A stretch of DNA of 64,000 nt. Origin: Corynebacterium frankenforstense DSM 45800. Lineage in GTDB: Bacteria; Actinomycetota; Actinomycetes; Mycobacteriales; Mycobacteriaceae. Each line of letters starts with the position of its first letter. Positions within the stretch are counted from its first letter, which is position 1. A program made the translations under genes and the position numbers. This document shows, piece after piece, positions 1 through 64,000 of this stretch. The notes under the pieces are model-generated. The model was given only the letters and a program-made list of their open reading frames with translations, searched no databases and was not told where the DNA came from. The stretch spans positions 372,001 to 436,000 of the forward strand of contig NZ_CP009247.1 of the NCBI RefSeq assembly GCF_001941485.1, written 5' to 3'.

Positions 1-1467
1 GTGCTCGTGGTCGGAATGTCCCACCGGTCCGCGCCCGTGTCCCTTCTCGAGCGGCTGAGCATGGACACGGAGACCAAGCACTCCGCCGCCGAGGAGCTCC
101 TCGACGGCCCGTCGGTCTCTGAGGCGATGATCGTCTCGACCTGCAACCGGTTCGAGGTCTACGCCGTGACCAGCGGCTTCCACAAGGGCGTGCAGGACAT
201 CTTCAACATGCTCCACGACGTCTCCGGCGTCGACCTGGAGACCCTGCGCAGCTACCTCTACGTCCGCTACGGCGACGCCGCCGCCGAGCACGTCATGACC
301 GTCACCGCCGGCCTGGACTCCATGGTCACCGGCGAGCAGCAGATCATCGGCCAGGTCCGCGCCGCCTACCAGGACGCCGCCGAGGCCGGCAGCGTCGGCC
401 CGCGCCTGCACTCCCTGGCGCAGGCCTCGCTGCACGCCGGCAAGCGCGTCCACTCCGAGACCGCGATCGACGACGCCGGGGCCTCCATGGTCACCTACGC
501 GCTCGACCACGCCCTGGACATCCTGCCCGCGATTGACGACGTCCCGGTGGGCGCCGCAGACGCCGACGGCGCCGTCGCCGGTGGGGACGCCGCAGGCGCC
601 GGCGCTGACCCGGCCGGCGCCGAGCGCCCGCTGGTCGGGCGCCGCGCCCTCGTGCTCGGCGCCGGGGCCATGGCCTCGCTGGCTGCGACCCACCTGGGCC
701 GTCTCGGCGTCGACTCCCTGGTCATCGCCAACCGCACCCGGATGCGCGCCGAGCGCCTCGCCGAGCACTCCCGCCAGGCCGGGGTCGCCGCCGAGGTCGT
801 CGACTTCGCCGACCGCGCCGCCGCCCTGCCCGGCGTCGACCTGGTCGTCTCCGCCACGGGCGCCGGCACCTTCACCGTCACCCGCGACGACGTCGACGCC
901 GCCGGCCGCGAGCTCGTGCTCGTGGATCTGTCCATGCCGCGCGACATCGACCCGGGCGTGGCGGACTGCCGCAACGCCGGCCTGATCAACATCGAGGGCC
1001 TGCGCGCCGCCCGCGACACCGAGGACGAGAAGTCCGACGCCCGCCGCGAGGCCGAGGCAATCATCGCCGAGGAGCTGCGCTCCTTCTCCTCCGAGCAGCG
1101 CGTGCGCGACGTCGTGCCCGCCGTGGCAGCCCTGCGCCGCCACGCCAACGAGCTGGCCGAGGCCGAGCTGAAGCGCCTGCGCAACCGCGCCCCGGAGCTG
1201 ACGGACGACGAGTTCTCGGCGGCCTCGCGCGCGGTGCACCGCGTCGTGGACAAGCTGCTGCACCAGCCGACGGTGCGCGTCAAGCAGCTCGCCGTCGAGT
1301 CCGGGACGGTCTCCTACGACACCGCCCTGCAGGAACTGTTCGGGCTAGACTACGCGGGTGACGCCGACCGCAGCGTCGCGGTGCCCGCCGCGCACCTGCC
1401 CGCCGGCGACTTCCGCAGCCGGCCCGACGAGGAGGGCCGGCACGCCGAACGCAAGGAGACTGCATGA
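1..1467 (+). CDS. hemA: Glutamyl-tRNA reductase HemA (5' end probably cut by the window)
   Basis: Reduces glutamyl-tRNA(Glu) to glutamate-1-semialdehyde, the first committed step of C5 tetrapyrrole synthesis. The N-terminal GMSHRSAP motif, the catalytic Cys near residue 48 in STCNRFEVY, the GEQQIIGQV segment and a Rossmann motif (GAGAMASLA) near residue 220 identify the family. The frame is already open at base 1 and relatives usually carry one to three residues before this point, so the GTG at base 1 may be an internal Val codon. Residues about 178-213, between the catalytic domain and the NADPH domain, are an Ala/Gly/Asp-rich insertion that begins exactly on a copy of the dispersed repeat (529-555). 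The stop codon overlaps the hemC start (ATGA). Confidence 0.95.
529..555 (-). repeat. Dispersed GACGTCG repeat inside hemA
   Basis: The reverse complement of these 27 bases is identical to the intergenic copy at 38166-38192. It encodes the Ile-Asp-Asp-Val that opens the low-complexity insertion of HemA. Confidence 0.8.
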
Positions 1468-2381
1468 GCGACGACCACCACATCCTCCAGATCGGTACCC
1501 GGGGCAGCGGCCTGGCCACCACGCAGGCCGGCCACGTCCGCGATGACCTGACGGAGGCGGGGTGGGACGCCGAGCTCCACATCGTCACCACGCACGGTGA
1601 CGTCAACATGGCCCCCGTCGAGCGCATCGGCGTGGGCGTGTTCACCCAGCGGCTGCGCGCCGCGCTGGCCGGCGGCGAGTGCGACATCGCCGTGCACTCC
1701 CACAAGGACCTGCCGACGGCCCCCGACGAGCGTTTCCACCTGGTGGTCCCGCGCCGCGAGGACCCGCGCGAGGCGCTCATCGCCCGCGACGGGCTGACCC
1801 TGGACACCCTGCCCGAGGGCGCGAAGGTCGGCACCGGCGCGCCGCGGCGCATCTCCCAGCTCAAGGTGCACCGCCCCGACCTGGACATCCGCCCGCTGCG
1901 CGGCAACATCGACACCCGCATGGGCAAGGTCACCTCCGGTGAGCTCGACGCCGTCGTCCTCGCCTACGCTGGCCTGGTCCGCATGGGGCAGGGCGAGCGC
2001 GCCACCGAGGTCTTCGACACCGAGCGGGTCATGCCCGCGCCCGCCCAGGGCGCGCTGGCCGTCGAGTGCCGCGCCGACGACGAGGACACCCGCGCCGCGG
2101 TCGACTCCCTGATCTGCCGCGAGTCCACCGTCGCGGCCTTCGCGGAGCGCGGCGTGCTCGCCCGCCTCGAGGCCGGCTGCACCGCGCCGGTGGCCGCCCA
2201 CGCCGTCATCGACGGCGACCGTGTGCACCTGAAGGCCGGGGTCTTCGCCCTCGACGGCTCGCGCTCCCTGCGCGCCGAGGGGGAGGCCGAGGCCGACCCG
2301 CGCACCGCGCGCGCCCTCGGCGAGCAGCTCGCCGAGCGCCTCTTCGCCGACGGGGCCGCCGAGCTCCTCGGCACCGAGTGA
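1464..2381 (+). CDS. hemC: Porphobilinogen deaminase (hydroxymethylbilane synthase)
   Basis: Polymerises four porphobilinogen units into hydroxymethylbilane in the cytoplasm. The 305-residue product has the typical family length, with the early [13 protein letters not shown] segment, the HSHKDLPT motif, the RRISQL segment and the conserved Cys of EAGCTAPV near residue 238, which would carry the dipyrromethane cofactor. The ATG overlaps the hemA stop by four bases, so the two are translationally coupled. No irregularity is visible. Confidence 0.97.
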
Positions 2382-2399
2382 CGGTGGGGGAGTGACGCC

Positions 2400-2822
2400 G
2401 TGGCCCGCCTGGAGATCACCGACCGGAGACTGACCGTCGAGCTGGAGTGGTGGGAGAAACTCGCCGCGCACCGCTCGGACCTGAGCGTGCCGCTGCGCGC
2501 CGTGACCGGGGTGGAGGTCCTCGAGGACGTCTTCGCCGACCCGGCCGTCGCCCGCGGCGAGCGCGTGCCCGCCACCCGCATCCGCGGGGTGACCGTCACG
2601 GGCACCTTCGACGCGCCCGACGCCCCCGACGCCGGCCCCGTCTTCGCCGTCTGCCACGGCACCACCGGACGCCCGCGCCCCGGGGTCGCCGTCGATCTCG
2701 AGGGAGTCACGGTCGGCCGCATCGTCGTGTCCACCCCGGACGCCGAGGAGTACGCGCAGCGCCTGCGCGAGCTCGCCGGCCTCACCGACCCGGATGCTGA
2801 CACAGACGGCGGCGAAGAATAG
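2400..2822 (+). CDS. Conserved small protein of unknown function in the heme cluster
   Basis: A 140-residue soluble protein starting at GTG, 18 bases after hemC. It has no signal peptide or membrane segment. It opens with a strand-rich stretch (ARLEITDRRLTVELEWWEKL) and closes in a region that looks like a ligand- or PH-like beta fold with a terminal helix rich in Glu and Leu. I do not recognise a functional family. The short gap from hemC suggests it is the last gene of the hemA-hemC operon; a strong hairpin follows at 3022-3049. Confidence 0.75.
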   Translation: MARLEITDRRLTVELEWWEKLAAHRSDLSVPLRAVTGVEVLEDVFADPAVARGERVPATRIRGVTVTGTFDAPDAPDAGPVFAVCHGTTGRPRPGVAVDLEGVTVGRIVVSTPDAEEYAQRLRELAGLTDPDADTDGGEE

Positions 2823-2959
2823 GCCGGCCCGTCCGCCGGCGCCCATGGCGACTCCACCGCCGAAGACGCCGACCAATGAGCCGCCCGGTCCGTCGGCTCC
2901 CACGGAACGACCCCCGCGCCCACGGTGTCACGGGCGCCCGCGCGCCCGCGGCGCAGACG

Positions 2960-3002
2960 GTGACGGCCCCGCCGACGGCGACCACGGGGACGTCGGAAAG
3001 CG
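2960..3002 (+). repeat. Dispersed GACGTCG repeat, intergenic copy
   Basis: Core at 2989-3002 in the AAAGCG form, preceded by the conserved GC-rich flank. An A/T-rich hexamer (TAATAA, 3010-3015) follows at near -35/-10 spacing. Confidence 0.7.
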
Positions 3003-3021
3003 GACCAGATAATAAGGAAAA

Positions 3022-3049
3022 GCCGGGCCGCCCGCGGGCGACGGTTTTT
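3022..3049 (+). terminator. Candidate intrinsic terminator before hemD
   Basis: A perfect 12-bp palindrome CGCCCGCGGGCG (3029-3040) within a longer CCG...CGG stem is followed by TTTTT at 3045-3049. It would end the hemA-hemC-unknown transcript. The rest of the 2823-3298 gap holds the repeat copy and a possible promoter, and no credible gene. Confidence 0.5.
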
Positions 3050-3052
3050 CAT

Positions 3053-3083
3053 TTGCCGCCCGCTAAATTATGGTGTGTATACC
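3053..3083 (+). promoter_or_regulatory. Candidate promoter of cobA/hemD
   Basis: TTGCCG (3053-3058) and an extended -10 TGTGTATACC (TATACC at 3078-3083) are separated by 19 bases. The -10 lies in a partial inverted repeat (TGTGTATACCACA). The leader to the start codon would be about 205 nt, which is unusually long for this window. Confidence 0.35.
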
Positions 3084-3298
3084 ACATAGTGATGGAGCGG
3101 CGGCCCACGGGGTCGCCTCTTACGGCCCGTCGAACCGGCGGGCCGTACTACTGCCCATCACGGGGACGCCCGACACACGCACCCCGGAGACGCGGTCCGT
3201 GGGGTGGAGGGCACCCGTCGCGCCGCCCGCCGGCCGCGGCGGACGAGGCGTCCCGCACCCGGTGCCCGGTCCCCGTCCGCGAGCGAGAAAAGAAGTAC

Positions 3299-5089
3299 AT
3301 GAGCATGGCCCAGCAGGAGTCCCCCCAGCCCCGGGGCACGGTCGTCTTCGTCGGCGCCGGCCCAGGCAACTCCGACCTGCTGACCGTCCGCGCCCGCGAG
3401 GTGCTCGCCCACACGGCCACCGCGCTGGTGGAACCCGAGGTCCTCGACGGCGTGCGCGCGGTCGTCGCGAGCGCGCTGCCCGTCCCGCAGGAGAAGATCG
3501 ACGCCGCCGAGGAGGCCTACAAGCGCCTCGTCGAGGAGACCAAGGCGGGCGGCGCCCGCCGCCGCCCGCCGCGCCCGGCGCCGCCCACGGCCGCCGAGGT
3601 GGAGGAGCTCGCCTGCGACGACCCCCGGGACGTCGCCAAGCGGCTCGTCGAGCTGACCGTCGAGGGCGAGAACGTCGTGCGCCTCGTCGCCGGCAACCCG
3701 CTCTCGCGCGAAGGCGTGCTCGCCGAGATCAACGCCGTGGCCGCCGCCGACGCCGACTTCCAGGTCGTGCCCGGCATGTCGCTGCCCTCGACGGTGCCGG
3801 CCTACGCGGGCATCGCCCTGGGCTCCACCTTCACCGAGACCGACGTCACCGACGGCGACGTCGACTGGGACCAGCTGGCCTCCGCGCCGCAGCCCCTCGT
3901 GCTGCAGGCCACCCGCGAGGACCTGCCCACCATCGCCGAGCAGCTGCTCGACCGCGGCCTGCCCGCGGCGATGCCCGCCTCGGTCACGGTCAACGGCACC
4001 ACCCGGCTGCAGCGCACCGTCGACGCCACCCTGGGCACCCTCGGCCGCCTCGACACCGAGCTCGACGGCCAGCTCGTGGTGACTCTGGGCACCGCCGTCG
4101 ACTCGCGCTCGAAGTACTCCTGGTGGGAGAACCGCCCGCTCTACGGCTGGCGGGTGCTGGTGCCGCGCGCGAAGTCGCAGGCCGCGCCGATGAGCGCGCG
4201 CCTGGCCTCGCACGGCGCGATCCCGCAGGAGGTGCCGACGATCTCCCTGGAGCCGCCGCGCAACCCCAACCAGATGGAGCGCGCGATCAAGGGCATCGTC
4301 GAGGGCCGCTACCAGTGGGTGATCTTCACCTCCGTCAACGCGGTCAACGCCGTGTGGCGCAAGATCTCCGAGTTCGGGCTCGACGCCCGCGCCTTCGCCG
4401 GCATCCACCTCGGCGCCGTCGGCCGCAAGACCGCCGAGGCGCTGCGCGTGCAGGGCCTGGCCCCCGAGGTCGTGCCCCCGGCGACCAAGCAGAACGCGCT
4501 CGGCCTCGTCGACGTCTTCCCGGAGTACGTCGAGGACCTCGACCCGGTCGGCCGCGTGCTGCTGCCGCGCGCCGACATCGCCGCCGACACCCTCGTCGAG
4601 GGCCTCGAGGGCCTCGGCTGGGAGGTCGACGACGTCGTCGCCTACCGCACCGTGCGCGCCGCGCCGCCGAGCGCGGACATCCGCGACATGATCAAGTCCG
4701 GCGGCTTCGACGCGGTGTGCTTCACCTCGCCGTCGACGGTGAAGAACCTCGTCGGCATCGCCGGCAAGCCGCACCAGCGCACCGTCATCGCGGCGATCGG
4801 CCCGTCCACGGCGCAGGCCGTGCGCGAGCAGGGGCTGCGCGTCGACGTCGTGCCGGAGGTCGCCGACATCCCGCACCTGGTCGACTCGCTGGCCGACCAC
4901 GTCGCCGCGCTGCGCGCCGCGCGCAAGCTGCCGCCGCCGCGCAAGAAGCGCCGCAGCCGCAAGCGCGCCGCCTCGCAGGGTTCGTCGCACTCCCCGGCGA
5001 AGGGCTCCGCCAAGGGCGCGTCGCACGACGCGTCGGAAAGCACGGGGAAGGGCTCGGGGAAGGACTCGGGCAAGAACTCCGGGAAATAG
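3299..5089 (+). CDS. hemD: Fused uroporphyrinogen-III methyltransferase-like / uroporphyrinogen-III synthase
   Basis: A 596-residue two-domain protein. The N-terminal half (about 12-285) resembles a SUMT/tetrapyrrole methylase: FVGAGPGNSDLLTVRA, then GNPLSREG where active enzymes have a GDPF-type loop. The C-terminal half (about 290-550) is HemD, which cyclises hydroxymethylbilane to uroporphyrinogen III (WRVLVPRAKSQA, FTSVNAVNAV, FTSPSTVKNL). The altered SUMT loops leave it uncertain whether precorrin-2 is made. A basic Lys/Arg/Ser tail of about 45 residues follows, with GSGKDSGK-type repeats and a degenerate repeat core at 5031-5041. The ATG at 3299 follows GAAAAGAAG; an in-frame ATG at 3305 is the alternative. 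Confidence 0.9.
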   Translation: MSMAQQESPQPRGTVVFVGAGPGNSDLLTVRAREVLAHTATALVEPEVLDGVRAVVASALPVPQEKIDAAEEAYKRLVEETKAGGARRRPPRPAPPTAAEVEELACDDPRDVAKRLVELTVEGENVVRLVAGNPLSREGVLAEINAVAAADADFQVVPGMSLPSTVPAYAGIALGSTFTETDVTDGDVDWDQLASAPQPLVLQATREDLPTIAEQLLDRGLPAAMPASVTVNGTTRLQRTVDATLGTLGRLDTELDGQLVVTLGTAVDSRSKYSWWENRPLYGWRVLVPRAKSQAAPMSARLASHGAIPQEVPTISLEPPRNPNQMERAIKGIVEGRYQWVIFTSVNAVNAVWRKISEFGLDARAFAGIHLGAVGRKTAEALRVQGLAPEVVPPATKQNALGLVDVFPEYVEDLDPVGRVLLPRADIAADTLVEGLEGLGWEVDDVVAYRTVRAAPPSADIRDMIKSGGFDAVCFTSPSTVKNLVGIAGKPHQRTVIAAIGPSTAQAVREQGLRVDVVPEVADIPHLVDSLADHVAALRAARKLPPPRKKRRSRKRAASQGSSHSPAKGSAKGASHDASESTGKGSGKDSGKNSGK

Positions 5090-5102
5090 GACGCCCGGGG
5101 CC

Positions 5103-5118
5103 GGGGCGGAAACGCCCC
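5103..5118 (+). terminator. GNRA-capped hairpin after hemD
   Basis: GGGGCG-GAAA-CGCCCC is a perfect stem with a GAAA tetraloop 13 bases after the hemD stop. It lacks a T-tract, so it could be an mRNA-stabilising hairpin or a weak terminator. Confidence 0.35.
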
Positions 5119-5144
5119 GCCCGGCCGCGCCGCGGGGGAGTACC

Positions 5145-5150
5145 TAAGAT
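5145..5150 (+). promoter_or_regulatory. Candidate -10 box of hemB
   Basis: TAAGAT lies 48 bases upstream of the hemB start, and the A-rich GAGAAAGAAGG closer to the start can serve as ribosome binding site. No clear -35 is seen. Confidence 0.35.
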
Positions 5151-5198
5151 GGTCGGGTAAGCAAGGCAGAGAACCCGAGAAAGAAGGCGCCTTTCACC

Positions 5199-6236
5199 GT
5201 GTCCAACCCCACCCCGCAGCCGGACAAGACCTTCCCGCTGACCGTGCCGGTCCGCCGCCCGCGCCGCCTGCGCACCACCCCGGCGATGCGCGACATGGTC
5301 GCGGAGACCCGCCTCGACGCCAGCGACTTCATCCTCCCGATGTTCGTCGCCGACGGCATCGACGCCGCCCGCGAGATCCCCTCGATGCCGGGGCAGTACC
5401 AGCACACGATCGACTCGCTCAAGGCCGCCGTGCACGAGGCCCTCGACGCCGGCGTGCGCTGCGTGGACCTCTTCGGCGTGCCGCGTGACGGGGACAAGGA
5501 CGCCACCGGCTCGGTCGCCTGGCGCGAGGACGGCATCCTCAACCGCGGCGTGGCCGCCCTGCGCGAGGAGTTCGGCGACGAGGTCATCGTCATGGCAGAC
5601 ACCTGCCTCGACGAGTTCACCGACCACGGCCACTGCGGCTCGCTCAGCGAGGACCGCCACGGCAACACCTACGTCGACAACGACGCGACCCTGCCGCTCT
5701 ACCAGGCCATGGCCGTCGCCCAGGCCGAGGCCGGCGCCCACATCGTCAGCCCCTCGGGCATGATGGACGGCCAGATCCGCGCGATCCGCGAGGCCCTGGA
5801 CTCCGAGGGCTTCGAGGACGTGGCGATCATGGCCTACTCCGCCAAGTACGCCTCCGCGTTCTTCGGCCCGTTCCGCGACGCCGTCGGCAGCTCGCTCAAG
5901 GGCGACCGCCGCACCTACCAGCAGGACCCGGCCAACGCGCGCGAGTCGATGCTGGAGACCCAGCTGGACATCGAGGAGGGCGCGGACATCGTCATGGTCA
6001 AGCCCGCCCTGCCGTACCTCGACATCCTGCACGAGGTCGCCGCGTCGAGCCCGGTGCCGGTCGCGGCCTACCAGGTCTCCGGCGAGTACGCGATGATCCA
6101 CGCGGCCGCCGCCAACGGCTGGATCGACCTGGACCGCGTGATGATGGAGTCGCTGACCTCGATCAAGCGCGCCGGCGCCGACCAGATCCTGACCTACTTC
6201 GCCGTCGACGCCGCCCGCGCGCTCGCCCGCGACTGA
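5199..6236 (+). CDS. hemB: Delta-aminolevulinic acid dehydratase (porphobilinogen synthase)
   Basis: Condenses two 5-aminolevulinate molecules to porphobilinogen. The 345-residue length is standard. Both active-site lysines are visible, in MAYSAKYAS and in MVKPALPY (the Schiff-base Lys). The metal loop reads [14 protein letters not shown]: the first and third positions of the zinc-type Cys triad are kept but the middle one is Asp, an intermediate between zinc-type and magnesium-type enzymes. The start is GTG behind an A/G-rich ribosome binding site. Confidence 0.96.
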
Positions 6237-6250
6237 CGCCGCGGAGTTGA

Positions 6251-6278
6251 ATTAACGACGCCGCGCCGCGCGGCGTCC
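6251..6278 (-). repeat. Dispersed GACGTCG repeat, degenerate copy after hemB
   Basis: Reverse-strand core variant ATTAACGACGCC at 6251-6262, followed by the palindromic GCGCCGCGCGGCG block. It sits in the 90-base gap between hemB and the next gene. Confidence 0.5.
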
Positions 6279-6326
6279 TGCGTAACGTGCGGCCGTGGTG
6301 CGCCGCGGACGAAGGAGGAGCACCTG

Positions 6327-7160
6327 ATGACCACCGGACACGACCGCCGGGAGACGCCGGGCACCCCGGGCGCCCCGGGGACGGGGACCGGCGACCCGGG
6401 CGCCCCGGGGGCGGGGACCAGCGCCCCGGGCACCCCGGGAGTGCAGGGCAGCACCGCCGCCGCCGTGGATGACGGCCCCGGCGCACCCGGTGCCCCCGGT
6501 GGGCCCGGTAGGCGCGCAGACGTAACCGGTGCACCGGGCACGTCCGGCAGGTCGGCCAATGCCGGCGGGCCGGCCAAGGCCGGCGGACCGGCCACGGCCG
6601 GCAGGGACGACGACGCCAACCGGCCGCCGGAGGCCGTGCGTATCCTCGTCGCGCTGTGGCGCGGCATCGTCGGCCTGGAGATCCTGCACCAGCTGCTCAG
6701 CGTCGCCGGTGTGCTCGCCGACCCGACGGCGCTGCGCACCATGGCCCGCGAGACCCTCGAGCAGACCGAGGGCGCGGACGTCTCGCCGCAGACGCTGGAC
6801 GTGGCCGTCTACGCCTCCGCGGGATTCTCGGCGCTGCTCGGCGTCGCCATCCAGCTGATCCTGCTGTGGGCGACGGTGATGATCGCCCGGCGCCACCGGT
6901 GGTCGGACGGCTCGCGCCGGCTGCTGATGTTCTTCAGCATCTACCTGGTCATCCGGGCCGTCGCCCTCTTCGGCGTCGGCGCGGCCGGGGTCGGTTCGAT
7001 CCCCGTGGCGCTGCTCGCCGTCGACGGTTCGGTGCAGGTGCTCGCCGGGGTGGCCGCCGCCCTGGCGCTCGTGTACATCTTCAACTCGGAGACGGTGCGC
7101 TGGACCGCCGAGGCCGCCGCCGAGCAGGACCGCACCTGGACCGACCCGGGCAACCGCTGA
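6327..7160 (+). CDS. Membrane protein with collagen-like Gly-X-Y N-terminal tail
   Basis: A 277-residue protein. Residues about 8-95 are a low-complexity Gly/Pro/Ala/Thr tail with collagen-like triplets (TPGAPG, DPGAPG, APGTPG, PGAPGAPGGPG). From about 100 onwards come roughly four hydrophobic helices with short loops, consistent with an inner-membrane protein whose tail probably lies in the cytoplasm, since no signal peptide precedes it. ATG follows a strong GAAGGAGG site. The equivalent position in other corynebacterial heme clusters also holds small membrane proteins of unknown function. It is 13 bases from the next gene and probably co-transcribed. Confidence 0.8.
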   Translation: MTTGHDRRETPGTPGAPGTGTGDPGAPGAGTSAPGTPGVQGSTAAAVDDGPGAPGAPGGPGRRADVTGAPGTSGRSANAGGPAKAGGPATAGRDDDANRPPEAVRILVALWRGIVGLEILHQLLSVAGVLADPTALRTMARETLEQTEGADVSPQTLDVAVYASAGFSALLGVAIQLILLWATVMIARRHRWSDGSRRLLMFFSIYLVIRAVALFGVGAAGVGSIPVALLAVDGSVQVLAGVAAALALVYIFNSETVRWTAEAAAEQDRTWTDPGNR

Positions 7161-7173
7161 GAGAGGATCCGCC

Positions 7174-7677
7174 GTGACGATGTTCCCGACCCCCGCCAGC
7201 GGGGGAAACCGGCCCGACCCGAACCGCGACTACCACTACGACCCGGAGTCCGGGCGGCCGCGCTCGCTCGACGTGGCGTACTGGCTGCTCGTCGCCGGGG
7301 CCGTGTTGTGCGCCGTGGCCGGCCTGATGCTGCTGACCACCGACGTGCCGCAGGAGATCGTCGACTGGAACGCCGAGCACGCCGAGAACGTGCGCTCCAA
7401 CATGCGCTTCGTCGCCTGGTTCAACCTCGTCGGCGCCCTGCTGGTGGGCCTGTGCGCCCCGCAGGTGCGCGCCGGCTCGCGGGTGTGGCGGCGCTGGGTG
7501 GCCGCCCTGCTGGTGCTACTGGTCGTGGGCAACATGATCGCGCTGGTGGCCAAGGTCGTCGGCCCGGCGGTGCTGCTGAGCCTGGTCGTCTTCGCCGCGG
7601 CCGCGGTGGCGATGTTCCGGCCCGACGCCAACGGCTACATCCGCCACCACAGCGGCGTCGACACCCCGGGCGCCTAG
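7174..7677 (+). CDS. Four-helix membrane protein of unknown function
   Basis: A 167-residue product starting at GTG after an AGAGGA site. After about 34 polar residues come four hydrophobic segments (about 36-56, 80-100, 108-128, 130-150) and a short polar tail. No catalytic motif is visible. It resembles its upstream neighbour in topology and lies 13 bases from it, so the two may act together. A strong hairpin at 7818-7853 probably ends this transcript. Confidence 0.8.
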   Translation: MTMFPTPASGGNRPDPNRDYHYDPESGRPRSLDVAYWLLVAGAVLCAVAGLMLLTTDVPQEIVDWNAEHAENVRSNMRFVAWFNLVGALLVGLCAPQVRAGSRVWRRWVAALLVLLVVGNMIALVAKVVGPAVLLSLVVFAAAAVAMFRPDANGYIRHHSGVDTPGA

Positions 7678-7817
7678 AGCTCGGGCCCAGCTCCGGCACC
7701 CACGCCGCGCGGCCCGCGAGCTCCGCACAGGTACCGGCCCAACCCGGGCACCACGCCGTGCAGCCCGCGCGGCCCACGCAGGTGCCGGAGCGCCACCGCG
7801 ACGCCGCCCGCACCCCG

Positions 7818-7853
7818 CACCCGCCCGCCGGATTCCCGGTCGGGCGGGTGTTT
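7818..7853 (+). terminator. Intrinsic terminator after the 7174-7677 gene
   Basis: A perfect 10-bp stem CACCCGCCCG (7818-7827) / CGGGCGGGTG (7841-7850), with an inner CCGG-ATTC-CCGG stem, is followed by TTT. It lies 140 bases after the stop codon. Confidence 0.65.
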
Positions 7854-7900
7854 CGTGTCGGGGCGGTCTACAGTGGAACAAATCAACCGGCCGGGAGAGT

Positions 7901-7960
7901 CCCGGGATTGCCCGGGAAGAGCCCGGGAAGTGCCCGGGAAGAGCCCGGGAAGTGCCCGCT
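7901..7960 (+). repeat. Imperfect 11-bp tandem repeat (CCCGGGAAG units)
   Basis: CCCGGG recurs at 7901, 7911, 7922, 7933 and 7944, mostly at 11-base spacing with alternating GA/GT linkers. It stands directly before the 9-bp array in the leader of the P-type ATPase gene. Confidence 0.8.
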
Positions 7961-7972
7961 ATCCGGACACAT

Positions 7973-8063
7973 CCCGGCCGACCCGGCCGACCCGGCCGAC
8001 CCGGCCGACCCGGCCGACCCGGCCGACCCGGCCGACCCGGCCGACCCGGCCGACCCGGCCGAC
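7973..8063 (+). repeat. Ten-copy perfect 9-bp tandem repeat (CCCGGCCGA)
   Basis: Ten uninterrupted, identical 9-base units. The array ends 51 bases before the GTG of the P-type ATPase gene and before its ribosome binding site, so it belongs to the leader. In the ATPase frame it would read Pro-Ala-Asp repeated, but the strong AAGGAGG site downstream argues against it being translated. The 7678-8114 gap holds a terminator and both arrays, and no gene. Confidence 0.9.
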
Positions 8064-8114
8064 GCCGGGACACACCAGAGACACCCGAGACACACGCAAG
8101 GAGGCGGAGACGGG

Positions 8115-10850
8115 GTGAGCGCAGAGGAGCAGGCGGCCCGCGCGGAGCAGACGCCGCCGTCCGGCGAGGGCCTCGACCAGGTCATCCAGCGCGCCCGGCA
8201 CGCCGCCGCCCGCGCCGGCGTCGAGGTCGAGGACGACGTGGTCACCCTCGTCTCCTGGGCCTTCGACCTCGAGGGCCTGGGCGAGGAGACCGTCGACGCC
8301 GGCGACGTCGAGCACCTCGTCGACGCCCTGCAGGCCGTGCCCGGCGTCCATGCGCGCGTCATCTACCCGGACGCCAGGGCGTGGGTCAGCGCGCCGTCGG
8401 AAATTCCGCGGGAGCGCCTCACGGCGATCTTCGCGCAGTTCGGGCTCACCGCCACCCCGACGCCGGCCACGCGCCGGCGCGTCGCGCAGCTCGAGCAGAC
8501 CCGGCACGCCCGGGTGCGCCGCAACCGCCGGCCCGTGCGCCGCTCCGCCGGCGAGGAGCGCGCCCTGCAGCGCGCCCGCCGCGAGGGCTGGCTGCGCGCC
8601 GCCGCCCGCGAGGACGCCGAGGCCGAACGCCGGAACAACGGCGCCCCCGCCTCCGCGACCGTCGCGCACGCCGTCAACCGGGGCCGGCTCGGCGAGAGCC
8701 GCGACGTGCTCTACACCGCCCGCGGGCTGATCACGACCCCGCGCCTGGTCACGGCCCTCGTGCTGACGATCCCGGTGCTGCTGCTCAGCCTCGTGACCGG
8801 CTGGCAGTTCGACTACTGGCAGTGGGTCACCCTCGCGCTGTCGCTGCCCGTGGTCACCTGGTGCGCCTGGCCGTTCCACCGCGCCCTGGCCGGCGGCGTG
8901 CGCCGCGGCGCGACCGCCCTGGACGGGGCGAGCTCGATCGCCGTGTCCGCCGCCTTCGTCTGGTCGCTCGGCGCGCTGCTGTTCACCGACGCGGGCCGGC
9001 CGGGCTGGCTCTCCGAGTCCGGCTTCTTCACCCCGCCGATGTTCGGCGGCTCCGGGCCCGACATCTTCCTCGACGTCGCCTGCGGCATGACCACGCTGCT
9101 GCTGGTCGGACGACGCTGGTCGATCCAGTCGCGCTCCAGCCTCGTCGAGGAGCTCGCCGCCGCACGCCCCGACCTGCACTCCGAGGTCACCATCGCGCAG
9201 CGGCGCCGCCACCCCAACGACCCGGAGGGCGAGCGCCTGCCGCTCGGCGAGGTCAACGTCGGCGACGACATCGTGCTCACCCCGGGCCAGCTCGTGCCCG
9301 TCGACGGCATGGTCGTCGGCGGCTCCGGCGTCATCGTCGCCTCGGTGCTCTCCGCCGCGCGCGGCCCGGACCACGGCCACGGCGAGGGCCACACCCACAT
9401 GCACGGCCACGGCCTGGGCCACCACCGCCACACCACGCCGACCTACCAGGTCAGCGTCGGCGGGCACGTCGGCGCCGGCGACCGGGTGGAGTCCGGCACC
9501 CTGAAGGTGCGCGTGCGCCGCACCGGCCACGCGACGCGCATCGCGGCCGTCGAGCGGTGGGTCGCCCAGGTCAACCGCCGCCAGAACGACGCGGTGATGC
9601 TCTCGACGCGCTCGGCGTCCTGGCTGATCGTCGTCTCCTGCTTCCTGGCCGTGGTCTCCTTCCTCGGCTGGTGGTGGTTCACCGGCAACCCGACCGGGGC
9701 CTTCGCCACCGGCCTGGCCGTGCTCGCCTGCGTCGCTCCGCCGGCGCTGGCGCTCTCCTCGGCCCTCGCGCTGCGCCTGGGCACCGAGGCCGGGGCCCGG
9801 CACGGCCTGCTGCTGCGCGACGGCGGCGTGATGCGCCGCCTGGAGAGCACCGACACGCTGATCTTCAACCGCGTGGGCACCCTGACCGCCTCCGACATGG
9901 TCGTCGAGTCCGTCAAGGCGCTGCCCGGCAACGACAAGGACCTGCTGCTGCGCGTGGCCGCCAGCCTCGTCGCGGACTCGCCGCACCCGGCCGCCCGCGC
10001 CATCGTGCGCGCCGCGCGCTCCATCCCGCACGCCCCGGGCGACACCGCCGTGCCGCGCCGCGTGCCCGTCACCAGCGCCAAGGTCACCGCCGGCGGCGAC
10101 TTCGTGGCCACCTGCACGCTGCCGGTCGACGGCCCCGAGGGCAGGCGCCGCGAGCGCCACGTCAACGCCCGCCTGTGGCGCCCGTGCACCGTCGGCGACC
10201 TCGACGAGCCGCTGGCCTCCCTGGCCTCCGCGCAGGGCACCCCGATCATCGTCGCGATCGGCGGCGTCGACCGCGGCGTGATCACCCTGCACGACCCGGT
10301 CAAGGAGGACGCCGCGGAGGCCGTCGACGGCATCGAGGGGCTCGGCATCGAGACCATGATGATCTCGCGCGACATCTACCCGGTCGCCCGCCGCTTCGCC
10401 GACAGCGTCGGCATCTCCCGGGTGCTCGCCGGCATCGCCCCCGGCCGCAAGGCCCGCACCGTGCGCACCGTGCACACGCAGGGCAACACGGTGACGATGG
10501 TCGGCGACGAGTCCGTCTCCGCCGCGCTGCGCGTGGCCGACGTCGGCGTGCTCGTATCGGGCACCGTCCCGCTCGAGCCCGACCGCGACGGCGACGAGAT
10601 CGACCGCGGTGTCGACGTGGTGGTGCTGCGCAAGGACGTCCGCGCCATCGAGGAGCTGCTCGCCCTGGCCCGCCGCGTGTGCCGCATCATCGACCGCAAC
10701 ATCCTCTTCGCCTGGGGCTACAACGCCGTCGCGGTCGTCGGCGCGCTCACCGGCGTGCTCCACCCGCTCGGCGCGACCGTCGCGATGCTCGCCGCCTCCC
10801 TGGTCATCGAGGCGATGTCCAACCTCGCCGCGCGGCCCGTGGAGTTCTGA
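8115..10850 (+). CDS. Degenerate P-type ATPase of the heavy-metal (P1B) type
   Basis: A 911-residue protein with the overall layout of a P1B ATPase: an N-terminal HMA-like part, paired hydrophobic helices from about 205, an actuator region, the CPx helix, a phosphorylation/nucleotide region and C-terminal helices. The catalytic signatures are broken. The DKTGTLT site reads FNRVGTLT, with Asn near residue 585 in place of the phosphorylated Asp. The CPC membrane motif reads CVAPP near 538. The TGES loop is replaced by a His-rich stretch (about 417-440, with GHGEGHTHMHGHGLGHH). The GDGxND hinge reads GDESVS near 797. Active transport by the standard cycle is therefore unlikely; metal binding, sensing or a scaffold role is possible. 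The gene is intact and lies between hemB and hemE. GTG follows a strong AAGGAGG site. Confidence 0.88.
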   Translation: MSAEEQAARAEQTPPSGEGLDQVIQRARHAAARAGVEVEDDVVTLVSWAFDLEGLGEETVDAGDVEHLVDALQAVPGVHARVIYPDARAWVSAPSEIPRERLTAIFAQFGLTATPTPATRRRVAQLEQTRHARVRRNRRPVRRSAGEERALQRARREGWLRAAAREDAEAERRNNGAPASATVAHAVNRGRLGESRDVLYTARGLITTPRLVTALVLTIPVLLLSLVTGWQFDYWQWVTLALSLPVVTWCAWPFHRALAGGVRRGATALDGASSIAVSAAFVWSLGALLFTDAGRPGWLSESGFFTPPMFGGSGPDIFLDVACGMTTLLLVGRRWSIQSRSSLVEELAAARPDLHSEVTIAQRRRHPNDPEGERLPLGEVNVGDDIVLTPGQLVPVDGMVVGGSGVIVASVLSAARGPDHGHGEGHTHMHGHGLGHHRHTTPTYQVSVGGHVGAGDRVESGTLKVRVRRTGHATRIAAVERWVAQVNRRQNDAVMLSTRSASWLIVVSCFLAVVSFLGWWWFTGNPTGAFATGLAVLACVAPPALALSSALALRLGTEAGARHGLLLRDGGVMRRLESTDTLIFNRVGTLTASDMVVESVKALPGNDKDLLLRVAASLVADSPHPAARAIVRAARSIPHAPGDTAVPRRVPVTSAKVTAGGDFVATCTLPVDGPEGRRRERHVNARLWRPCTVGDLDEPLASLASAQGTPIIVAIGGVDRGVITLHDPVKEDAAEAVDGIEGLGIETMMISRDIYPVARRFADSVGISRVLAGIAPGRKARTVRTVHTQGNTVTMVGDESVSAALRVADVGVLVSGTVPLEPDRDGDEIDRGVDVVVLRKDVRAIEELLALARRVCRIIDRNILFAWGYNAVAVVGALTGVLHPLGATVAMLAASLVIEAMSNLAARPVEF

Positions 10851-10855
10851 CCCAC

Positions 10856-11029
10856 CGATTGACGACGTCCCGCCCGTCCCCGTCGGCGGGCGCGGTGCGG
10901 GGTGTGCGACGCCGCACCGGGCGCGCCGCGCCCCGGACGGCACGGCGCGCGACACCGCGCGGGGCGCGGTGCGCGGCGCAGGCGGCGCCGGTGCGGCGCA
11001 CGCGGGGGTACGCACGGCGTCGGCAAGCG
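10856..11029. repeat. Spacer bounded by two inverted copies of the dispersed repeat
   Basis: A reverse-strand core at 10856-10869 and a forward core at 11016-11029 face outward-inward around about 145 bases of extremely GC-rich, self-complementary sequence. It fills most of the gap between the P-type ATPase gene and hemE and contains no gene. Confidence 0.6.
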
Positions 11030-11062
11030 CACGGCGGTTGGCCGGGCCCCGACGGGTTCGGG

Positions 11063-11068
11063 CACAAT
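11063..11068 (+). promoter_or_regulatory. Leaderless-type -10 box of hemE
   Basis: CACAAT ends seven bases before the hemE ATG, placing the transcription start at or next to the start codon. No ribosome binding site is present. Confidence 0.5.
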
Positions 11069-11075
11069 CGGGGGC

Positions 11076-12152
11076 ATGATCACCCCATCCCCGGCACGTC
11101 GCCGGCTCACCCGCGCCCCGTTCCTCGACGCCGTCGCCGGGCGGACCCCGACGCGCACGCCGGTGTGGTTCATGCGCCAGGCCGGCCGCTCGCTGCCGGA
11201 GTACCGCGAGATCCGCGCCGGGGTGGGCATGCTCGAGTCCTGCTTCCGGCCCGACCTGCTCACCGAGATCACCCTGCAGCCGGTGCGCCGCCACGACGTC
11301 GACGCCGCGATCCTCTTCTCCGACATCGTCGTCCCGCTCAAGGCCGCCGGCGTCGGCGTGGACATCGTGCCCGGCCGCGGGCCCGTCATGGACCACCCCG
11401 TGCGCACCCGCGCCGACGTCGACGCGCTGCCCGTGCTCGAGGAGCCGGTGGCCGAGGTCGGCGAGGGCATCTCCGGGATCCTCGACGGCCTGCGCGACGA
11501 CCAGGTGCTCATCGGCTTCGCAGGTGCCCCGTTCACCCTGGCCAGCTACCTCGTTGAGGGCGGGCCGAGCAAGAACCACCGGCACACCAAGGCCCTGATG
11601 CACACCGAGCCGGAGACCTGGCACGCGCTCATGGAGCGCCTCGTGCCCACGGTCACCGCGTTCCTGTCCGGGCAGATCGCCGCCGGTGTCGACGCCGTCC
11701 AGCTCTTCGACTCCTGGGCCGGCTACCTCTCGGAGTACGACTACCGCGAGCACGTCCTGCCGTACTCGCGGCGCATCTTCGAGGCCGTCGCCGGCGCGGA
11801 GATCCCGCGCATCCACTTCGGCGTGACCACCGGCGAGCTGCTCGCCGACATGGCGCAGGCCGGCCCCGAGGTCGTCGGCGTGGACTGGCGCGTGCCGCTG
11901 GACCGCGCCGCCGAGCGCATCTTCCGCGCGGCCGGGCCGAAGGTGCTGCAGGGTAACCTGGACCCCGCGCTGCTGTTCGCCGGTCCCGACGTCGTGCGCG
12001 CCGAGGTGGAGCGCATCCGCGCCGCCGCGCGCCGGGCGGTCGACGAGGGCTACGCCACCGGCCACATCTTCAACCTGGGCCACGGCGTGCTGCCCGAGAC
12101 CCCCGCCGAGGCCGTCACCGAGGCCGTCCGCATCGTCCACGAGACGGATTAG
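11076..12152 (+). CDS. hemE: Uroporphyrinogen decarboxylase
   Basis: Converts uroporphyrinogen III to coproporphyrinogen III. The 358-residue product shows the signature WFMRQAGRSLPEYR near residues 29-42, GFAGAPFTLASY, the FDSWAG segment and the C-terminal FNLGHGVLPETP. The ATG was chosen because a -10 box (11063-11068) lies seven bases before it and no ribosome binding site exists further upstream. hemY follows after 55 bases. Confidence 0.96.
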   Translation: MITPSPARRRLTRAPFLDAVAGRTPTRTPVWFMRQAGRSLPEYREIRAGVGMLESCFRPDLLTEITLQPVRRHDVDAAILFSDIVVPLKAAGVGVDIVPGRGPVMDHPVRTRADVDALPVLEEPVAEVGEGISGILDGLRDDQVLIGFAGAPFTLASYLVEGGPSKNHRHTKALMHTEPETWHALMERLVPTVTAFLSGQIAAGVDAVQLFDSWAGYLSEYDYREHVLPYSRRIFEAVAGAEIPRIHFGVTTGELLADMAQAGPEVVGVDWRVPLDRAAERIFRAAGPKVLQGNLDPALLFAGPDVVRAEVERIRAAARRAVDEGYATGHIFNLGHGVLPETPAEAVTEAVRIVHETD

Positions 12153-12207
12153 CGCCCGCGAGACACGCGGGTAGTCGAGTAGTGAAGTAGTGAAGGAGCA
12201 CAACCCC

Positions 12208-13773
12208 GTGCGTTACGCCATCATCGGGGCCGGCATCGCCGGCCTGACCGCCGCCTGGGAGATCCACCGCCGCGACCCGGAGGCCGAGGTCGAGGTCTTC
12301 GAGGCCACCGACCGCATCGGCGGCAAGCTGCGCTCGGTGCCCTTCGAGGGCGGCCCCGTCGACCTCGGCGCGGAGGCCTTCCTGGTGCGCCGGCCCGCCG
12401 CCCGCGAGCTCATCGACGAGCTCGGTCTGGGCGACGACGTGGTGGGCACCTCCGGGCTGCACTCGACCGTCTTCACCGGCGGGGTCATGAAGCCGCTGCC
12501 GGCGGGCACCGTCATGGGCATCCCGGCCACGAGCGGGCCGGTGGCCCACCTGGTCTCCGCGGAGACCGCCGCGCGCATCGACGCCGAGGGCGACGCCGAG
12601 CCGGTCGACTGGCCGGTCGGCGGCGACCTCAACGTCGGTGAGCTGGTGCGGGCGCGCTACGGCGGCGAGGTCGTCGAGCGGGCCGTCTCCGCGCTGCTCG
12701 GCGGCGTCTACTCCTGCACCGCCGACGACCTCGGCGTGCGCGCGACCGTGCCGCAGCTCGCCGAGGCCTTCGACGCGATGGTCGAGGCCGGCGAGAAGCC
12801 CACGCTCTCCGGGGCCGTGCAGCGCGTGCTCGACTCCCGGGCCGCGCAGGCCGCCGCGAAGCGTGGGGAGAAGGAGGCGCGCGGCTCCGTGGCCGCGACC
12901 GCCGAGCCGAGCACCAGTGCCGCGCACCCCGCCGGGACGCAGGCCACGGGCGCCGGCGACGGCGCCCAGCCCGCCGACGGTGCGGGTGGCGCCGAGGGCG
13001 ACCAGGACGGCGTCGGCAAGCGGAGGAAGCGCCCCGTCATCTTCGGCACCCTGCGCGGCGGCTTCCGCGAGCTCTACGAGGCGCTCGCCGAGGCCTCCGG
13101 CGCCAGGATCTACCTCGACGCCTTCGTCAGCGGTCTCACCCGCGACGGCGAGGGCTACCGCCTGACCGGCGCCGGCGAGGGCACGTACGACGCCGTGCTG
13201 CTGGCCACCCCGGCACCGACCACCGCCCGCCTGCTCGCGGCCGTCTCCCCGGCGACCGCCGAGGCGCTGGGGCCGGTCAAGCTCGCCGGCTCCGTCGTGG
13301 TGGGGCTGCGCCTCGAGTCGGGCGAGGGCTTCCCGGAGAACTCCGGGGTGCTCGTCGCCGGCGACGAGCCCGGCGTGCACGCCAAGGCCTTCACCTTCTC
13401 GTCGAAGAAGTGGCCGCACCTGGCCGAGCGCGGCGGGCTGACCCTGCGCGCCAGCTTCGGCCGCTTCGGCGACGACGCGCTGATCCGCGAGGACGAGGAC
13501 ACCCTCGTCGACTACGCGCTCGACGACCTGAAGACGATCACCGGCTTCGACGCCCGCGAGGCCGGCGTGGCCGAGATCTACGTGCAGCGCTGGCTCGGCG
13601 GGATCCCGCGTTACGACGAGCACCACCTCGAGCACGTCGCCGCCGCCCGCGCGGCCGTCGCCGAGGTGCCCGGCGTCGAGGTCACCGGCTCCTGGGCCGG
13701 CGGCGTCGGCGTGCCGGCCGTCATCGCCGACGCGCGTGCGGCCGCCGCCCGGCTGCTCGGCCAGGGGGACTGA
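12208..13773 (+). CDS. hemY: Coproporphyrinogen/protoporphyrinogen oxidase (HemY type)
   Basis: A 521-residue FAD-dependent oxidase, in Gram-positives normally coproporphyrinogen III oxidase of the coproporphyrin-dependent heme route. The N-terminal dinucleotide fold reads [14 protein letters not shown], followed by RIGGKLRS; the C-terminal [20 protein letters not shown] closes the FAD site. GTG at 12208 follows AAGGAG; an earlier in-frame GTG at 12190 overlaps that site. Residues about 212-275 are an Ala/Gly/Thr-rich insertion ending on a repeat core (13009-13022) in the middle of the substrate domain. Confidence 0.93.
13009..13022 (+). repeat. Dispersed repeat core inside hemY
   Basis: An exact core match (GGCGTCGGCAAGCG) encoding GVGK at the end of the HemY low-complexity insertion. 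Confidence 0.6.
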
Positions 13774-13887
13774 GCCCGGCGCCGGGCGCGCGCCGGGCGG
13801 TGCGCGCCAGGTGCCGCGCCATGTGCACGCTGCCGGGGGAGGGGCACCGCACACCGCGGCCGGTGGGGACATCCGGGCGGTGGTCCC

Positions 13888-13893
13888 TACAAT
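13888..13893 (+). promoter_or_regulatory. Leaderless-type -10 box of hemL
   Basis: TACAAT ends seven bases before the hemL ATG at 13901 and overlaps a nearer upstream ATG, which rules that earlier start out. Confidence 0.6.
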
Positions 13894-13900
13894 GGTCCCC

Positions 13901-15229
13901 ATGACTACCCCCGGTTCCCAGCCCACCTCCGAAAACACCGCCCGGTCCGCCGAGATGTTCACCGAGGCCCGCCGGCTCACCCCCGGCGGGGTGAACTCCC
14001 CGGTGCGCGCCTTCGGCTCCGTCGGCGGCCAGACCCGTTTCATCGAGTCGGCCACGGGCTCGCACCTGACCGACGTCGACGGCAACGACTACGTCGACCT
14101 GGTCTGCTCCTGGGGCCCGATGCTGATGGGCAACGCGCACCCGGCCGTCGTCGAGGCCGTGCGTGAGGCCGCGCTCAAGGGCCTGTCCTTCGGCACGCCC
14201 TCCTACGGCGAGGTCGAGCTGGCCCGCCTGATCGTCGACCGCACCTCCGTCGAGGAGGTCCGCCTGGTCAACTCCGGCACCGAGGCGACGATGTCCGCCG
14301 TGCGCCTGGCCCGCGGCTACACCGGCCGGCCGAAGGTGCTCAAGTTCGAGGGCTGCTACCACGGCCACGTCGACGCGCTGCTGGCCTCGGCCGGCTCGGG
14401 GGTGGCGACCTTCGCGCTGCCGGACTCGCCGGGGGTGACCGGCGCGGCCGCCGCCGACACCATCGTCGTGCCCTACAACGACCTCGAGGCCGTGCGCGGC
14501 GCCTTCGCCGAGCACCCGGGCGAGATCGCCTGCATCATCGCCGAGGCCGCCGCCGGCAACATGGGCACCGTCGCCCCGGACGAGGGCTTCAACGCCGCGC
14601 TCAAGGAGATCGCGCACGCCGACGGCGCGCTGCTCATCCTCGACGAGGTCATGACCGGCTTCCGCACCTCCTACAACGGCTGGTACGGCGTCGACGGGGT
14701 CGCCGGCGACCTGACCACCTTCGGCAAGGTCGTCTCCGGCGGCCTGCCCGCGGCGGCCTTCGGCGGGCGCGCCGAGATCATGAAGCACCTCGCCCCGGAG
14801 GGCCCCGTCTACCAGGCGGGCACCCTGTCCGGTAACCCGGTGGCCACCGCCGCGGGTGTGGCCTCGCTGACCAGCGCCACCCCGGAGGTCTACGACGCGG
14901 TGAGCGCCAACGCCGACCGCCTGGCCGGCCTGATCGACACCGCACTGGAGGCCGAGGGCGTGCCGCACCACATCCAGCGCGCCGCCACGATGCTCTCGGT
15001 GCGTTTCGCCGAGGGCGCCGGCCGCAACTTCTCCGACATGAAGGCCGCGGACACGTTCCGCTACCCGGCGTTCTTCCACGCGCTGCTCGACGCGGGCGTC
15101 TACGCCCCGCCGAGCGTCTTCGAGACCTGGTTTGTCTCGTCGGCGCTCACCGACGATGATTTTGAGCGCATCGAGGCCGCGCTCGCCCCGGCCGCCCGCG
15201 CCGCCGCCGCGGCCGACCCGAACTCCTAG
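13901..15229 (+). CDS. hemL: Glutamate-1-semialdehyde 2,1-aminomutase
   Basis: PLP enzyme turning glutamate-1-semialdehyde into 5-aminolevulinate, the step after HemA. The 442-residue product carries [11 protein letters not shown], the GTEATMSA segment, LDEVMTGFR and the PLP lysine in [17 protein letters not shown]. The start at 13901 is set by a -10 box seven bases upstream, implying a leaderless transcript. The histidine phosphatase gene follows after nine bases. Confidence 0.96.
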
Positions 15230-15238
15230 GAGACAGCC

Positions 15239-15847
15239 ATGTCCACGACGATCGTCCACCTCGTGCGCCACGGGGAGGTGCACAACCCGGAGCGCGTGCT
15301 CTACGGTCGCCTGCCGGGCTTCCGCCTCTCCGCGCGCGGGGAGTCCCAGGCCGCGCGCACGGCCCAGGCCTTCGAGGGCCACGACGTGACCCACCTGGCC
15401 TGCTCGCCGTTGCAGCGCACCCGCCAGACCGCGTTGCCGATGGCGCGCGTGACGGGCCTGGAGCCGCAGGTCGACGAGGACCTCATCGAGGCGGGCAACC
15501 GCTTCGAGGGGCTGCGCACCAAGGGCTGGCGCACCCAGCTGATCAACCCGGTGCGCTGGCCGCTGATGGTCGACCCCTCCGAGCCGAGCTGGGGCGAGCC
15601 CTACCGCGACATCCAGTCGCGCATGCTCGACGCCGTCGAGCGCGCCCGCCTGGCCGCCGAGGGTCACGAGGCCGTGCTGGTCACCCACCAGCTGCCGATC
15701 GTGACCGTGCAGCGCTGGGTCGCCGGTCTCGACGTCGCGCACATGCCGTGGGACCGCCGCTGCGAGCTGGCGAGCGTGACCTCGCTGGTCTTCCGCGGCG
15801 CCGCCGTCGCCGAGTGCGTCTACACCGAGCCCGCGCAGGAGATCTGA
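15239..15847 (+). CDS. Histidine phosphatase (phosphoglycerate-mutase-like)
   Basis: A 202-residue cytoplasmic member of the histidine phosphatase superfamily. The catalytic motif LVRHGEVHN lies at residues 7-15, the central Glu lies in EAGNRFEG near 87, and the second His in LVTHQLPIV near 146. Substrate is unknown; corynebacterial gene order places a gpmB-like gene here between hemL and cytochrome c maturation genes. ATG follows AGGAGAC. The ResA-like gene starts two bases after its stop. Confidence 0.9.
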   Translation: MSTTIVHLVRHGEVHNPERVLYGRLPGFRLSARGESQAARTAQAFEGHDVTHLACSPLQRTRQTALPMARVTGLEPQVDEDLIEAGNRFEGLRTKGWRTQLINPVRWPLMVDPSEPSWGEPYRDIQSRMLDAVERARLAAEGHEAVLVTHQLPIVTVQRWVAGLDVAHMPWDRRCELASVTSLVFRGAAVAECVYTEPAQEI

Positions 15848-15849
15848 CT

Positions 15850-16605
15850 GTGGCGGAACCCCTCAATTTCCGACGTCCCGCCCTGCGCCGCCGCGGTTCC
15901 CGCGCTGTGGGTGCGGGTGCCGGCGCCGTGGGCGCCGGGCGTTCTGACCGGACCGTCCGCGACGTCGTCTGCGGCGGTGCCGGTGGTCGCGTGCGCCGCG
16001 CCGCGCGCGTGGCCGGGCTGCTGGGCGCCGTCGTGGTGGCGGCGGGCACGTTGTCGGCGTGCTCGATGGAGGACGCCGGCGGCGACGACGCCGTGGCCAT
16101 CGGCGGCACCTTCGACTTCTACTCGCCGAGCGGCAGCACCGAGGTCTTCTACGACGAGTCCGAGCGCGCCCCGCTGCAGGGCTTCTCGGGTGAGTCGCTG
16201 ATGGACGAGGGCGAGACGATCTCGCTGTCGGACTTCGACGGCCAGGTCGTCGTGCTCAACGCCTGGGGGCAGTGGTGCGCGCCGTGCCGCGCGGAGGTCG
16301 ACGACCTCGAGCGCCTGCAGGAGTCCTTCCGGGAGGGCGACAAGCCCGCCACGGTGCTCGGCATCAACGTGCGCGACCACAACGCGGAGATCGCGCGGGA
16401 CTTCGTCAAGGACAACGGGGTGACCTACCCCTCGATCTACGACCCGCCGTTCCGCACCGCCGCCGCGCTCGGCGGCGTGCCCACCTCCGTGGTGCCCACG
16501 ACGATCGTGCTGGACAAGCAGCACCGTCCGGCCGCCGTCTTCCTGCGCGGGATCACCGACACCGAGATTTCCGAGGTCGTCGACGGCCTCCTGGAGGAGC
16601 AGTGA
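15850..16605 (+). CDS. ResA-like thiol-disulfide lipoprotein for cytochrome c maturation
   Basis: A 251-residue TlpA/ResA-type thioredoxin. A hydrophobic signal with a lipobox (LSAC) precedes the extracytoplasmic domain; the active site is WCAPC in NAWGQWCAPCRAE, and the cis-Pro loop is visible as VVPTTIV. It would reduce apocytochrome c thiols. The GTG at 15850 adds about 47 Arg/Gly/Ala-rich residues before the signal, encoded by repeat-like DNA (15865-15877 and near 15960). A GTG at 15991 would give a conventional lipoprotein signal and may be the true start. Confidence 0.88.
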   Translation: MAEPLNFRRPALRRRGSRAVGAGAGAVGAGRSDRTVRDVVCGGAGGRVRRAARVAGLLGAVVVAAGTLSACSMEDAGGDDAVAIGGTFDFYSPSGSTEVFYDESERAPLQGFSGESLMDEGETISLSDFDGQVVVLNAWGQWCAPCRAEVDDLERLQESFREGDKPATVLGINVRDHNAEIARDFVKDNGVTYPSIYDPPFRTAAALGGVPTSVVPTTIVLDKQHRPAAVFLRGITDTEISEVVDGLLEEQ

Positions 16606-17540
16606 ACCTTTCGACGGTGACGGAGTTCCTGGTCGGCGGCGCGGCGTCGGCGGGCCAGGCAGCCGGCGCGACCGGCGCGACCGGCGCGGCGGGGGCATCC
16701 GACACGGCGTTCCTGGCGGACGGCGCTGCTTCGGCGGGCGTTGACCTGCTCGCCGCCGGCGGGACCTTCGCCGAGACGGTCGCCGGCGGCCCGCTGGTGC
16801 TGGCCCTGGTGGCCGCGGCGCTGGCCGGCCTGGTCTCCTTCGCCACCCCGTGCGTGGTGCCGCTGGTGCCCGGCTACCTCTCCTACCTGGCCGGCACGGT
16901 CGGCGGGGAGATGGACTACTCCGGCGAGCACGGCCCGACCGTGGGCCGGCGCCGCCAGTGGGCCGTGGTCATCGCCGCGCTGCTGTTCATCCTCGGCTTC
17001 ACGGTGGTCTTCGTGCTCGGCACGGCCACCGTCTTCGGCGCGATCGGGATGCTCACCCTCAATGCCGAGACGCTCATGCGCGTCGGCGGGGTGGTCACCA
17101 TCGTGATGGGCCTGGTCTTCCTGGGCTTCATCCCGGGGCTGCAGCGCGACACGCGCATGAGCCCGAAGCGGGTGACCACCTGGGTCGGCGCGCCGCTGCT
17201 CGGCGGCGTCTTCGCCCTGGGCTGGACGCCGTGCCTGGGCCCGACGCTGGCGGCGATCGTCTCGGTGGCCGCCGGCACCGAGGGCACCACGGCCGCGCGC
17301 GGGGTGGTGCTCATCGTGGCCTACTGCCTGGGCCTCGGCCTGCCGTTCCTGCTGCTCGCGCTGGGCTCGACCTGGGCGCTGCGGGGCGTGGGCTGGCTGC
17401 GCAGGCACTCCCGTACCATCCAGGTCATCGGCGGGGTCCTGATGATCCTCGTGGGCCTCGCGCTGGTGACCGGGGTGTGGGCCGAGTTCGTCGGCTGGGT
17501 CCGCCAGTGGACGCTCGGCTACGGAACGACCGTGATCTAG
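16602..17540 (+). CDS. ccdA: Cytochrome c biogenesis membrane protein CcdA
   Basis: A 312-residue DsbD/CcdA-family membrane protein that carries electrons from cytoplasmic thioredoxin to the ResA-like lipoprotein. After a low-complexity start (GATGATGAAG) and about 60 residues, six helices follow. The paired cysteines sit in FATPCVVPLVPGYL and in LGWTPCLGPTLA. The GTG overlaps the stop codon of the thioredoxin gene, so the two are translationally coupled. Confidence 0.95.
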   Translation: MNLSTVTEFLVGGAASAGQAAGATGATGAAGASDTAFLADGAASAGVDLLAAGGTFAETVAGGPLVLALVAAALAGLVSFATPCVVPLVPGYLSYLAGTVGGEMDYSGEHGPTVGRRRQWAVVIAALLFILGFTVVFVLGTATVFGAIGMLTLNAETLMRVGGVVTIVMGLVFLGFIPGLQRDTRMSPKRVTTWVGAPLLGGVFALGWTPCLGPTLAAIVSVAAGTEGTTAARGVVLIVAYCLGLGLPFLLLALGSTWALRGVGWLRRHSRTIQVIGGVLMILVGLALVTGVWAEFVGWVRQWTLGYGTTVI

Positions 17541-17716
17541 GATCGCCCGAGGCCGGTGCCGGCGCAGGTGAGACCTGGGCGCGACCGGTGCGCGGTCGGC
17601 GCCACGGTCCCGGCGGAGGACAGCACGGCCGACGAAGGCCGCCCGCGGCAGCAACCGCCCGGGCATGACCCCGGAAAAATCCGATACCCGACCAGAGGAC
17701 AGAGGAGAAGGAACAG

Positions 17717-19381
17717 ATGAAGCAGGTGACGCGCTGGCTGCGTCGCGCATGGAACTGGCTGACCAGCATGCGCACGGCGCTGATCCTCCTCTTCCTCGTC
17801 GCCGTCGCGGCGATCCCGGGCGCGCTGCTGCCGCAGCGCAGCCTCAACGAGGAGAAGGTCAGCGACTACATCGCCAACAACGGCCGCCTCGCCGAGATCT
17901 ACGACAAGCTCCAGCTCTTCGACGTCTTCTCCTCGTCCTGGTTCACGGCGATCTACGTCCTGCTGACGATCTCGTTGGTCGGCTGCATCATCCCGCGCAG
18001 CTGGGAGCACTACAAGGCGATGCGCGCCAAGCCGGTGCGTGCGCCCAAGCGCCTGACGCGCATGCCGCACCACCACACCGGCCACCTCGACGCCGAACCG
18101 GACGAGGTGCTCGACCAGGTGCGCGGCCGGCTCAAGGGCTGGCGCGTCTCGGTGTTCTCCGCCGAGGAGGACCGCGCCGGGGCCCGCTCGCTGTCCGCGG
18201 AGCGCGGCTACGCCCGCGAGTTCTTCAACCTCGTCTTCCACCTGGGCCTGGTGGCCATCCTGGTCACCATCGCCGCCGGGCGGATGGTCTACTACGAGGG
18301 CCAGGTCATCGTCGTCACGGAGTCGGGCTCGACCGGGGCGGTCGCCCTGGACCAGTCCACGGAGTTCTGCAACACCTCGGACTCCAACTTCGACTCCTTC
18401 CGCTCCGGTCCGCTCTACCGCGGCAAGTTGAGCCCGTTCTGCTTCGTCGCCCACGACTTCACCGCGGACTACCTGCCCAACGGCCAGGCCGAGATGTTCA
18501 CCTCGAACATCTCCTACGCCGAGGGCGAGGACATCACCACGGACCCGAAGACCTGGCGCGACTACGAGCTCAAGGTCAATCACCCGCTGCGGCTCGGCGG
18601 CGACCGTGTCTACCTGCAGGGCCACGGCTTCGCGCCGACCTTCACCGTCAAGTGGCCCAACGGCGAGACCCGCACGCAGACCATCCAGTTCCGCCCGGAC
18701 GACCCGACGAACTTCCTGTCCTCGGGCGCGATGCGCTTCGACCCGCCGGCCGGCATGTACCCGGACCTCTACGAGCGTCGCCAGAACCAGCTGGCCATCG
18801 AGGGCCTGTTCGCCCCGACGGCCGAGTGGACCGGCGAGAACGGCGCGCTGCTCAGCTCCTCGTTCCCGGAGCTGCGCGACCCGGCCGTGGCCATCGACGT
18901 CTACCGCGGCGACAACGGCCTGGACACCGGCGTGGGCCAGTCGATCTTCAGCCTGGACTCCTCGCTGGTGCACTCCGGCCAGCTGCAGCGCATCGAGCGC
19001 GTCAACCTCGACCAGGGCGAGTCGGTCACCCTCGACGACGGCACCGAGCTGACCTTCGACGGCGCCAGCGAGTACGCGAACTACCAGATCGCCCGCGACC
19101 CCTTCCAGGGCTGGGTCCTGGTCTCGGCGGTGGTCATGCTGGGTTCGCTGGTCGCCTCGCTGGCGATCAAGCGCCGCCGCGTGTGGGTGCGCGTGCGCCC
19201 GTCCGCCACCGGCGGCACCGACCTGGAGATGGCCGGCCTGGCGCGCACGGACCGCGCCGGCTGGGGCGAGGAGTTCGAGAAGCTCTACCGCGACATCTTC
19301 GACCTGCCCGACCCCGACGAGGTCGAGGGCGGCGCCGGCGAGCCCGACGAGGACGAGCTCATCGAGGGCCCGCGCACTTAG
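17717..19381 (+). CDS. resB: Cytochrome c biogenesis protein ResB (Ccs1)
   Basis: A 554-residue ResB/Ccs1 protein of the System II cytochrome c synthetase. It has the early helix with ALILLFLVAVAAIPGALLPQ, further helices near 75 and 170, a large extracytoplasmic domain (about 195-455), and a last helix near 470. The acidic C-terminus is cytoplasmic. ATG follows AGAGGAGAAGGAA. It works as a complex with the CcsB encoded downstream. The 176 bases before it hold no gene. Confidence 0.94.
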   Translation: MKQVTRWLRRAWNWLTSMRTALILLFLVAVAAIPGALLPQRSLNEEKVSDYIANNGRLAEIYDKLQLFDVFSSSWFTAIYVLLTISLVGCIIPRSWEHYKAMRAKPVRAPKRLTRMPHHHTGHLDAEPDEVLDQVRGRLKGWRVSVFSAEEDRAGARSLSAERGYAREFFNLVFHLGLVAILVTIAAGRMVYYEGQVIVVTESGSTGAVALDQSTEFCNTSDSNFDSFRSGPLYRGKLSPFCFVAHDFTADYLPNGQAEMFTSNISYAEGEDITTDPKTWRDYELKVNHPLRLGGDRVYLQGHGFAPTFTVKWPNGETRTQTIQFRPDDPTNFLSSGAMRFDPPAGMYPDLYERRQNQLAIEGLFAPTAEWTGENGALLSSSFPELRDPAVAIDVYRGDNGLDTGVGQSIFSLDSSLVHSGQLQRIERVNLDQGESVTLDDGTELTFDGASEYANYQIARDPFQGWVLVSAVVMLGSLVASLAIKRRRVWVRVRPSATGGTDLEMAGLARTDRAGWGEEFEKLYRDIFDLPDPDEVEGGAGEPDEDELIEGPRT

Positions 19382-19571
19382 CCCGGCGTGGTCCCGGCGC
19401 CGCCCCGGCAGGCCCAGGGAGTCGCAGGGCGCCGGCGCTGCGGTGCCCGAGGCTCCGCGTGCGGACCACGCCCGCGCCCGCGCGCACGCGGGTCCACCGG
19501 GTACCGGGTCTTGAACTTGCGGGTGTCGAATCCCGAGCCCGCACGCACGCGCGCACACCCGCCCCGCCGTG

Positions 19572-19611
19572 ACGGAACCGCCCACGGCGCGCCGCGCGAC
19601 GTCGGCAATCG
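19572..19611 (+). repeat. Dispersed GACGTCG repeat between resB and ccsB
   Basis: Core at 19598-19611 with a well-preserved upstream flank starting ACGGAACCGCC, the same flank as the copy at 57368-57407. The 19382-19749 gap otherwise holds only a GC-rich spacer and the ccsB promoter region. Confidence 0.75.
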
Positions 19612-19681
19612 CGCGCCGGCCACCCCCGCCCGGGGTGGTCCGCCCAACGGGGCCGACCTCGGGTTTTACGTGCGGTTCTGG

Positions 19682-19687
19682 TAATCT
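19682..19687 (+). promoter_or_regulatory. Candidate extended -10 of ccsB
   Basis: TGGTAATCT gives an extended -10 (TAATCT) about 62 bases before the GTG start. No convincing -35 is seen. Confidence 0.35.
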
Positions 19688-19749
19688 CCCCCTCATACGT
19701 GGCCTGCCGCCGGTGGCGGTCGGGCCGGCGGAAGAAGGAGAGAGCTTCA

Positions 19750-20787
19750 GTGGATAGCATCGTCGATCCGACCATGGCGACCCTGTCGGACCGGGCGTTC
19801 CAGGCGACGTTCCTCGTCTACCTCATCGCCCTGGTCCTGTCGCTGTTCTACTACGTGCGCGCCCAGGCGATCATCGCCCGCACCCGCCGCCGCACCGAGG
19901 AGCGCGAGCTCGTCACCGTCGGCGCCGGCTCGGACGCCCCGATTTCCGACGTCGCGCCCGGAACCCCCGGCGCAGACGTCGCCGTCCCCGGCGACGGCGC
20001 GGCGGACGAGACGCTGGCGAAGCAGCGCGCGAGCGCGCGCAAGTGGGGCGGGGCGACGCAGTCGGTGGTCTGGCTGGGCATCATCCTGCACGTCGTCGCC
20101 GTGGTCACCCGTGGCTTCGCCGTCGGGCGCTTCCCGCTGGGCAACCTCTACGAGTACATGCTGATGATCACCGCGGCGACCATGGTCGTGGCCACCGTGG
20201 TGGTGCAGGCGCGCGGCAGCCGCGTGGTCTGGCCGTGGCTGTTGACCCCGATGCTGGTGCTGATGTTCTTCGCGGGCACCAAGCTCTACGCCGAGGCCGC
20301 CCCGGTGGTGCCGGCGCTGCAGTCCTACTGGCTGCCCATCCACGTCACCTCGGTGTCGGTGGGCGCGTCGATCGGCCTGGTCTCGGGCGTGTTCTCGATC
20401 CTGTTCCTGCTGCGCGTGTGGCAGCCCGTGGGCGAGGAGCACGGCTTCCTCGCCCCGGTGGTCCGCCCGCTGCCGAGCGCCGAGAAGCTCGACCGCATCG
20501 CCTACCGCCTTGCCGTGTACACGCTGCCGATCCTGGGCATCGGCATCATCCTCGGCGCGATCTGGGCCGAGGCGGCCTGGGGCCGGTTCTGGGGCTGGGA
20601 CCCGAAGGAGACGTTCTCCTTCATCACCTGGATCCTCTACGCCGCCTACCTGCACGCGCGTGCGACGGTCGGCTGGAAGGTCGGCGCGGCCTGGATCAAC
20701 ATCGTGGCGATGGGCACGATGGTCTTCAACCTCTTCTTCATCAACATGGTCGTCTCCGGCCTGCACTCCTACGCCGGTCTGAACTGA
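19750..20787 (+). CDS. ccsB: Cytochrome c biogenesis protein CcsB/CcsA (heme handling)
   Basis: A 345-residue polytopic protein of the heme-exporting, heme-handling family. The tryptophan-rich WWD-type signature is present as AWGRFWGWDPKETFSF near 280, and conserved His residues flank it. It delivers and ligates heme together with ResB. Residues about 50-90, between the first and second helix, form a low-complexity loop in which the codons for ISDV coincide with an exact repeat core (19940-19953). GTG follows GAAGGAG. Confidence 0.94.
   Translation: MDSIVDPTMATLSDRAFQATFLVYLIALVLSLFYYVRAQAIIARTRRRTEERELVTVGAGSDAPISDVAPGTPGADVAVPGDGAADETLAKQRASARKWGGATQSVVWLGIILHVVAVVTRGFAVGRFPLGNLYEYMLMITAATMVVATVVVQARGSRVVWPWLLTPMLVLMFFAGTKLYAEAAPVVPALQSYWLPIHVTSVSVGASIGLVSGVFSILFLLRVWQPVGEEHGFLAPVVRPLPSAEKLDRIAYRLAVYTLPILGIGIILGAIWAEAAWGRFWGWDPKETFSFITWILYAAYLHARATVGWKVGAAWINIVAMGTMVFNLFFINMVVSGLHSYAGLN
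19940..19953 (-). repeat. Dispersed repeat core inside ccsB
   Basis: Exact reverse-strand core (CGATTTCCGACGTC) in the cytoplasmic low-complexity loop of CcsB. Confidence 0.5.
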
Positions 20788-20809
20788 CCGCGGCCCGCGC
20801 TGCCGGCAC

Positions 20810-20862
20810 GCCGTGCCCGCCCGCGCGGCTGGCGCAGCCGTGCCCGCCCGCGCGGCCGGCGC
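20810..20862 (+). repeat. Two 27-bp direct repeats after ccsB
   Basis: Two adjacent copies starting GCCGTGCCCGCCCGCGCGGC at 20810 and 20837 with one or two differences. Confidence 0.7.
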
Positions 20863-20877
20863 CGTCGGCCAGCATCA

Positions 20878-20910
20878 CCCCGCCTCCGGATTCCTCCCCG
20901 GACGGCGGGG
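20878..20910 (+). terminator. Candidate terminator after ccsB
   Basis: A stem CCCCGCC...GGCGGGG with inner TCCGG/CCGGA and one bulged base, followed by only two T residues. It lies about 90 bases after the ccsB stop. Confidence 0.45.
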
Positions 20911-20988
20911 TTGCGTCGTATCGGGCCGGTGTCACGACGGCGGGGGAGGGGGTGGCCCAGGGGCTGGATTTTCCGCCCGCGGTCCGGG

Positions 20989-21014
20989 TATGTTCTAAGG
21001 CTAGGCTTACTGTA
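20989..21014 (+). promoter_or_regulatory. DtxR-like iron box next to a -10 element
   Basis: TAAGGCTAGGCTTACTGTA at 20996-21014 fits about 14 of 19 positions of the DtxR consensus TWAGGTTAGSCTAACCTWA. It begins two bases after a -10-like TATGTT (20989-20994), where a bound repressor would block transcription. It lies 65 bases before the XRE regulator gene. Confidence 0.55.
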
Positions 21015-21078
21015 AAAGTTGGCGTCACCGTCGGCCCGGGTGCCCCCGGACCAGCGCAGGACACAGGAGGAATCAGCG

Positions 21079-21384
21079 ATGAGCGCACCCAGGCGCAAGA
21101 CCGGCAAACCCGCGGGCGACATCCCCGAGCTGGTCCAGCTGGGATCCGAACTCGCCGAGCGCCGCCGGGAGCTGGGGCGGCTCCAGCAGGACGTCGCCGC
21201 CACCGCCGGGGTCTCCCGCTCGACCCTGCACGCCATCGAGCACGGCGCGACGGGGGTGCGCTGGGAGAAGGTCCAGTCGGTCGCGCGGGTGCTCGGCCTC
21301 GAGCTCTGCTTCGCCGAGGCCTCCGGGGCCGCGGCGGTCGAAGCCGCTGATGCGGAACCCGCGGAAGCCACTGCCCGTAACTGA
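21079..21384 (+). CDS. Small XRE-family DNA-binding regulator
   Basis: A 101-residue protein with one Cro/CI-type helix-turn-helix at about 19-70 (LGSELAERRRELGRLQQDVA then TAGVSRSTLHAIEHG). A short Ala/Glu tail follows. The ATG has a consensus AGGAGG site. The DtxR-like box just upstream suggests iron-dependent expression. Target genes are unknown; there is no toxin gene beside it, so an antitoxin role is not supported. A hairpin without T-tract overlaps its end (about 21380-21412). Confidence 0.85.
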   Translation: MSAPRRKTGKPAGDIPELVQLGSELAERRRELGRLQQDVAATAGVSRSTLHAIEHGATGVRWEKVQSVARVLGLELCFAEASGAAAVEAADAEPAEATARN

Positions 21385-21523
21385 CCTCCCGGTGCCGGCC
21401 ACCGGAAGTCAGGAGAACAAACTCCGTCCGGGGGCGTCCCGCCGAGTTCTCGCGGCACATCTCTGAACGAGGCGAGCGCGCTCGGCGTCGGGCCCGCCCG
21501 CGGGATCCGGCTCCCCGAGACGC

Positions 21524-21529
21524 TACCGT
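21524..21529 (+). promoter_or_regulatory. Leaderless-type -10 box of rmlB
   Basis: TACCGT ends seven bases before the rmlB ATG; no ribosome binding site is present. Confidence 0.45.
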
Positions 21530-21536
21530 TGAGCCC

Positions 21537-22589
21537 ATGCGCATCCTCGTCACCGGCGGCGCCGGCTTCATCGGCTCGAACTTCGTGCGGCGCACCCTCG
21601 CCACCCGCCCCGACACGCGGGTCACGGTGCTCGACAAGCTGACCTACGCCGCGAACCCGGCCAGCCTCGCCGACCTGGACGCCGGCCGGTGCCGCCTCGT
21701 CGAGGGCGACGTCTGCGACGCCGCGCTCGTCGACAAGCTCGTCGCCGACGCGGACCTCGTCGTCCACTTCGCCGCCGAGAGCCACAACGACCGCTCCCTG
21801 CGCGAGCCGGCCGCCTTCGTGCGCACCAACGTCGAGGGCACCGTCGCGGTGCTCACCGCCTGCGCGCGCCACGACGTGCGCCTGCACCACATCTCCACCG
21901 ACGAGGTCTTCGGCGACCTCGCCCTCGACGACCCGGCCCGCTTCACCCCGCAGACGCCCTACCGGCCCTCGAGCCCCTACTCGGCGTCGAAGGCGTCGGC
22001 CGACCACTTCGTGCGCGCCTGGGTGCGCAGCTTCGGGCTGCGCGCGACGATCTCGAACTGCTCGAACAACTACGGCCCGCGCCAGCACCCCGAGAAGTTC
22101 ATCCCGCGCCAGATCCTCCGCCTGCTCTCCGGCCGCCCGCCGCGCGTCTACGGCACCGGCGAGAACGTGCGCGACTGGATCCACGTCGACGACCACAACG
22201 ACGCCGTCTGGGCGATCATCGAGCGCGGCGAGCCCGGCCAGACCTACCTCATCGGCGCCGACGGCGAGGCGAGCAACCTCGACGTCGTGCGCGCGCTGAA
22301 CCGCGCCTTCGGCCGCGACGCCGACGACTTCGAGCACGTCACCGACCGCCCCGGCCACGACCGCCGCTACGCCATCGACGCCGCCTCCACCCGCGCGCTG
22401 GGCTGGACCCCGCGCCACATGGACCTCGCCGCCGGCCTGGCCGGGACCGTCGACTGGTACCGCGCCAACGAGCCGTGGTGGCGCGCCGCCTTCGACGCCG
22501 CCGAGGACTTCTACGCCGCCACCGAGCGCCGCGCCGCGCCCACGGCGCGGGTTCCCGCTCGCGGTGCTGTGCGGGACGTCGGCAATTGA
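21537..22589 (+). CDS. rmlB: dTDP-glucose 4,6-dehydratase RmlB
   Basis: Second enzyme of dTDP-L-rhamnose synthesis. The 350-residue extended SDR has VTGGAGFIGSNFVRR at the N-terminus, STDEVFGDL with the catalytic Asp-Glu pair, YSASKASADH (Tyr and Lys of YxxxK) and NNYGPRQHPEKFIPR. The last residues (about 333-350) run into repeat-derived sequence and end with RDVGN encoded by the repeat core at 22575-22588, so the C-terminus seems to have been extended or rewritten by the element. Confidence 0.94.
   Translation: MRILVTGGAGFIGSNFVRRTLATRPDTRVTVLDKLTYAANPASLADLDAGRCRLVEGDVCDAALVDKLVADADLVVHFAAESHNDRSLREPAAFVRTNVEGTVAVLTACARHDVRLHHISTDEVFGDLALDDPARFTPQTPYRPSSPYSASKASADHFVRAWVRSFGLRATISNCSNNYGPRQHPEKFIPRQILRLLSGRPPRVYGTGENVRDWIHVDDHNDAVWAIIERGEPGQTYLIGADGEASNLDVVRALNRAFGRDADDFEHVTDRPGHDRRYAIDAASTRALGWTPRHMDLAAGLAGTVDWYRANEPWWRAAFDAAEDFYAATERRAAPTARVPARGAVRDVGN
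22540..22588 (+). repeat. Dispersed GACGTCG repeat at the rmlB/rmlC junction
   Basis: Core at 22575-22588 (variant ending TTG). It overlaps the last codons of rmlB and places GACGTC 17 bases upstream of the rmlC -10 box. Confidence 0.65.
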
Positions 22590-22597
22590 GCCGCGGC

Positions 22598-22603
22598 TAC
22601 ACT
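22598..22603 (+). promoter_or_regulatory. Leaderless-type -10 box of rmlC
   Basis: TACACT ends seven bases before the rmlC ATG. The hexamer GACGTC of the repeat lies at -35 distance (17-base spacer). Confidence 0.5.
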
Positions 22604-22610
22604 GGGCGCC

Positions 22611-23237
22611 ATGTTCACTCCAGTCGACGGCTTTGACGGCGTCCTGCACATGGTGCCCGAGGTGCACCCCGACGACCGCGGCACCTTCCACGAGTGGTTC
22701 AAGGCCTCCGCCTTCGAGGAGGCGCTCGGCTTCCCGCTCGACCTGCAGCAGGCCAACATGTCCGTCTCGAAGGCGGGCGTGCTGCGCGGGCTGCACTACT
22801 CGGAGGTGCCGCCCGGACAGGCCAAGCTGGTCACGTGCCCGGCCGGCGCCGTCTCCGACGTGCTCGTCGACGTGCGCCGCGGCTCGGAGACCTTCGGGGC
22901 GTGGAAGGCCTTCGAGCTGACCGCCGCCAACCGGCACGCGGTGTTCATCCCCTCCGGCTACGCGCACGGCTTCCTCGCCCTGGCGGACTCCGTGGTCGTC
23001 TACCTGACCACCTCCGAGTACCAGCCCGGCGTCGAGCACGGCTTCGACGCGCTGGACGGCGACGTCGACGTGGCGTGGCCGACGATGGACTACATCCGCT
23101 CCGAGAAGGACCAGGCCGCACCGTCGCTGGTCGAGCTCGAGGAGCGCGGGCTGCTTCCCGAGGTCGAGGTCTGCCGCGGGCGCCTCGACGAGCTGCGCGC
23201 GGGCTGGGCGGAGGCGGCCGAGGAGGCCGGCCTGTGA
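22611..23237 (+). CDS. rmlC: dTDP-4-dehydrorhamnose 3,5-epimerase RmlC
   Basis: A 208-residue cupin epimerase. The catalytic His lies in GVLRGLHYS near residue 61 and the conserved [11 protein letters not shown] segment is present. Some corynebacteria carry RmlC fused to RmlD; here RmlC stands alone and no rmlD is present in the window, so the reductase must be encoded elsewhere. The stop overlaps the rmlA start. Confidence 0.94.
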
Positions 23238-24106
23238 AAGGCATCATCCTCGCCGGCGGCACCGGCTCGCGGCTGTGGCCGATCACCTACGCGGTGAGCA
23301 AGCAGCTCGTGCCCGTCTACGACAAGCCGATGATCTACTACCCGCTGAGCACGCTGATGCTCGCGGGCATCACGGACATCCTGGTCATCACGACGCCGGC
23401 GGACCTGCCGCAGTTCGAGCGGCTGCTCGGCGACGGCTCGCAGTTCGGGGTGCGCATCTCGTTTGAGGTGCAGGACCGCCCGCGCGGGCTCGCCGACGCC
23501 TTCGTGGTGGGCGCCGACCACATCGGCGACGACTCGGTGGCGCTGGTGCTCGGCGACAACATCTTCTACGGCGCCGGGCTGGGCACGCGGTTGCGGCGCT
23601 TCACGGACCCCGACGGCGGGGCGATCTTCGCCTACTGGGTGTCCAACCCGCAGGCCTACGGGGTGGTGGACTTCGACGCGGAGGGCCGCGCGCTGTCGCT
23701 GGCGGAGAAGCCCGAGCGCCCGGCGAGCCACTTCGCGGTGCCGGGGCTGTACTTCTACGACAACGAGGTCGTCTCGATCGCGCGGGGGCTCTCGCCGAGC
23801 GCGCGCGGCGAGCTCGAGATCACCGACATCAACAACGAGTACCTGCGCCGCGGGAAACTGCACGTCGAGGTGCTGCCGCGCGGCACGGCGTGGCTGGACA
23901 CGGGGACGGTGGACCTGCTGATGGCCGCCGGCGACTTCGTGCGCACCATCGAGCAGCGCCAGGGGCTGAAGATCGGCGCGCCCGAGGAGGTCGCCTGGCG
24001 CATGGGCTACATTTCCGACGCCGCGCTGCGCGCCCGTGCGGACGCGTTGCGCAAGTCGGGTTACGGCGAGTACCTGCTGGAGATCCTCGAGCGCGAGCGG
24101 GGCTAG
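23234..24106 (+). CDS. rmlA: Glucose-1-phosphate thymidylyltransferase RmlA
   Basis: First enzyme of the pathway, making dTDP-glucose. The 290-residue nucleotidyltransferase starts [15 protein letters not shown], followed by [20 protein letters not shown] and WLDTGT. The GTG overlaps the rmlC stop (GTGA). The repeat-like bases at 24010-24022 fall on the conserved GYISD segment and are explained by protein conservation. Confidence 0.96.
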
Positions 24107-24134
24107 GGGGCGGCGGCCCGCGTGGGCGCCGTGG

Positions 24135-24545
24135 TCACCGTTCGGGGTGGTCCTCGCCGGCGTCCGGGCCGTCGGTGTCCTCGGTGCCTGCCTCCGGGTC
24201 GTTCCCGGAATGGCTGAAACCTGCGCCGGGTGTGGTGTCCCCCGTGGCGTCAGACGGCGACTCTGTCCCGGGCTCGGGTGCGGGCGCGGCGTCGTAACGC
24301 TCGTGGGCACGGCGCATGCGCTCGTTCTCCTGGCGCTCGGCCTCCTCGCGGGCGCGGCGTTCCTTGAAGCGGTTCTTCTCCAGGGTCCAGAGGAACTCCT
24401 CGTCGTCGTCGGGGCCCTTGATCTCGGGGCGCTCGGCGGGCCGGTCGAGGCCGGCGCCGGTGCGCTTTCCGGAGCCGGGGCCGAATGCCTTCCACAGCAG
24501 CACCACGGCCAGGATGATCAGGGCCAACAGAATCAGGCGTCCCAA
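24135..24545 (-). CDS. Single-pass membrane protein with charged cytoplasmic tail
   Basis: About 136 residues: one N-terminal helix (LILLALIILAVVLLWKAFG), then a charged region predicted helical (EKNRFKERRAREEAERQENERMR) and an acidic, Ser/Gly-rich C-terminus. I chose the TTG at 24545 because GGGAGG lies six bases before it; a GTG at 24575 would add ten residues. No function is recognised. It converges on rmlA and diverges from the next gene. Confidence 0.7.
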   Translation of the reverse strand: MGRLILLALIILAVVLLWKAFGPGSGKRTGAGLDRPAERPEIKGPDDDEEFLWTLEKNRFKERRAREEAERQENERMRRAHERYDAAPAPEPGTESPSDATGDTTPGAGFSHSGNDPEAGTEDTDGPDAGEDHPER

Positions 24546-24601
24546 CGGGGTCCTCCCTTCGCGTCCGATAACCACAATACGGATGATGGGCGTGGGTTTA
24601 G

Positions 24602-24607
24602 TAGCCT
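24602..24607 (+). promoter_or_regulatory. Leaderless-type -10 box of the DUF4229-like gene
   Basis: TAGCCT ends six bases before the GTG start. Confidence 0.4.
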
Positions 24608-24613
24608 GGGGGC

Positions 24614-24967
24614 GTGACAGATCAGGATCCGACCCCGACCGAACCGACCGACGACGCGCGCGCGGTGGGCGCCGAGGAGAGCGACGAGCAGATCCGCTCC
24701 CGGGCGCGCCGGGCGCTGACCCGCTACGGTCTGGCGCGCCTCGGCCTGTTCGTGGCGTTGACGGTGGTCATCCAGGTCGCGGCGTGGCTGATCGGCGCGC
24801 CGGTGCCGCTGGTGATGTCGGCGCTGTTGGCGCTGCTCGTGGCGTTCCCGCTGTCGATGCTGATCTTCCCGCGCATGCGTGTCGAGGCCACGCAGGCCGT
24901 CGCCGCCCGCCACGAGCGCCGGCGGCAGCGCAAGGAGTGGATCCGCGAGGAGCTCGCCGGGCGCTGA
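24614..24967 (+). CDS. DUF4229-like two-helix membrane protein
   Basis: A 117-residue protein: an acidic N-terminus, two adjacent helices at about 42-85 separated by GAPVP, then a basic Arg-rich tail (RHERRRQRKEW). The layout matches the actinobacterial DUF4229 family, which has no known role and is commonly found next to menaquinone genes. The start is a GTG six bases after a -10 box. Confidence 0.75.
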   Translation: MTDQDPTPTEPTDDARAVGAEESDEQIRSRARRALTRYGLARLGLFVALTVVIQVAAWLIGAPVPLVMSALLALLVAFPLSMLIFPRMRVEATQAVAARHERRRQRKEWIREELAGR

Positions 24968-25094
24968 GCCCCGTACCGGAAGTCGCCGCCCCCGTGCGGC
25001 GCCCCGGAGGGCCGCCTGTGGACCGCTCCCCGCGCTCCACAGACGCCGCAACGTACTCTCGCGTGCTGTCTGCGGGCCCGTCATGCTGGGGGAC

Positions 25095-26456
25095 ATGAAC
25101 CTGCTCGACCAACTCATCACGGTGACCCGGCAAGGCATAGGCCTCGCCGAAGGCGCCCGAGGCATGAGCAAACACCAACTCATCGAACTGGGCGTGCTGC
25201 CCGTGGACGCGCAGAAGATCGCGCGGGTGGCCCGCGAGTACTTCCCGGTAACCTCCGCGAAGACCAACGCGATCGAGGCGGCACGGGCCAACGGCCACTC
25301 GATCGTCACGTTGGACATGATCGAGTCGTTTGCCGCGAAGGTGAAAAACCAACGCCGCGCCTGGGGCTTCCGCACCCGGGCCTGCCGGACCGCTGGCACC
25401 CACGACGAGGTACGCAAGGCCTGCCGGCAGCTACTCGACGAGTACAACGGGCCGGCTGAGCCCGCCCCGCAGACCCGCAGCCTGCAGTTCATCAACTCCA
25501 AGACCAAGGGGCAGGGACTGTTGTTCCGCGGTCCGTCGGCGGAGATCGGAGCGCTTCGCCACGCGGCCCACACCGCGGCGGCGAAGGCGGTCGGCGAGGA
25601 CAACGTCGACGCCGAGGCCTGCGGTGAGGCCTTCGCCAACTTCCTCTCCGAGGGCGCGCCCGGATCAGTTGTGCACGCGGTGGTCGGGTTGAGCCTGAAT
25701 GAGGCGGTGCGCATCGAGGACGGCCACGGCGACGACATCGAGTTGGTCGCCTCGGATGGCTCGCGAATGACGGGCTCGGAGTTCCTTCAGCGCCTGCTGC
25801 GCCAGGCGGGCACCACCCGCCCCGCCGCAGAGCCCGGCGACGAAGCCGAAGCCGCCACCGCGGCGGACGCCGGCACTGATGATTCGCGGGGACACCGCGA
25901 CCAGGCAACCGGAAACCTGGCTGGCCTCCGGCCCGGCGGCCAACTGGTTCCCGTCCCGGACACCGACGCCGAGAACGCCGAGGACGCTGCGGACCTGGAA
26001 CTGTTCGCCGCGGAGATCCCGACGAGGATCCCGGAGATGATCTTCGACGCCGACTCGATGATCATGCTCGTCCACCCGACCCAGGGCCCGAGCAACCTGT
26101 ACCGGACAAGACGCTTCGCCAACGGCAAGCAGCGCACGATGCTCGGCGCCACCTTCGGGGTGTGTGCCCATCCGGAGTGCAACCAGCCGGCGGAGTTCTG
26201 CCAGGCCGACCACGACATCGCGTGGGTGCGTGGCGGGATGACCAACATCGACAACCTGACGCCGCTGTGCAAGTACCACAACGCCGCCAACGACGACGAT
26301 CCGGAAGGCCCGGTCCGTCACGGTCGGATCGAACGCGACGGTCTGGACGTCTACCGGGTGTTGCCGGGTGGTCGGAAGCAGCGGGATGCCACGCCGACTC
26401 TGGCGCGGCGGATGATGGCCGAGCACGCCGCCCGCCGCACCGCCCGGGCCGCTTAA
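25095..26456 (+). CDS. DUF222/13E12-type protein with HNH nuclease domain
   Basis: A 453-residue protein. The N-terminal DUF222-like part is helical; an acidic Ala/Glu/Asp linker lies near 240-290. The C-terminal HNH motif is intact: CAHPECNQP, then CQADHDIAW, then NLTPLCKYHNAAND. Such proteins are multi-copy in actinobacteria and are often linked to mobile DNA, although no direct role has been shown. The ATG at 25083 is an alternative start four codons upstream. Confidence 0.85.
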   Translation: MNLLDQLITVTRQGIGLAEGARGMSKHQLIELGVLPVDAQKIARVAREYFPVTSAKTNAIEAARANGHSIVTLDMIESFAAKVKNQRRAWGFRTRACRTAGTHDEVRKACRQLLDEYNGPAEPAPQTRSLQFINSKTKGQGLLFRGPSAEIGALRHAAHTAAAKAVGEDNVDAEACGEAFANFLSEGAPGSVVHAVVGLSLNEAVRIEDGHGDDIELVASDGSRMTGSEFLQRLLRQAGTTRPAAEPGDEAEAATAADAGTDDSRGHRDQATGNLAGLRPGGQLVPVPDTDAENAEDAADLELFAAEIPTRIPEMIFDADSMIMLVHPTQGPSNLYRTRRFANGKQRTMLGATFGVCAHPECNQPAEFCQADHDIAWVRGGMTNIDNLTPLCKYHNAANDDDPEGPVRHGRIERDGLDVYRVLPGGRKQRDATPTLARRMMAEHAARRTARAA

Positions 26457-26537
26457 ACCGCCGAAACACCCACCCCGCCTGGGCTGACCGGCAGTCCCGC
26501 CCACTCGCGGTAGCGCGTGGGGGTCCTCGCTGCCGCC

Positions 26538-26723
26538 ATCACGCCGGTCACCGCCTTCGAACCACAAAACCCGGTCCACTGGCCGGGCGATTCGGCGTGC
26601 CCTCACGGGGAATGCTCCGGACGCAGCCGCCGTAGTAGCCCGATCAGCCCTCTCCGCTCCCGCTTAGCCACGGCACGGCAGGCGGATCACGCCGGTCACC
26701 GCCTTCGAATCACAGAACCCGGC
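26538..26723 (+). repeat. Pair of 38-bp direct repeats in a convergent gap
   Basis: ATCACGCCGGTCACCGCCTT begins both copies (26538-26575 and 26686-26723); they differ at about three positions and are 148 bases apart. The second copy ends four bases before the stop of the reverse-strand membrane protein. The 26457-26727 gap contains no gene. Confidence 0.8.
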
Positions 26724-26727
26724 CGCG

Positions 26728-28683
26728 TCACTGCACCGCGAGCCGCCCGACGGGGGAGCGCCCCACGCACAGCTCCAGCCCGTCGCGCGCGCTGACCTCG
26801 AGCCGCTCGCCGCCGCCCTCGAGCTGCACCCACACCTGGTTCAGCCCCGCGCGCGCCGGCACCGCGACCTCCTGCCCGTCGAGCCGCAGCGCGAACTCGC
26901 CGTCGCGGTCGGCGAAGTAGTTGAACTCCACGACCCACTCGGCGTCCATCAACGGCCCGTCCAGTTCGAGCGCCTCACTGCCGGTCACCCGTGCCCCGCA
27001 GCCGGGATCGTCGCCGGGCACCGTCGCGCGCATCGTCACCAGCCCGGCGGGCACGAGCCGCCCGTCGGCGTCGACGAGCGTGGGCTCGCGCGTCCAGTCC
27101 GCCACCACCTCGTCGCCGCCGAGCCCCGGCGCGATCGCCGAGAGTCGGTTGTACGGGTGCACCACCGGCAGCAGTACGTCGGCGGGCAGGTCCTGGTCGA
27201 GGATCGGCCCGTCGTGGCCGGCGAGCTCGCCGCGCAGCGTCGTCACGTAGTCGTGCGTCGGCTGCTGCGCCCACGACCGCGCGTACGCGAGCGTCGAGAC
27301 CCCGGCCGAGACCGCCAGCGCCACGCCCAGCACACCGGCCGCGCGCCGCCACCGCAGCGCGCCCCGCCCCGCCAACGTCACGGCGAGCCCGGCGGCGAGC
27401 AGCACGGCGGCCTCGGAGAAGTGCCGCAGCGTCAGCGTGATCTCGAGCGCGGTGTCGGGCCCGCCGCGCGCCACGCCGAGCGCGAGCAGCGGCAGCACCG
27501 GGTAGACGAGCCCCGGCACCCACGCCAGCGCGCGCCGCCCGGACCACACGAGCACCGCCACCAGAACGACCGCGCCCGCGATCACCCCCGCGACCCCGGC
27601 GTCGGCGAACGGCGGGCCCGGCTGCCACCGCGGCCACGCCCACGGCCCGCCGGCGAGCGTCGGCAGGAGCCCGTGCACCCAGCCGTGCCAGGTCAGCTCA
27701 CTTGCCGACGGCCCCGTGCCCCAACCCCGCGGGTCCCCGACGGCGAGCGCGTAGACGACGGCCCAGATTGCCGACGCCGCGCCTGCCCCCGCGCTCAGCG
27801 CCAGCACCGCCGTGCGAGGTGCCTCCGGGCCCGTAGGGCGCCTCGACGGCTGGGCGGGAGTCCGTCCCCGTCGGCTGGCCAGGTAGCAGACGAGGAAGCC
27901 GGGCACGACGACGGCGGCGGCCATCGCCCGTTCGCTGAACAGGCAGCCGGCCAGCACGATCGCCGCGACACCCGAAGCAGACCTCAACGCGGGCCCCAGC
28001 TGTGTCGTCGTGCGGAATCTGGTTGCCGCGGTGGTTCGTTCGGCACTCCGGCCACCGGCTCCGGCGTGCTCGCGAACGTCGAGCGTCGCGCGTGAGTGAC
28101 CACGGTGATCAGGAATCCGGTGGGAACCGGCGCGTTTGAGGGTGCGGACCGAGAGCGCGAGCGCCGCGGCCAGGGCGGCGTGCAGCGGCAGGACGTTGAC
28201 CGCGTTGGCCAGCCACGTCGTCGACGTCAGCGTCAGTGGCGTGAGCAGGTAGGCCGCCAACGGCACCGCCGCCCACCGCCCCGGGCACAGCTCCGCGCAC
28301 AGCCAGGCCACCGCGACCGCCGCACACAGCTGCAGCAGAGCGAGCGTGCCGACGGCCGCCGGCCAGCTCAGCCCCGCCGAGTGGGCGAGCACGTACTCGA
28401 TGAGCCACGCCCCGGGCATCAGGTGCCCGTCGTGCGGCGTGGCCAATAGCCCAAACAACTCCTGGGCAGCCAAACCACTCGGCCCACCGGCGTCCGCGCC
28501 TGCGCCGTCCGCGGCACCGTCTCCGACACCCATGGCCTGCGCGAAGAGCGTCAGGTCGTCCCAGTAGAACCACCCGCGCGCCGCCACGGCCGTGCGCAGC
28601 GCGACACCGGCGACGGTGACCACCGCCAACCACGCCACGGTGGTCCGCGCGGTGCGGGAGGCGGGCGCGACGTCGTCAATCAT
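26728..28683 (-). CDS. Polytopic membrane protein, GT-C glycosyltransferase-like
   Basis: A 651-residue protein with about eleven to thirteen hydrophobic helices and a soluble C-terminal beta-rich domain (about 500-651). After the first helix comes FYWDDLTLFAQ, an Asp pair in the first extracytoplasmic loop as in GT-C transferases that use polyprenyl-linked sugars. This assignment is inferred from topology and motif only. Its start codon is embedded in a repeat core (28669-28682), and the N-terminal MIDDVA is repeat-encoded. It is the last gene of the menA - AEC transporter - this gene run, three bases after its neighbour. Confidence 0.75.
   Translation of the reverse strand: MIDDVAPASRTARTTVAWLAVVTVAGVALRTAVAARGWFYWDDLTLFAQAMGVGDGAADGAGADAGGPSGLAAQELFGLLATPHDGHLMPGAWLIEYVLAHSAGLSWPAAVGTLALLQLCAAVAVAWLCAELCPGRWAAVPLAAYLLTPLTLTSTTWLANAVNVLPLHAALAAALALSVRTLKRAGSHRIPDHRGHSRATLDVREHAGAGGRSAERTTAATRFRTTTQLGPALRSASGVAAIVLAGCLFSERAMAAAVVVPGFLVCYLASRRGRTPAQPSRRPTGPEAPRTAVLALSAGAGAASAIWAVVYALAVGDPRGWGTGPSASELTWHGWVHGLLPTLAGGPWAWPRWQPGPPFADAGVAGVIAGAVVLVAVLVWSGRRALAWVPGLVYPVLPLLALGVARGGPDTALEITLTLRHFSEAAVLLAAGLAVTLAGRGALRWRRAAGVLGVALAVSAGVSTLAYARSWAQQPTHDYVTTLRGELAGHDGPILDQDLPADVLLPVVHPYNRLSAIAPGLGGDEVVADWTREPTLVDADGRLVPAGLVTMRATVPGDDPGCGARVTGSEALELDGPLMDAEWVVEFNYFADRDGEFALRLDGQEVAVPARAGLNQVWVQLEGGGERLEVSARDGLELCVGRSPVGRLAVQ
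28669..28682 (+). repeat. Dispersed repeat core on a start codon
   Basis: GACGTCGTCAATCA: the reverse complement supplies the ATG and the next codons (Ile-Asp-Asp-Val) of the 651-residue membrane protein. Confidence 0.5.
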
Positions 28684-28686
28684 GGC

Positions 28687-29622
28687 TCAACCCCCGAACA
28701 GTGCGGCGATGCCCAGCATCACGGGCAGCGCCAGGAAGGTGGACAGGAACACGGTGTCGCGCGCGACGATCTCGCCCTTTCGGTAGGTCGCTGCGTAGTT
28801 GTAGACGTTCTGCGCCGTCGGCAGCGCGGCGAGGATCAGCGCGGCGTAGAGCTGCGTGCCCGACAGCCCCAGCCCGAGGCCGAGCACCAGCGCGACGGCC
28901 GGCATCAGGACCAGCTTCATAGCCGTGGCCACCAGCGCGGCCGGGCGGTCGGCGGGGGAGTCGAGCATCTTCTGCTCGGTCAGCGAGGCGCCGAAGCTCA
29001 TCAGGATCAGCGGGATCGACGCCCCGCCGAGCAGCTCCAGCGGCGCCATGACCGGTTGCGGGATCTCCCAGCCGGCCAGGCAGACCACCAGGCCCGCGAC
29101 CGAGCCGAGCACCAGGGGAGTGGCCAGGGCCTCGCGGAGCGAGTGGCCGATGCGGCGCGCACGGGAGGCGCCGCGGTGGTCCTCGGCGGTGATCAGCGCC
29201 AGGATCAGCGGGGTGAACAGCACCACCTGCAGCACGATCACCGGCGCGACGTAGGCGCCCGTGCCCAGCACGTAGATGCCCACGGGCAGGCCGATGTTGT
29301 TGGAGTTGACGTAGCTGGCCGCCGCCGCGCCCATCGTCGTGGTGGCCAGGTCACGGCGGAAGAACACCGCCGAGACGGCCGCGTAGATCAGCGCGGTCAC
29401 GACCGCCGCCAGCAGGCTGACCAGGATGACCGGGGAGAACAGCTCCTTTTGGTCGGACTTGGCCACGACCGTGAACAGCAGCGCCGGGGTGGCCGCGTGG
29501 AAGGCGACGCGGTTGAGCACGAGGCGCCCGCCGTCGCCGCCGAAGACGCCGGCCCTGCCCAGCGCGAAGCCCGCGCCGACCACCGTGAAGATGATGGCGA
29601 AGCCGGTGACCACCCCGATCAT
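28687..29622 (-). CDS. AEC-family transporter
   Basis: A 311-residue auxin-efflux-carrier-family permease with about ten helices in two inverted halves. The family's conserved unwound segments are visible as SYVNSNNIGLPVG in the first half and ALPTAQNVYNYA in the second. Substrates in bacteria are usually carboxylates such as malate or malonate, but none can be assigned here. It starts four bases after the menA stop and is probably co-transcribed with menA. Confidence 0.88.
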   Translation of the reverse strand: MIGVVTGFAIIFTVVGAGFALGRAGVFGGDGGRLVLNRVAFHAATPALLFTVVAKSDQKELFSPVILVSLLAAVVTALIYAAVSAVFFRRDLATTTMGAAAASYVNSNNIGLPVGIYVLGTGAYVAPVIVLQVVLFTPLILALITAEDHRGASRARRIGHSLREALATPLVLGSVAGLVVCLAGWEIPQPVMAPLELLGGASIPLILMSFGASLTEQKMLDSPADRPAALVATAMKLVLMPAVALVLGLGLGLSGTQLYAALILAALPTAQNVYNYAATYRKGEIVARDTVFLSTFLALPVMLGIAALFGG

Positions 29623-29626
29623 GGCG

Positions 29627-30583
29627 TCACACCCCGGGCAGCCAGCCGGTCGGCGCCAGGGCCAGGGCCGCGGCGGTCAGCAGCGCCCACACGAGCATCG
29701 CGCGGCCCGTGGCACCCAGCACCGGGATGAGGTCCTTGCCCAGCGCCCCGCCGACGACCGGGCGCGCCCCGGCGAGGACCAGGGGCGCGGCGACCAGCCC
29801 GGCCAGCGCCGGCCAGGTGGCGAACGCCAGCGCCACCGAGGCGACCAGCGGCATGCACGCCAGCGCGACGAACATCCGGCGCGAGCCGGCGTCGCCCAGG
29901 CGCACCGCCAGGGTGATCTTGCCGGTCGCGGAGTCGGAGGGGATGTCGCGCAGGTTGTTGGCCAGGTTGACCGACGCGGAGATCGAACCGACGGCCACCG
30001 CGCAGACGACACCGGTCCAGTCGACGCGTCCGGCCTGCGTGAACTGGGTTCCCAGCACGGCGACCAGGCCGAAGAAGATGAAGACGGCGGCCTCGCCGAG
30101 GCCCCGGTAGCCGTAGGGGTTCTTGCCGCCGGTGTAGAACCAGGCGCCGGCGATGCAGGCCGCGCCGACGAGGATGAACCACCACGCGCTGGCCAGCGAC
30201 AGCGCGATGCCGGCGACCGCCGCCACACCGAAGCAGCCGAACGCCGCGGCCTTGACCTTGCGCGGGGCGACGAGCCCGGAGCCGGTCAGGCGCAGCGGGC
30301 CGGAGCGGTCGTCGTCGGTGCCTCGGATGCCGTCGGAGTAGTCGTTGGCGAAGTTCACCCCCACGATCAGGGCCCAGGCGACGACGAGCGCGAGCAGCGC
30401 GCGCCACCAGCTGAACCCGCCGAGGTAGGCGGCCGCGCCCGAGCCGACGACGACGGGGGAGATGGCGTTGGCCCAGGTGTGCGGGCGCGCGCCCTCCTTC
30501 CAGTCGGCGAAGGTGGCGGTGCGTCGCGCACCGTCGGGGGCGCCGGCCGCGGGGCCGGTGGGGGTTTCGGGAACGTCGGACAT
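29627..30583 (-). CDS. menA: 1,4-dihydroxy-2-naphthoate polyprenyltransferase MenA
   Basis: Joins the polyprenyl chain to DHNA to form demethylmenaquinone in the membrane. The 318-residue UbiA-family protein shows [16 protein letters not shown], the first Asp-rich motif [16 protein letters not shown] and the second [15 protein letters not shown]. The ATG at 30583 is seven bases after a -10 box (30591-30596), so the transcript is leaderless; in-frame codons further upstream are excluded by it. It diverges from the glycosyltransferase gene. Confidence 0.95.
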
Positions 30584-30590
30584 GGCTGCC

Positions 30591-30596
30591 ATTGTC
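30591..30596 (-). promoter_or_regulatory. Leaderless-type -10 box of menA
   Basis: GACAAT on the reverse strand, seven bases before the menA ATG. Confidence 0.5.
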
Positions 30597-30722
30597 GCGC
30601 AACGTGGTGCGCCCCGCCCACGCCGGGGCCGTGGCGGTGGTAAGAATCTTGGGAGTCGCGGCGCACGGCCGCGCGCGTTCGACGCGAACGGCAACATGAG
30701 CAACCAGAGAGGAGTCCGCCGG

Positions 30723-31589
30723 ATGTGGGTCAGCTACGTCGCCGGCCAGGTGGTCTCCTTCGTCTTCACGCTCTTCCGCCTGATCCCGCTGGCGTGGGCG
30801 AACCGCGTCGGCGGTGCGCGCATCCCGGCCGAGGGTGATGTGGTGGTCTCGCTGACCACGCACGGCCGCCGCCTGGCCACGGCGTTCTACGCGGTCGAGT
30901 CGGTCGCGCGCGGCAGCCGCCCGGCGCCGATCGTGCTGTGGCTGGACCCGGAGGACTTCGACGGGCCGTGGCCGCCGAGCCTGCGCCGCCTGGTCGACCG
31001 CGGCCTGCAGGTCCGTCGCGGCAGCGGCGACCTGGGCCCGCACGCGAAGTACTTCGACATGTTCCGCGCGGTGGCGGGCACGGACACCCGCGTGGTCACC
31101 GTCGACGACGACATCATCTACCCCGAGTGGTTCCTGGAGAAGCTGCTCGAGGTCGGCGGCCTGCGCCCGGACACGGTGGTGGCCTACCGCGCGCACCGCG
31201 TCGAGCTGCGCGACGGCCGGCTGCTGCCGTACATGCGCTGGACGGCGGCGGACACATGCCGGGCCAGCGTGCTGCACTTCGCCACGGGCGTCTCGGGTGT
31301 GTGCTACGCGCCGGCGTTCGTGGACTACGTCGCCGCGCGCGGCGAGGAGTCCCGCCGCGTCGCCCCGCGTGCCGACGACGTCTGGCTGCACCTGTGCGCC
31401 CTGCGTTCCGGTTTCCGCATCCGCCAGGTCTTCGCCAAGCCGCGAAACTTCGCGATCGTGCCCCTGACCCAGCGCGGCGCCCTCGTGCGCCGCAACGGGC
31501 CGGGCGGCGGCAATGACGCGCAGATCGCGCGCGCCTACACGATTGACGACGTCGCGGTGCTCGCCGCCGCGGCTGCGGCCGAGGACTAG
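30723..31589 (+). CDS. Glycosyltransferase-like protein
   Basis: A 288-residue protein with a hydrophobic N-terminal segment (about 1-25) and a single GT-A-like domain. It shows [14 protein letters not shown] early and [14 protein letters not shown] near 130, which looks like the metal-binding DXD site. Similar proteins of unknown acceptor occur in actinobacterial surface polysaccharide loci. ATG at 30723 follows GAGAGGAG at eight bases; ATG at 30696 is an alternative. The C-terminal YTIDDVAVL is encoded by an exact repeat core (31540-31553). Confidence 0.8.
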
Positions 31590-31659
31590 GGCGCGTTCCC
31601 CACGTTTTCCTGTGCAGAAGGGGGCCCCGTGTGATGCGCTCCTTCGACCGTGGAGCCGC

Positions 31660-31689
31660 CCGCTCAGCGGAGTGAAGTCCGCTGAGCGG
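31660..31689. terminator. Strong hairpin between convergent genes
   Basis: A perfect 12-bp stem CCGCTCAGCGGA / TCCGCTGAGCGG around a six-base loop, between the glycosyltransferase gene and menE. It has no T-tract but could terminate both transcripts. Confidence 0.55.
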
Positions 31690-31724
31690 TTGGCGGCGTA
31701 TCGCCAGGCACAGCCCGGCAGAGG

Positions 31725-32864
31725 TTAGCTGAACAGGGCGGCGACGGCGGGGCGGTCGACCTTGCCCGTCGCCGTCAGCGGCAGCGCCGCGACGCGGCGC
31801 AGCTCCTTGGGCCACTGCCAGCGGGGCAGCTCGGCGAGCGCCTCGTAGATCTCGGCCGGCGAGGCCGTGCCGGTGTAGGCGGCGACGGCCGCCTGGCCCA
31901 GGCGCGGGTGCGCCACGCCGGCCACGCACGCGGCGTCGACACCCGGCACGCGCAGCAGCTCGGTCTCCACGACCTCGGGGTGCAGCTTGAGCCCGCCGGT
32001 GTCGATGACCGCGTCGAGGCGGCCCTTGACCACGAGGCGGCCGTCGGCGTCGAAGGCGCCGGCGTCCGAGGTCGCCCACCAGCCGTCCTCGGCGAAGGAC
32101 TCGTGGCCGGGGCGGTTGCGGTAGCCGTGCGCGATCGTCGCGCCGCCCAGGTGGATGCGTCCGGAGGCGCCGATCTTCACGCGCGCGCCGGGGATGGGGC
32201 GACCGTCGTAGATGCAGCCGCCGGCGGTCTCGGAGGCGCCGTAGGTCGCCACGACGTGGATGTCCAGGCGCTCGGCGGCGGCGCGGGTGTGGGGGTCGAG
32301 CGCGGCGCCGCCGACGAGGATCGCGTCGAAGTGGCGCAGCGCGTCGATGCCCTCGAGGGTGTCCATGGCCTTCATCAGCTGCATCGGGGTCAGCGAGGTG
32401 TAGACGCGGTCGCCGGTGGCGGCCAGCTCGGCGGCGCCGCCGGCGAAGGCGTGCACGTCGAAGCCCGACGAGAGGTCGAGGCACCAGGGGTCCACGCCCG
32501 CCACCAGGGCGCGCACCAGCACCTGCAGGCCCGCGATGTAGTGGGCGGGCATGGCCAGCAGCCACTGGCCCTCGCCGCCGAGGACGCGGTGGGTGGCGTC
32601 GGCGCCGGCGACGAGGTTGGCCGGGGTCAGCTGCGCGCCCTTCGGCGTGCCCGTGGAGCCCGAGGTGCCCACCACCAGGGCGATGGCGGGGTCGATGGGG
32701 CGGCCGGCGCCCTGGGAGGAGCGCAGCAGCTCGGCGCGGCCGGGGTCGTCCGCGGGCACCGGCAACAGCGAGACCCCGCCGCTGATCGCCTGCTCGAGGT
32801 CGGGCAGGATCGCGGCGGGGTCGTGCGCGTCGACGGGGAGAACGTCGAGGTTACGGAGGGCCAT
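31725..32864 (-). CDS. menE: o-Succinylbenzoate-CoA ligase MenE
   Basis: Activates o-succinylbenzoate with ATP and CoA. The 379-residue protein is a compact member of the adenylate-forming superfamily: the P-loop GTSGSTGTPKGAQLTPANL lies near 88-107, TYGASETAGG near 208, and the C-terminal lysine lies in TATGKVDRPAV. It lacks the N-terminal part of longer relatives, as is typical of corynebacterial MenE. A leaderless promoter lies directly upstream. Confidence 0.94.
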   Translation of the reverse strand: MALRNLDVLPVDAHDPAAILPDLEQAISGGVSLLPVPADDPGRAELLRSSQGAGRPIDPAIALVVGTSGSTGTPKGAQLTPANLVAGADATHRVLGGEGQWLLAMPAHYIAGLQVLVRALVAGVDPWCLDLSSGFDVHAFAGGAAELAATGDRVYTSLTPMQLMKAMDTLEGIDALRHFDAILVGGAALDPHTRAAAERLDIHVVATYGASETAGGCIYDGRPIPGARVKIGASGRIHLGGATIAHGYRNRPGHESFAEDGWWATSDAGAFDADGRLVVKGRLDAVIDTGGLKLHPEVVETELLRVPGVDAACVAGVAHPRLGQAAVAAYTGTASPAEIYEALAELPRWQWPKELRRVAALPLTATGKVDRPAVAALFS

Positions 32865-32872
32865 GGCGGTCG

Positions 32873-32878
32873 ATGTTA
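32873..32878 (-). promoter_or_regulatory. Leaderless-type -10 box of menE
   Basis: TAACAT on the reverse strand, eight bases before the menE ATG. Confidence 0.5.
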
Positions 32879-32953
32879 CGCGGGGCGCGCGGGCGCGGCC
32901 CGGGTGGTTCGGGCACTGCGGGAGTGCCCGGGGGAAGGTGTGCTTCGGTGGGG

Positions 32954-33412
32954 TTAGGCGGTCTTGGTGGTGCGGGTGGCGGCCGCGTCGTCGACGTCGG
33001 TCTCGGCGGCGGTCACGCGGCGGCGGTTGAGCACGGCGTCGACGCTGAAGAGCCCGGCGCCGGCGCCGGCCAGGGCGAGGGCGGCGGCACCGATGGCGCC
33101 GACCAGCTCAAAGCCGCCGTCGGCGGCGGCGACGCCGTTGCCCATGTGGGCGAAGAAGTAGGCGCCGAGCATGACCAGGAAGACCAGGGAGCCGGCGATC
33201 GGGGTCATCAGGCCGATCAGCAGCAGGATGCCGCCGCCGAGCTCGATGACCGCGGCGACCACGGCGGCGACCGAGGCGAGCGGCACGCCCATGGAGGCGA
33301 AGTTGTCGGAGTAGTCGGCGAGGTGACCGAACTTGTCCCAGCCGTGGTAGATCAGGATGACGCCCAGGATGACGCGGGCGAGGAGCAGTGCGACGTTCTT
33401 GAATGCTGACAT
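32954..33412 (-). CDS. DoxX-family membrane protein
   Basis: A 152-residue protein with four helices. The DoxX hallmarks are visible: LARVILGVILIYHGWDKFGH, then GGGILLLIGLMTP and the later MLGAYFFAHMGNG. DoxX proteins are linked to quinone or redox homeostasis and thiosulfate metabolism in various bacteria; the men genes on both sides fit a membrane redox role, but the function is not established. The ATG at 33412 lies eight bases after a -10 box. Confidence 0.9.
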   Translation of the reverse strand: MSAFKNVALLLARVILGVILIYHGWDKFGHLADYSDNFASMGVPLASVAAVVAAVIELGGGILLLIGLMTPIAGSLVFLVMLGAYFFAHMGNGVAAADGGFELVGAIGAAALALAGAGAGLFSVDAVLNRRRVTAAETDVDDAAATRTTKTA

Positions 33413-33420
33413 GACACCAA

Positions 33421-33426
33421 AACGTA
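33421..33426 (-). promoter_or_regulatory. Leaderless-type -10 box of the DoxX gene
   Basis: TACGTT on the reverse strand, eight bases before the ATG. Confidence 0.45.
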
Positions 33427-33522
33427 GCAGCCGCGTTTCCCCGGGGCAATAGCTGGGCCGGATTTTTCGCGGCCGTACGTCTGCGGCCGCTGAGGAGACC
33501 CTTAGCCGGGCACCGGGCACAC

Positions 33523-33730
33523 GGTGTCGGCAACCGCCTCGACGGGGCGCGGGCGCTTGCCCCGCAACGTGCGCCGGCGCGGCTACCGGATGATGACGGT
33601 CAGCCGGGGAATCTCGTGCGCCGGCGTGCACCACGCGCCACGTACCGCCCGTGGGCCGCGGCGCCCGGTTCGCCGGCCCACCCGGCCGCACGTGCACGCC
33701 GACGCGCACCACCGGGACGTCGTCAAGCGG
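33523..33730 (+). repeat. Two direct copies of the dispersed repeat before the kinase gene
   Basis: A variant core (GGTGTCGGCAACCG) at 33523-33536 and an exact core at 33716-33729 lie in the same orientation in the 337-base gap between the DoxX and kinase genes. The second copy sits where the -35 of the kinase promoter is expected. No gene is seen in this gap. Confidence 0.65.
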
Positions 33731-33737
33731 GCGCGGA

Positions 33738-33743
33738 TATGTT
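33738..33743 (+). promoter_or_regulatory. Leaderless-type -10 box of the kinase gene
   Basis: TATGTT ends six bases before the ATG at 33750; GACGTC of the repeat is 16 bases upstream. Confidence 0.5.
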
Positions 33744-33749
33744 GTAGCC

Positions 33750-34880
33750 ATGCACTTCCGCAGGGGTGACCTGATCCTCGCTGGCGCCGCCGCGCTGCTC
33801 GCGGTGGTCTACCTCCTCGCCGTGGACTCGCCGCACACCGCGGCGCAGGCCGTGCTGTCCTGGGGGTTCGTCGCCGCGGCCGCCGTCTACCGCACGCGCC
33901 CGCGCGCCTCGGCGGTGGCGGTCCTCGTGCTGCTCGGCCTGTGGGCCGTGGTGTGGCTGACCGCGCCGGTGAGCCTCGGCGTGACCCCGTGGCTCGTCTT
34001 CGCGCTGCTGGCCGTCTACGGCGCCGAGCGCTACGTCGGCTCGCGCGTCTTCGGCCGCGCGGTGCTCGGCGTCGCGATGGCCGGCGCGCTGGTCTCGCCG
34101 GTGATGTGGACCTTCGGCACGAACGTCGACTGGCACTACCGCACCGGCGTCGACTGGGCCGTGACCCTGACCGCGCACTGGGCGCTGCTCGTCGTCGCGC
34201 ATCTGCTCGCCGCCGAGCAGCGCACCCGCGCCCGCGCGCGCGAGGACCACCTCGCCGCGCTGCGCGAGGAGGAGCGCCTCACCCTCGCCCGCGAGCTGCA
34301 CGACGTGCTCGCCCACTCCCTGGTGCTGATCAAGGTGCAGGCCAACGCAGGGCTCGTCGCCGGCGAGGAGCGCGCCGCGCTGACGCAGGTGCGCGATATG
34401 AGCTCCGAGGCGCTCGGCGAGGTGCGCGGGATGGTCGACGCGCTGCGCGACCACGACGCCCGCCTCGAGCCGACCGCGCAGCTGGCCGGGCTCGACGGGC
34501 TGCTCGACTCCTTCCGCGCCGCCGGGCTCGACGTCGGGTACCGCGGCACGCCGCCGGCGCGGCTGACCGGGCTGCCAGCCGTGATCCAGCTCGCCGCGGT
34601 GCGCATCATCTCCGAGGCGCTGACCAACGCCGTGCGCCACCAGGTCGACGCCCGCGCCGTGGTCACCCTCGCCGCGGTGCCGGGTGCCGACGCCGCGCTG
34701 ACCGTCACCGTCGCCTCCACGGGCCCGGACCGGCCCGGTTCCGGCTCCGGCTCAGGCCACGGCGGCGGCAAGGGGCTGCTCGGCCTGGCGGAGCGCGCCC
34801 GCGCCGTCGGCGGCTCGCTGCGCACGGAGCACGCCGGCGACGTCTTCACCGTCCACGCCGAACTGGGGAGGCGCCCGTGA
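33750..34880 (+). CDS. Sensor histidine kinase, NarL/HisKA_3 type
   Basis: A 376-residue kinase. About five helices in residues 1-145 form the membrane sensor. The H-box is LARELHDVLAHSLVLIKVQ with the phospho-accepting His near 189, followed by an HATPase domain in which GLLGLAERARAVGG is the G-box. It lacks a large extracytoplasmic domain, as in kinases that sense within the membrane or through a partner transporter. The stop overlaps the regulator start, and the ABC exporter downstream is the likely partner or target. Confidence 0.92.
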   Translation: MHFRRGDLILAGAAALLAVVYLLAVDSPHTAAQAVLSWGFVAAAAVYRTRPRASAVAVLVLLGLWAVVWLTAPVSLGVTPWLVFALLAVYGAERYVGSRVFGRAVLGVAMAGALVSPVMWTFGTNVDWHYRTGVDWAVTLTAHWALLVVAHLLAAEQRTRARAREDHLAALREEERLTLARELHDVLAHSLVLIKVQANAGLVAGEERAALTQVRDMSSEALGEVRGMVDALRDHDARLEPTAQLAGLDGLLDSFRAAGLDVGYRGTPPARLTGLPAVIQLAAVRIISEALTNAVRHQVDARAVVTLAAVPGADAALTVTVASTGPDRPGSGSGSGHGGGKGLLGLAERARAVGGSLRTEHAGDVFTVHAELGRRP

Positions 34881-35557
34881 TCCGCGTGCTGCTCGCCGAC
34901 GACCAGGCGCTGCTGCTCGGCGCCCTGACCACGATCCTCAACGCCCAGGACGACATCCGGGTCACCGCCACCGCGGCCGACGGCGCGGCGGCCGTGCGCG
35001 CCGTGCGCGAGGCCGCCGGCGGCGTCGACGTCGCCGTGCTCGACATCCGCATGCCCGGCCTCGACGGCATCGCCGCCGCGCGCGAGATCCTCGCGCTGCC
35101 GGACGCGCCGGCCGTGATGATGCTGACCACCTTCCGCGACCCCGCGCTCGTGCGCTCCGCCATCGCCGCCGGGGTGCACGGCTTCCTGCTCAAGGACGCC
35201 GAGCCGGACGTGCTTGCCGACGCCGTGCGCACCGTCGCCCGGGGCGAGTCCGTCCTGGCCAGCGGGGTGACCGGCCCCGTGCTGGAGGGGTACCGGCAGG
35301 CGGTGGCCGCCCGCAGTGCGCTGCGGCCCGAGGAACGCCAGGGCCTCAGCCTGCTGACGGCCCGCGAGTTGGAGGTGCTCGCCGAGATCGGGCGCGGGGC
35401 GACGAACCCGGAGATCGCCGAGTCGCTGCACATCGCCGAGACGACCGTCAAGACCCACGTGTCGAACCTGCTGGCCAAGCTCGGCGCGCGCGACCGGGTG
35501 GCGCTGGTGCTCCTCGTGCAGCGCGCCGGGCTGCTGCCGGGGCGGGGGCAGGGCTGA
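34877..35557 (+). CDS. Response regulator, NarL/LuxR type
   Basis: A 226-residue regulator. The receiver domain has LLADDQALLLGAL, the phospho-accepting Asp in AVLDIRMPGLDG near 54, the Thr in MLTTFRD and the Lys in FLLKDAEPD. The C-terminal LuxR-type helix-turn-helix is LTARELEVLAEIGRGATN with ETTVKTHVSNLLAKL. GTG overlaps the kinase stop. A perfect palindrome 56 bases after its stop is a plausible binding site. Confidence 0.94.
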   Translation: MIRVLLADDQALLLGALTTILNAQDDIRVTATAADGAAAVRAVREAAGGVDVAVLDIRMPGLDGIAAAREILALPDAPAVMMLTTFRDPALVRSAIAAGVHGFLLKDAEPDVLADAVRTVARGESVLASGVTGPVLEGYRQAVAARSALRPEERQGLSLLTARELEVLAEIGRGATNPEIAESLHIAETTVKTHVSNLLAKLGARDRVALVLLVQRAGLLPGRGQG

Positions 35558-35612
35558 CCTGCGGCGGCTGCCCGGCACAAGGGCGGTGCATCACCTGTCG
35601 GCGCTGGCCCGC

Positions 35613-35630
35613 CTCCTACCGCGGTAGGAG
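35613..35630. promoter_or_regulatory. Perfect 18-bp palindrome, candidate operator
   Basis: CTCCTACCGCGGTAGGAG is fully self-complementary and lies 67 bases before the ABC ATPase start. Dimeric NarL-type regulators bind such sites, so it could be the target of the adjacent regulator. It has no T-tract and is short for a terminator. Confidence 0.5.
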
Positions 35631-35697
35631 ACGATCGCGCGGAAACGGTCCCGCGGCCCGATGTGCGCTCCCCGCCCGGCCGGGGAGCATCGGCCCC

Positions 35698-36471
35698 ATG
35701 AACGAACACCGTGATCCCGCGCACCTCGGGCGCCCAGAAGACGTCGCTTCCGCATCACCGGCCACGGCGGCTCTCGCTTGCGCCGGGGTGACCGTCTCCC
35801 TCGGTGGGCGCCGCGTCCTCGACGACGTCGCTCTCGCCGCCCGCCCGGGCCGCGTGCACGCCCTGCTCGGGCGCAACGGCGCCGGCAAGTCCACCCTCTT
35901 CTCCGTGCTGCTGGGCCTGCTCGGGCCCGACGCCGGCACCGTCACCGTCGCGGACGCCCCCTTCACCCGCGACTCGCTGCGCCACATCGGCGCCTCCGTC
36001 AACGGCCCGGCCTGCTACGGCCACCTCTCGGCGCGCGCCAACCTGCGCGTGCACACCACGCTGCTCGGCCTGCCCGACGCCGAGGCCGACCGGGTGCAGG
36101 CGCTCGTGGGGCTCGGCGACGTCGGGAAGAAGAAGGCCAGGAACTTCTCCACGGGCATGAAGGCGCGCCTGGCGCTGGCACAGGCGCTGCTCGGCGAGCC
36201 GGAGATCCTCGTGCTCGACGAGCCGCAGAACGGGCTCGACCCGCAGGGCATCGCCGACCTGCGCGGATTCCTGCGCGAGCGCGCGGCCCGCGGCGGCACC
36301 GTGCTGGTCAGCTCGCACCAGCTCGGCGAGGTCCGCCACCTCGCCGACGACGCCACCGTGCTCGCCGGCGGGCGGGTGCGCTACTCCGGCCCGCTCGCCG
36401 GACTCGCCCCCGGCGCCGACGGCGACCTCGAGACCGCCTTCCTCCGCCTGACCGCCGAGGACGCCCGATGA
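35698..36471 (+). CDS. ABC transporter ATP-binding protein
   Basis: A 257-residue ATPase. Walker A is GRNGAGKST near 60, the signature is NFSTGMKARLALAQ (STGMK variant typical of antibiotic and bacteriocin exporters), Walker B is EILVLDEPQNGLD, and the H-loop is VLVSSHQLGE. The short stretch of about 28 residues before the domain is low in structure. The stop overlaps the permease start (ATGA). Together with the kinase and regulator it resembles a drug or peptide resistance module. Confidence 0.93.
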   Translation: MNEHRDPAHLGRPEDVASASPATAALACAGVTVSLGGRRVLDDVALAARPGRVHALLGRNGAGKSTLFSVLLGLLGPDAGTVTVADAPFTRDSLRHIGASVNGPACYGHLSARANLRVHTTLLGLPDAEADRVQALVGLGDVGKKKARNFSTGMKARLALAQALLGEPEILVLDEPQNGLDPQGIADLRGFLRERAARGGTVLVSSHQLGEVRHLADDATVLAGGRVRYSGPLAGLAPGADGDLETAFLRLTAEDAR

Positions 36472-38132
36472 GCGCGCCGCACGCTGCCGCCGCCCGCCGG
36501 CCGCGCTACCTGCGCGCCGAGCTGATCCGCGCCCGCGGCTCCGCGCTGGCCCGCCTGCCGCTGCTCGGCCTGCTGCTCGGCGCGATCACCGCGTTCTTCG
36601 GCCCGCTCTCGGCGCCCCCGGGTGCCGACGCCGCCACCGTCCTCAACTGGCAGGGCCTCTACCTGACCGGCATGGCCGCCCCGCTCGTCGGCCTCTTCGC
36701 CGCCGTCGCCGAGTCCCGCGAACGCACCGCCCGCGCCGGCGGCACCGCGTGGCGGTCGGTCTCGGTGCACCGGCAGCGCGCCGCCCGCCTGGCGGTGGTC
36801 TGGCTGGCCGTCGCGGCCTTCCACGTCCTCAACTTCGGGGTGACCTTCCTCGCCGCCGCGCTGCTGGGCATGGCCCGGGCGTGGCTGGTCGCGGCGGTCG
36901 GTGCGGCGGCGCTGCTCGGCGCGCTCGGCGTGGCGGGGCTGGCCGCGGCCCTGGCCCGGCGCCGCGGCACGGTCGCGGTCCTGGTCGCCGGCGTGATCTG
37001 GCAGGCCGCGGGCATCGCGGTCGCCGCGCCGTGGTGGTGGGCGCTGCCGCCGACGTGGCCGTTGCGCCTGGTCCTGCCGCTGCTCGGCGTGCAGTTCAAC
37101 CTCCTGCCGCTCGAGCCGGGCTCACCGCTGGCCGCCCAGACGCCCTGGTGGCCGGCCGCGCTGTGCTGCCTGCTCGTGCTGCTCGGCGCCGCCGCCGCGG
37201 TCCTGGTCCCGCCCCGCGAGCGCCGCCCCCGCCCGATTGCCGACGCCCCGCCTGGCTCCGCGGGCGCGGTACCGCCCGCCGTCCGGCGCGGTGCGGATTT
37301 CCGGGACGCGGGGACGGTCGCAGAGAGGCCCGCTGACGCGTTCGTCCATGGGGAGTCCGGGCATCCGGGGCCCGGTTCTGAGCCGGGTGCGCGGCACGCA
37401 CCCGGGGTTGCGCCTGCTGCGCAGGAGCCCATGGTGCAGGTCGTGCCTCGCCCGGCGCTGTCGGCCGCGGGCTCGGCCGCCGCTGCCCTGCGGGCGACCG
37501 CGCGGGTGGCCGCCACCCCGGCGGTGCTCGTCGCGGTGGGGCTCAGCGTGCTCGCGCTGGCGGCCACGGCGGCGGTCTACGACGCCTCGTACGTGCGCGG
37601 CCTGTTCGTCTTCGCGGTGCTGCCGCTGGGCGCCGGGGTGCTGCCCGTGCTGGTCTGGCCCGCGCTGGCGGGGGCCTGGCCGCTGGCCCGGGTGGAGAAC
37701 CCCCGCGTGCCGGTGGCTCTCGTGGCGTGGATTTTCCTGGTCGTCGCCGGCATGTGCCTGGTCGCCGCCGTCGCCGTGGCAGCCGCCGGAGTCGGCGAGG
37801 GCGTGGACCCCGCGGCGGCGGGCGCCGCTCTGGTCCGCTGGGCGGCCGTAGCCTGCCTGAGCGGGTGCGTGCTCGCGGCCGTCGCGCTCGCGCTGACCGT
37901 GCGCCTCGGCACCGCGTGGGCCGTCGCCGCGGCCGTGGTGTGGACGGTGGTCTCGGCGACGCTCGGCGGCGACGTGCTCGCGCAGACCGTGCTGTGGCTG
38001 CCCGCCCTGCCGTCCTGGGCGCAGACCGCGGACATCGCCGCGCGTTTCATCGCCGTCGCCGCGCTCGGCCTGCCGCTGCTCGCCGCCGCGACCTGGGCCG
38101 CCCGCCGCGCCCTGCTTTCCGTGCGTCAATAG
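36468..38132 (+). CDS. ABC transporter permease with two fused membrane halves
   Basis: A 554-residue permease. Two blocks of about six helices (about 20-250 and 340-550) are joined by a roughly 70-residue polar linker (255-323) rich in Pro, Ala, Gly and Arg, so one polypeptide may replace a permease dimer. The linker opens on an exact repeat core (37234-37247). The halves resemble ABC-2-type permeases paired with bacteriocin or lantibiotic immunity ATPases. Substrate unknown. Confidence 0.85.
   Translation: MSAPHAAAARRPRYLRAELIRARGSALARLPLLGLLLGAITAFFGPLSAPPGADAATVLNWQGLYLTGMAAPLVGLFAAVAESRERTARAGGTAWRSVSVHRQRAARLAVVWLAVAAFHVLNFGVTFLAAALLGMARAWLVAAVGAAALLGALGVAGLAAALARRRGTVAVLVAGVIWQAAGIAVAAPWWWALPPTWPLRLVLPLLGVQFNLLPLEPGSPLAAQTPWWPAALCCLLVLLGAAAAVLVPPRERRPRPIADAPPGSAGAVPPAVRRGADFRDAGTVAERPADAFVHGESGHPGPGSEPGARHAPGVAPAAQEPMVQVVPRPALSAAGSAAAALRATARVAATPAVLVAVGLSVLALAATAAVYDASYVRGLFVFAVLPLGAGVLPVLVWPALAGAWPLARVENPRVPVALVAWIFLVVAGMCLVAAVAVAAAGVGEGVDPAAAGAALVRWAAVACLSGCVLAAVALALTVRLGTAWAVAAAVVWTVVSATLGGDVLAQTVLWLPALPSWAQTADIAARFIAVAALGLPLLAAATWAARRALLSVRQ
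37234..37247 (-). repeat. Dispersed repeat core inside the ABC permease linker
   Basis: Exact reverse-strand core (CGATTGCCGACGCC) encoding IADA at the start of the linker; a further degenerate half (GATTTCCGGGACGC) follows near 37296. Confidence 0.55.
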
Positions 38133-38154
38133 AGGCGGGCGCCCACGCCGCACG

Positions 38155-38192
38155 CACGCGCCGACGGCGCCCACCGGGACGTCGTCAATCGC
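38155..38192 (+). repeat. Dispersed GACGTCG repeat between permease and menB
   Basis: Core at 38178-38191. Positions 38166-38192 are identical (reverse complement) to 529-555 inside hemA. It ends three bases before the menB stop codon in a convergent gap. Confidence 0.8.
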
Positions 38193-38195
38193 AGG

Positions 38196-39161
<966 letters not shown>

Positions 39162-39169
39162 GCCCGCCC

Positions 39170-39194
39170 AGTCTAGGGCGCGCCCGCCTACGCT
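39170..39194. promoter_or_regulatory. Back-to-back leaderless promoters of menB and menC
   Basis: TAGACT on the reverse strand (39170-39175) is eight bases from the menB ATG; TACGCT on the forward strand (39189-39194) is seven bases from the menC ATG. Only 40 bases separate the two start codons, so the -35 regions must overlap. Confidence 0.55.
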
Positions 39195-39201
39195 GGCGGG
39201 C

Positions 39202-40227
39202 ATGACCGTCCAACCGCCGCCGCCCGTCCTGCCCTCGCCACTGCCCGCCGTCGACGAGATCCTCGCGCGCACCCGTGTGGTCGCCCTGCCGATGCGCGTG
39301 CGCTTCCGCGGGGTGACCGTCCGCGAGGCGGCGCTCATCGAGGGGCCCGCCGGCTGGGGCGAGTTCGCGCCGTTTCTCGAGTACCCGCCGGCCGAGGCCG
39401 CCGCGTGGCTGGCCGCCGGCCTCGAGGCCGCCTGGCTCGGCCTGCCTGAGCCTGCCGCCGGATCCGTCGAGGTCAACGCCACCGTGCCCGCCATGGACCC
39501 GGCCGGCGTGCCCGGGCTGCTCGAGCGCTACCCCGGCTGCACCACCGTCAAGGTCAAGGTCGCCGAGCGCGGACAGACGCTTGACGACGACCGCGCGCGC
39601 GTCGCCGCCGTGCGCGCCGCGCGCCCGGGCGCGGTGGTGCGCGTGGACGCCAACCGGGGCTGGAGCGTGGCCGAGGCGGTGCGCGCGGCCGAGGAGCTGG
39701 GCGAGCTTGCCTACCTGGAGCAGCCGTGCACGACCGTCGCCGAGCTCGAGCGGCTGCGCGCGGAGCTGGATCGGCGGGGGATTGCCACCCCGATCGCCGC
39801 CGACGAGTCGATCCGGCGCGCCGCCGACCCCTACCTGGTCGCCGAGTCCGGGGCGTGCGGCTGGGCGGTGCTCAAGGTCGCCCCGCTCGGCGGGGTGCGC
39901 CGGCTGGCCGCGATCGCCGAGCACCTGCGGGGTGCCGACATGCACGTCACGGTCGCCAGCGCGCTGGATACGGCGGTGGGCATGAACGCGGGGCTGGTCG
40001 CGGCCTCGCTGCTCTCCGAGGCGCCGGCCGGGCTGGCCACGCAGTCGCTGTTCGAGGCCGACGTCGCGGCCCCACGCGAGCTCGTCGGCGGGCGGCTGCC
40101 CACCGCACCTGCGGTGCCCGAGCCGGACCGGCTGGCGGAGCTGGCCGCGGCGCCGGAGCGGCGGGACTGGTGGTTCGAGCGCATCCGCGCCGCGCACGCC
40201 TGCCTGGCGGAGGCGCACCAGGGGTAG
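39202..40227 (+). CDS. menC: o-Succinylbenzoate synthase MenC
   Basis: Dehydrates SHCHC to o-succinylbenzoate. The 341-residue enolase-superfamily enzyme has the KxK pair in TTVKVKVAE, metal ligands in VDANRGW, LEQPC and ADESIR, and the second catalytic Lys in LKVAPLGG. ATG at 39202 is leaderless. It diverges from menB and precedes the UvrA-like gene by 69 bases. Confidence 0.95.
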   Translation: MTVQPPPPVLPSPLPAVDEILARTRVVALPMRVRFRGVTVREAALIEGPAGWGEFAPFLEYPPAEAAAWLAAGLEAAWLGLPEPAAGSVEVNATVPAMDPAGVPGLLERYPGCTTVKVKVAERGQTLDDDRARVAAVRAARPGAVVRVDANRGWSVAEAVRAAEELGELAYLEQPCTTVAELERLRAELDRRGIATPIAADESIRRAADPYLVAESGACGWAVLKVAPLGGVRRLAAIAEHLRGADMHVTVASALDTAVGMNAGLVAASLLSEAPAGLATQSLFEADVAAPRELVGGRLPTAPAVPEPDRLAELAAAPERRDWWFERIRAAHACLAEAHQG

Positions 40228-40283
40228 GGGAGCAGCGCGCCCGCGGCCGGCCTACCCCGCCCGGGCGACCGGAGAGCGGCCCC

Positions 40284-40289
40284 TACAGT
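40284..40289 (+). promoter_or_regulatory. Leaderless-type -10 box of the UvrA2-like gene
   Basis: TACAGT ends seven bases before ATG 40297, overlapping an upstream GTG and thereby excluding it as start. Confidence 0.5.
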
Positions 40290-40296
40290 GGGGCCC

Positions 40297-42849
40297 ATGA
40301 GCGCTGAACCCACCCAGAGCACCGCAGCGGCTGCGGCGGCCCCGAGCGACCCGACCGACGACGGCATGATCCACGTGCGCGGCGCGCACCTGCACAACCT
40401 CGCCGGCGTGGACGTCGACGTGCCGCGCGGCCAGCTGGTCGCGGTGACCGGAATCTCGGGCTCGGGCAAGTCCTCCCTGGCCTTCGGCACCGTCCACGGC
40501 GAGGCGCAGCGCCGCTACTTCGAGTCGGTCGCCCCGTTCGCCCGCCGCCTCATCGGCTCGGCGACGGACCCGCAGGTCGAGGCCGTCGAGGGCCTGCCGC
40601 CGTCGGTGGCGCTGCAGCAGAACACCTCGGCCGGCGGGGCGCGTTCGACGGTGGGCACCGTCTCGACGATGTCGAACACGGTGCGCCTGCTCTACTCGCG
40701 CGTCGGCGACTACCCGGCCGGTCTCACCCGCCTCGACAGCGACCACTTCTCGCCGAACACGGCCGTGGGCATGTGCCCGGACTGCCAGGGCACGGGCGTG
40801 CGGTACGAGCCCACCGAGGCCTCGATGGTCCCGGACCCCTCGCTGAGCATCAACGACGGCGCGATCAAGGCCTGGCCCGGGGCGTGGGCGGGCAAGAACT
40901 TCCGCGACATCCTCGACACCCTGGGCATGCCCATGGACACCCCGTGGCGCGACATCGACCAGGCCACACGCGACTGGATCCTGTTCACCGACGAGACCCC
41001 CGTGGTCACCGTGACCCCCGACCGCCGCGCCGACCAGGTGGAGAAGCAGTACCAGGGCACCTGGCGCTCGACGGCGAACTACCTGCGCAAGACGCTCGCC
41101 GAGACCGAGTCGGACACGCTGCGCAAGCGCACCATCTCCTTCATGGAGGAGTCCGTCTGCCCGACCTGCGACGGCCGCCGCCTCGGCCGCGACGCGCTGT
41201 CGGTGACCTACGCCGGCCTGCCGATCGACGAGCTGGGGCAGGTGCCGCTGGAGCGCCTCGCCGACATGCTTGCCGACGTCGCGCACGCCTCCTCCGAGGC
41301 CGAGCGCCTGCTGCTGGGTGCCCTGCGCCCCATCCTGGACTCCGCGCTCGAGCTGGGCCTGGGGCATCTGTCGCTGGACCGCCCGGCGCGCACGCTCTCG
41401 GCCGGCGAGCTGCAGCGCGTGCGGCTGGCCTCGCAGCTCAAGACGGGCCTGTTCGGGGTGATGTACGTCCTCGACGAGCCCTCGGCGGGGCTGCACCCGG
41501 TGGAGCGTCAGGCGGTGCTCGACATCGCGCGGCGCTTCATCGCCCAGGGCAACACGGTCATGCTCGTCGAGCACGACATGGACCTGGTGGCGGCCTCGGA
41601 CTGGATCGTCGACGTCGGCCCGGGGGCCGGCGCCGGCGGCGGGCGCATCGTCTACTCCGGGCCAACCGCCGAATATTTGGCGGCGGTGCGGGGCGAGCCC
41701 CGGCAGGCGGAACAACCGCAGGGCGCCGACTCCGCCGGGCATGTGCCGGGCACCGGAGCGGACGGGACGGCTGCGGGGAGCAGCGACGCGCCGGGCACGG
41801 ACTCCGCAGGCCCAGCCGGGGAGGCCGAGCGCGCCGGGAACGCCGTGCAATCCCCGACGGCCGCGGCCCTGGCCGCGGGCGCGCCGCGCCTCAACGACGC
41901 ACCGCGGGCGGCGTCGGGAATGCTGGAGCTGCACGGGGCGTCGTCAAGAACGGTGCGCGACCTGGACCTGGAGGTCGGCTTCGGGCAGTTCACGGTGATC
42001 GCGGGCGTGTCGGGCTCCGGCAAGACGACGCTGCTCGACATGCTCACCGACGCCGCCGAGGAGCAGGCCGGGCGCGTGCTGCCGATCTCGCAGAAGCCGA
42101 TCGGGCGCACGCCGCGCTCGTGCCTGGCGACCTACACCGGCTTCTTCGACACGGTGCGCCGCCTGTTCGCCGGCACCGAGGGGGCCAGGAAGCGCGGCTG
42201 GACCGTCTCGCGGTTCTCCTACAACGTCAAGCAGGGCCAGTGCCCGACCTGCCGCGGCGAGGGCGAGATCGAGGTCGAGCTGGTCTTCCTGCCCGGCTCG
42301 TACACGACGTGCCCCGACTGCGGCGGGCGGCGCTACAACGACGAGACCCTCGAGGTCACCTGGAACGGCTACACCATCGCCGACGTGCTCGCCATGACCG
42401 TCGACGAGGCCGCCGAGGTCTTCGAGGACCAGCCCGTGATCACCACGCTGCAGTCGATGGGGCTGGGCTACCTGCGGCTCGGGCAGGGCGCGCCGACGCT
42501 GTCCGGCGGCGAGGCCCAGCGCATCAAACTGGCCACCGAGCTGACCAAGGCGCGGCGCGGGCGCACCGTCTACCTGCTCGACGAGCCGACCACCGGGCTG
42601 CACCCGGCCGACGTCGACCGGCTGCTCGCCGTGCTCGAGGGGCTCGCCGACGCCGGCGGGACCGTCATCGTCGTCGAGCACGACCCGCGGGTGATCGCCG
42701 CGGCCGACCGCGTGCTCGAGACCGGGCCGGGTGCCGGCGAGCGCGGCGGGCGCGTCATCGCCGACGCCACCCCGGCCCGCCTGGCCGCCGGCGACACCGC
42801 GACCGGTCGGGCGCTCGCCGCCGCGGGCCGGGAGCGCCGCGCGGGATAA
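40297..42849 (+). CDS. UvrA-like ABC ATPase (UvrA2/drug-resistance type)
   Basis: An 850-residue soluble ABC-type ATPase with two nucleotide-binding halves. Walker A motifs are GISGSGKSSLAFG near 32 and GVSGSGKTTLLDM near 570; the signatures are LSAGELQRVRLASQL and LSGGEAQRIKLATEL. Cys pairs for zinc binding are present (CPDCQGTG, CPTCDGRR, CPTCRGEGE, CPDCGG). At 850 residues it is shorter than UvrA and probably lacks the UvrB-binding insertion, as in UvrA2 or DrrC-like proteins linked to resistance to DNA-binding drugs. Residues about 462-548 between the halves are a long Ala/Gly linker that ends near a repeat core variant (41937-41948). Confidence 0.9.
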   Translation: MSAEPTQSTAAAAAAPSDPTDDGMIHVRGAHLHNLAGVDVDVPRGQLVAVTGISGSGKSSLAFGTVHGEAQRRYFESVAPFARRLIGSATDPQVEAVEGLPPSVALQQNTSAGGARSTVGTVSTMSNTVRLLYSRVGDYPAGLTRLDSDHFSPNTAVGMCPDCQGTGVRYEPTEASMVPDPSLSINDGAIKAWPGAWAGKNFRDILDTLGMPMDTPWRDIDQATRDWILFTDETPVVTVTPDRRADQVEKQYQGTWRSTANYLRKTLAETESDTLRKRTISFMEESVCPTCDGRRLGRDALSVTYAGLPIDELGQVPLERLADMLADVAHASSEAERLLLGALRPILDSALELGLGHLSLDRPARTLSAGELQRVRLASQLKTGLFGVMYVLDEPSAGLHPVERQAVLDIARRFIAQGNTVMLVEHDMDLVAASDWIVDVGPGAGAGGGRIVYSGPTAEYLAAVRGEPRQAEQPQGADSAGHVPGTGADGTAAGSSDAPGTDSAGPAGEAERAGNAVQSPTAAALAAGAPRLNDAPRAASGMLELHGASSRTVRDLDLEVGFGQFTVIAGVSGSGKTTLLDMLTDAAEEQAGRVLPISQKPIGRTPRSCLATYTGFFDTVRRLFAGTEGARKRGWTVSRFSYNVKQGQCPTCRGEGEIEVELVFLPGSYTTCPDCGGRRYNDETLEVTWNGYTIADVLAMTVDEAAEVFEDQPVITTLQSMGLGYLRLGQGAPTLSGGEAQRIKLATELTKARRGRTVYLLDEPTTGLHPADVDRLLAVLEGLADAGGTVIVVEHDPRVIAAADRVLETGPGAGERGGRVIADATPARLAAGDTATGRALAAAGRERRAG

Positions 42850-43110
42850 CCCACGGTTCGGCCCGGCGTGTGCCGGATGCGCGCCGGGAGGTTGCCGCGC
42901 TGGGGCGGCGTCATGCGGCGGCTCGTCTTCCGGCCGGTTTCCCGGATGACGGACGCCGCGCGCGCCGGTGCCCGACAGCGGACCCGACGCCGTTCCGCAG
43001 CCGCGGCTACGCCGACCGCCCGCGGACTGCCAGGCTGCGGCGGTAGAGTGCCCGCAAGCACGGCGTGCGCGCCCACGCGCCGCCGTCGAGAACGACCCCG
43101 GAGGAGCGAG

Positions 43111-43842
43111 ATGGCCAACGACAACTACCGCTACGGCGGTTCCGACGACGACTCCACGCGCTACCTCGGACCCTCGTCACAGGGCCCCGGCCGGGGGCCG
43201 GAACCGGGGGGACGTCGCGACGGCCACGGCGACGGGGACGGCACGCGGTACCTGGGCGCGGCGTCGGAAAGCAACTACCGCGGCCGCCCGGGCGCGGACT
43301 CCACGCGCTACCTGGGCGCGGCCGACGAGCCGCCGCGCCAGTACATCCCGCCGCGCGACGAGCGTTACGACGACCCCGCCTACGACGACGGGTACTACGA
43401 CGACGGCTACGACGACTACGACGAGCGCGGCCGCGACCTGCGCGACTTCGAGGAGCGGCCCCGTCGGCGCTCGGGCTCGGGCGGCTCAGGCTCGAACACG
43501 GGCAAGGTCATCGCCGTCACGCTGGCGGTGCTGCTGGCCGGCGCGCTGCTGTTCCTGCTGGGGCGCACCAGCGGCGGCGACGACGAGCCGACCGAGGTGA
43601 CCACCACCGAGGAGATCACCTCCACCGAGCGCACCACCGTCACCGAGGAGCCGACCGAGCGCCGCTTCGAGCTGCCCAGCGAGATGCCGAGCTTCGACAC
43701 CTCGCAGCTGCCCGAGCTGCCGGAGGAGGCGCCGACCGACGAGGCGCAGCTGCGCGAGCTGTGGGACCAGTTCCTCGACCGGCTCTCCGGCGGCGACGGC
43801 ACGCAACCCGAGGGTGAGCCGACGCCGGACACCGCGGGCTGA
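43111..43842 (+). CDS. Single-pass membrane protein with TRYLG repeats
   Basis: A 243-residue protein. The N-terminal cytoplasmic part carries three copies of a TRYLG-type motif (DSTRYLGPSS, DGTRYLGAAS, DSTRYLGAAD), then a Tyr/Asp-rich stretch. One helix lies at about 132-152, followed by a Thr/Glu-rich external region and an acidic C-terminus. ATG has a GGAGG site. The repeats resemble phosphorylatable Thr motifs of actinobacterial FHA-interacting proteins, but this is only a resemblance. The 42850-43110 gap holds a -10-like TAGAGT (43044-43049) and no gene. Confidence 0.8.
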   Translation: MANDNYRYGGSDDDSTRYLGPSSQGPGRGPEPGGRRDGHGDGDGTRYLGAASESNYRGRPGADSTRYLGAADEPPRQYIPPRDERYDDPAYDDGYYDDGYDDYDERGRDLRDFEERPRRRSGSGGSGSNTGKVIAVTLAVLLAGALLFLLGRTSGGDDEPTEVTTTEEITSTERTTVTEEPTERRFELPSEMPSFDTSQLPELPEEAPTDEAQLRELWDQFLDRLSGGDGTQPEGEPTPDTAG

Positions 43843-43915
43843 AGCTGAGGCGGTGCGCACCGCGCACCGCACACCGCGCACGCCGACGCGGGCCGGGTGC
43901 CGCGCGCCGGGGCTC

Positions 43916-43921
43916 TAGAAT
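43916..43921 (+). promoter_or_regulatory. Leaderless-type -10 box of menD
   Basis: TAGAAT ends eight bases before the menD ATG. Confidence 0.55.
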
Positions 43922-43929
43922 CGGGGGCC

Positions 43930-45672
43930 ATGAGCGATTCCCGTGATGCCGCCCCGCAGCCCTCTGCCCCGGACGCGACCGCGCTGGCCGCCGAGGTGGT
44001 CGACCGGCTCGCCGGCTTCGTCACCGACGTCGTCGTCTGCCCCGGCTCGCGCAACACGCCCCTGACCCTGGCGCTGACCGCGCGGCGCGACCTGCGCGTG
44101 CACGTCCGCGTCGACGAGCGCTCCGCCGCCTTCCTCGCCCTGGGTCTGGCCCGCGCGCAGCGCCGCTGCGTCGCGGTGTGCATGACCTCTGGCACGGCCG
44201 TGGCCAACTGCCTGCCCGCCGTCGTCGAGGCCGCCCAGTCGCACACCCCGCTGGTCGTCCTCGCCGCCGACCGTCCCGCCCGCCTGGTGGGCACCGGCGC
44301 CTCGCAGACCATCGTCCAGCGCGGCCTCTTCGGCGGCTACGCGCCGACGCTGCAGGTCGACCACGTCGGCACCGGCGAGGGCGCGGCCGAGGACATCGAC
44401 GCCTTCCTCACCGCCCACCCGCAGGCCCACCTCAACGTCGCGCTGGACAACCCGCTGGTGCCGGCGGCCGCGCCCGGGCCCGTCGGCGAGCCCCGCACCA
44501 CCGCGCCCCGCCCGCGCCCGGTCACCCCGGAGGTCGACCACGGCGAGGTCGCCGTCGACCTGAGCCGCGACACCCTCGTCATCGCCGGCGACGAGGCCTG
44601 GGAAGTCCCCGGCCTCGAGGAGGCGCCCACCATCGCCGAGCCGAGCGCGCCCGCCCCGCTCAACCCCGTCCACCCGTTGGCCGCCGCCGCGCTGCGCCCC
44701 GAGCAGGTCATCGTGGTGGGCCACCCCACCCTGCACCGCGCGGTGCTGCGCCTGGCCGCGGGCGTGCTTGACGACGCCGCGCCCGCCGACGCCGGCGGTT
44801 CCGCGGCGGGGCCTGCGCCGGGCGCCGGGGCGGCGCCCGAGGTGATCGTGCTCAGCCGCACGGAGACGGTCACCGACCCGGAGGGTGCGGCCTCCCGCGT
44901 CGGCTCCCGGGTCAAGACCTCGGGCGAGCCGCGCCGGGAGTGGCTCGCCGCCTGCGAGCGCGCCTCGCAGCTGGCCGCCGAGGCCGTGCGCGCCGGGCTG
45001 GCCGACTCCGAGTACGGCTTCACCGGCCTGCACGTGGCCGCCGCCGTGGCCGACGAGCTCGGCGACGGCGACACCCTCTTCGCCGCGGCGTCGAACCCCG
45101 TGCGCGACCTGTCCTGGGTCGGCCTGCCGTTCGCCGGCGTGCGCACGCTGACCCCGCGCGGGGCGGCGGGCATCGACGGCTCGGTCTCCCAGGCGATCGG
45201 CGCGGCCCTGGCAGCCCAGGCCGAACACCCCGAACTGCCGACGGCCCCGCGCACCGTCGCCCTGCTCGGCGACCTGGCCTTCCTGCACGACGTCGGCGGC
45301 CTGCTCATCGGCGCGGAGGAACCGCGCCCGGAGAACCTGACGATCGTGGTCGCCAACGACGACGGCGGCGGCATCTTCGAGTCCCTCGAGATCGGCGCGC
45401 CCGGTCTGCGCCCGGGCTTCGAGCGGGCCTTCGCCACGCCGACCGGCGTGGACCTGGGCGAGCTCTGCGCCGGCTACGGGGTGGAGCACGCACGCGTCGG
45501 AAATCTCGACGAGCTCGTCGACGCCCTCGTCGACGCCGCCGAGCACCCGCGCTTCCACGTCATCGAGGCGCGCACGACGCGGGCCACGCGGCGCGCGCTG
45601 AGCGAGACGGTGCAGAAGGTCGCCCTGCGCGCCGTCGGTGAGGACGCCGCCGCGCCGGCGGAGGACGCGTGA
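43930..45672 (+). CDS. menD: SEPHCHC synthase MenD
   Basis: ThDP-dependent enzyme adding 2-oxoglutarate-derived succinyl semialdehyde to isochorismate. The 580-residue protein shows [15 protein letters not shown], the active-site Glu in [31 protein letters not shown], and the ThDP-binding [13 protein letters not shown] with the downstream NDDGGGIF. Residues about 279-303 are an Ala/Gly/Pro insertion whose first codons (LDDA) match a repeat core variant (44765-44778). ATG at 43930 is leaderless. Its stop overlaps the next start. Confidence 0.96.
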
Positions 45673-46100
45673 TGGACGGCGGCGGGCTGCGCAAGCGCGT
45701 GCGCCAGTTCATCGTGGCGCTCTACGTGCTGGCGTGCCTGGGCTGCGCGGCGATGGTCATCGGCCCGGCGCTCAACGACCGCACCATCGACGCCAACCCG
45801 GGGCGCGCCCTGGCCGAGGTCACCGACGTCGGCTGGCGGCGCACCACCGTCGACTACCAGGACGCCGAGGGCATCTTCCACTCCCCGCCGGGCGGGGTGG
45901 CCTACCCGGGCGGCCTGCAGGAGGGCCAGCGCGTCTGGGTGACCTACGCCGTCGACGACCCCGACCTGGTCAAGGTCGAGGGCCGCGAGTGGACGCTGGC
46001 GCTGACCCCGGCGATCTCCTCGTGGCTGGTGTGCACCGTGGTCGCGGGGCTGTCGTGGTGGCTCGCGGGCACCGTCGGAGCCGGGCGGCGGCGCGGGTGA
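45672..46100 (+). CDS. DUF3592-like membrane protein
   Basis: A 142-residue protein with one helix near residues 12-32, an extracytoplasmic beta-rich domain (about 35-110) with DYQDAEGIFHSPPGGVAYPG, and a second helix near 118-136. This matches the DUF3592 layout; no biochemical role is known. Its ATG shares a base with the menD stop, so the two are translationally coupled. Confidence 0.8.
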   Translation: MDGGGLRKRVRQFIVALYVLACLGCAAMVIGPALNDRTIDANPGRALAEVTDVGWRRTTVDYQDAEGIFHSPPGGVAYPGGLQEGQRVWVTYAVDDPDLVKVEGREWTLALTPAISSWLVCTVVAGLSWWLAGTVGAGRRRG

Positions 46101-46188
46101 GACAGTTCACCGCGACTTCTCTTAAGCTTCAAACTAAGTACCACCGGTGGACAACACCCGGCAGTGGCGCACGGAAAGGATGACAGGC

Positions 46189-47475
46189 ATGCGGATCGGT
46201 ATCGTCACGGAGTCATTCCTGCCCAACGTCAACGGCGTGACCAACTCGGTGCTGCGCGTCCTCGAGCACCTCGAGGCCACCGGTCACGAGGCCGTCGTGG
46301 TCGCCCCCGGCGCCCGCGGCTTCGAGGAGGAGATCCCCGAGTACCGCGGCTTCCCGATCCACCGCGTGCCCACCGTGCGCGTCCCGCTCGTCGACTCGCT
46401 GCCCGTCGGCGTGCCCACCCCGACCGTGACGTCCGTGCTGCGCGACTTCGAGCCGGACGTCGTCCACCTGGCCAGCCCCTTCGTCCTCGGCGCGGCGGGC
46501 GCCTACTCGGCCGCGCAGCTCGGCGTGCCGGCCGTCGGCGTCTACCAGACCGACGTCGCCGGCTTCTCCGGGCGCTACCACCTCGGCCCCCTGGCCACCG
46601 CCGCCTGGGAGTGGACCCGCCTCGTGCACAACGCCTGCGCGCGCACCCTGGCGCCGTCCTCGCCGACGATCGCCGAGCTGACCGCCCACGGTGTGCGCAA
46701 CGTCTACCGCTGGGGCCGCGGCGTCGACGCCGAGCGCTTCAACCCGGCCAAGCGCTCGGCCGAGCTGCGCCGCAGCTGGGAGCCGACGGGCCGCAAGCGC
46801 ATCGTCGGCTTCGTCGGCCGGCTGGCCGCGGAGAAGGGCGTGCACCGCCTCGCCGTGCTCTCCGGGCGCCCGGACATCCAGCTGGTCATCGTCGGCGACG
46901 GGCCCGAGCGCGACCGCCTGCGCGCCCTGATGCCCGACGCCGTGTTCACCGGCCAGCTCGGCGGCGACAAGCTCGCCGAGGCCTACGCCTCGCTCGACCT
47001 GTTCGTCCACCCCGGCGAGTTCGAGACCTTCTGCCAGGCCGTCCAGGAGGCGCAGGCCTCGGGCGTGCCCACCATCGGCCCGCGCGCCGGCGGCCCCGTC
47101 GACCTCATCGAGCAGTCCGTCACCGGCGAGCTCCTCGACGTCGAGACCTTCTCCCGCGACCTGCCCGCCGCCGTGGAGCGCCTGCTTGACGACGCCGTGC
47201 ACGACACCATGGCGCGCACCTGCCGGGAGACCGTGGAGAACCGCACCTGGTACGCGCAGGGTGAGAAGTTGCTGGGGCACTACCGCGAGGTCATCGGCCG
47301 GTTCCGGCCGACCGGCCTGGCGGCGCTCAAGGCGGCCTACCGCCCGCTGTGGACCGCGGACCTGGCGGCGGGCCGCCCGGCCCGCTCCGGTCGCGCCGGT
47401 CGCACCGCCCGCGCCGACCGCGCGGGGCGCGCGGGCCACCTCGCCGGCGGCACCCGGAACCCCGGCGCCGCTTAA
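46189..47475 (+). CDS. mgtA: GDP-mannose-dependent alpha-mannosyltransferase (MgtA type)
   Basis: A 428-residue GT4 (GT-B fold) transferase that in corynebacteria mannosylates a glucuronosyl diacylglycerol to start a lipoglycan. It shows IVTESFLPNVNGVTNSVLRV, the donor-site GFVGRLAAEKGVHRL with VIVGDGPERD, and the E-x7-E segment GEFETFCQAVQEAQASG. The C-terminal 35 residues are Arg/Ala/Gly-rich. Assignment to MgtA rests on similarity and on its place between menD and menG. ATG at 46189 follows GGAAAGG; ATG at 46180 is close behind that site. Confidence 0.88.
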   Translation: MRIGIVTESFLPNVNGVTNSVLRVLEHLEATGHEAVVVAPGARGFEEEIPEYRGFPIHRVPTVRVPLVDSLPVGVPTPTVTSVLRDFEPDVVHLASPFVLGAAGAYSAAQLGVPAVGVYQTDVAGFSGRYHLGPLATAAWEWTRLVHNACARTLAPSSPTIAELTAHGVRNVYRWGRGVDAERFNPAKRSAELRRSWEPTGRKRIVGFVGRLAAEKGVHRLAVLSGRPDIQLVIVGDGPERDRLRALMPDAVFTGQLGGDKLAEAYASLDLFVHPGEFETFCQAVQEAQASGVPTIGPRAGGPVDLIEQSVTGELLDVETFSRDLPAAVERLLDDAVHDTMARTCRETVENRTWYAQGEKLLGHYREVIGRFRPTGLAALKAAYRPLWTADLAAGRPARSGRAGRTARADRAGRAGHLAGGTRNPGAA

Positions 47476-47494
47476 GGCCGCCGCGCAACAGGCC

Positions 47495-47536
47495 GTAGGG
47501 GACCGCCGACGTGCTCCGCGCGACGTCGGCAAGCGG
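47495..47536 (+). repeat. Dispersed GACGTCG repeat upstream of menG
   Basis: Core at 47522-47535 with a conserved flank. GACGTC is 17 bases before the menG -10 box. Confidence 0.7.
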
Positions 47537-47544
47537 ACGGACGG

Positions 47545-47550
47545 TAGACT
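47545..47550 (+). promoter_or_regulatory. Leaderless-type -10 box of menG
   Basis: TAGACT ends eight bases before the GTG start at 47559. Confidence 0.5.
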
Positions 47551-47558
47551 CGGCCGAC

Positions 47559-48248
47559 GTGGCTAAGGCAGACCTGGACAAGAAGCCGCTCGACGTCGCG
47601 GGGATGTTCGACGACGTCGGCAAGCGTTACGACATCACGAACACCGTCCTGTCCTTCGGGCAGGACCGCTACTGGCGGCGCCGCACGCGCGAGCGCCTCG
47701 ACCTCAAGCCCGGCGAGAAGGTCCTCGACCTGGCCGCCGGCACCGCCGTGTCGACCGTCGAGCTGTCCCGCTCCGGCGCCTGGTGCGTGGCCTGCGACTT
47801 CTCGCGCGGCATGCTCAAGGCCGGCCGCGACCGCGACGTGCCCAAGGTGTGCGGCGACGCGATGCGCCTGCCCTTCGCCGACGAGACCTTCGACGCGGTG
47901 ACCATCTCCTACGGGCTGCGCAACGTCCACGACTTCCGCGCCGCGCTGCGCGAGATGGCGCGTGTGACCAGGCCGGGCGGGCGCCTGCTGGTCAACGAGT
48001 TCTCCACGCCCGTCGTGCCCGTCTTCGCGACGGTCTACAAGGAGTACCTGATGCGCCTGCTGCCGCAGATCGCGCGGCTGGTCTCCTCGAACCCCGAGGC
48101 CTACGAGTACCTCGCCGACTCGATCCGCCAGTGGCCCGACCAGGTCGGGCTCGCCCGCGAGATCAACCGCAACGGGTGGACCGACGCCGGGTGGCAGAAC
48201 CTGACCCTCGGCATCGTCGCGATCCACTCCGCCGTCAAGCCCGGGTAG
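47559..48248 (+). CDS. menG: Demethylmenaquinone methyltransferase MenG/UbiE
   Basis: SAM-dependent methyltransferase finishing menaquinone. The 229-residue protein has [20 protein letters not shown], motif [27 protein letters not shown] and [14 protein letters not shown] at 47559 fits a leaderless promoter. The bases coding for DVGK at 47614-47627 match the repeat core exactly, but that segment is conserved in the UbiE family and is more likely coincidental. Confidence 0.95.
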
Positions 48249-48341
48249 ATCGGGCTGGGCCCCGGAGCCGGGCGGAAGCACGCTCCGGAGGAGGACGGTG
48301 CGCAGGGGAACGGTCAGTGGGGGAGCGGTCGGCTCGGAAAC

Positions 48342-49769
48342 CTAGCTCGCCGGGGTTTCCGCGGGCGCCCAGAGCGGCGAGCCGGCGCGGGCGGCCTTCG
48401 TGACCGCCCCGGCCGCCCGCCACACGCGCGCGACCAGGTCGCGGTCGTCGTCGGTGACCAGGTTGCCCATCAGCCGCGCCGCCGCCGGCATGATCATCCG
48501 CGCCGCCGGGCCGCGCAGCCCCAGCGGGCCGACCGCCGGCAGGAACCGCGGGTGCGTCAGCGCGCGGGCCAGGGTGCGCGCCAGCAGGAACGCCTCGCCG
48601 TAGTGCTCGTTGAGCAGCGCCGGCCAGGCGGCCGTCAGCTCCGGGCCGTCGCCGCCTGCGCGGATCAGCGCGACGACCTGCTCGGCGGTCTCCAGCGCGT
48701 AGTCGATGCCCTCGCCGTTGAGCGGGTTGACGCAGGCCGCCGCGTCGCCGATGAGCGCCCAGTTCGGGCCCGCGACACCGCTGACCGCGCCGCCCATCGG
48801 CAGCATCGCCGAGGTCACGTGCTGCTCCTCGCCCAGTGTCCACGCCTCGCGGCGCGCGGCGGCGTAGTGGGACAGCAGCTTCTTCGTGTTGACCTTCGCC
48901 GGGCGCGCGGCCGTCGACAGCGCCCCGCAGCCCAGGTTCACCCACCCGGTTCCGGAGGCGCCGGACGCCGCTGCCGGAACGTCAGCCTCGTGCACGTCCG
49001 CACCCGCCGCACGGTGCGCTCCAGCGTCGGACGCACCAGGCTCTGCGCCGCCACGCAGCCGCGCCGCAGCGGCATCGGGGTCGCCGCCCACCGGGGCGTC
49101 GCCGAGCGGGAAGATCCACCCGTAACCAGGCTGCACCACGCCGTCGGCGTCGCGGAGCTCCAGGTGCGAGTGGATCCACTCCTCCCGGGCGCGCGGGCTG
49201 CGGCAGTACGAGCGCGCCGCGATGCCGTAGACCTCGCCGCGGTGCCACTGCCGGCCCAGCCGCCGCCCGAGCTCCGAGCGCACCCCGTCGGCGACGATCA
49301 GGTGCCGGCAGCGCACGCGGCGCTCGACCCCGTCGCGAATGAACGAGACCTCCCGGACCACCCCGGCGGCGTCGCGCTCGACGGCACTCGCCCGCGCCCC
49401 GCCCCACAGCTCGGCGCCGGCGTCGACGGCGGCCCGGACCAGCGCGGCGTCGAAAAGCGTGCGCGGCACCGCGGAACCCTCGCCCCCGAAGCGGCTCTCC
49501 GGCCACGGAACCGTCACCGAGCCGCCGAAGCCGTGCAGCTTCAGGCCGCGGTTGCGGTAGGCGCCGAGCACCTCGCCCGCGATGCCGAGCCGGCGCAGCT
49601 GGTGCATCGCGCGCGGGGTCAGCCCGTCGCCGCAGGTCTTGTCGCGCGGGAACTGCGCGGCGTCGGCGAGGATCACGCCGAGTCCGGCGCGCGCGGCATG
49701 GATCGCCGCCGCGGAGCCCGCGGGCCCGGCGCCGACGACGAGGACGTCCGTGTGCACTTGCTCAACCAC
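48342..49769 (-). CDS. Geranylgeranyl reductase-family flavoprotein, probably menaquinone side-chain reductase
   Basis: A 475-residue FAD-dependent reductase, similar to MenJ, which saturates one isoprene unit of menaquinone. It begins with the dinucleotide fold VLVVGAGPAGSAAAIHAARAG, has DKTCGDGLTPRA, and the second FAD motif IGDAAACVNPLNGEGIDYAL. Residues about 230-275 are an Ala/Gly/His-rich insertion. The GTG at 49769 lies seven bases after a -10 box (49777-49782); an ATG three codons upstream overlaps that box and is less likely. Confidence 0.88.
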   Translation of the reverse strand: MVEQVHTDVLVVGAGPAGSAAAIHAARAGLGVILADAAQFPRDKTCGDGLTPRAMHQLRRLGIAGEVLGAYRNRGLKLHGFGGSVTVPWPESRFGGEGSAVPRTLFDAALVRAAVDAGAELWGGARASAVERDAAGVVREVSFIRDGVERRVRCRHLIVADGVRSELGRRLGRQWHRGEVYGIAARSYCRSPRAREEWIHSHLELRDADGVVQPGYGWIFPLGDAPVGGDPDAAAARLRGGAEPGASDAGAHRAAGADVHEADVPAAASGASGTGWVNLGCGALSTAARPAKVNTKKLLSHYAAARREAWTLGEEQHVTSAMLPMGGAVSGVAGPNWALIGDAAACVNPLNGEGIDYALETAEQVVALIRAGGDGPELTAAWPALLNEHYGEAFLLARTLARALTHPRFLPAVGPLGLRGPAARMIMPAAARLMGNLVTDDDRDLVARVWRAAGAVTKAARAGSPLWAPAETPAS

Positions 49770-49776
49770 GCCCGTC

Positions 49777-49782
49777 ATTGTC
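49777..49782 (-). promoter_or_regulatory. Leaderless-type -10 box of the menJ-like gene
   Basis: GACAAT on the reverse strand, seven bases before GTG 49769. Confidence 0.45.
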
Positions 49783-49983
49783 CCATCGACGCGTGACGAC
49801 GCCCGCGTGGCACCCCCGGGTGCGTCCCCTGCGGTGACGCATGCGGCCCGGGTGCACTTTCGGCGGGTGCGTGGGCTACGGTTGTGGGCGAGCTCCGACG
49901 TGCTGTTGGCGCGTCGACAACCGAGGTGCGCGGCCGCGTCCGGCCACGCACGCACAGGCCTGTGAACGGTAAGGACACCAATT

Positions 49984-51003
49984 TTGAAGACCCACGGTGA
50001 AGGCACCCCGGACGTCGTCTCCGGGTCCCTCCCCTTGAGCGACGAGGCCCTCGCCGCCCGGCTGAACGACGCCATGGCCCGCGTGGAGGACCTGCTCGAG
50101 CGCAAGCTGTCCGAGGGCGACGAGATCGTCTCGGAGAAGGTGCTGCACCTCGCCAAGGCGGGCGGCAAGCGCTTCCGGCCGATGTTCGCGCTGCTGGCCA
50201 GCGAGTACGGCGACCGTCCGATGTGCGACGACGTGGTCAAGGCCGCCGCGCTGGTCGAGATGACGCACCTGGCGACGCTGTACCACGACGACGTCATGGA
50301 CGAGGCGCAGCGGCGCCGTGGCGTGGAGTCGGCGAACGCGCGCTGGGGCAACTCCGTGGCGATCCTCGCCGGCGACCGGCTGCTGGCCCTGGCCTCCGGG
50401 CTGATGGCGGACCTGGGTGTGGCCACCGTGCGCCACTTCTCCGAGACCTTCGGCGAGCTGGTCACCGGCCAGATGCGCGAGACCGTCGGTGCGCGTGGCG
50501 GCGACCCGATCGAGCACTACACGCAGGTCATCCGCGAGAAGACCGGTGTGCTCATCGCCTCGGCCGGCTACCTGGGCGGCCTGCACGGCGGCGCCGACAC
50601 CGAGCGGATCTCCGCGCTGCACGGCTACGGGCGCGCGATCGGCATGGTCTTCCAGATCGTCGACGACATCATCGACGTCTTCTCCGACCCGGAGGAGTCC
50701 GGCAAGGAGCGCGGCACCGACCTGCGCGAGGGCGTGTTCACGCTGCCGGTGCTCTACGCGATGGCCGAGGACAACGAGACCGGCGCGCGGCTGCGCGAGC
50801 TTCTGGACGGCCCCGTCACCGACGACGCCGTGCTGACCGAGGTGCTGGAGCTGCTGGAGCGCTCCGGCGGGCGCGAGCGCGCGCTGGTCGACGTCCGCGC
50901 CTGGGTCGACGAGGCCGAGCAGTGCCTGACCCACCTGCCCGACGGGCCGGTGACGGTGGCGCTGCGCCAGCTGGCCGAGTACACCGCCAGCCGCGTCGGT
51001 TAA
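49984..51003 (+). CDS. Long-chain polyprenyl diphosphate synthase
   Basis: A 339-residue trans-prenyltransferase that elongates farnesyl or geranylgeranyl diphosphate, here probably for the menaquinone side chain. The first Asp-rich motif is LYHDDVMDEA near 101 and the second QIVDDIIDVF near 228; GGKRFRPMFALLA marks the substrate site. The start is an unusual TTG with GGTAAGGA upstream; a GTG at 49994 lies out of good spacing. It diverges from the menJ-like gene. Confidence 0.92.
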   Translation: MKTHGEGTPDVVSGSLPLSDEALAARLNDAMARVEDLLERKLSEGDEIVSEKVLHLAKAGGKRFRPMFALLASEYGDRPMCDDVVKAAALVEMTHLATLYHDDVMDEAQRRRGVESANARWGNSVAILAGDRLLALASGLMADLGVATVRHFSETFGELVTGQMRETVGARGGDPIEHYTQVIREKTGVLIASAGYLGGLHGGADTERISALHGYGRAIGMVFQIVDDIIDVFSDPEESGKERGTDLREGVFTLPVLYAMAEDNETGARLRELLDGPVTDDAVLTEVLELLERSGGRERALVDVRAWVDEAEQCLTHLPDGPVTVALRQLAEYTASRVG

Positions 51004-51182
51004 GGCCGGCTGCGGGTCGTGCCCCGATGCAGTGTGCGTCTCCGGTGATCCGGGGGAAGAAGCGGCCCGGGAGACTCGCATCAGTGCAGTTGAACGCTAT
51101 GATTTGGTGTGCGGCCGGGCCGTCGTAGTAGAGTATGAACCCGCGCCACGGAGCCGGTCAACGGTTCCGGTACGTGACGTCT

Positions 51183-51267
51183 GCCGGGTTGCCCGAGCGG
51201 CCAAAGGGAGCGGACTGTAAATCCGCCGGCATTGCCTTCAGAAGTTCGAATCTTCTACCCGGCACCA
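51183..51267 (+). tRNA. tRNA-Tyr (anticodon GTA), CCA encoded
   Basis: Acceptor stem GCCGGGT (51183-51189) pairs with ACCCGGC (51257-51263). The anticodon loop reads CTGTAAA with GTA, and a long variable arm fits type II tRNA-Tyr. The T-arm has GTTCGAATC. ACCA follows. Confidence 0.96.
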
Positions 51268-51270
51268 CGA

Positions 51271-51308
51271 AAACCCCGTCGCACCGAGAGGTGCGGCGGG
51301 GTTTCTTC
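51271..51308 (+). terminator. Intrinsic terminator of tRNA-Tyr
   Basis: AAACCCCGTCGCACC / GGTGCGGCGGGGTTT forms a long stem with a GAGA loop, followed by TTCTTC. Confidence 0.85.
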
Positions 51309-51326
51309 ATGTGTGGTGGTCGGGGA

Positions 51327-51399
51327 GGGCTCGGCTTCAGAGGGGCGCTGCAACTTCCTCCTTACGGAAGGCTGCCAACGACCATGCCGACAACCAGCC
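51327..51399 (+). mobile_element. Remnant end of an IS30-family element
   Basis: This stretch matches the right end of the intact IS30 element (reverse complement of about 62848-62920): GCTTCAGAGGG...TGCAAC, then GGAAGGCTGCCAACGACC and the transposase start ATGCCGACAACCAGCC at 51384. Homology stops abruptly at 51399, five codons into the transposase, where a 40-bp tandem repeat begins. Confidence 0.85.
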
Positions 51400-51404
51400 G
51401 GCGG

Positions 51405-51484
51405 CTGCGGGGTCCCGGGGCCGCGGGTGCCCGCCAGCCGGTGCCTGCGGGGTCCCGGGGCCGCGGGTACCCGCCAGCAGGGCC
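51405..51484 (+). repeat. Two-copy 40-bp tandem repeat
   Basis: CTGCGGGGTCCCGGGGCCGC begins at 51405 and 51445 with nearly identical 40-base units; a degenerate third copy follows to about 51510. It fills the gap between the IS30 remnant and the phosphomutase stop. Confidence 0.8.
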
Positions 51485-51513
51485 GGTGGGATCCCGGGGC
51501 CCGTCAGCGGCCG

Positions 51514-53184
51514 TCAGAGGTCGAAGTAGGCGCGCAGGTCCTCCGAGATCGGCGCCAGGCGCTCCGGGTCCGGCGACTCGAGGTAGCACTTCAGCTTCGG
51601 CTCCGTGCCCGAGGGACGGACCACGACGCGGTCGTCGGCCTCGGTGAAGAAGATGAAGCCCTGCGAGAACTCCTTCGTCTCCGCGACCGGGGAACCGGCG
51701 AACTCCGTCGGCGGCTTGGCGGCGACCTTCTTCATCGCCTTGCCGATCAGCGAGGTGTCCGCCACCCGGAAGGTCAGCGGGCGGGTGGTCAGCGGGCCGA
51801 CCATCGCGTGGATCTCCGCGAGCCGGTCGAGTAGCGTCTTGCCCTCGGCCTTCAGCTCCGCGGCCAGACTGGCCAGCACCACCGAGGTGGAGATGCCGTC
51901 CTTGTCGTGCACCGCGCCCGGGTCCGGGCAGAAGCCGATGGCCTCTTCGTAGCCGAAGACCAGGCCCGACACCCGCGAGATCCACTTGAAACCGGTCAGC
52001 GTCTCCTTGTGGCCGTAGCCGTAGTGCTTCGCGATACGACCGAGCAGCCGGGAGGAGACGATCGAGTTGGCGAAGGTCCCCTTCTCGTCGGCGGCGTCGT
52101 TCCCGGAGCCCCCGGCGCCGGCGGCGCGGCGGGCCAGGTAGTCGCCCAGCAGGGCGCCCGTCTCGTCACCGGTCAGCTGGCGCCAGCCGGAGTCGCCGGG
52201 CACGGCGACCGCGCAGCGGTCGGCGTCCGGGTCGTAGGCGATGAGGACGTCCGCGCCGATCTTCTCCGCGTGGGCCTTGCCCAGGTCCAGCGCACCGGGC
52301 TCCTCCGGGTTGGGGAACTCGACGGTGGGGAAGTCCGGGTCGGGCTGGGCCTGCTCGGGCACCAGCGAGACGGTGAACCCGGCGCGGGAGAGCAGGTTCT
52401 GGCCGATGGCCGCGCCCACGCCGTGCATGGCGGTCAGCGCGATCGTCAGGTCGGTGACCGGGCCGGTCAGCTTCAGCGCGCGGACGATGTACTCGGCGCG
52501 GGTGTCCACCTGGCGGATCTCGCCGAAACCGGACGTCGTGGCCGGGCTGGCCTCGGCGGCGGCGAGGATCTCGTCGGCCGCGGGGGCGGCCGCGATCTCC
52601 CCGGCGATCTCCTTGTCGGCCGGCGAGATCAGCTGCGAGCCCTGACCGTCGTCGGTGACCACGCGCCCGCCCAGGTAGACCTTGTAGCCGTTGTCGGCCG
52701 GCGGGTTGTGCGAGGCGGTGACCATCACGCCGGCGTCGGCACCTGCCTGGCGCACCGTGAACGCGGTCAGCGGCGTTGGGTTCTCCGCCGGCAGCACCAG
52801 CGCGGTGCCGCCGCCCGCCGCCACGACCTTCGCGACGTCCTTCTGGAACTGCGCCGAGCCGTGCCGGGCGTCGCAGCCGACGACCACGACCGGGTCCTCG
52901 ACCGTGCGGCGCAGCCAGCGCATCAGACCGTAGGTGGTGCGGATGACCACGGCGCGGTTCATCCGGGACTCCCCGGCACCGACCGCGGCACGCAGACCGG
53001 CGGTGCCGAAGGCCAGCGGCCCGGCGAACGCGGCGGCAAGCGCCTCGGTGTCACCGGAGTCGATCCAGCCGCGCACCTCGGCGGCGGTGGCCGGGTCCGG
53101 GTCGTGCTCGGCCCACTGGCGGGCGTGCGCGATAAGCGCCTCGTCGCCCGCGGCCGGCGTCGTCAGTTCAGAATCGGTGCCCAC
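51514..53184 (-). CDS. Phosphomannomutase/phosphoglucomutase-family enzyme (PmmB type)
   Basis: A 556-residue alpha-D-phosphohexomutase with four domains. It has FGTAGLRAAVGAG near 60, the phosphoserine loop MVTASHNPPADNGYK near 130, the metal loop AYDPDADRCAV near 300, the sugar loop GYEEAIGF and the phosphate-binding RPSGTEPKLK. Next to deoC and deoD it may act as the phosphopentomutase that converts deoxyribose-1-phosphate or ribose-1-phosphate to the 5-phosphate, which is the missing link between PNP and DeoC. GTG starts two bases after the deoC stop. Confidence 0.9.
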   Translation of the reverse strand: MGTDSELTTPAAGDEALIAHARQWAEHDPDPATAAEVRGWIDSGDTEALAAAFAGPLAFGTAGLRAAVGAGESRMNRAVVIRTTYGLMRWLRRTVEDPVVVVGCDARHGSAQFQKDVAKVVAAGGGTALVLPAENPTPLTAFTVRQAGADAGVMVTASHNPPADNGYKVYLGGRVVTDDGQGSQLISPADKEIAGEIAAAPAADEILAAAEASPATTSGFGEIRQVDTRAEYIVRALKLTGPVTDLTIALTAMHGVGAAIGQNLLSRAGFTVSLVPEQAQPDPDFPTVEFPNPEEPGALDLGKAHAEKIGADVLIAYDPDADRCAVAVPGDSGWRQLTGDETGALLGDYLARRAAGAGGSGNDAADEKGTFANSIVSSRLLGRIAKHYGYGHKETLTGFKWISRVSGLVFGYEEAIGFCPDPGAVHDKDGISTSVVLASLAAELKAEGKTLLDRLAEIHAMVGPLTTRPLTFRVADTSLIGKAMKKVAAKPPTEFAGSPVAETKEFSQGFIFFTEADDRVVVRPSGTEPKLKCYLESPDPERLAPISEDLRAYFDL

Positions 53185-53186
53185 GG

Positions 53187-53849
53187 CTACTTCGCCTCGT
53201 TCTCGATGTCGGCCAGCACCTTCGCCGAGGAGGACAGGCCCAGCCGGGTCGCGCCCGCCTCGATCATCGCCAGCGCGTCGGCGCCGGTGCGGATCCCGCC
53301 GGAGGCCTTCACACCCAGGCGCCCGCCCACGGTGTCGGCCATCAGCTTCACCGCGTGCACGCTCGCGCCGCCGGCGGGGTGGAAACCGGTGGAGGTCTTC
53401 ACGAAGTCGGCGCCCGCCGCCTCGGCGGCGCGGCAGGCGGCGACCACCGCGGCGTCGTCAAGCACTGCAGTCTCAAGGATCACCTTGAGCACGATGCCGG
53501 GGATCGCCTCGCGCACGGTGCGGATCTCGGACTCGAGCTCGTCGAAGCGGCCGGTCAGCGCGAAGGCGATGTTGATGACCATGTCGACCTCCTCGGCGCC
53601 GTCCTCGACGGCGCGGGCGGCCTCGGCGGCCTTGATCTCGGCCTTGACGGCGCCGGAGGGGAAGCCGACGACGGTCGCGACGTGGACGCCCTCGGGGGTC
53701 TCGACGGGCAGCTGCGACGGGGAGACGCACACGGAGTAGGTGCCCAGCTTCGCGGCCTCGGCGATCAGCTCGGCGACGTCCTCCGGCGTGGACTCCGGCT
53801 TGAGCAGGGTGTGGTCGATCATGTTCGCGACGGTCTTGGGGTCAGTCAT
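53187..53849 (-). CDS. deoC: Deoxyribose-phosphate aldolase
   Basis: Cleaves deoxyribose-5-phosphate to glyceraldehyde-3-phosphate and acetaldehyde. The 220-residue class I aldolase has [10 protein letters not shown] at the N-terminus, the Schiff-base Lys in [10 protein letters not shown] near 158, and the second Lys in [11 protein letters not shown] near 187. ATG follows AAGGAG. The repeat-like bases at 53451-53464 encode the conserved LDDA and are probably coincidental. Confidence 0.96.
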
Positions 53850-53891
53850 GGTGATTCTCCTTGGAAGTTCGGTTGTGTGAAGTATTACCCG

Positions 53892-53915
53892 TTATTTCCG
53901 ACGCCGCGCGGCGTG
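53892..53915 (-). repeat. Dispersed repeat variant between deoC and the transporter gene
   Basis: TTATTTCCGACGCCGCGCGG: the TTTCCGACGCC form of the reverse-strand core followed by the GC palindrome. It separates the transporter gene from deoC. Confidence 0.5.
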
Positions 53916-53952
53916 CGCGGTGCGCACGACGCGCGGGGCGGGGTCGTGCGGC

Positions 53953-55317
53953 TCAGGCGACGCGGGCCGGGGCGTGCTCCTTGCGCGCCATGGCCAGGTC
54001 GGCGACCACGTAGATCGCGCTGCCGGCGGCGGCGACGGCTGCGAGCACCCACAGGATCACCGAGTAGTCGTCGGTGATGTCGTTGAGCTTGGCCGAGTAG
54101 GCGATGCCCAGCGGGATCGCGATGTTGATGGTCAGGTTGTAGAAGCCGATGGCGATGCCGGACTTCAGCGCCGGGATGTTGCTCAGGGCCGTGTTGACCA
54201 GCGGCGCGTAGAAGAGGGCGAAGCCGGAGGCGAAGGCGATGATCGCGACGATGAGCACGGCGACGTGCAGCTTCATGAACAGCGCGCAGAGGACCAGGGC
54301 GCCGACGATCATGCCGAAGGCGATGTAGATGGTCGTGCGGCTCGACAGCACCTTGCCGATGCGGCCCGAGAAGACGCCGACGAGGATCGCGCAGATGTAG
54401 CCGGGCACCATCAGCAGGCTGGCGCGGTCGATGGACATGCCGTGCAGGTCCTGCGCCGCGTAGGGCAGCAGGAAGATGAAGCCGAGCTGGGTGGAGTAGA
54501 CCAGGAAGACCATCACCAGGGTCCATACGTAGCGGCCGTTGGTGAAGAACTCCGGTTTGACCACGGGGTGCTGGGCCCGCTGGATGTGCCAGGCGAAGCC
54601 GGCGACACCCAGGGCGGCCGGGATGAGCCACAGGAAGTTGAACGCCTGCATGAACATCGTCAGCGAGGTGGCGAACACGGCGATGAGCACCAGCCCCACG
54701 GCGTCGAGGTGGCCCTCGACGGCCTCGTCCTCGGGGACCATCTTGTAGATGGCCGGGACGGCCAGGATGAGGATCAGCGGGATGAGGAACATCGCGGTCC
54801 ACGAGATGTGCGTGGACACGAAGCCACTGGTCAGCGCGCCGATGAGGAGGCCGGCCTGGAAGGCGGCGGTGGAGAAGCCCAGGTAGGTCTTCTGGTCCGC
54901 CTCGCTGAGGTGCTTGGTCACGTAGATGACGTAGAGGGTCTCGGCGGCGGCCAGGCCGGTGGTCTGGACCAGGCGGCCGGTGAGCACCATCGCCCAGGAG
55001 CCGGAGAAGATCCAGCCGATCGCGGAGCCGACCACGATCAGCCCGACGCCGACGAGCATCAGCTTGCGGATGGAGATCGAGTCGGCGAGGGCGGCGTAGA
55101 CGACCGCGCCGATGCCGATGATCACGCCGGCCAGGGAGGCCTGCAGGGAGGCGGTGTTGTCGTCGATGCCGAGGCCCTCGGCGATCGGCATCGTCATCGT
55201 CTTGAAGGCGTTGTCGATGACGAGGCAGAAGACGAAGGTGAACAGGAGGATCGGGACGGCGCGCTTGGGGTTGAGCGCGGCGGCGGTGTTCTGCTTGGCG
55301 GTCTGTGTCTTACCCAC
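53953..55317 (-). CDS. MFS transporter, probably for nucleosides
   Basis: A 454-residue major facilitator with about fourteen helices (DHA2-like topology). The usual MFS loop signature between helices 2 and 3 reads ALADSISIRKLMLVG. The nucleoside role is inferred only from its place between deoD and deoC under one promoter. GTG follows GGAGG within the end of deoD, five bases after the deoD stop. Confidence 0.85.
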   Translation of the reverse strand: MGKTQTAKQNTAAALNPKRAVPILLFTFVFCLVIDNAFKTMTMPIAEGLGIDDNTASLQASLAGVIIGIGAVVYAALADSISIRKLMLVGVGLIVVGSAIGWIFSGSWAMVLTGRLVQTTGLAAAETLYVIYVTKHLSEADQKTYLGFSTAAFQAGLLIGALTSGFVSTHISWTAMFLIPLILILAVPAIYKMVPEDEAVEGHLDAVGLVLIAVFATSLTMFMQAFNFLWLIPAALGVAGFAWHIQRAQHPVVKPEFFTNGRYVWTLVMVFLVYSTQLGFIFLLPYAAQDLHGMSIDRASLLMVPGYICAILVGVFSGRIGKVLSSRTTIYIAFGMIVGALVLCALFMKLHVAVLIVAIIAFASGFALFYAPLVNTALSNIPALKSGIAIGFYNLTINIAIPLGIAYSAKLNDITDDYSVILWVLAAVAAAGSAIYVVADLAMARKEHAPARVA

Positions 55318-55321
55318 GGCC

Positions 55322-56035
55322 CTAGACCTCCGCCAGCGGGAGCGCGAGCTCCATCATCTGGGTGAACGCGGTCTGGCGCTCCTCGGGGGTGGTGGCGCCG
55401 CCGGTGACCAGGTTGTCGGAGACGGTGAACACGCCCAGCGCGTCGACGCCGGCCTCGGCGGCGATGGCGTAGAGGGCGGCGGACTCCATCTCGACGCCGA
55501 GCACGCCCATGTGCGCCCAGCGGGAGTTGACCGTCTCGTCGAAGTTGTAGAAGACGTCGGAGCTGAGGATGTTGCCCACGTGGAGGGGCACCTCACGCTC
55601 CTCGGCGAGGTCGGTGACGGCCTTGAGCAGCTTCCAGGAGGCGGTGGGGGCGTAGGTGCCCGGCAGGTTGTACTGCTCCAGGAAGTTCGAGTCGGTCGAG
55701 GCCGAGGAGGCGACGATGACGTCGTAGAGGTCGATGTCCTCCTGCATGGCGCCGATGGAGCCGACGCGGATGACCTTGCGTGCGCCGAAGCGGTGGATCA
55801 GCTCCCAGGAGTAGATGCCGATCGAGGGGATCCCCATGCCGGAGCCCATCACGGAGACCGGGGTCCCGTTGTAGGTGCCGGTGTAGCCGAGCATGTTGCG
55901 CACGGCGTTGAACTGGCGCGGGTTGTCCAGGTAGGTCTCCGCGATGAACTTCGCGCGCAGCGGGTCACCGGGCAGCAGGACCGTCTCGGCGATCTCGACG
56001 CCCTGCGGATTGATGTGGGGGGTGCTGGTGGTCAT
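55322..56035 (-). CDS. deoD: Purine nucleoside phosphorylase, DeoD type
   Basis: Phosphorolysis of (deoxy)nucleosides to the base and pentose-1-phosphate. The 237-residue hexameric-type PNP has LLPGDPLRAKFIAE, GMGIPSIGIYSWEL, the ribose-binding VEMESAALYA and the catalytic Asp in TVSDNLVTGG. ATG has AGGAGG nine bases upstream. It is the first gene of the deo operon. Confidence 0.95.
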   Translation of the reverse strand: MTTSTPHINPQGVEIAETVLLPGDPLRAKFIAETYLDNPRQFNAVRNMLGYTGTYNGTPVSVMGSGMGIPSIGIYSWELIHRFGARKVIRVGSIGAMQEDIDLYDVIVASSASTDSNFLEQYNLPGTYAPTASWKLLKAVTDLAEEREVPLHVGNILSSDVFYNFDETVNSRWAHMGVLGVEMESAALYAIAAEAGVDALGVFTVSDNLVTGGATTPEERQTAFTQMMELALPLAEV

Positions 56036-56078
56036 TGTCTGACCCTCCTGTCTGGCGGTGGCGGTGTTGCTGTGTCCC

Positions 56079-56130
56079 AGCGTAAGCCGCCGTGCGAACA
56101 GATGTCAACGGCAATGTTTGCAATTGTTCG
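56079..56130 (-). promoter_or_regulatory. deo operon promoter with overlapping candidate operator
   Basis: On the reverse strand TTGACA (56103-56108) and TACGCT (56079-56084) are 18 bases apart, the best sigma-A-like promoter in the window. GAACAATTGCAAACATTG upstream and GAACAGATG-type bases over the -35 form a partial inverted repeat (about 56097-56130), resembling SorC/DeoR-type operators. The regulator gene lies immediately upstream. Confidence 0.6.
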
Positions 56131-56241
56131 GAGTTGTGTTGTGAGATTATGCACTCCCGGTGGGGAGTCTAGGGGGCCACGGCGGTTTTGGCGCGCGAAA
56201 TGGTGCGGAGGGGAGCGGCTGCTGCGGTGCGCGGTCCGGGC

Positions 56242-57183
56242 TCAGTCGTCCGGCTCGTCGAGGATGCGCGAGGCGGTGTCGTGGTCGATGACCAGGTGCG
56301 TGGCCAGGCCCATGTCGAGGGCCGTGCGGATCGCCGCGGCCTTGCGCGCTCCGCCGGCGACGAGCACCCGGGTGGGGCGCTTCGTCAGGTCGGAAAGCGT
56401 GATGCCCACCGTGCGGGCGTCGACCTCGGGGGCGGCGGGCGAGCCGTCGGCGGTGAAGAACCGCGAGCAGACGTCGCCCACCGCGTGCGCGGACAGCTCC
56501 GCGGTCTCCTTTTCGGAGAGGTACCCGAGGTTGAGCACCAGCGACTCCGGGTCCGCGGAGCCCGCGGTGAACACGGCGACGTCGACGTTGGCGCCCAGCT
56601 CGAGCATGTGGGCGATGTGCCGGTCGCGCACGACCCACTCCTTGGCCTCGACGGAGTCGAAGATGACCGGCAGCGGCAGCATGAACGTCTCGGCATGGAA
56701 GGCGCGCGCGAATCCGGCGAGGGTGGCCATGTCCTTCGTCGAGCGCTCCGAGTGCGAGTGGCCGCCCTTGAGCTGGACGACCTTCACGCCGACGCGGTTC
56801 TGCGGGCGCAGGTGCTCGGCGACGGCCGACATCGTCGTGCCCCAGGAGACGCCGAGCGTCGTGTCGTCGGTGACGAGCTCCTCGATGAGCCCCGCCCCGG
56901 CGCCGCCGAGCTCGTTGAGCAGCGGCGCCCCGGCCGGCGGGCGCACCACGCGGGCGTCGGTGAGCCCGAAGCGCTGGCGCAGCCGCTGCACCAGCTCGTC
57001 GCCGCGCTCGCGGGGGTCGTTCAGGGTGATGGTCACGAAGCCGCGCTCGTGGGCCCGGCTGAGCAGCTTGGACACGGTGGGGCGCGAGATGCCGAGGCGC
57101 TCGGCAACCTGCGCCTGGCTCAGGCCGCCGGCGTAGTACAGCTTCGCCGCGTCGACCGCCTGTGCGTCCCGCTCGTCCAACAT
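56242..57183 (-). CDS. SorC/DeoR-family transcriptional regulator of the deo operon
   Basis: A 313-residue SorC-type regulator. The N-terminal helix-turn-helix is GGLSQAQVAERLGISRPTVSKLLSRA; the C-terminal sugar-phosphate-binding domain has LGVSWGTTMSAVAEHL and VAGGARKAAAIRTAL. Members sense phosphorylated sugars; the context suggests deoxyribose- or ribose-5-phosphate. ATG at 57183 lies six bases after a -10 box (57190-57195), so it seems leaderless and separately transcribed. Confidence 0.9.
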   Translation of the reverse strand: MLDERDAQAVDAAKLYYAGGLSQAQVAERLGISRPTVSKLLSRAHERGFVTITLNDPRERGDELVQRLRQRFGLTDARVVRPPAGAPLLNELGGAGAGLIEELVTDDTTLGVSWGTTMSAVAEHLRPQNRVGVKVVQLKGGHSHSERSTKDMATLAGFARAFHAETFMLPLPVIFDSVEAKEWVVRDRHIAHMLELGANVDVAVFTAGSADPESLVLNLGYLSEKETAELSAHAVGDVCSRFFTADGSPAAPEVDARTVGITLSDLTKRPTRVLVAGGARKAAAIRTALDMGLATHLVIDHDTASRILDEPDD

Positions 57184-57189
57184 GTGTCC

Positions 57190-57195
57190 ATTGTC
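57190..57195 (-). promoter_or_regulatory. Leaderless-type -10 box of the SorC-type regulator
   Basis: GACAAT on the reverse strand, six bases before the ATG. Confidence 0.45.
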
Positions 57196-57367
57196 CCACG
57201 AACGGACCTCGCGCCCCGTATCGCCGCCCGCATTTCATCCGTGCCCGGAGGCGTGGCGCCCCGACCGCGCGTGCCGGTCGGGTGACTGCCGTCCGTGCGG
57301 CGGGCGCGGAAACCGTGCGGGCCGACCGCACCCGCAGGGCGCGCCCCACGCCCCACGCGCCGGCCGC

Positions 57368-57452
57368 ACGGAACCGCCGAGGGGGCGGCGCGCGGCGTCG
57401 GCAATCGGTGGTGCGCGCCCGCAACGGCCTGTGCACGCGGCGTCGGAAAGCG
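57368..57452 (+). repeat. Two direct copies of the dispersed repeat before the tRNA cluster
   Basis: Exact cores at 57394-57407 (AATCG form) and 57439-57452 (AAAGCG form). The first has the ACGGAACCGCC flank shared with the copy at 19572. The 57184-57566 gap contains no gene. Confidence 0.75.
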
Positions 57453-57566
57453 GCCGCGTGCGGTACATCAAAATGCGGGTTGAGGTGCTGATTTGTGTAT
57501 CTTGCGCGCCGCGGGTTAACCTGGTCCAGGCTTCAACGCAGCGGCCAAGGCCGAAGCAGAAGCCGT

Positions 57567-57639
57567 GCCCCCTTAGCTCAGTCGGCAGAGCGTTTCCATG
57601 GTAAGGAAAAGGTCGACAGTTCGATTCTGTCAGGGGGCT
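57567..57639 (+). tRNA. tRNA-Thr (anticodon GGT)
   Basis: Acceptor GCCCCCT (57567-57573) pairs with AGGGGGC (57632-57638). The anticodon loop is ATGGTAA with GGT, and the T-loop is GTTCGATTC. CCA is not encoded. Confidence 0.95.
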
Positions 57640-57697
57640 CTGTTGCTTGTCTCCCGCTCGACCCACGCGTGAGTGCGGGAACGGGCAGCGCCGTCGC

Positions 57698-57769
57698 GGC
57701 GGTGTAGCTCAGTGGTAGAGCAAGCGACTCATAATCGCTGTGTCGCGGGTTCAATTCCCGCCATCGCTA
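57698..57769 (+). tRNA. tRNA-Met (anticodon CAT)
   Basis: Acceptor GGCGGTG pairs with CATCGCT through G-T wobbles; the anticodon loop CTCATAA holds CAT; the T-arm is GCGGGTTCAATTCCCGC. It looks like the elongator type; a tRNA-Ile with modified CAT cannot be excluded by sequence. Confidence 0.9.
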
Positions 57770-57820
57770 CGAGATGAACGGGTCGGCCGGGAAGTTCCGG
57801 TCGGCCCGTTTCGCCGTTCC

Positions 57821-57834
57821 CGCTTGCCGACGCC
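57821..57834 (-). repeat. Dispersed repeat core between tRNA-Met and tRNA-Trp
   Basis: Exact reverse-strand core CGCTTGCCGACGCC followed by GC-rich flank. Confidence 0.65.
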
Positions 57835-57942
57835 GCGCCGCCCGGCGTGGGTGCGCATGCGGCCGTCGGGGGCCGGTTAGGTCCGTGCCGGGCGGTTCTG
57901 ATAGTGTGTTGCGAGTCGCCGCGTGGCGACGGCACACGCCAT

Positions 57943-58018
57943 AGGGGCGTGGCGCAATTGGTAGCGCAACGGTCTCCAAAACCGTAGGTTGCAGGTTCGA
58001 GTCCTGTCGCCCCTGCCA
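57943..58018 (+). tRNA. tRNA-Trp (anticodon CCA), CCA encoded
   Basis: Acceptor AGGGGCG (57943-57949) pairs with CGCCCCT (58008-58014); the anticodon loop is CTCCAAA; GCCA follows. tRNA-Trp directly before secE is the standard actinobacterial arrangement. Confidence 0.96.
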
Positions 58019-58127
58019 GGTGAGACGGCGCCGACCGTGAGGCCCAGTAGTTGGCCCGCGGCCGGCGCCGTCGCCTTTGTTATAGTTGGTTGGATCCGTC
58101 CACCGAGTCCTGTCCAGGAGGAGAGCC

Positions 58128-58457
58128 TTGAGCGAGGACCGCGAGAACCAGAAGCCGGCCCAGCCGGCGCGCCCCACCGGCAAGCGTCAGCTGACCGGTG
58201 CCGGCCCCGTCACCGGCGACTCCTACGTGGCCAAGCGTGCCGAGCCGAGCAAGGAGCAGGACGGCCCCGGCGGCGGTGTGGCCAGCTACCTGCCCGAGGT
58301 CGTCACCGAGATGCGCAAGGTCATCTGGCCGACCGCGCAGCAGATGATCACCTACACGCTGGTCGTCTTCGCCTTCCTGATCGTGCTGACCGTGCTGGTC
58401 GCGGGCGTGGACTTCCTCGCCGGTGCCGGAGTTGAGTGGGCGCTGACCTCGAAGTAG
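58128..58457 (+). CDS. secE: Preprotein translocase subunit SecE
   Basis: A 109-residue SecE of the SecYEG channel. The amphipathic VASYLPEVVTEMRKVIWPT and one helix (MITYTLVVFAFLIVLTVLV) are diagnostic; the N-terminal 50 residues are polar and Pro/Lys-rich, as is usual in actinobacteria. The start is TTG behind AGGAGGA. A TATAGT -10-like box is at 58081-58086. Confidence 0.94.
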   Translation: MSEDRENQKPAQPARPTGKRQLTGAGPVTGDSYVAKRAEPSKEQDGPGGGVASYLPEVVTEMRKVIWPTAQQMITYTLVVFAFLIVLTVLVAGVDFLAGAGVEWALTSK

Positions 58458-58560
58458 GATCGAGCCCGTCAACTTCTCCCGCCGCCCCCGCTAACCTGGG
58501 GGAGGGCGGGATAAATTTTTGCATCCCCACCCCGATCCGCAGCGAAGAAAGTGGTCCCAC

Positions 58561-59583
58561 ATGAGCGACTCTGATTCCGTCAACCCCGTCGACCCCACGC
58601 AGGAGCCCTCCGCGGACGCCCCGCGCACCGCGATGGAGGAGGCGATGATGGAGGCCGCCACCACCGCCCAGGAGGAGAGCACCCCCGAGGTGGACGCCGC
58701 CGCCGAGCAGGCGGAGGCCACCCCGACCGAGGCCGACGTCGCCGCCGGCGTCGAGGGTGCTGAGGGCGAGGGCGCCGACGCCGCTGCGGACGCCGACGCC
58801 GACTCCGCTTCGGCCCAGGGCGAAGCCGCTCAGGGCGAGGCTGCCGAGGGCGACGCCGCCGAAGGCGCCTCCGCCGAGCCGACCCCCTCCGAGGCCGCCG
58901 CCGCGGAGCTGGCCGAGGGCGCCGACGAGGAGGAGGACGCCGAGGCCGCCTACCGCAAGCGCCTGCGCCAGTTCACCCGCGAGCTGAAGAAGCAGCCGGG
59001 CGACTGGTACATCATCCAGACCTACTCGGGCTACGAGAACAAGGTGAAGACCAACCTGGACATGCGTGCCCAGACCCTCGAGGTCGAGGACTCCATCTAC
59101 GAGGTCGTCGTGCCCATCGAGCAGGTCACCGAGCTGCGCGACGGCAAGCGCAAGCAGATCAAGCGCAAGCTGCTGCCGGGCTACGTGCTCGTGCGCATGG
59201 ACATGAACGACCGCGCCTGGTCCGTCGTCCGCGAGACCCCGGGTGTGACCAGCTTCGTCGGCAACGAGGGCAACGCCACCAAGGTCAAGCACCGCGAGGT
59301 GGCCAAGTTCCTCATGCCCAAGGAGACCTCCGAGGGCGAGAAGACCGTCGACAAGGACGGCGAGCAGGTCGTGGCCATGCCGGAGCCGGAGAAGAAGCCG
59401 GTCCAGCAGATCGACTTCGAGGTCGGCGAGGCCGTCACCATTCTCACCGGCGCGCTGGCCAGCGTCTCGGCCACCATCTCCGACATCGACTACGAGACCG
59501 GCAAGCTGCAGGCCCTGGTCTCCATCTTCGGCCGCGAGACTCCGGTGGAGCTCACCGCCGACCAGGTCGAGAAGATCATGTAG
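58561..59583 (+). CDS. nusG: Transcription antitermination protein NusG with long acidic N-terminus
   Basis: A 340-residue NusG that binds RNA polymerase and Rho. The NGN domain starts near 142 ([19 protein letters not shown]) and the KOW domain is near 285 ([15 protein letters not shown]). The first 140 residues are an Ala/Glu/Asp-rich, probably disordered extension, about half the protein; actinobacterial NusG often has one, though this is long. An A/T-rich GGGATAAATTTT at about 58508 is a possible -10 region. Confidence 0.96.
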
Positions 59584-59612
59584 CCGACCTGCCCCACGGC
59601 AGCCGTCGCGGT

Positions 59613-59642
59613 TTGGGGGAGCGCCCCCTCCTGCGGTACTCT
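59613..59642 (+). promoter_or_regulatory. Candidate promoter of the rplK-rplA operon
   Basis: TTGGGG (59613-59618) and TACTCT (59637-59642) are 18 bases apart. A GGGGG-AG-CGCCCCC hairpin overlaps the spacer. The leader to rplK would be about 255 nt; no ORF is credible within 59584-59906. Confidence 0.5.
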
Positions 59643-59906
59643 GATTGGTCGCGCGTGTCGCCGCCCCGCTGATCCGGGGCCGGGCCGACGGGCGCGACCA
59701 GAACTTTATTCATCTCCCCGGTGGCCGGAACATGCGCCACCCGGGCAGGTACACCCCCCCCCGACGTGCGGGGACCGCCGCGAGCGGGCGCCGCACGGGT
59801 TGTCGCGGGGCGCGCCGCCCGGGTACGCGTCACCCCGGCATCCGGACGGGTGGGGTGCGGACCATCGAACCGCGCCCGGCCCGGTAACCAGGAAAGAGGA
59901 TTTTCG

Positions 59907-60332
59907 ATGGCCAAGAAGGTTACTGGCTTCATCAAGCTGCAGATCGAGGCCGGCGCGGCCAACCCGGCTCCGCCGGTCGGCCCGGCCCTCGGTGCCCATG
60001 GTGTCAACATCATGGAGTTCTGCAAGGCCTACAACGCCGCGACCGAGAACCAGCGCGGCAACGTCGTGCCGGTCGAGATCACGGTCTACGAGGACCGCTC
60101 CTTCACCTTCAAGCTGAAGACCCCGCCGGCCGCCAAGCTCCTGCTCAAGGCCGCCGGCCTGCAGAAGGGCTCGGGCGTCCCGCACACCCAGAAGGTCGGC
60201 TCCGTGACCATGGACCAGGTCAAGGAGATCGCCACCCAGAAGAAGCCGGATCTCAACGCCAACGACATTGACGCCGCCGCGAAGATCATCGCCGGCACCG
60301 CCCGCTCCATGGGCATCACCGTCAAGGAGTAA
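59907..60332 (+). CDS. rplK: 50S ribosomal protein L11
   Basis: A 141-residue L11 with [23 protein letters not shown] at the start and the RNA-binding C-terminal domain including [13 protein letters not shown]. It binds 23S rRNA at the GTPase centre. ATG follows AGAGGA; rplA follows after 70 bases. Confidence 0.98.
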
Positions 60333-60402
60333 GCACACCCACGTGGCAGGGCCTGCTCAGGGCCCACATTCGACCACACGATCCGAAAGAGGATTTGCAA
60401 CC

Positions 60403-61113
60403 ATGAGCAAGCGTTCCAAGGCCTACCAGGCCGCGGCCGAGAAGATCGACCGCAACCGTTTCTACCACCCGCTCGAGGCCGCCAAGCTGGTCAAGGAGAC
60501 CGCCACCGGCAAGTTCGACGCCACCGTCGACGTCGCCGTGCGCCTGGGCGTCGACCCGCGCAAGGCCGACCAGCTGGTCCGCGGCACCGTCTCCCTGCCG
60601 AACGGCACCGGTAAGACCGTCCGCGTCGTCGTCTTCGCCGAGGGCCCCAACGCCACCGCCGCCGAGGAGGCCGGTGCCGACGTCGTGGGCACCGACGAGC
60701 TGCTCGAGCGCATCCAGGGCGGCTGGACCGACTTCGACGCCGCGATCGCCACCCCGGACCAGATGGCCCGCGTCGGCCGCGTGGCCCGCGTCCTGGGCCC
60801 CCGTGGCCTGATGCCGAACCCGAAGTCCGGCACCGTGACCACCGACGTGGCCAAGGCCGTCAAGGAGATCAAGGGCGGCAAGATCAGCTTCCGCGTCGAC
60901 AAGGCCTCGAACCTGCACGCCATCATCGGCAAGGCCTCCTTCACCCCGGAGGCGCTGGCCGAGAACTACGGCGCGCTGATCGACGAGCTCAACCGCCTGA
61001 AGCCGTCGGCCTCCAAGGGCATCTACATGAAGAAGATCACGATGTCCGCCACCATGGGCCCGGGTGTCCCGGTCGACACCTCCGTCCAGAAGAACTTCAC
61101 CGAGCAGGCCTAA
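60403..61113 (+). CDS. rplA: 50S ribosomal protein L1
   Basis: A 236-residue L1 of the ribosomal L1 stalk with [31 protein letters not shown] and [14 protein letters not shown]. In many bacteria L1 represses its own operon by binding the mRNA leader; whether the long leader here does so is unknown. ATG follows GAAAGAGGA. A strong terminator follows. Confidence 0.98.
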
Positions 61114-61146
61114 CGCCTCTCGCGCGGTGAGCTGATCACCGTCTTG

Positions 61147-61185
61147 CGCCCCCGTCGCCGGTCTCCGGCGGCGGGGGCGTTTTTT
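61147..61185 (+). terminator. Intrinsic terminator of rplK-rplA
   Basis: A 15-bp stem CGCCCCCGTCGCCGG / CCGGCGGCGGGGGCG with a TCT loop, followed by TTTTTT. Confidence 0.92.
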
Positions 61186-61206
61186 GCTTGACGACGTCCC
61201 GGCGGT
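61185..61206 (-). repeat. Dispersed repeat copy abutting the IS30 element
   Basis: Core variant TGCTTGACGACGTC at 61185-61198 with flank CCGGCGGTTTC running into the left IS end. Confidence 0.6.
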
Positions 61207-62913
61207 TTCTAGGGGTCGTCGCAACGACGGGTATTTCTAGTCGGTGATGCTACCGACGTCTGCAAGCGCCTGAGCCATCACTTCAGCAGGAGTACGCCAC
61301 CCCAACGCCTTGCGCGGAGTGTTGTTGTGAATGTTGGCGATCATCTCCAGATCCATCGACGAATACACCGACAGATCCGAAGACTTCGGCAGGTTGCGAC
61401 GCAGCCTGCCGTTGGTGTTCTCGTTGGTGCCCCGCTCCCACGGGGATCCGGGGTGACAGAAATACACCGGAACATCAGTCGCCATCGAAAACGCCTTGTG
61501 GCCTGCCATCTCAGAGCCCTGATCCCACGTGATCGACGAGAAGATCAACTCATCGATACCACCGACAAGCTCCTTTAACACCCGGGTGACCTCCACCGAG
61601 TCATGCCTGGCCGGCAGATGACCCAGCACGACGAACCTGCTGACACGCTCAACCAGGGTGATCACCGCCGAGGCGTTGTTCTTGCCCAGGATCAGATCAC
61701 CCTCCCAATGACCGGGCATGACCCGCTCGGCGACCTCGTCGGGACGGTCGTCGATGAGCACCATCTCATCGACGAAGCGCCGGATACCGCCACCGCCGCG
61801 CGGCCGACCGCGGGGTCGACGTTTCTTCCTGCCGGTCGGAAGGGCAAGCCCCAGATCCTTCAACCGGCCTTTCGCGTCCAGGTAGAACGCGTCGTAGATC
61901 GTCTCGTGACTGATGCGCATCTCCTCGTCATCGGGAAAATCCAGGCGGATACGCCCGCTGATCTGTTGCGGGGACCATTGTCGCCGCAAACCCTCGACTA
62001 CATAGTCATACAGGCGTCTGTTTGACAGGATCTTCGAGGTCTTCGGCCGCAACCTGCGCGCGGCGGCCTTGAGCTGGGCGCCCTCAGCCCTATACGGGCC
62101 GTGCGGGGTGCGATTGCGCGACAACTCACGCCCGATGGTCGACGGGTGCACGCCCACGGCGCGGGCGATGGCGGCTTTCGTCGCCCCTTCGCGGTACATG
62201 TCGGCGATCACCGCACGTTGGCTGACCGACAGGTACCTGCTGCTGACCGGTTTGTAGGGGTTAACCCCCTCGGGCAGGGCGGGGATGGCCCGGCGGCCTT
62301 CCTCGATGACGTCGCAGGTTTCAATCAGGGCGTCCATCAACCTGTTATACGTCGCCGCGTCCGGCCCGGTGGGGATAAAGCGGCGGCGTTGTCCTCGAGT
62401 TTTGGTCAGTCCTTTCTCGAAGTCGCGGCCCTGGCGTGGCTCGATCGCAAGTGTGGTGCACACCTGGGCCCGTGGGATGCCGGCGAGGCGCAGGTAGAGA
62501 AAGTCGATGCGCCTGGCGGTGGCGCGGATGTGTTGTTGCCGGCGGGTCAGCCGGGTGTGCAGTCCTGCCCTGGATGCGATGCGGTAGCCCATCGACGGGG
62601 AGATGCCGACCATCATCGCCGCCGCGTGGATGCTTGCCCCGCTTTTGATCGCGGTGATCAACGCGTCTGCGGCGCCGGTGGGCAGGACAGGCGGTTGTGT
62701 CGGGGTGATCAGTTTGTGGTGGTGGGCGAAGTTGAGTGCGTGTTTGTAGTTGCAGCCGATGCGGTGCGCGGCGGCGCGCACGCTTAAGCCGGTGGTGATC
62801 AGTTGGGTCAGCCGGTTCTTGTCTGACTGGGTCAGTGAGTGAAAGGGGCTGGTTGTCGGCATGGTCGTTGGCAGCCTTCCAATTGGGGGAAAGTTGCAAC
62901 GACCCTCTGAAGC
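61205..62913 (-). mobile_element. IS30-family insertion sequence
   Basis: An element of about 1.7 kb with imperfect terminal inverted repeats: GTTTCTAGGGGTCGTCGCAAC at 61205-61225 against the reverse complement of 62893-62913, 16 of 21 matching. It encodes one transposase. No clear target duplication is visible, and the exact right boundary is uncertain because homology with the remnant at 51327 extends a few bases further. Confidence 0.8.
61237..62862 (-). CDS. IS30-family transposase
   Basis: A 541-residue transposase, longer than the usual 350-440. The first 200 residues contain extra helix-turn-helix-like segments (LSVRAAAHRIGCNYKHAL and HAAAMMVGISPSMGYRI). A central HTH_38 follows (SVSQRAVIADMYREGATK, VHPSTIGRELSRN). 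The DDE core is intact: WEGDLILGKNN, ITWDQGSEMAGH and PWERGTNENTNGRLRR. The frame is unbroken, so the element is potentially active. Confidence 0.93.
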   Translation of the reverse strand: MPTTSPFHSLTQSDKNRLTQLITTGLSVRAAAHRIGCNYKHALNFAHHHKLITPTQPPVLPTGAADALITAIKSGASIHAAAMMVGISPSMGYRIASRAGLHTRLTRRQQHIRATARRIDFLYLRLAGIPRAQVCTTLAIEPRQGRDFEKGLTKTRGQRRRFIPTGPDAATYNRLMDALIETCDVIEEGRRAIPALPEGVNPYKPVSSRYLSVSQRAVIADMYREGATKAAIARAVGVHPSTIGRELSRNRTPHGPYRAEGAQLKAAARRLRPKTSKILSNRRLYDYVVEGLRRQWSPQQISGRIRLDFPDDEEMRISHETIYDAFYLDAKGRLKDLGLALPTGRKKRRPRGRPRGGGGIRRFVDEMVLIDDRPDEVAERVMPGHWEGDLILGKNNASAVITLVERVSRFVVLGHLPARHDSVEVTRVLKELVGGIDELIFSSITWDQGSEMAGHKAFSMATDVPVYFCHPGSPWERGTNENTNGRLRRNLPKSSDLSVYSSMDLEMIANIHNNTPRKALGWRTPAEVMAQALADVGSITD

Positions 62914-62944
62914 TAAGCCCGGCGAGCGGAGCCGGCGGAGCCGG

Positions 62945-63958
62945 CTAGTCGCGCCCGGCCGCCTCGAGGAGGCGGGCGTGGAGGGCGTCGTCGATCTCGA
63001 TCGGGTCGGCCGGGGCGTGCCGACGCCCGGGCAGGTGACCGGCCAGGTCCTCGAGGCGGGCGACCAGGTCGCGGCTGCGCTCGGCGAAGCTCGCCCGACC
63101 GCCGCGGGCCCCGGCGGCCTCGCAGGAGGCCTCCGCGCCCGTGTCCGACTCGAATGCGCGCGGGTCGAAGGCGACGACGAAGAAGCCGACGTCCGGGCGC
63201 GCGCCGCCCCTGATCGACGGCGCGTCCATCGACCAGTTGCCGCCGGCCATGCCGGAGAGGAACTCGACCATCAGCCCGATGTTGCCCATCTTGTAGCCCG
63301 CCGGAAGCAGTGCGCCCTCGACGGCCTCCTGCGCCGAGCGCGTCGGCTCACCGGAGGAGTCCAGCGCCCAGCCCTCCGGGATCTCCTCGCCGCGGGCCGC
63401 GCGCTCCCGGATGGTCATGTAGGCGATCTGGCTGATGGCCTGGTCGATGACCACCGGCCGCGGCTCGGCCGGCACCCCGAAGGCGTGCGGGTTGGTGCCC
63501 AGCACCTTGCCCGGGGCCTCGCCCCAGCCGGCCAGCGCCCGGCAGTTGGCCACGGCGAGGGCGACGAGCCCGCGCTCGGCGAGGTCGTTGACGTAGACGC
63601 CCAGCTCACCGACGGTGAAGGTGTTGCGCGCGGCGAAGACCGCCACGCCGTGCTCGTGGGCGGAGCGCACGAAGTCGTCGAACTCGGCGTTGAAGGCGAC
63701 CGCGGCGGTGTTGCCGCGGGCGTCGGCGAGCGTGATCGCGCCGCGTCGGGTGACCTCGGGGGCGACATCGGCGATGAAGGAGCCGTTGGCGATGCCGTCG
63801 AGGTAGTCGAAGATGTGGCTGACCCCGTGGGAGGTCTTGCCCAGCGACTCGGCGCGCACGGCGGCGCGCGCGAGGACGGCGGCGGTCGGCTCGTCGGCAC
63901 CGCGCGCGCGGGCGGCGGCGGTGCACAGTTCGGTCAGGTCGGCGGCTGAGATCTGCAT
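62945..63958 (-). CDS. Malate/L-lactate dehydrogenase-family (Ldh_2) oxidoreductase
   Basis: A 337-residue NAD(P)-dependent dehydrogenase of the Ldh_2 family, whose members act on malate, lactate, ureidoglycolate or similar 2-hydroxyacids. The conserved ESLGKTSHGVSH with its His, the FGVPAEPRPVVIDQA segment and KMGNIGLMVEFLSG are visible. Substrate not assignable. ATG at 63958 lies seven bases after a -10 box; a GTG at 63967 overlaps it. Confidence 0.88.
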   Translation of the reverse strand: MQISAADLTELCTAAARARGADEPTAAVLARAAVRAESLGKTSHGVSHIFDYLDGIANGSFIADVAPEVTRRGAITLADARGNTAAVAFNAEFDDFVRSAHEHGVAVFAARNTFTVGELGVYVNDLAERGLVALAVANCRALAGWGEAPGKVLGTNPHAFGVPAEPRPVVIDQAISQIAYMTIRERAARGEEIPEGWALDSSGEPTRSAQEAVEGALLPAGYKMGNIGLMVEFLSGMAGGNWSMDAPSIRGGARPDVGFFVVAFDPRAFESDTGAEASCEAAGARGGRASFAERSRDLVARLEDLAGHLPGRRHAPADPIEIDDALHARLLEAAGRD

Positions 63959-63965
63959 GCGCCCC

Positions 63966-63971
63966 ACGCTA
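63966..63971 (-). promoter_or_regulatory. Leaderless-type -10 box of the Ldh_2 gene
   Basis: TAGCGT on the reverse strand, seven bases before the ATG. Confidence 0.45.
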
Positions 63972-64000
63972 CGTGGCGCGCGCCACCTCCGCCGCCGATT

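Follow-up and report, generated by a model that had tools for sequence, protein, structure and literature searches.

Introduction

The DUS of Neisseriaceae is a short asymmetric word that occurs in many copies on both strands, accumulates in the core genome and occupies permissive and intragenic sites. The USS of Pasteurellaceae consists of a strong core of 9 bp and a weaker, AT-rich extension on one side, 3' of the core as written. The REP, MITE and Rickettsia palindromic elements are dispersed and enriched between genes and are also found within genes. The Chi and KOPS sites are abundant non-palindromic words under selection. The nucleoid-occlusion sites are excluded from the terminus region. 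Published USS densities range from 31 to 913 per Mb (PMC12616744). A 2013 paper describes the DUS genomes as all having high numbers of inverted pairs and calls two bacterial groups unique in self-DNA recognition (PMC3630211).

We have analysed a motif that is dispersed over a 64,000-nucleotide stretch (the window) of the Corynebacterium frankenforstense DSM 45800 genome. The motif shares the DUS traits listed above, but it belongs to another phylum, has another sequence, few inverted pairs and fewer exact copies, exhibits dialects that are only suggested and is known from sequence alone. The motif resembles the USS in its strong core with a weaker one-sided extension and in a density within the published range, whereas its core is 11-14 bp and its flank is GC-rich (in this genome) and lies 5' of the core. 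It is dispersed, enriched between genes and present in genes like the REP, MITE and Rickettsia palindromic elements, but its signs of insertion are few, the copies folded form no stable hairpin and its core is strongly constrained. It is an abundant non-palindromic word under selection like Chi and KOPS, but it is longer, flanked and without orientation bias.

Abundance and placement of the motif

The window has 16 exact core matches (Table 1), where dinucleotide shuffles expect 0.04 (maximum of 1 across 100 shuffles). The sequence-only reading had listed 16 exact positions and estimated 0.02 chance matches; all 16 are present, one being shifted by a single nucleotide (47614 to 47613), and its estimate is of the same order as ours. 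The matches with at most two mismatches number 72 against 17.5 expected. Six of the seven near-copies it had listed are within two mismatches, and the one at 6251 is beyond that limit. The whole genome (2.6 Mb) has 352 exact copies (about 135 per Mb), divided 170 to 182 between the two strands, and the reversed pattern used as control occurs once. A profile search with the first motif alignment gave 203 matches at E <=1 (best 2e-07), and a plasmid search using one motif site gave no match.

Table 1. Positions of the motif sites in the window.
Feature	Position	Strand	Context
Exact core 530-543 and 5' flank	530..583	-	inside glutamyl-tRNA reductase (hemA); in insertion relative to G135 and G085
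5' flank and exact core 2989-3002	2949..3002	+	between genes
Exact core 10856-10869 and 5' flank	10856..10909	-	between genes
5' flank and exact core 11016-11029	10976..11029	+	between genes
5' flank and exact core 13009-13022	12969..13022	+	protoporphyrinogen oxidase gene; linker absent in G135 and G085
5' flank with ACGGAACCGCC and exact core 19598-19611	19558..19611	+	between genes
Exact core 19940-19953 and 5' flank	19940..19993	-	inside gene
Exact core 31540-31553 and 5' flank	31540..31593	-	gene 3' end; no gaps in three relatives shown
5' flank and exact core 33716-33729	33676..33729	+	between genes
Exact core 37234-37247 and 5' flank	37234..37287	-	inside gene; stretch missing in sole relative aligned
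5' flank and exact core 38178-38191	38138..38191	+	between convergent genes
5' flank and exact core 47522-47535	47482..47535	+	upstream of menG
Exact core match in menG without flank	47613..47626	+	probably chance; peptide DDVGKRYD
5' flank with ACGGAACCGCC and exact core 57394-57407	57354..57407	+	between genes
5' flank and exact core 57439-57452	57399..57452	+	between genes, upstream of tRNA-Thr
Exact core 57821-57834 and 5' flank	57821..57874	-	between tRNA-Met and tRNA-Trp
Near-copy, 1 mismatch	22575..22588	+
Near-copy, 1 mismatch	28669..28682	+
Near-copy, 1 mismatch	44765..44778	-
Near-copy, 1 mismatch	61185..61198	-

The copies are concentrated in the gaps between genes, as had been claimed. 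Ten of the 16 window sites lie between genes as called by a simple custom gene caller, and so do 34 of the 75 copies in 464 kb of sampled sequence with 11-13% non-coding DNA; one of these 34 is located at the extreme edge of its sampled stretch. Two of these 34 lie between convergent genes. A promoter or other gene-regulatory element would account for this enrichment, and a few sites (22575 and 47522) are followed, as judged by eye, by a -10-like box at a distance of about 17 nt. However, 41 of the 74 scored copies are genic and 29 of those 41 are antisense to the gene, intergenic copies make up only 12 of the 98 sites aligned in another Corynebacterium genome (G132, see below), and the positions are not conserved across distant species. 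A regulatory role is thus very unlikely. A promoter spacing that a few intergenic sites had suggested was dropped because many sites are genic and antisense.

Between the dnaA end and 1.15 Mb, the copies exhibit no strand bias (94 vs 99), and the spacing of the sites is not more regular than random. A Chi-like recombination motif or a KOPS-like DNA-translocation motif would also be an abundant non-palindromic word and would agree with the depletion in unshared DNA described below, but the absence of orientation bias and the long core with its flank make this quite improbable. Nine pairs of neighbours closer than 150 bp were found among 170 sites, and six of the nine are inverted; frequent inverted pairs at terminators were not found among these sites. 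Inverted pairs are a common trait of the DUS rather than its strict definition.

Core, flank and spelling

The core is asymmetric, roughly CGTCG-NM-AA-KC, and its spelling in this genome is GRCGTCGKMAAKCG. The GC-rich flank that had been noticed in many copies does exist. It sits 5' of the core, is weaker than the core and accompanies both intergenic and genic copies, and the pooled copies share almost nothing 3' of the core. The two occurrences of ACGGAACCGCC that had been pointed out in the flank, at 19572 and 57368, are the only ones in the window. Four copies were folded as DNA, and none is clearly beyond its shuffles (z -1.14 to 1.21). The match at 47613 is probably a chance match, because it encodes a MenG stretch that is conserved in relatives and has the lowest flank score (-13.8) among the 41 genic copies scored.

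The two variable positions are filled by TC, GC and GA in 67, 61 and 42 of 218 sites in this genome, and by GC in 46 of 143 sites in G132. The spelling counts from five other genomes are small (80 kb each), and the top five enriched 9-mers printed for two of them (G036 and G119) are other words. These preferences suggest a possible species-specific spelling.

Constraint on the core between close genomes

The constraint was determined from a single pair of 95% identical genomes, G132 and G116, in the C. tuberculostearicum group, with the sites taken from G132. The core acquired 15 changes at 98 aligned sites where 51.3 are expected (ratio 0.29), and its third codon positions acquired 7 where 35.8 are expected (ratio 0.20). 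The change ratio of the control, 5976 shuffled 11-mers with 780 aligned sites, is 1.02. The core is therefore under purifying constraint at the DNA level, synonymous positions included. The flank from -30 to -11 also has fewer changes (62 vs 91). Variants of the core that are not enriched in the C. frankenforstense genome, such as CC, are conserved in G132 too (0 changes vs 5.8), and therefore the constraint acts on a wider word than the pattern of the sequence-only reading. The motif is depleted in the unaligned DNA of the pair, which has 10 of the 108 motif sites against 235 of the 1015 shuffles (P 0.0005).

An artefact of codon usage or of a protein motif would explain why 67 of the 68 antisense genic sites in G132 fall into a single frame, where they encode L-A-D-A-like peptides most often, and why a few sites lie in conserved peptides (47613, and 39579 with its recurrence in other genomes). 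This explanation is extremely improbable given three results. The core occurs 52 times in genes in the 664 kb tested, far above the 2.4 obtained with the codon-preserving (synonymous) shuffles that had been proposed as a check. It occurs 38 times between genes in the same 664 kb against 0.0 under a Markov model. In the peptide-matched control, the third positions of motif codons acquired 5 changes vs 25.9 expected, and the same peptides with other codons acquired 11 vs 11.3 (0.98).

A mobile repeat, either REP/MITE-like or similar to the Rickettsia palindromes, that was inserted between and inside genes would explain the extended shared flank. Some genic copies also lie in protein insertions relative to relatives; examples are 530, 13009, 37234, 146895 and 239306, the last from weak alignments only. 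In two other Corynebacterium genomes, 5 of 25 alignment windows are gapped (G135) and 6 of 19 (G085). However, the windows around genic copies with an ortholog are mostly ungapped (20/25 in G135 and 13/19 in G085), indels within 60 bp were found at only 4 of the 98 G132 sites, the constraint extends no further than the core and a portion of the flank, and the hairpin and 3' sequence results above do not agree with such a repeat. The largest indel near any of 33 sites in close genomes is 18 bases, and presence or absence of a fixed-length insert was not found at loci orthologous to the sites present in G132. The behaviour of the motif is unlike that of an inserted repeat undergoing decay. An insertion element, which the HemA insertion had suggested, was judged unlikely from the few indels, the constraint and the ungapped windows, and a mobile repeat in general is unlikely.

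Distribution across genomes

Of 151 Corynebacterium genomes, 75 have at least 20 copies and 46 have at most 4, and the 24 genomes outside Corynebacterium are at background level. Single positions turn over, since G135 retains 2 of 20 orthologous positions and G085 retains 0 of 13. Words over-represented in the low-copy G085 stem from a local protein repeat arranged in tandem. The site at 39579 recurs in 6 of the 8 genomes compared.

The main rival to a DUS-like signal is a sequence-specific chromosome protein (a nucleoid, domain or segregation factor) that would bind these sites, with selection on their density and not on their position. The DNA-level constraint, the occurrence on both strands, the core-genome bias and the turnover fit such a protein equally, and a constrained motif biased to the core genome would fit a chromosome-organising protein. 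The density is also higher in 0-1.15 Mb (193 copies) than in 1.2-1.4 Mb (15) or 1.8-2.0 Mb (19). However, the presumed terminus region is not avoided, in contrast to nucleoid-occlusion sites, as the 15 sites in 1.2-1.4 Mb indicate, and we judge the asymmetric core, the one-sided flank and the near absence from 46 of 151 congeners to be unusual for a housekeeping factor. This explanation is a serious but doubtful one.

Competence genes

The C. frankenforstense genome has the gene order comEA-comEC-holA and a TadA-family gene. Its ComEC (463 aa) and ComEA score under the full-length NCBIfam cut-offs and over the domain cut-offs. The ComEC family is found in 151/151 Corynebacterium genomes, low-copy ones included, and three high-copy genomes, G001 (253 copies), G135 (60) and G137 (34), have only two partial ComEC matches. 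The HHH_3 (ComEA-type) domain is also found in 151/151 genomes, which is no proof of ComEA in each because it matches a protein of about 780 aa as well, presumably Tex. The TadA family is over the cut-off in 145/151 genomes, and three many-copy genomes, all drafts, lack a good match: G136 (154), G021 (87) and G098 (35).

The competence genes do not track the motif copy number across the 151 genomes. ComEC and TadA are too universal to discriminate high-copy from low-copy genomes, and ComEC and HHH_3 were rejected as discriminating genes since both are in all 151. At a TadA score below 156 bits, 24 of 27 genomes have at most 4 copies, compared with 21 of 117 others, kinship being ignored. This association is given no weight because the cut-off was picked with the data already in view, seven genomes had been left out (G024, G136 and G142 with no match; G021, G098 and G115 below the cut-off; G124 with a split gene) and shared ancestry was uncorrected.

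Discussion

The motif is best explained as a genome-wide DNA recognition signal that would work like the DUS of Neisseria and the USS of Pasteurellaceae, to which we assign a probability of roughly 0.45. This reading is supported by the abundance, the DNA-level constraint, the depletion in unshared DNA, the strand symmetry, the turnover of positions and the presence of comEA-comEC with a TadA-family gene. It is weakened by the rarity of inverted pairs, the spacing, the competence genes that do not follow the copy number, the ComEC and ComEA scores under the full-length cut-offs, the conservation of non-enriched core variants in G132 and the lack of transformation reports among the literature matches listed. 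In the proposed mechanism, the core and flank would be bound by a cell-surface receptor that is part of the competence machinery (Tad/Flp pilus and ComEA/ComEC). DNA from the same lineage would be preferentially taken up and then recombined, and this drive would preserve the sites and their distribution across the shared genome, although individual positions are gained and lost. Of the three possibilities offered by the sequence-only reading, the uptake-like signal fits best and the protein-binding site survives; the REP/MITE-like element is not supported, given the few indels, the mostly ungapped orthologous windows and the constraint at synonymous positions. Neither outcome that it had named as refuting was observed, as the counts exceed the shuffles in the 664 kb tested and the aligned copies share a flank.

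The literature matches listed include no report of natural transformation in Corynebacterium, and none of those listed for the core 9-mer is on Corynebacterium by title. We tentatively propose that the genus may have an uptake-signal system of its own, independent of those in Neisseriaceae and Pasteurellaceae. It would be the first such system in a lineage that is Gram-positive and has a mycomembrane, and it would have formed species dialects and been lost repeatedly. Such a system, if true, would imply that natural transformation is widespread and unreported in corynebacteria.

If the motif is instead the site of a chromosome protein, an undescribed DNA-binding factor would act at hundreds of places in the genome. 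As an uptake signal, by contrast, the motif would mean that self-DNA recognition has arisen independently once more, outside the two groups named in the 2013 paper. It would also suggest that Corynebacterium undergoes natural transformation, and it could be exploited for genetic tools.

Abundance and placement of the motif

The motif with the core GRCGTCGKMAAKCG and the broader form of roughly CGTCGNMAAKC is very probably (probability about 0.93) a real signal that is selected at the DNA level. The window has 16 exact copies of the core against 0.04 expected from dinucleotide shuffles. It spans 372001-436000 of a single contig of 2,604,152 bases, placed in Corynebacterium by MenG hits and the set of genus genomes. 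The full contig has 352 exact cores (170 and 182 on the two strands) and 1 occurrence of the reversed pattern that served as a control. The repeat enrichment claimed by the sequence-only reading held up against codon-preserving shuffles in 664 kb (a quarter of the genome), where counts are well above the shuffles. In coding sequence, 52 exact copies were counted, whereas 100 synonymous-codon shuffles average 2.4 with a maximum of 7. The non-coding count is 38, and 40 Markov simulations give 0.0. These counts speak against a codon effect as the source of the motif.

The motif was counted across 151 Corynebacterium genomes with the spelling of the window genome, which underestimates the copies in genomes that spell it differently; 75 genomes have at least 20 copies, 17 at least 100, and 46 at most 4. 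In 24 same-order genomes from other genera, counts range from 0 to 6, and those of the reversed control from 0 to 5. Other repeats and elements are listed in the table below.

Other repeats and elements observed in the window and in compared Corynebacterium genomes
Sequence	Coordinates	Feature	Remark
Window	61237-62862	IS30-family transposase ORF	
Window	62847-62891	Segment beside the IS30-family ORF	89% inverted match at 51355-51399
Window	51355-51399	Segment downstream of tRNA-Tyr	Perhaps a lone IS end
Window	7964-8071	Tandem array of a 9-base unit, CCCGGCCGA	Heavy-metal P-type ATPase gene begins at the array or shortly after it
G085 (low-copy genome), L209	about 14650-15280	Extended tandem array, in frame, of CCGGAACCGAC and related 12-base units	One called gene
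G119, L291-L294 (80 kb)		Separate over-represented word family around CAGTGCCAAAGTTT	

Genes were assigned with our own simple gene caller, by which 34 of 75 exact copies lie between genes in 464 kb sampled (11-13% of it non-coding). In the alignment of 110 copies, added conservation stretches some 34-40 bases to the 5' side of the core, and very little of it lies on the 3' side. The flank learnt from intergenic copies was scored on genic copies with frame-matched controls. Of the 29 antisense copies, the 26 in the main frame were compared in this way, and 22 of these exceeded the 95th percentile of controls, as did sense copies (6 of 7 and 4 of 5). The flank learnt from genic copies placed 26 of 33 intergenic copies above control. 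The flank of other species is rich in G, lacks the CG pattern and is partly 3-periodic, which codon structure could account for.

Constraint between close genomes

The clearest evidence for constraint on the motif comes from one species group (C. tuberculostearicum), at sites present in its member G132. None of 242 genus genomes is a relative of the window lineage close enough for this test (best nucleotide match 84%, in menG). G132 shares 95-97% identity along long stretches with G005, G004, and G116. Core differences in the first 100 kb examined were 0.5-1.6% in three genomes against 3.9-5.8% in the flanks.

Within 300 kb of G132, 98 of the 108 CGTCGNMAAKC sites align to G116. The core at these sites has 15 differences against 51.3 predicted by codon-position rates, with 7 against 35.8 expected at third codon positions. 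Composition-matched shuffled words have 395 against 389 expected, and one-mismatch neighbours have 45 against 46.5 overall and 25 against 32.9 at third positions. The motif codons of genic antisense sites have 5 third-position differences against 25.9 expected, and the peptide-matched control, which consists of other codons for the same peptides at 27 places, has 11 against 11.3. At the two variable core positions, CC has 0 differences against 5.8 expected and AG (3 sites) has 3 against 1.5; the conserved letters, as CC exemplifies, reach beyond those enriched in the window genome. The flank from -30 to -11 exhibits a milder reduction than the core (62 against 91 expected). Only 4 of the 98 sites have an indel of any kind within 60 bp.

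Turnover and origin of copies

Orthologous windows were found for 25 of 55 genic sites in the high-copy genome G135 (20 ungapped) and for 19 in G085 (13 ungapped). Since these windows are mostly ungapped by raw count, many copies seem to originate through substitution. The exact core is kept at few ungapped orthologous positions (2/20 in G135, 2/13 in G119, 3/11 in G132, 1/10 in G079, 2/10 each in G001, G036, and G012, and 0/13 in G085), and in comparisons with distant species, identity at motif sites is about that of adjacent windows. The sites at positions 39579 and 84796 each recur in 6 of 8 genomes, which may be due to conserved peptides. Linker insertions hold other copies, for example in glutamyl-tRNA reductase and protoporphyrinogen oxidase.

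Possible role of the motif

DNA uptake sequences (DUS) of Neisseria are described in PMC3630211 as having thousands of copies, core-genome accumulation, permissive and intragenic positions, dialects, and frequent inverted pairs, and Neisseria and Pasteurellaceae are termed unique there in needing uptake sequences. The uptake signal sequences (USS) of Pasteurellaceae have a density of 31-913 per Mb, and an extended USS exists (PMC12616744). The Corynebacterium motif resembles DUS in the sequence-evolution features tested, with dialects only suggested; inverted pairs, frequent in DUS genomes, are rare in it. Neither the motif nor natural transformation in Corynebacterium is described, by title and abstract start, among the open-access papers listed; the Corynebacterium patterns of PMC5217627 are CRISPR repeats.

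The chief rival explanation is that the motif is the binding site of a chromosome protein. The contig starts with dnaA, and the first 1.15 Mb has 94 plus and 99 minus sites, hence no orientation bias, with spacing that does not differ discernibly from that of random sites (CV 0.955 against 0.994, sd 0.071). Beyond about 1.16 Mb, where sites were sampled only, 15 sites lie in 1.2-1.4 Mb, so the presumed terminus is thinner yet not empty.

For DNA uptake, machinery is known from the actinobacterium Micrococcus luteus, where, according to PMC8467076, transformation uses ComEA, ComEC, and tad clusters. ComEC family matches were identified in all 151 Corynebacterium genomes and TadA-family matches above the cut-off in 145. 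Low TadA scores coincide with low copy number (24 of 27 low-scoring genomes against 21 of 117 others) in a post-hoc split that ignores shared ancestry. The window genome has consecutive comEA, comEC, and holA, and its comEA and comEC products score below the full-length NCBIfam cut-offs. The presence of competence machinery is plausible but uninformative for the role of the motif. In some genomes with many copies, ComEC matches are partial at best or a good TadA match is missing, which counts against a simple uptake story. To our knowledge, uptake sequences are the class that shares most of the profile of the motif. By analogy with this class, we propose tentatively, at a little under even odds, that the motif may serve DNA uptake in Corynebacterium.
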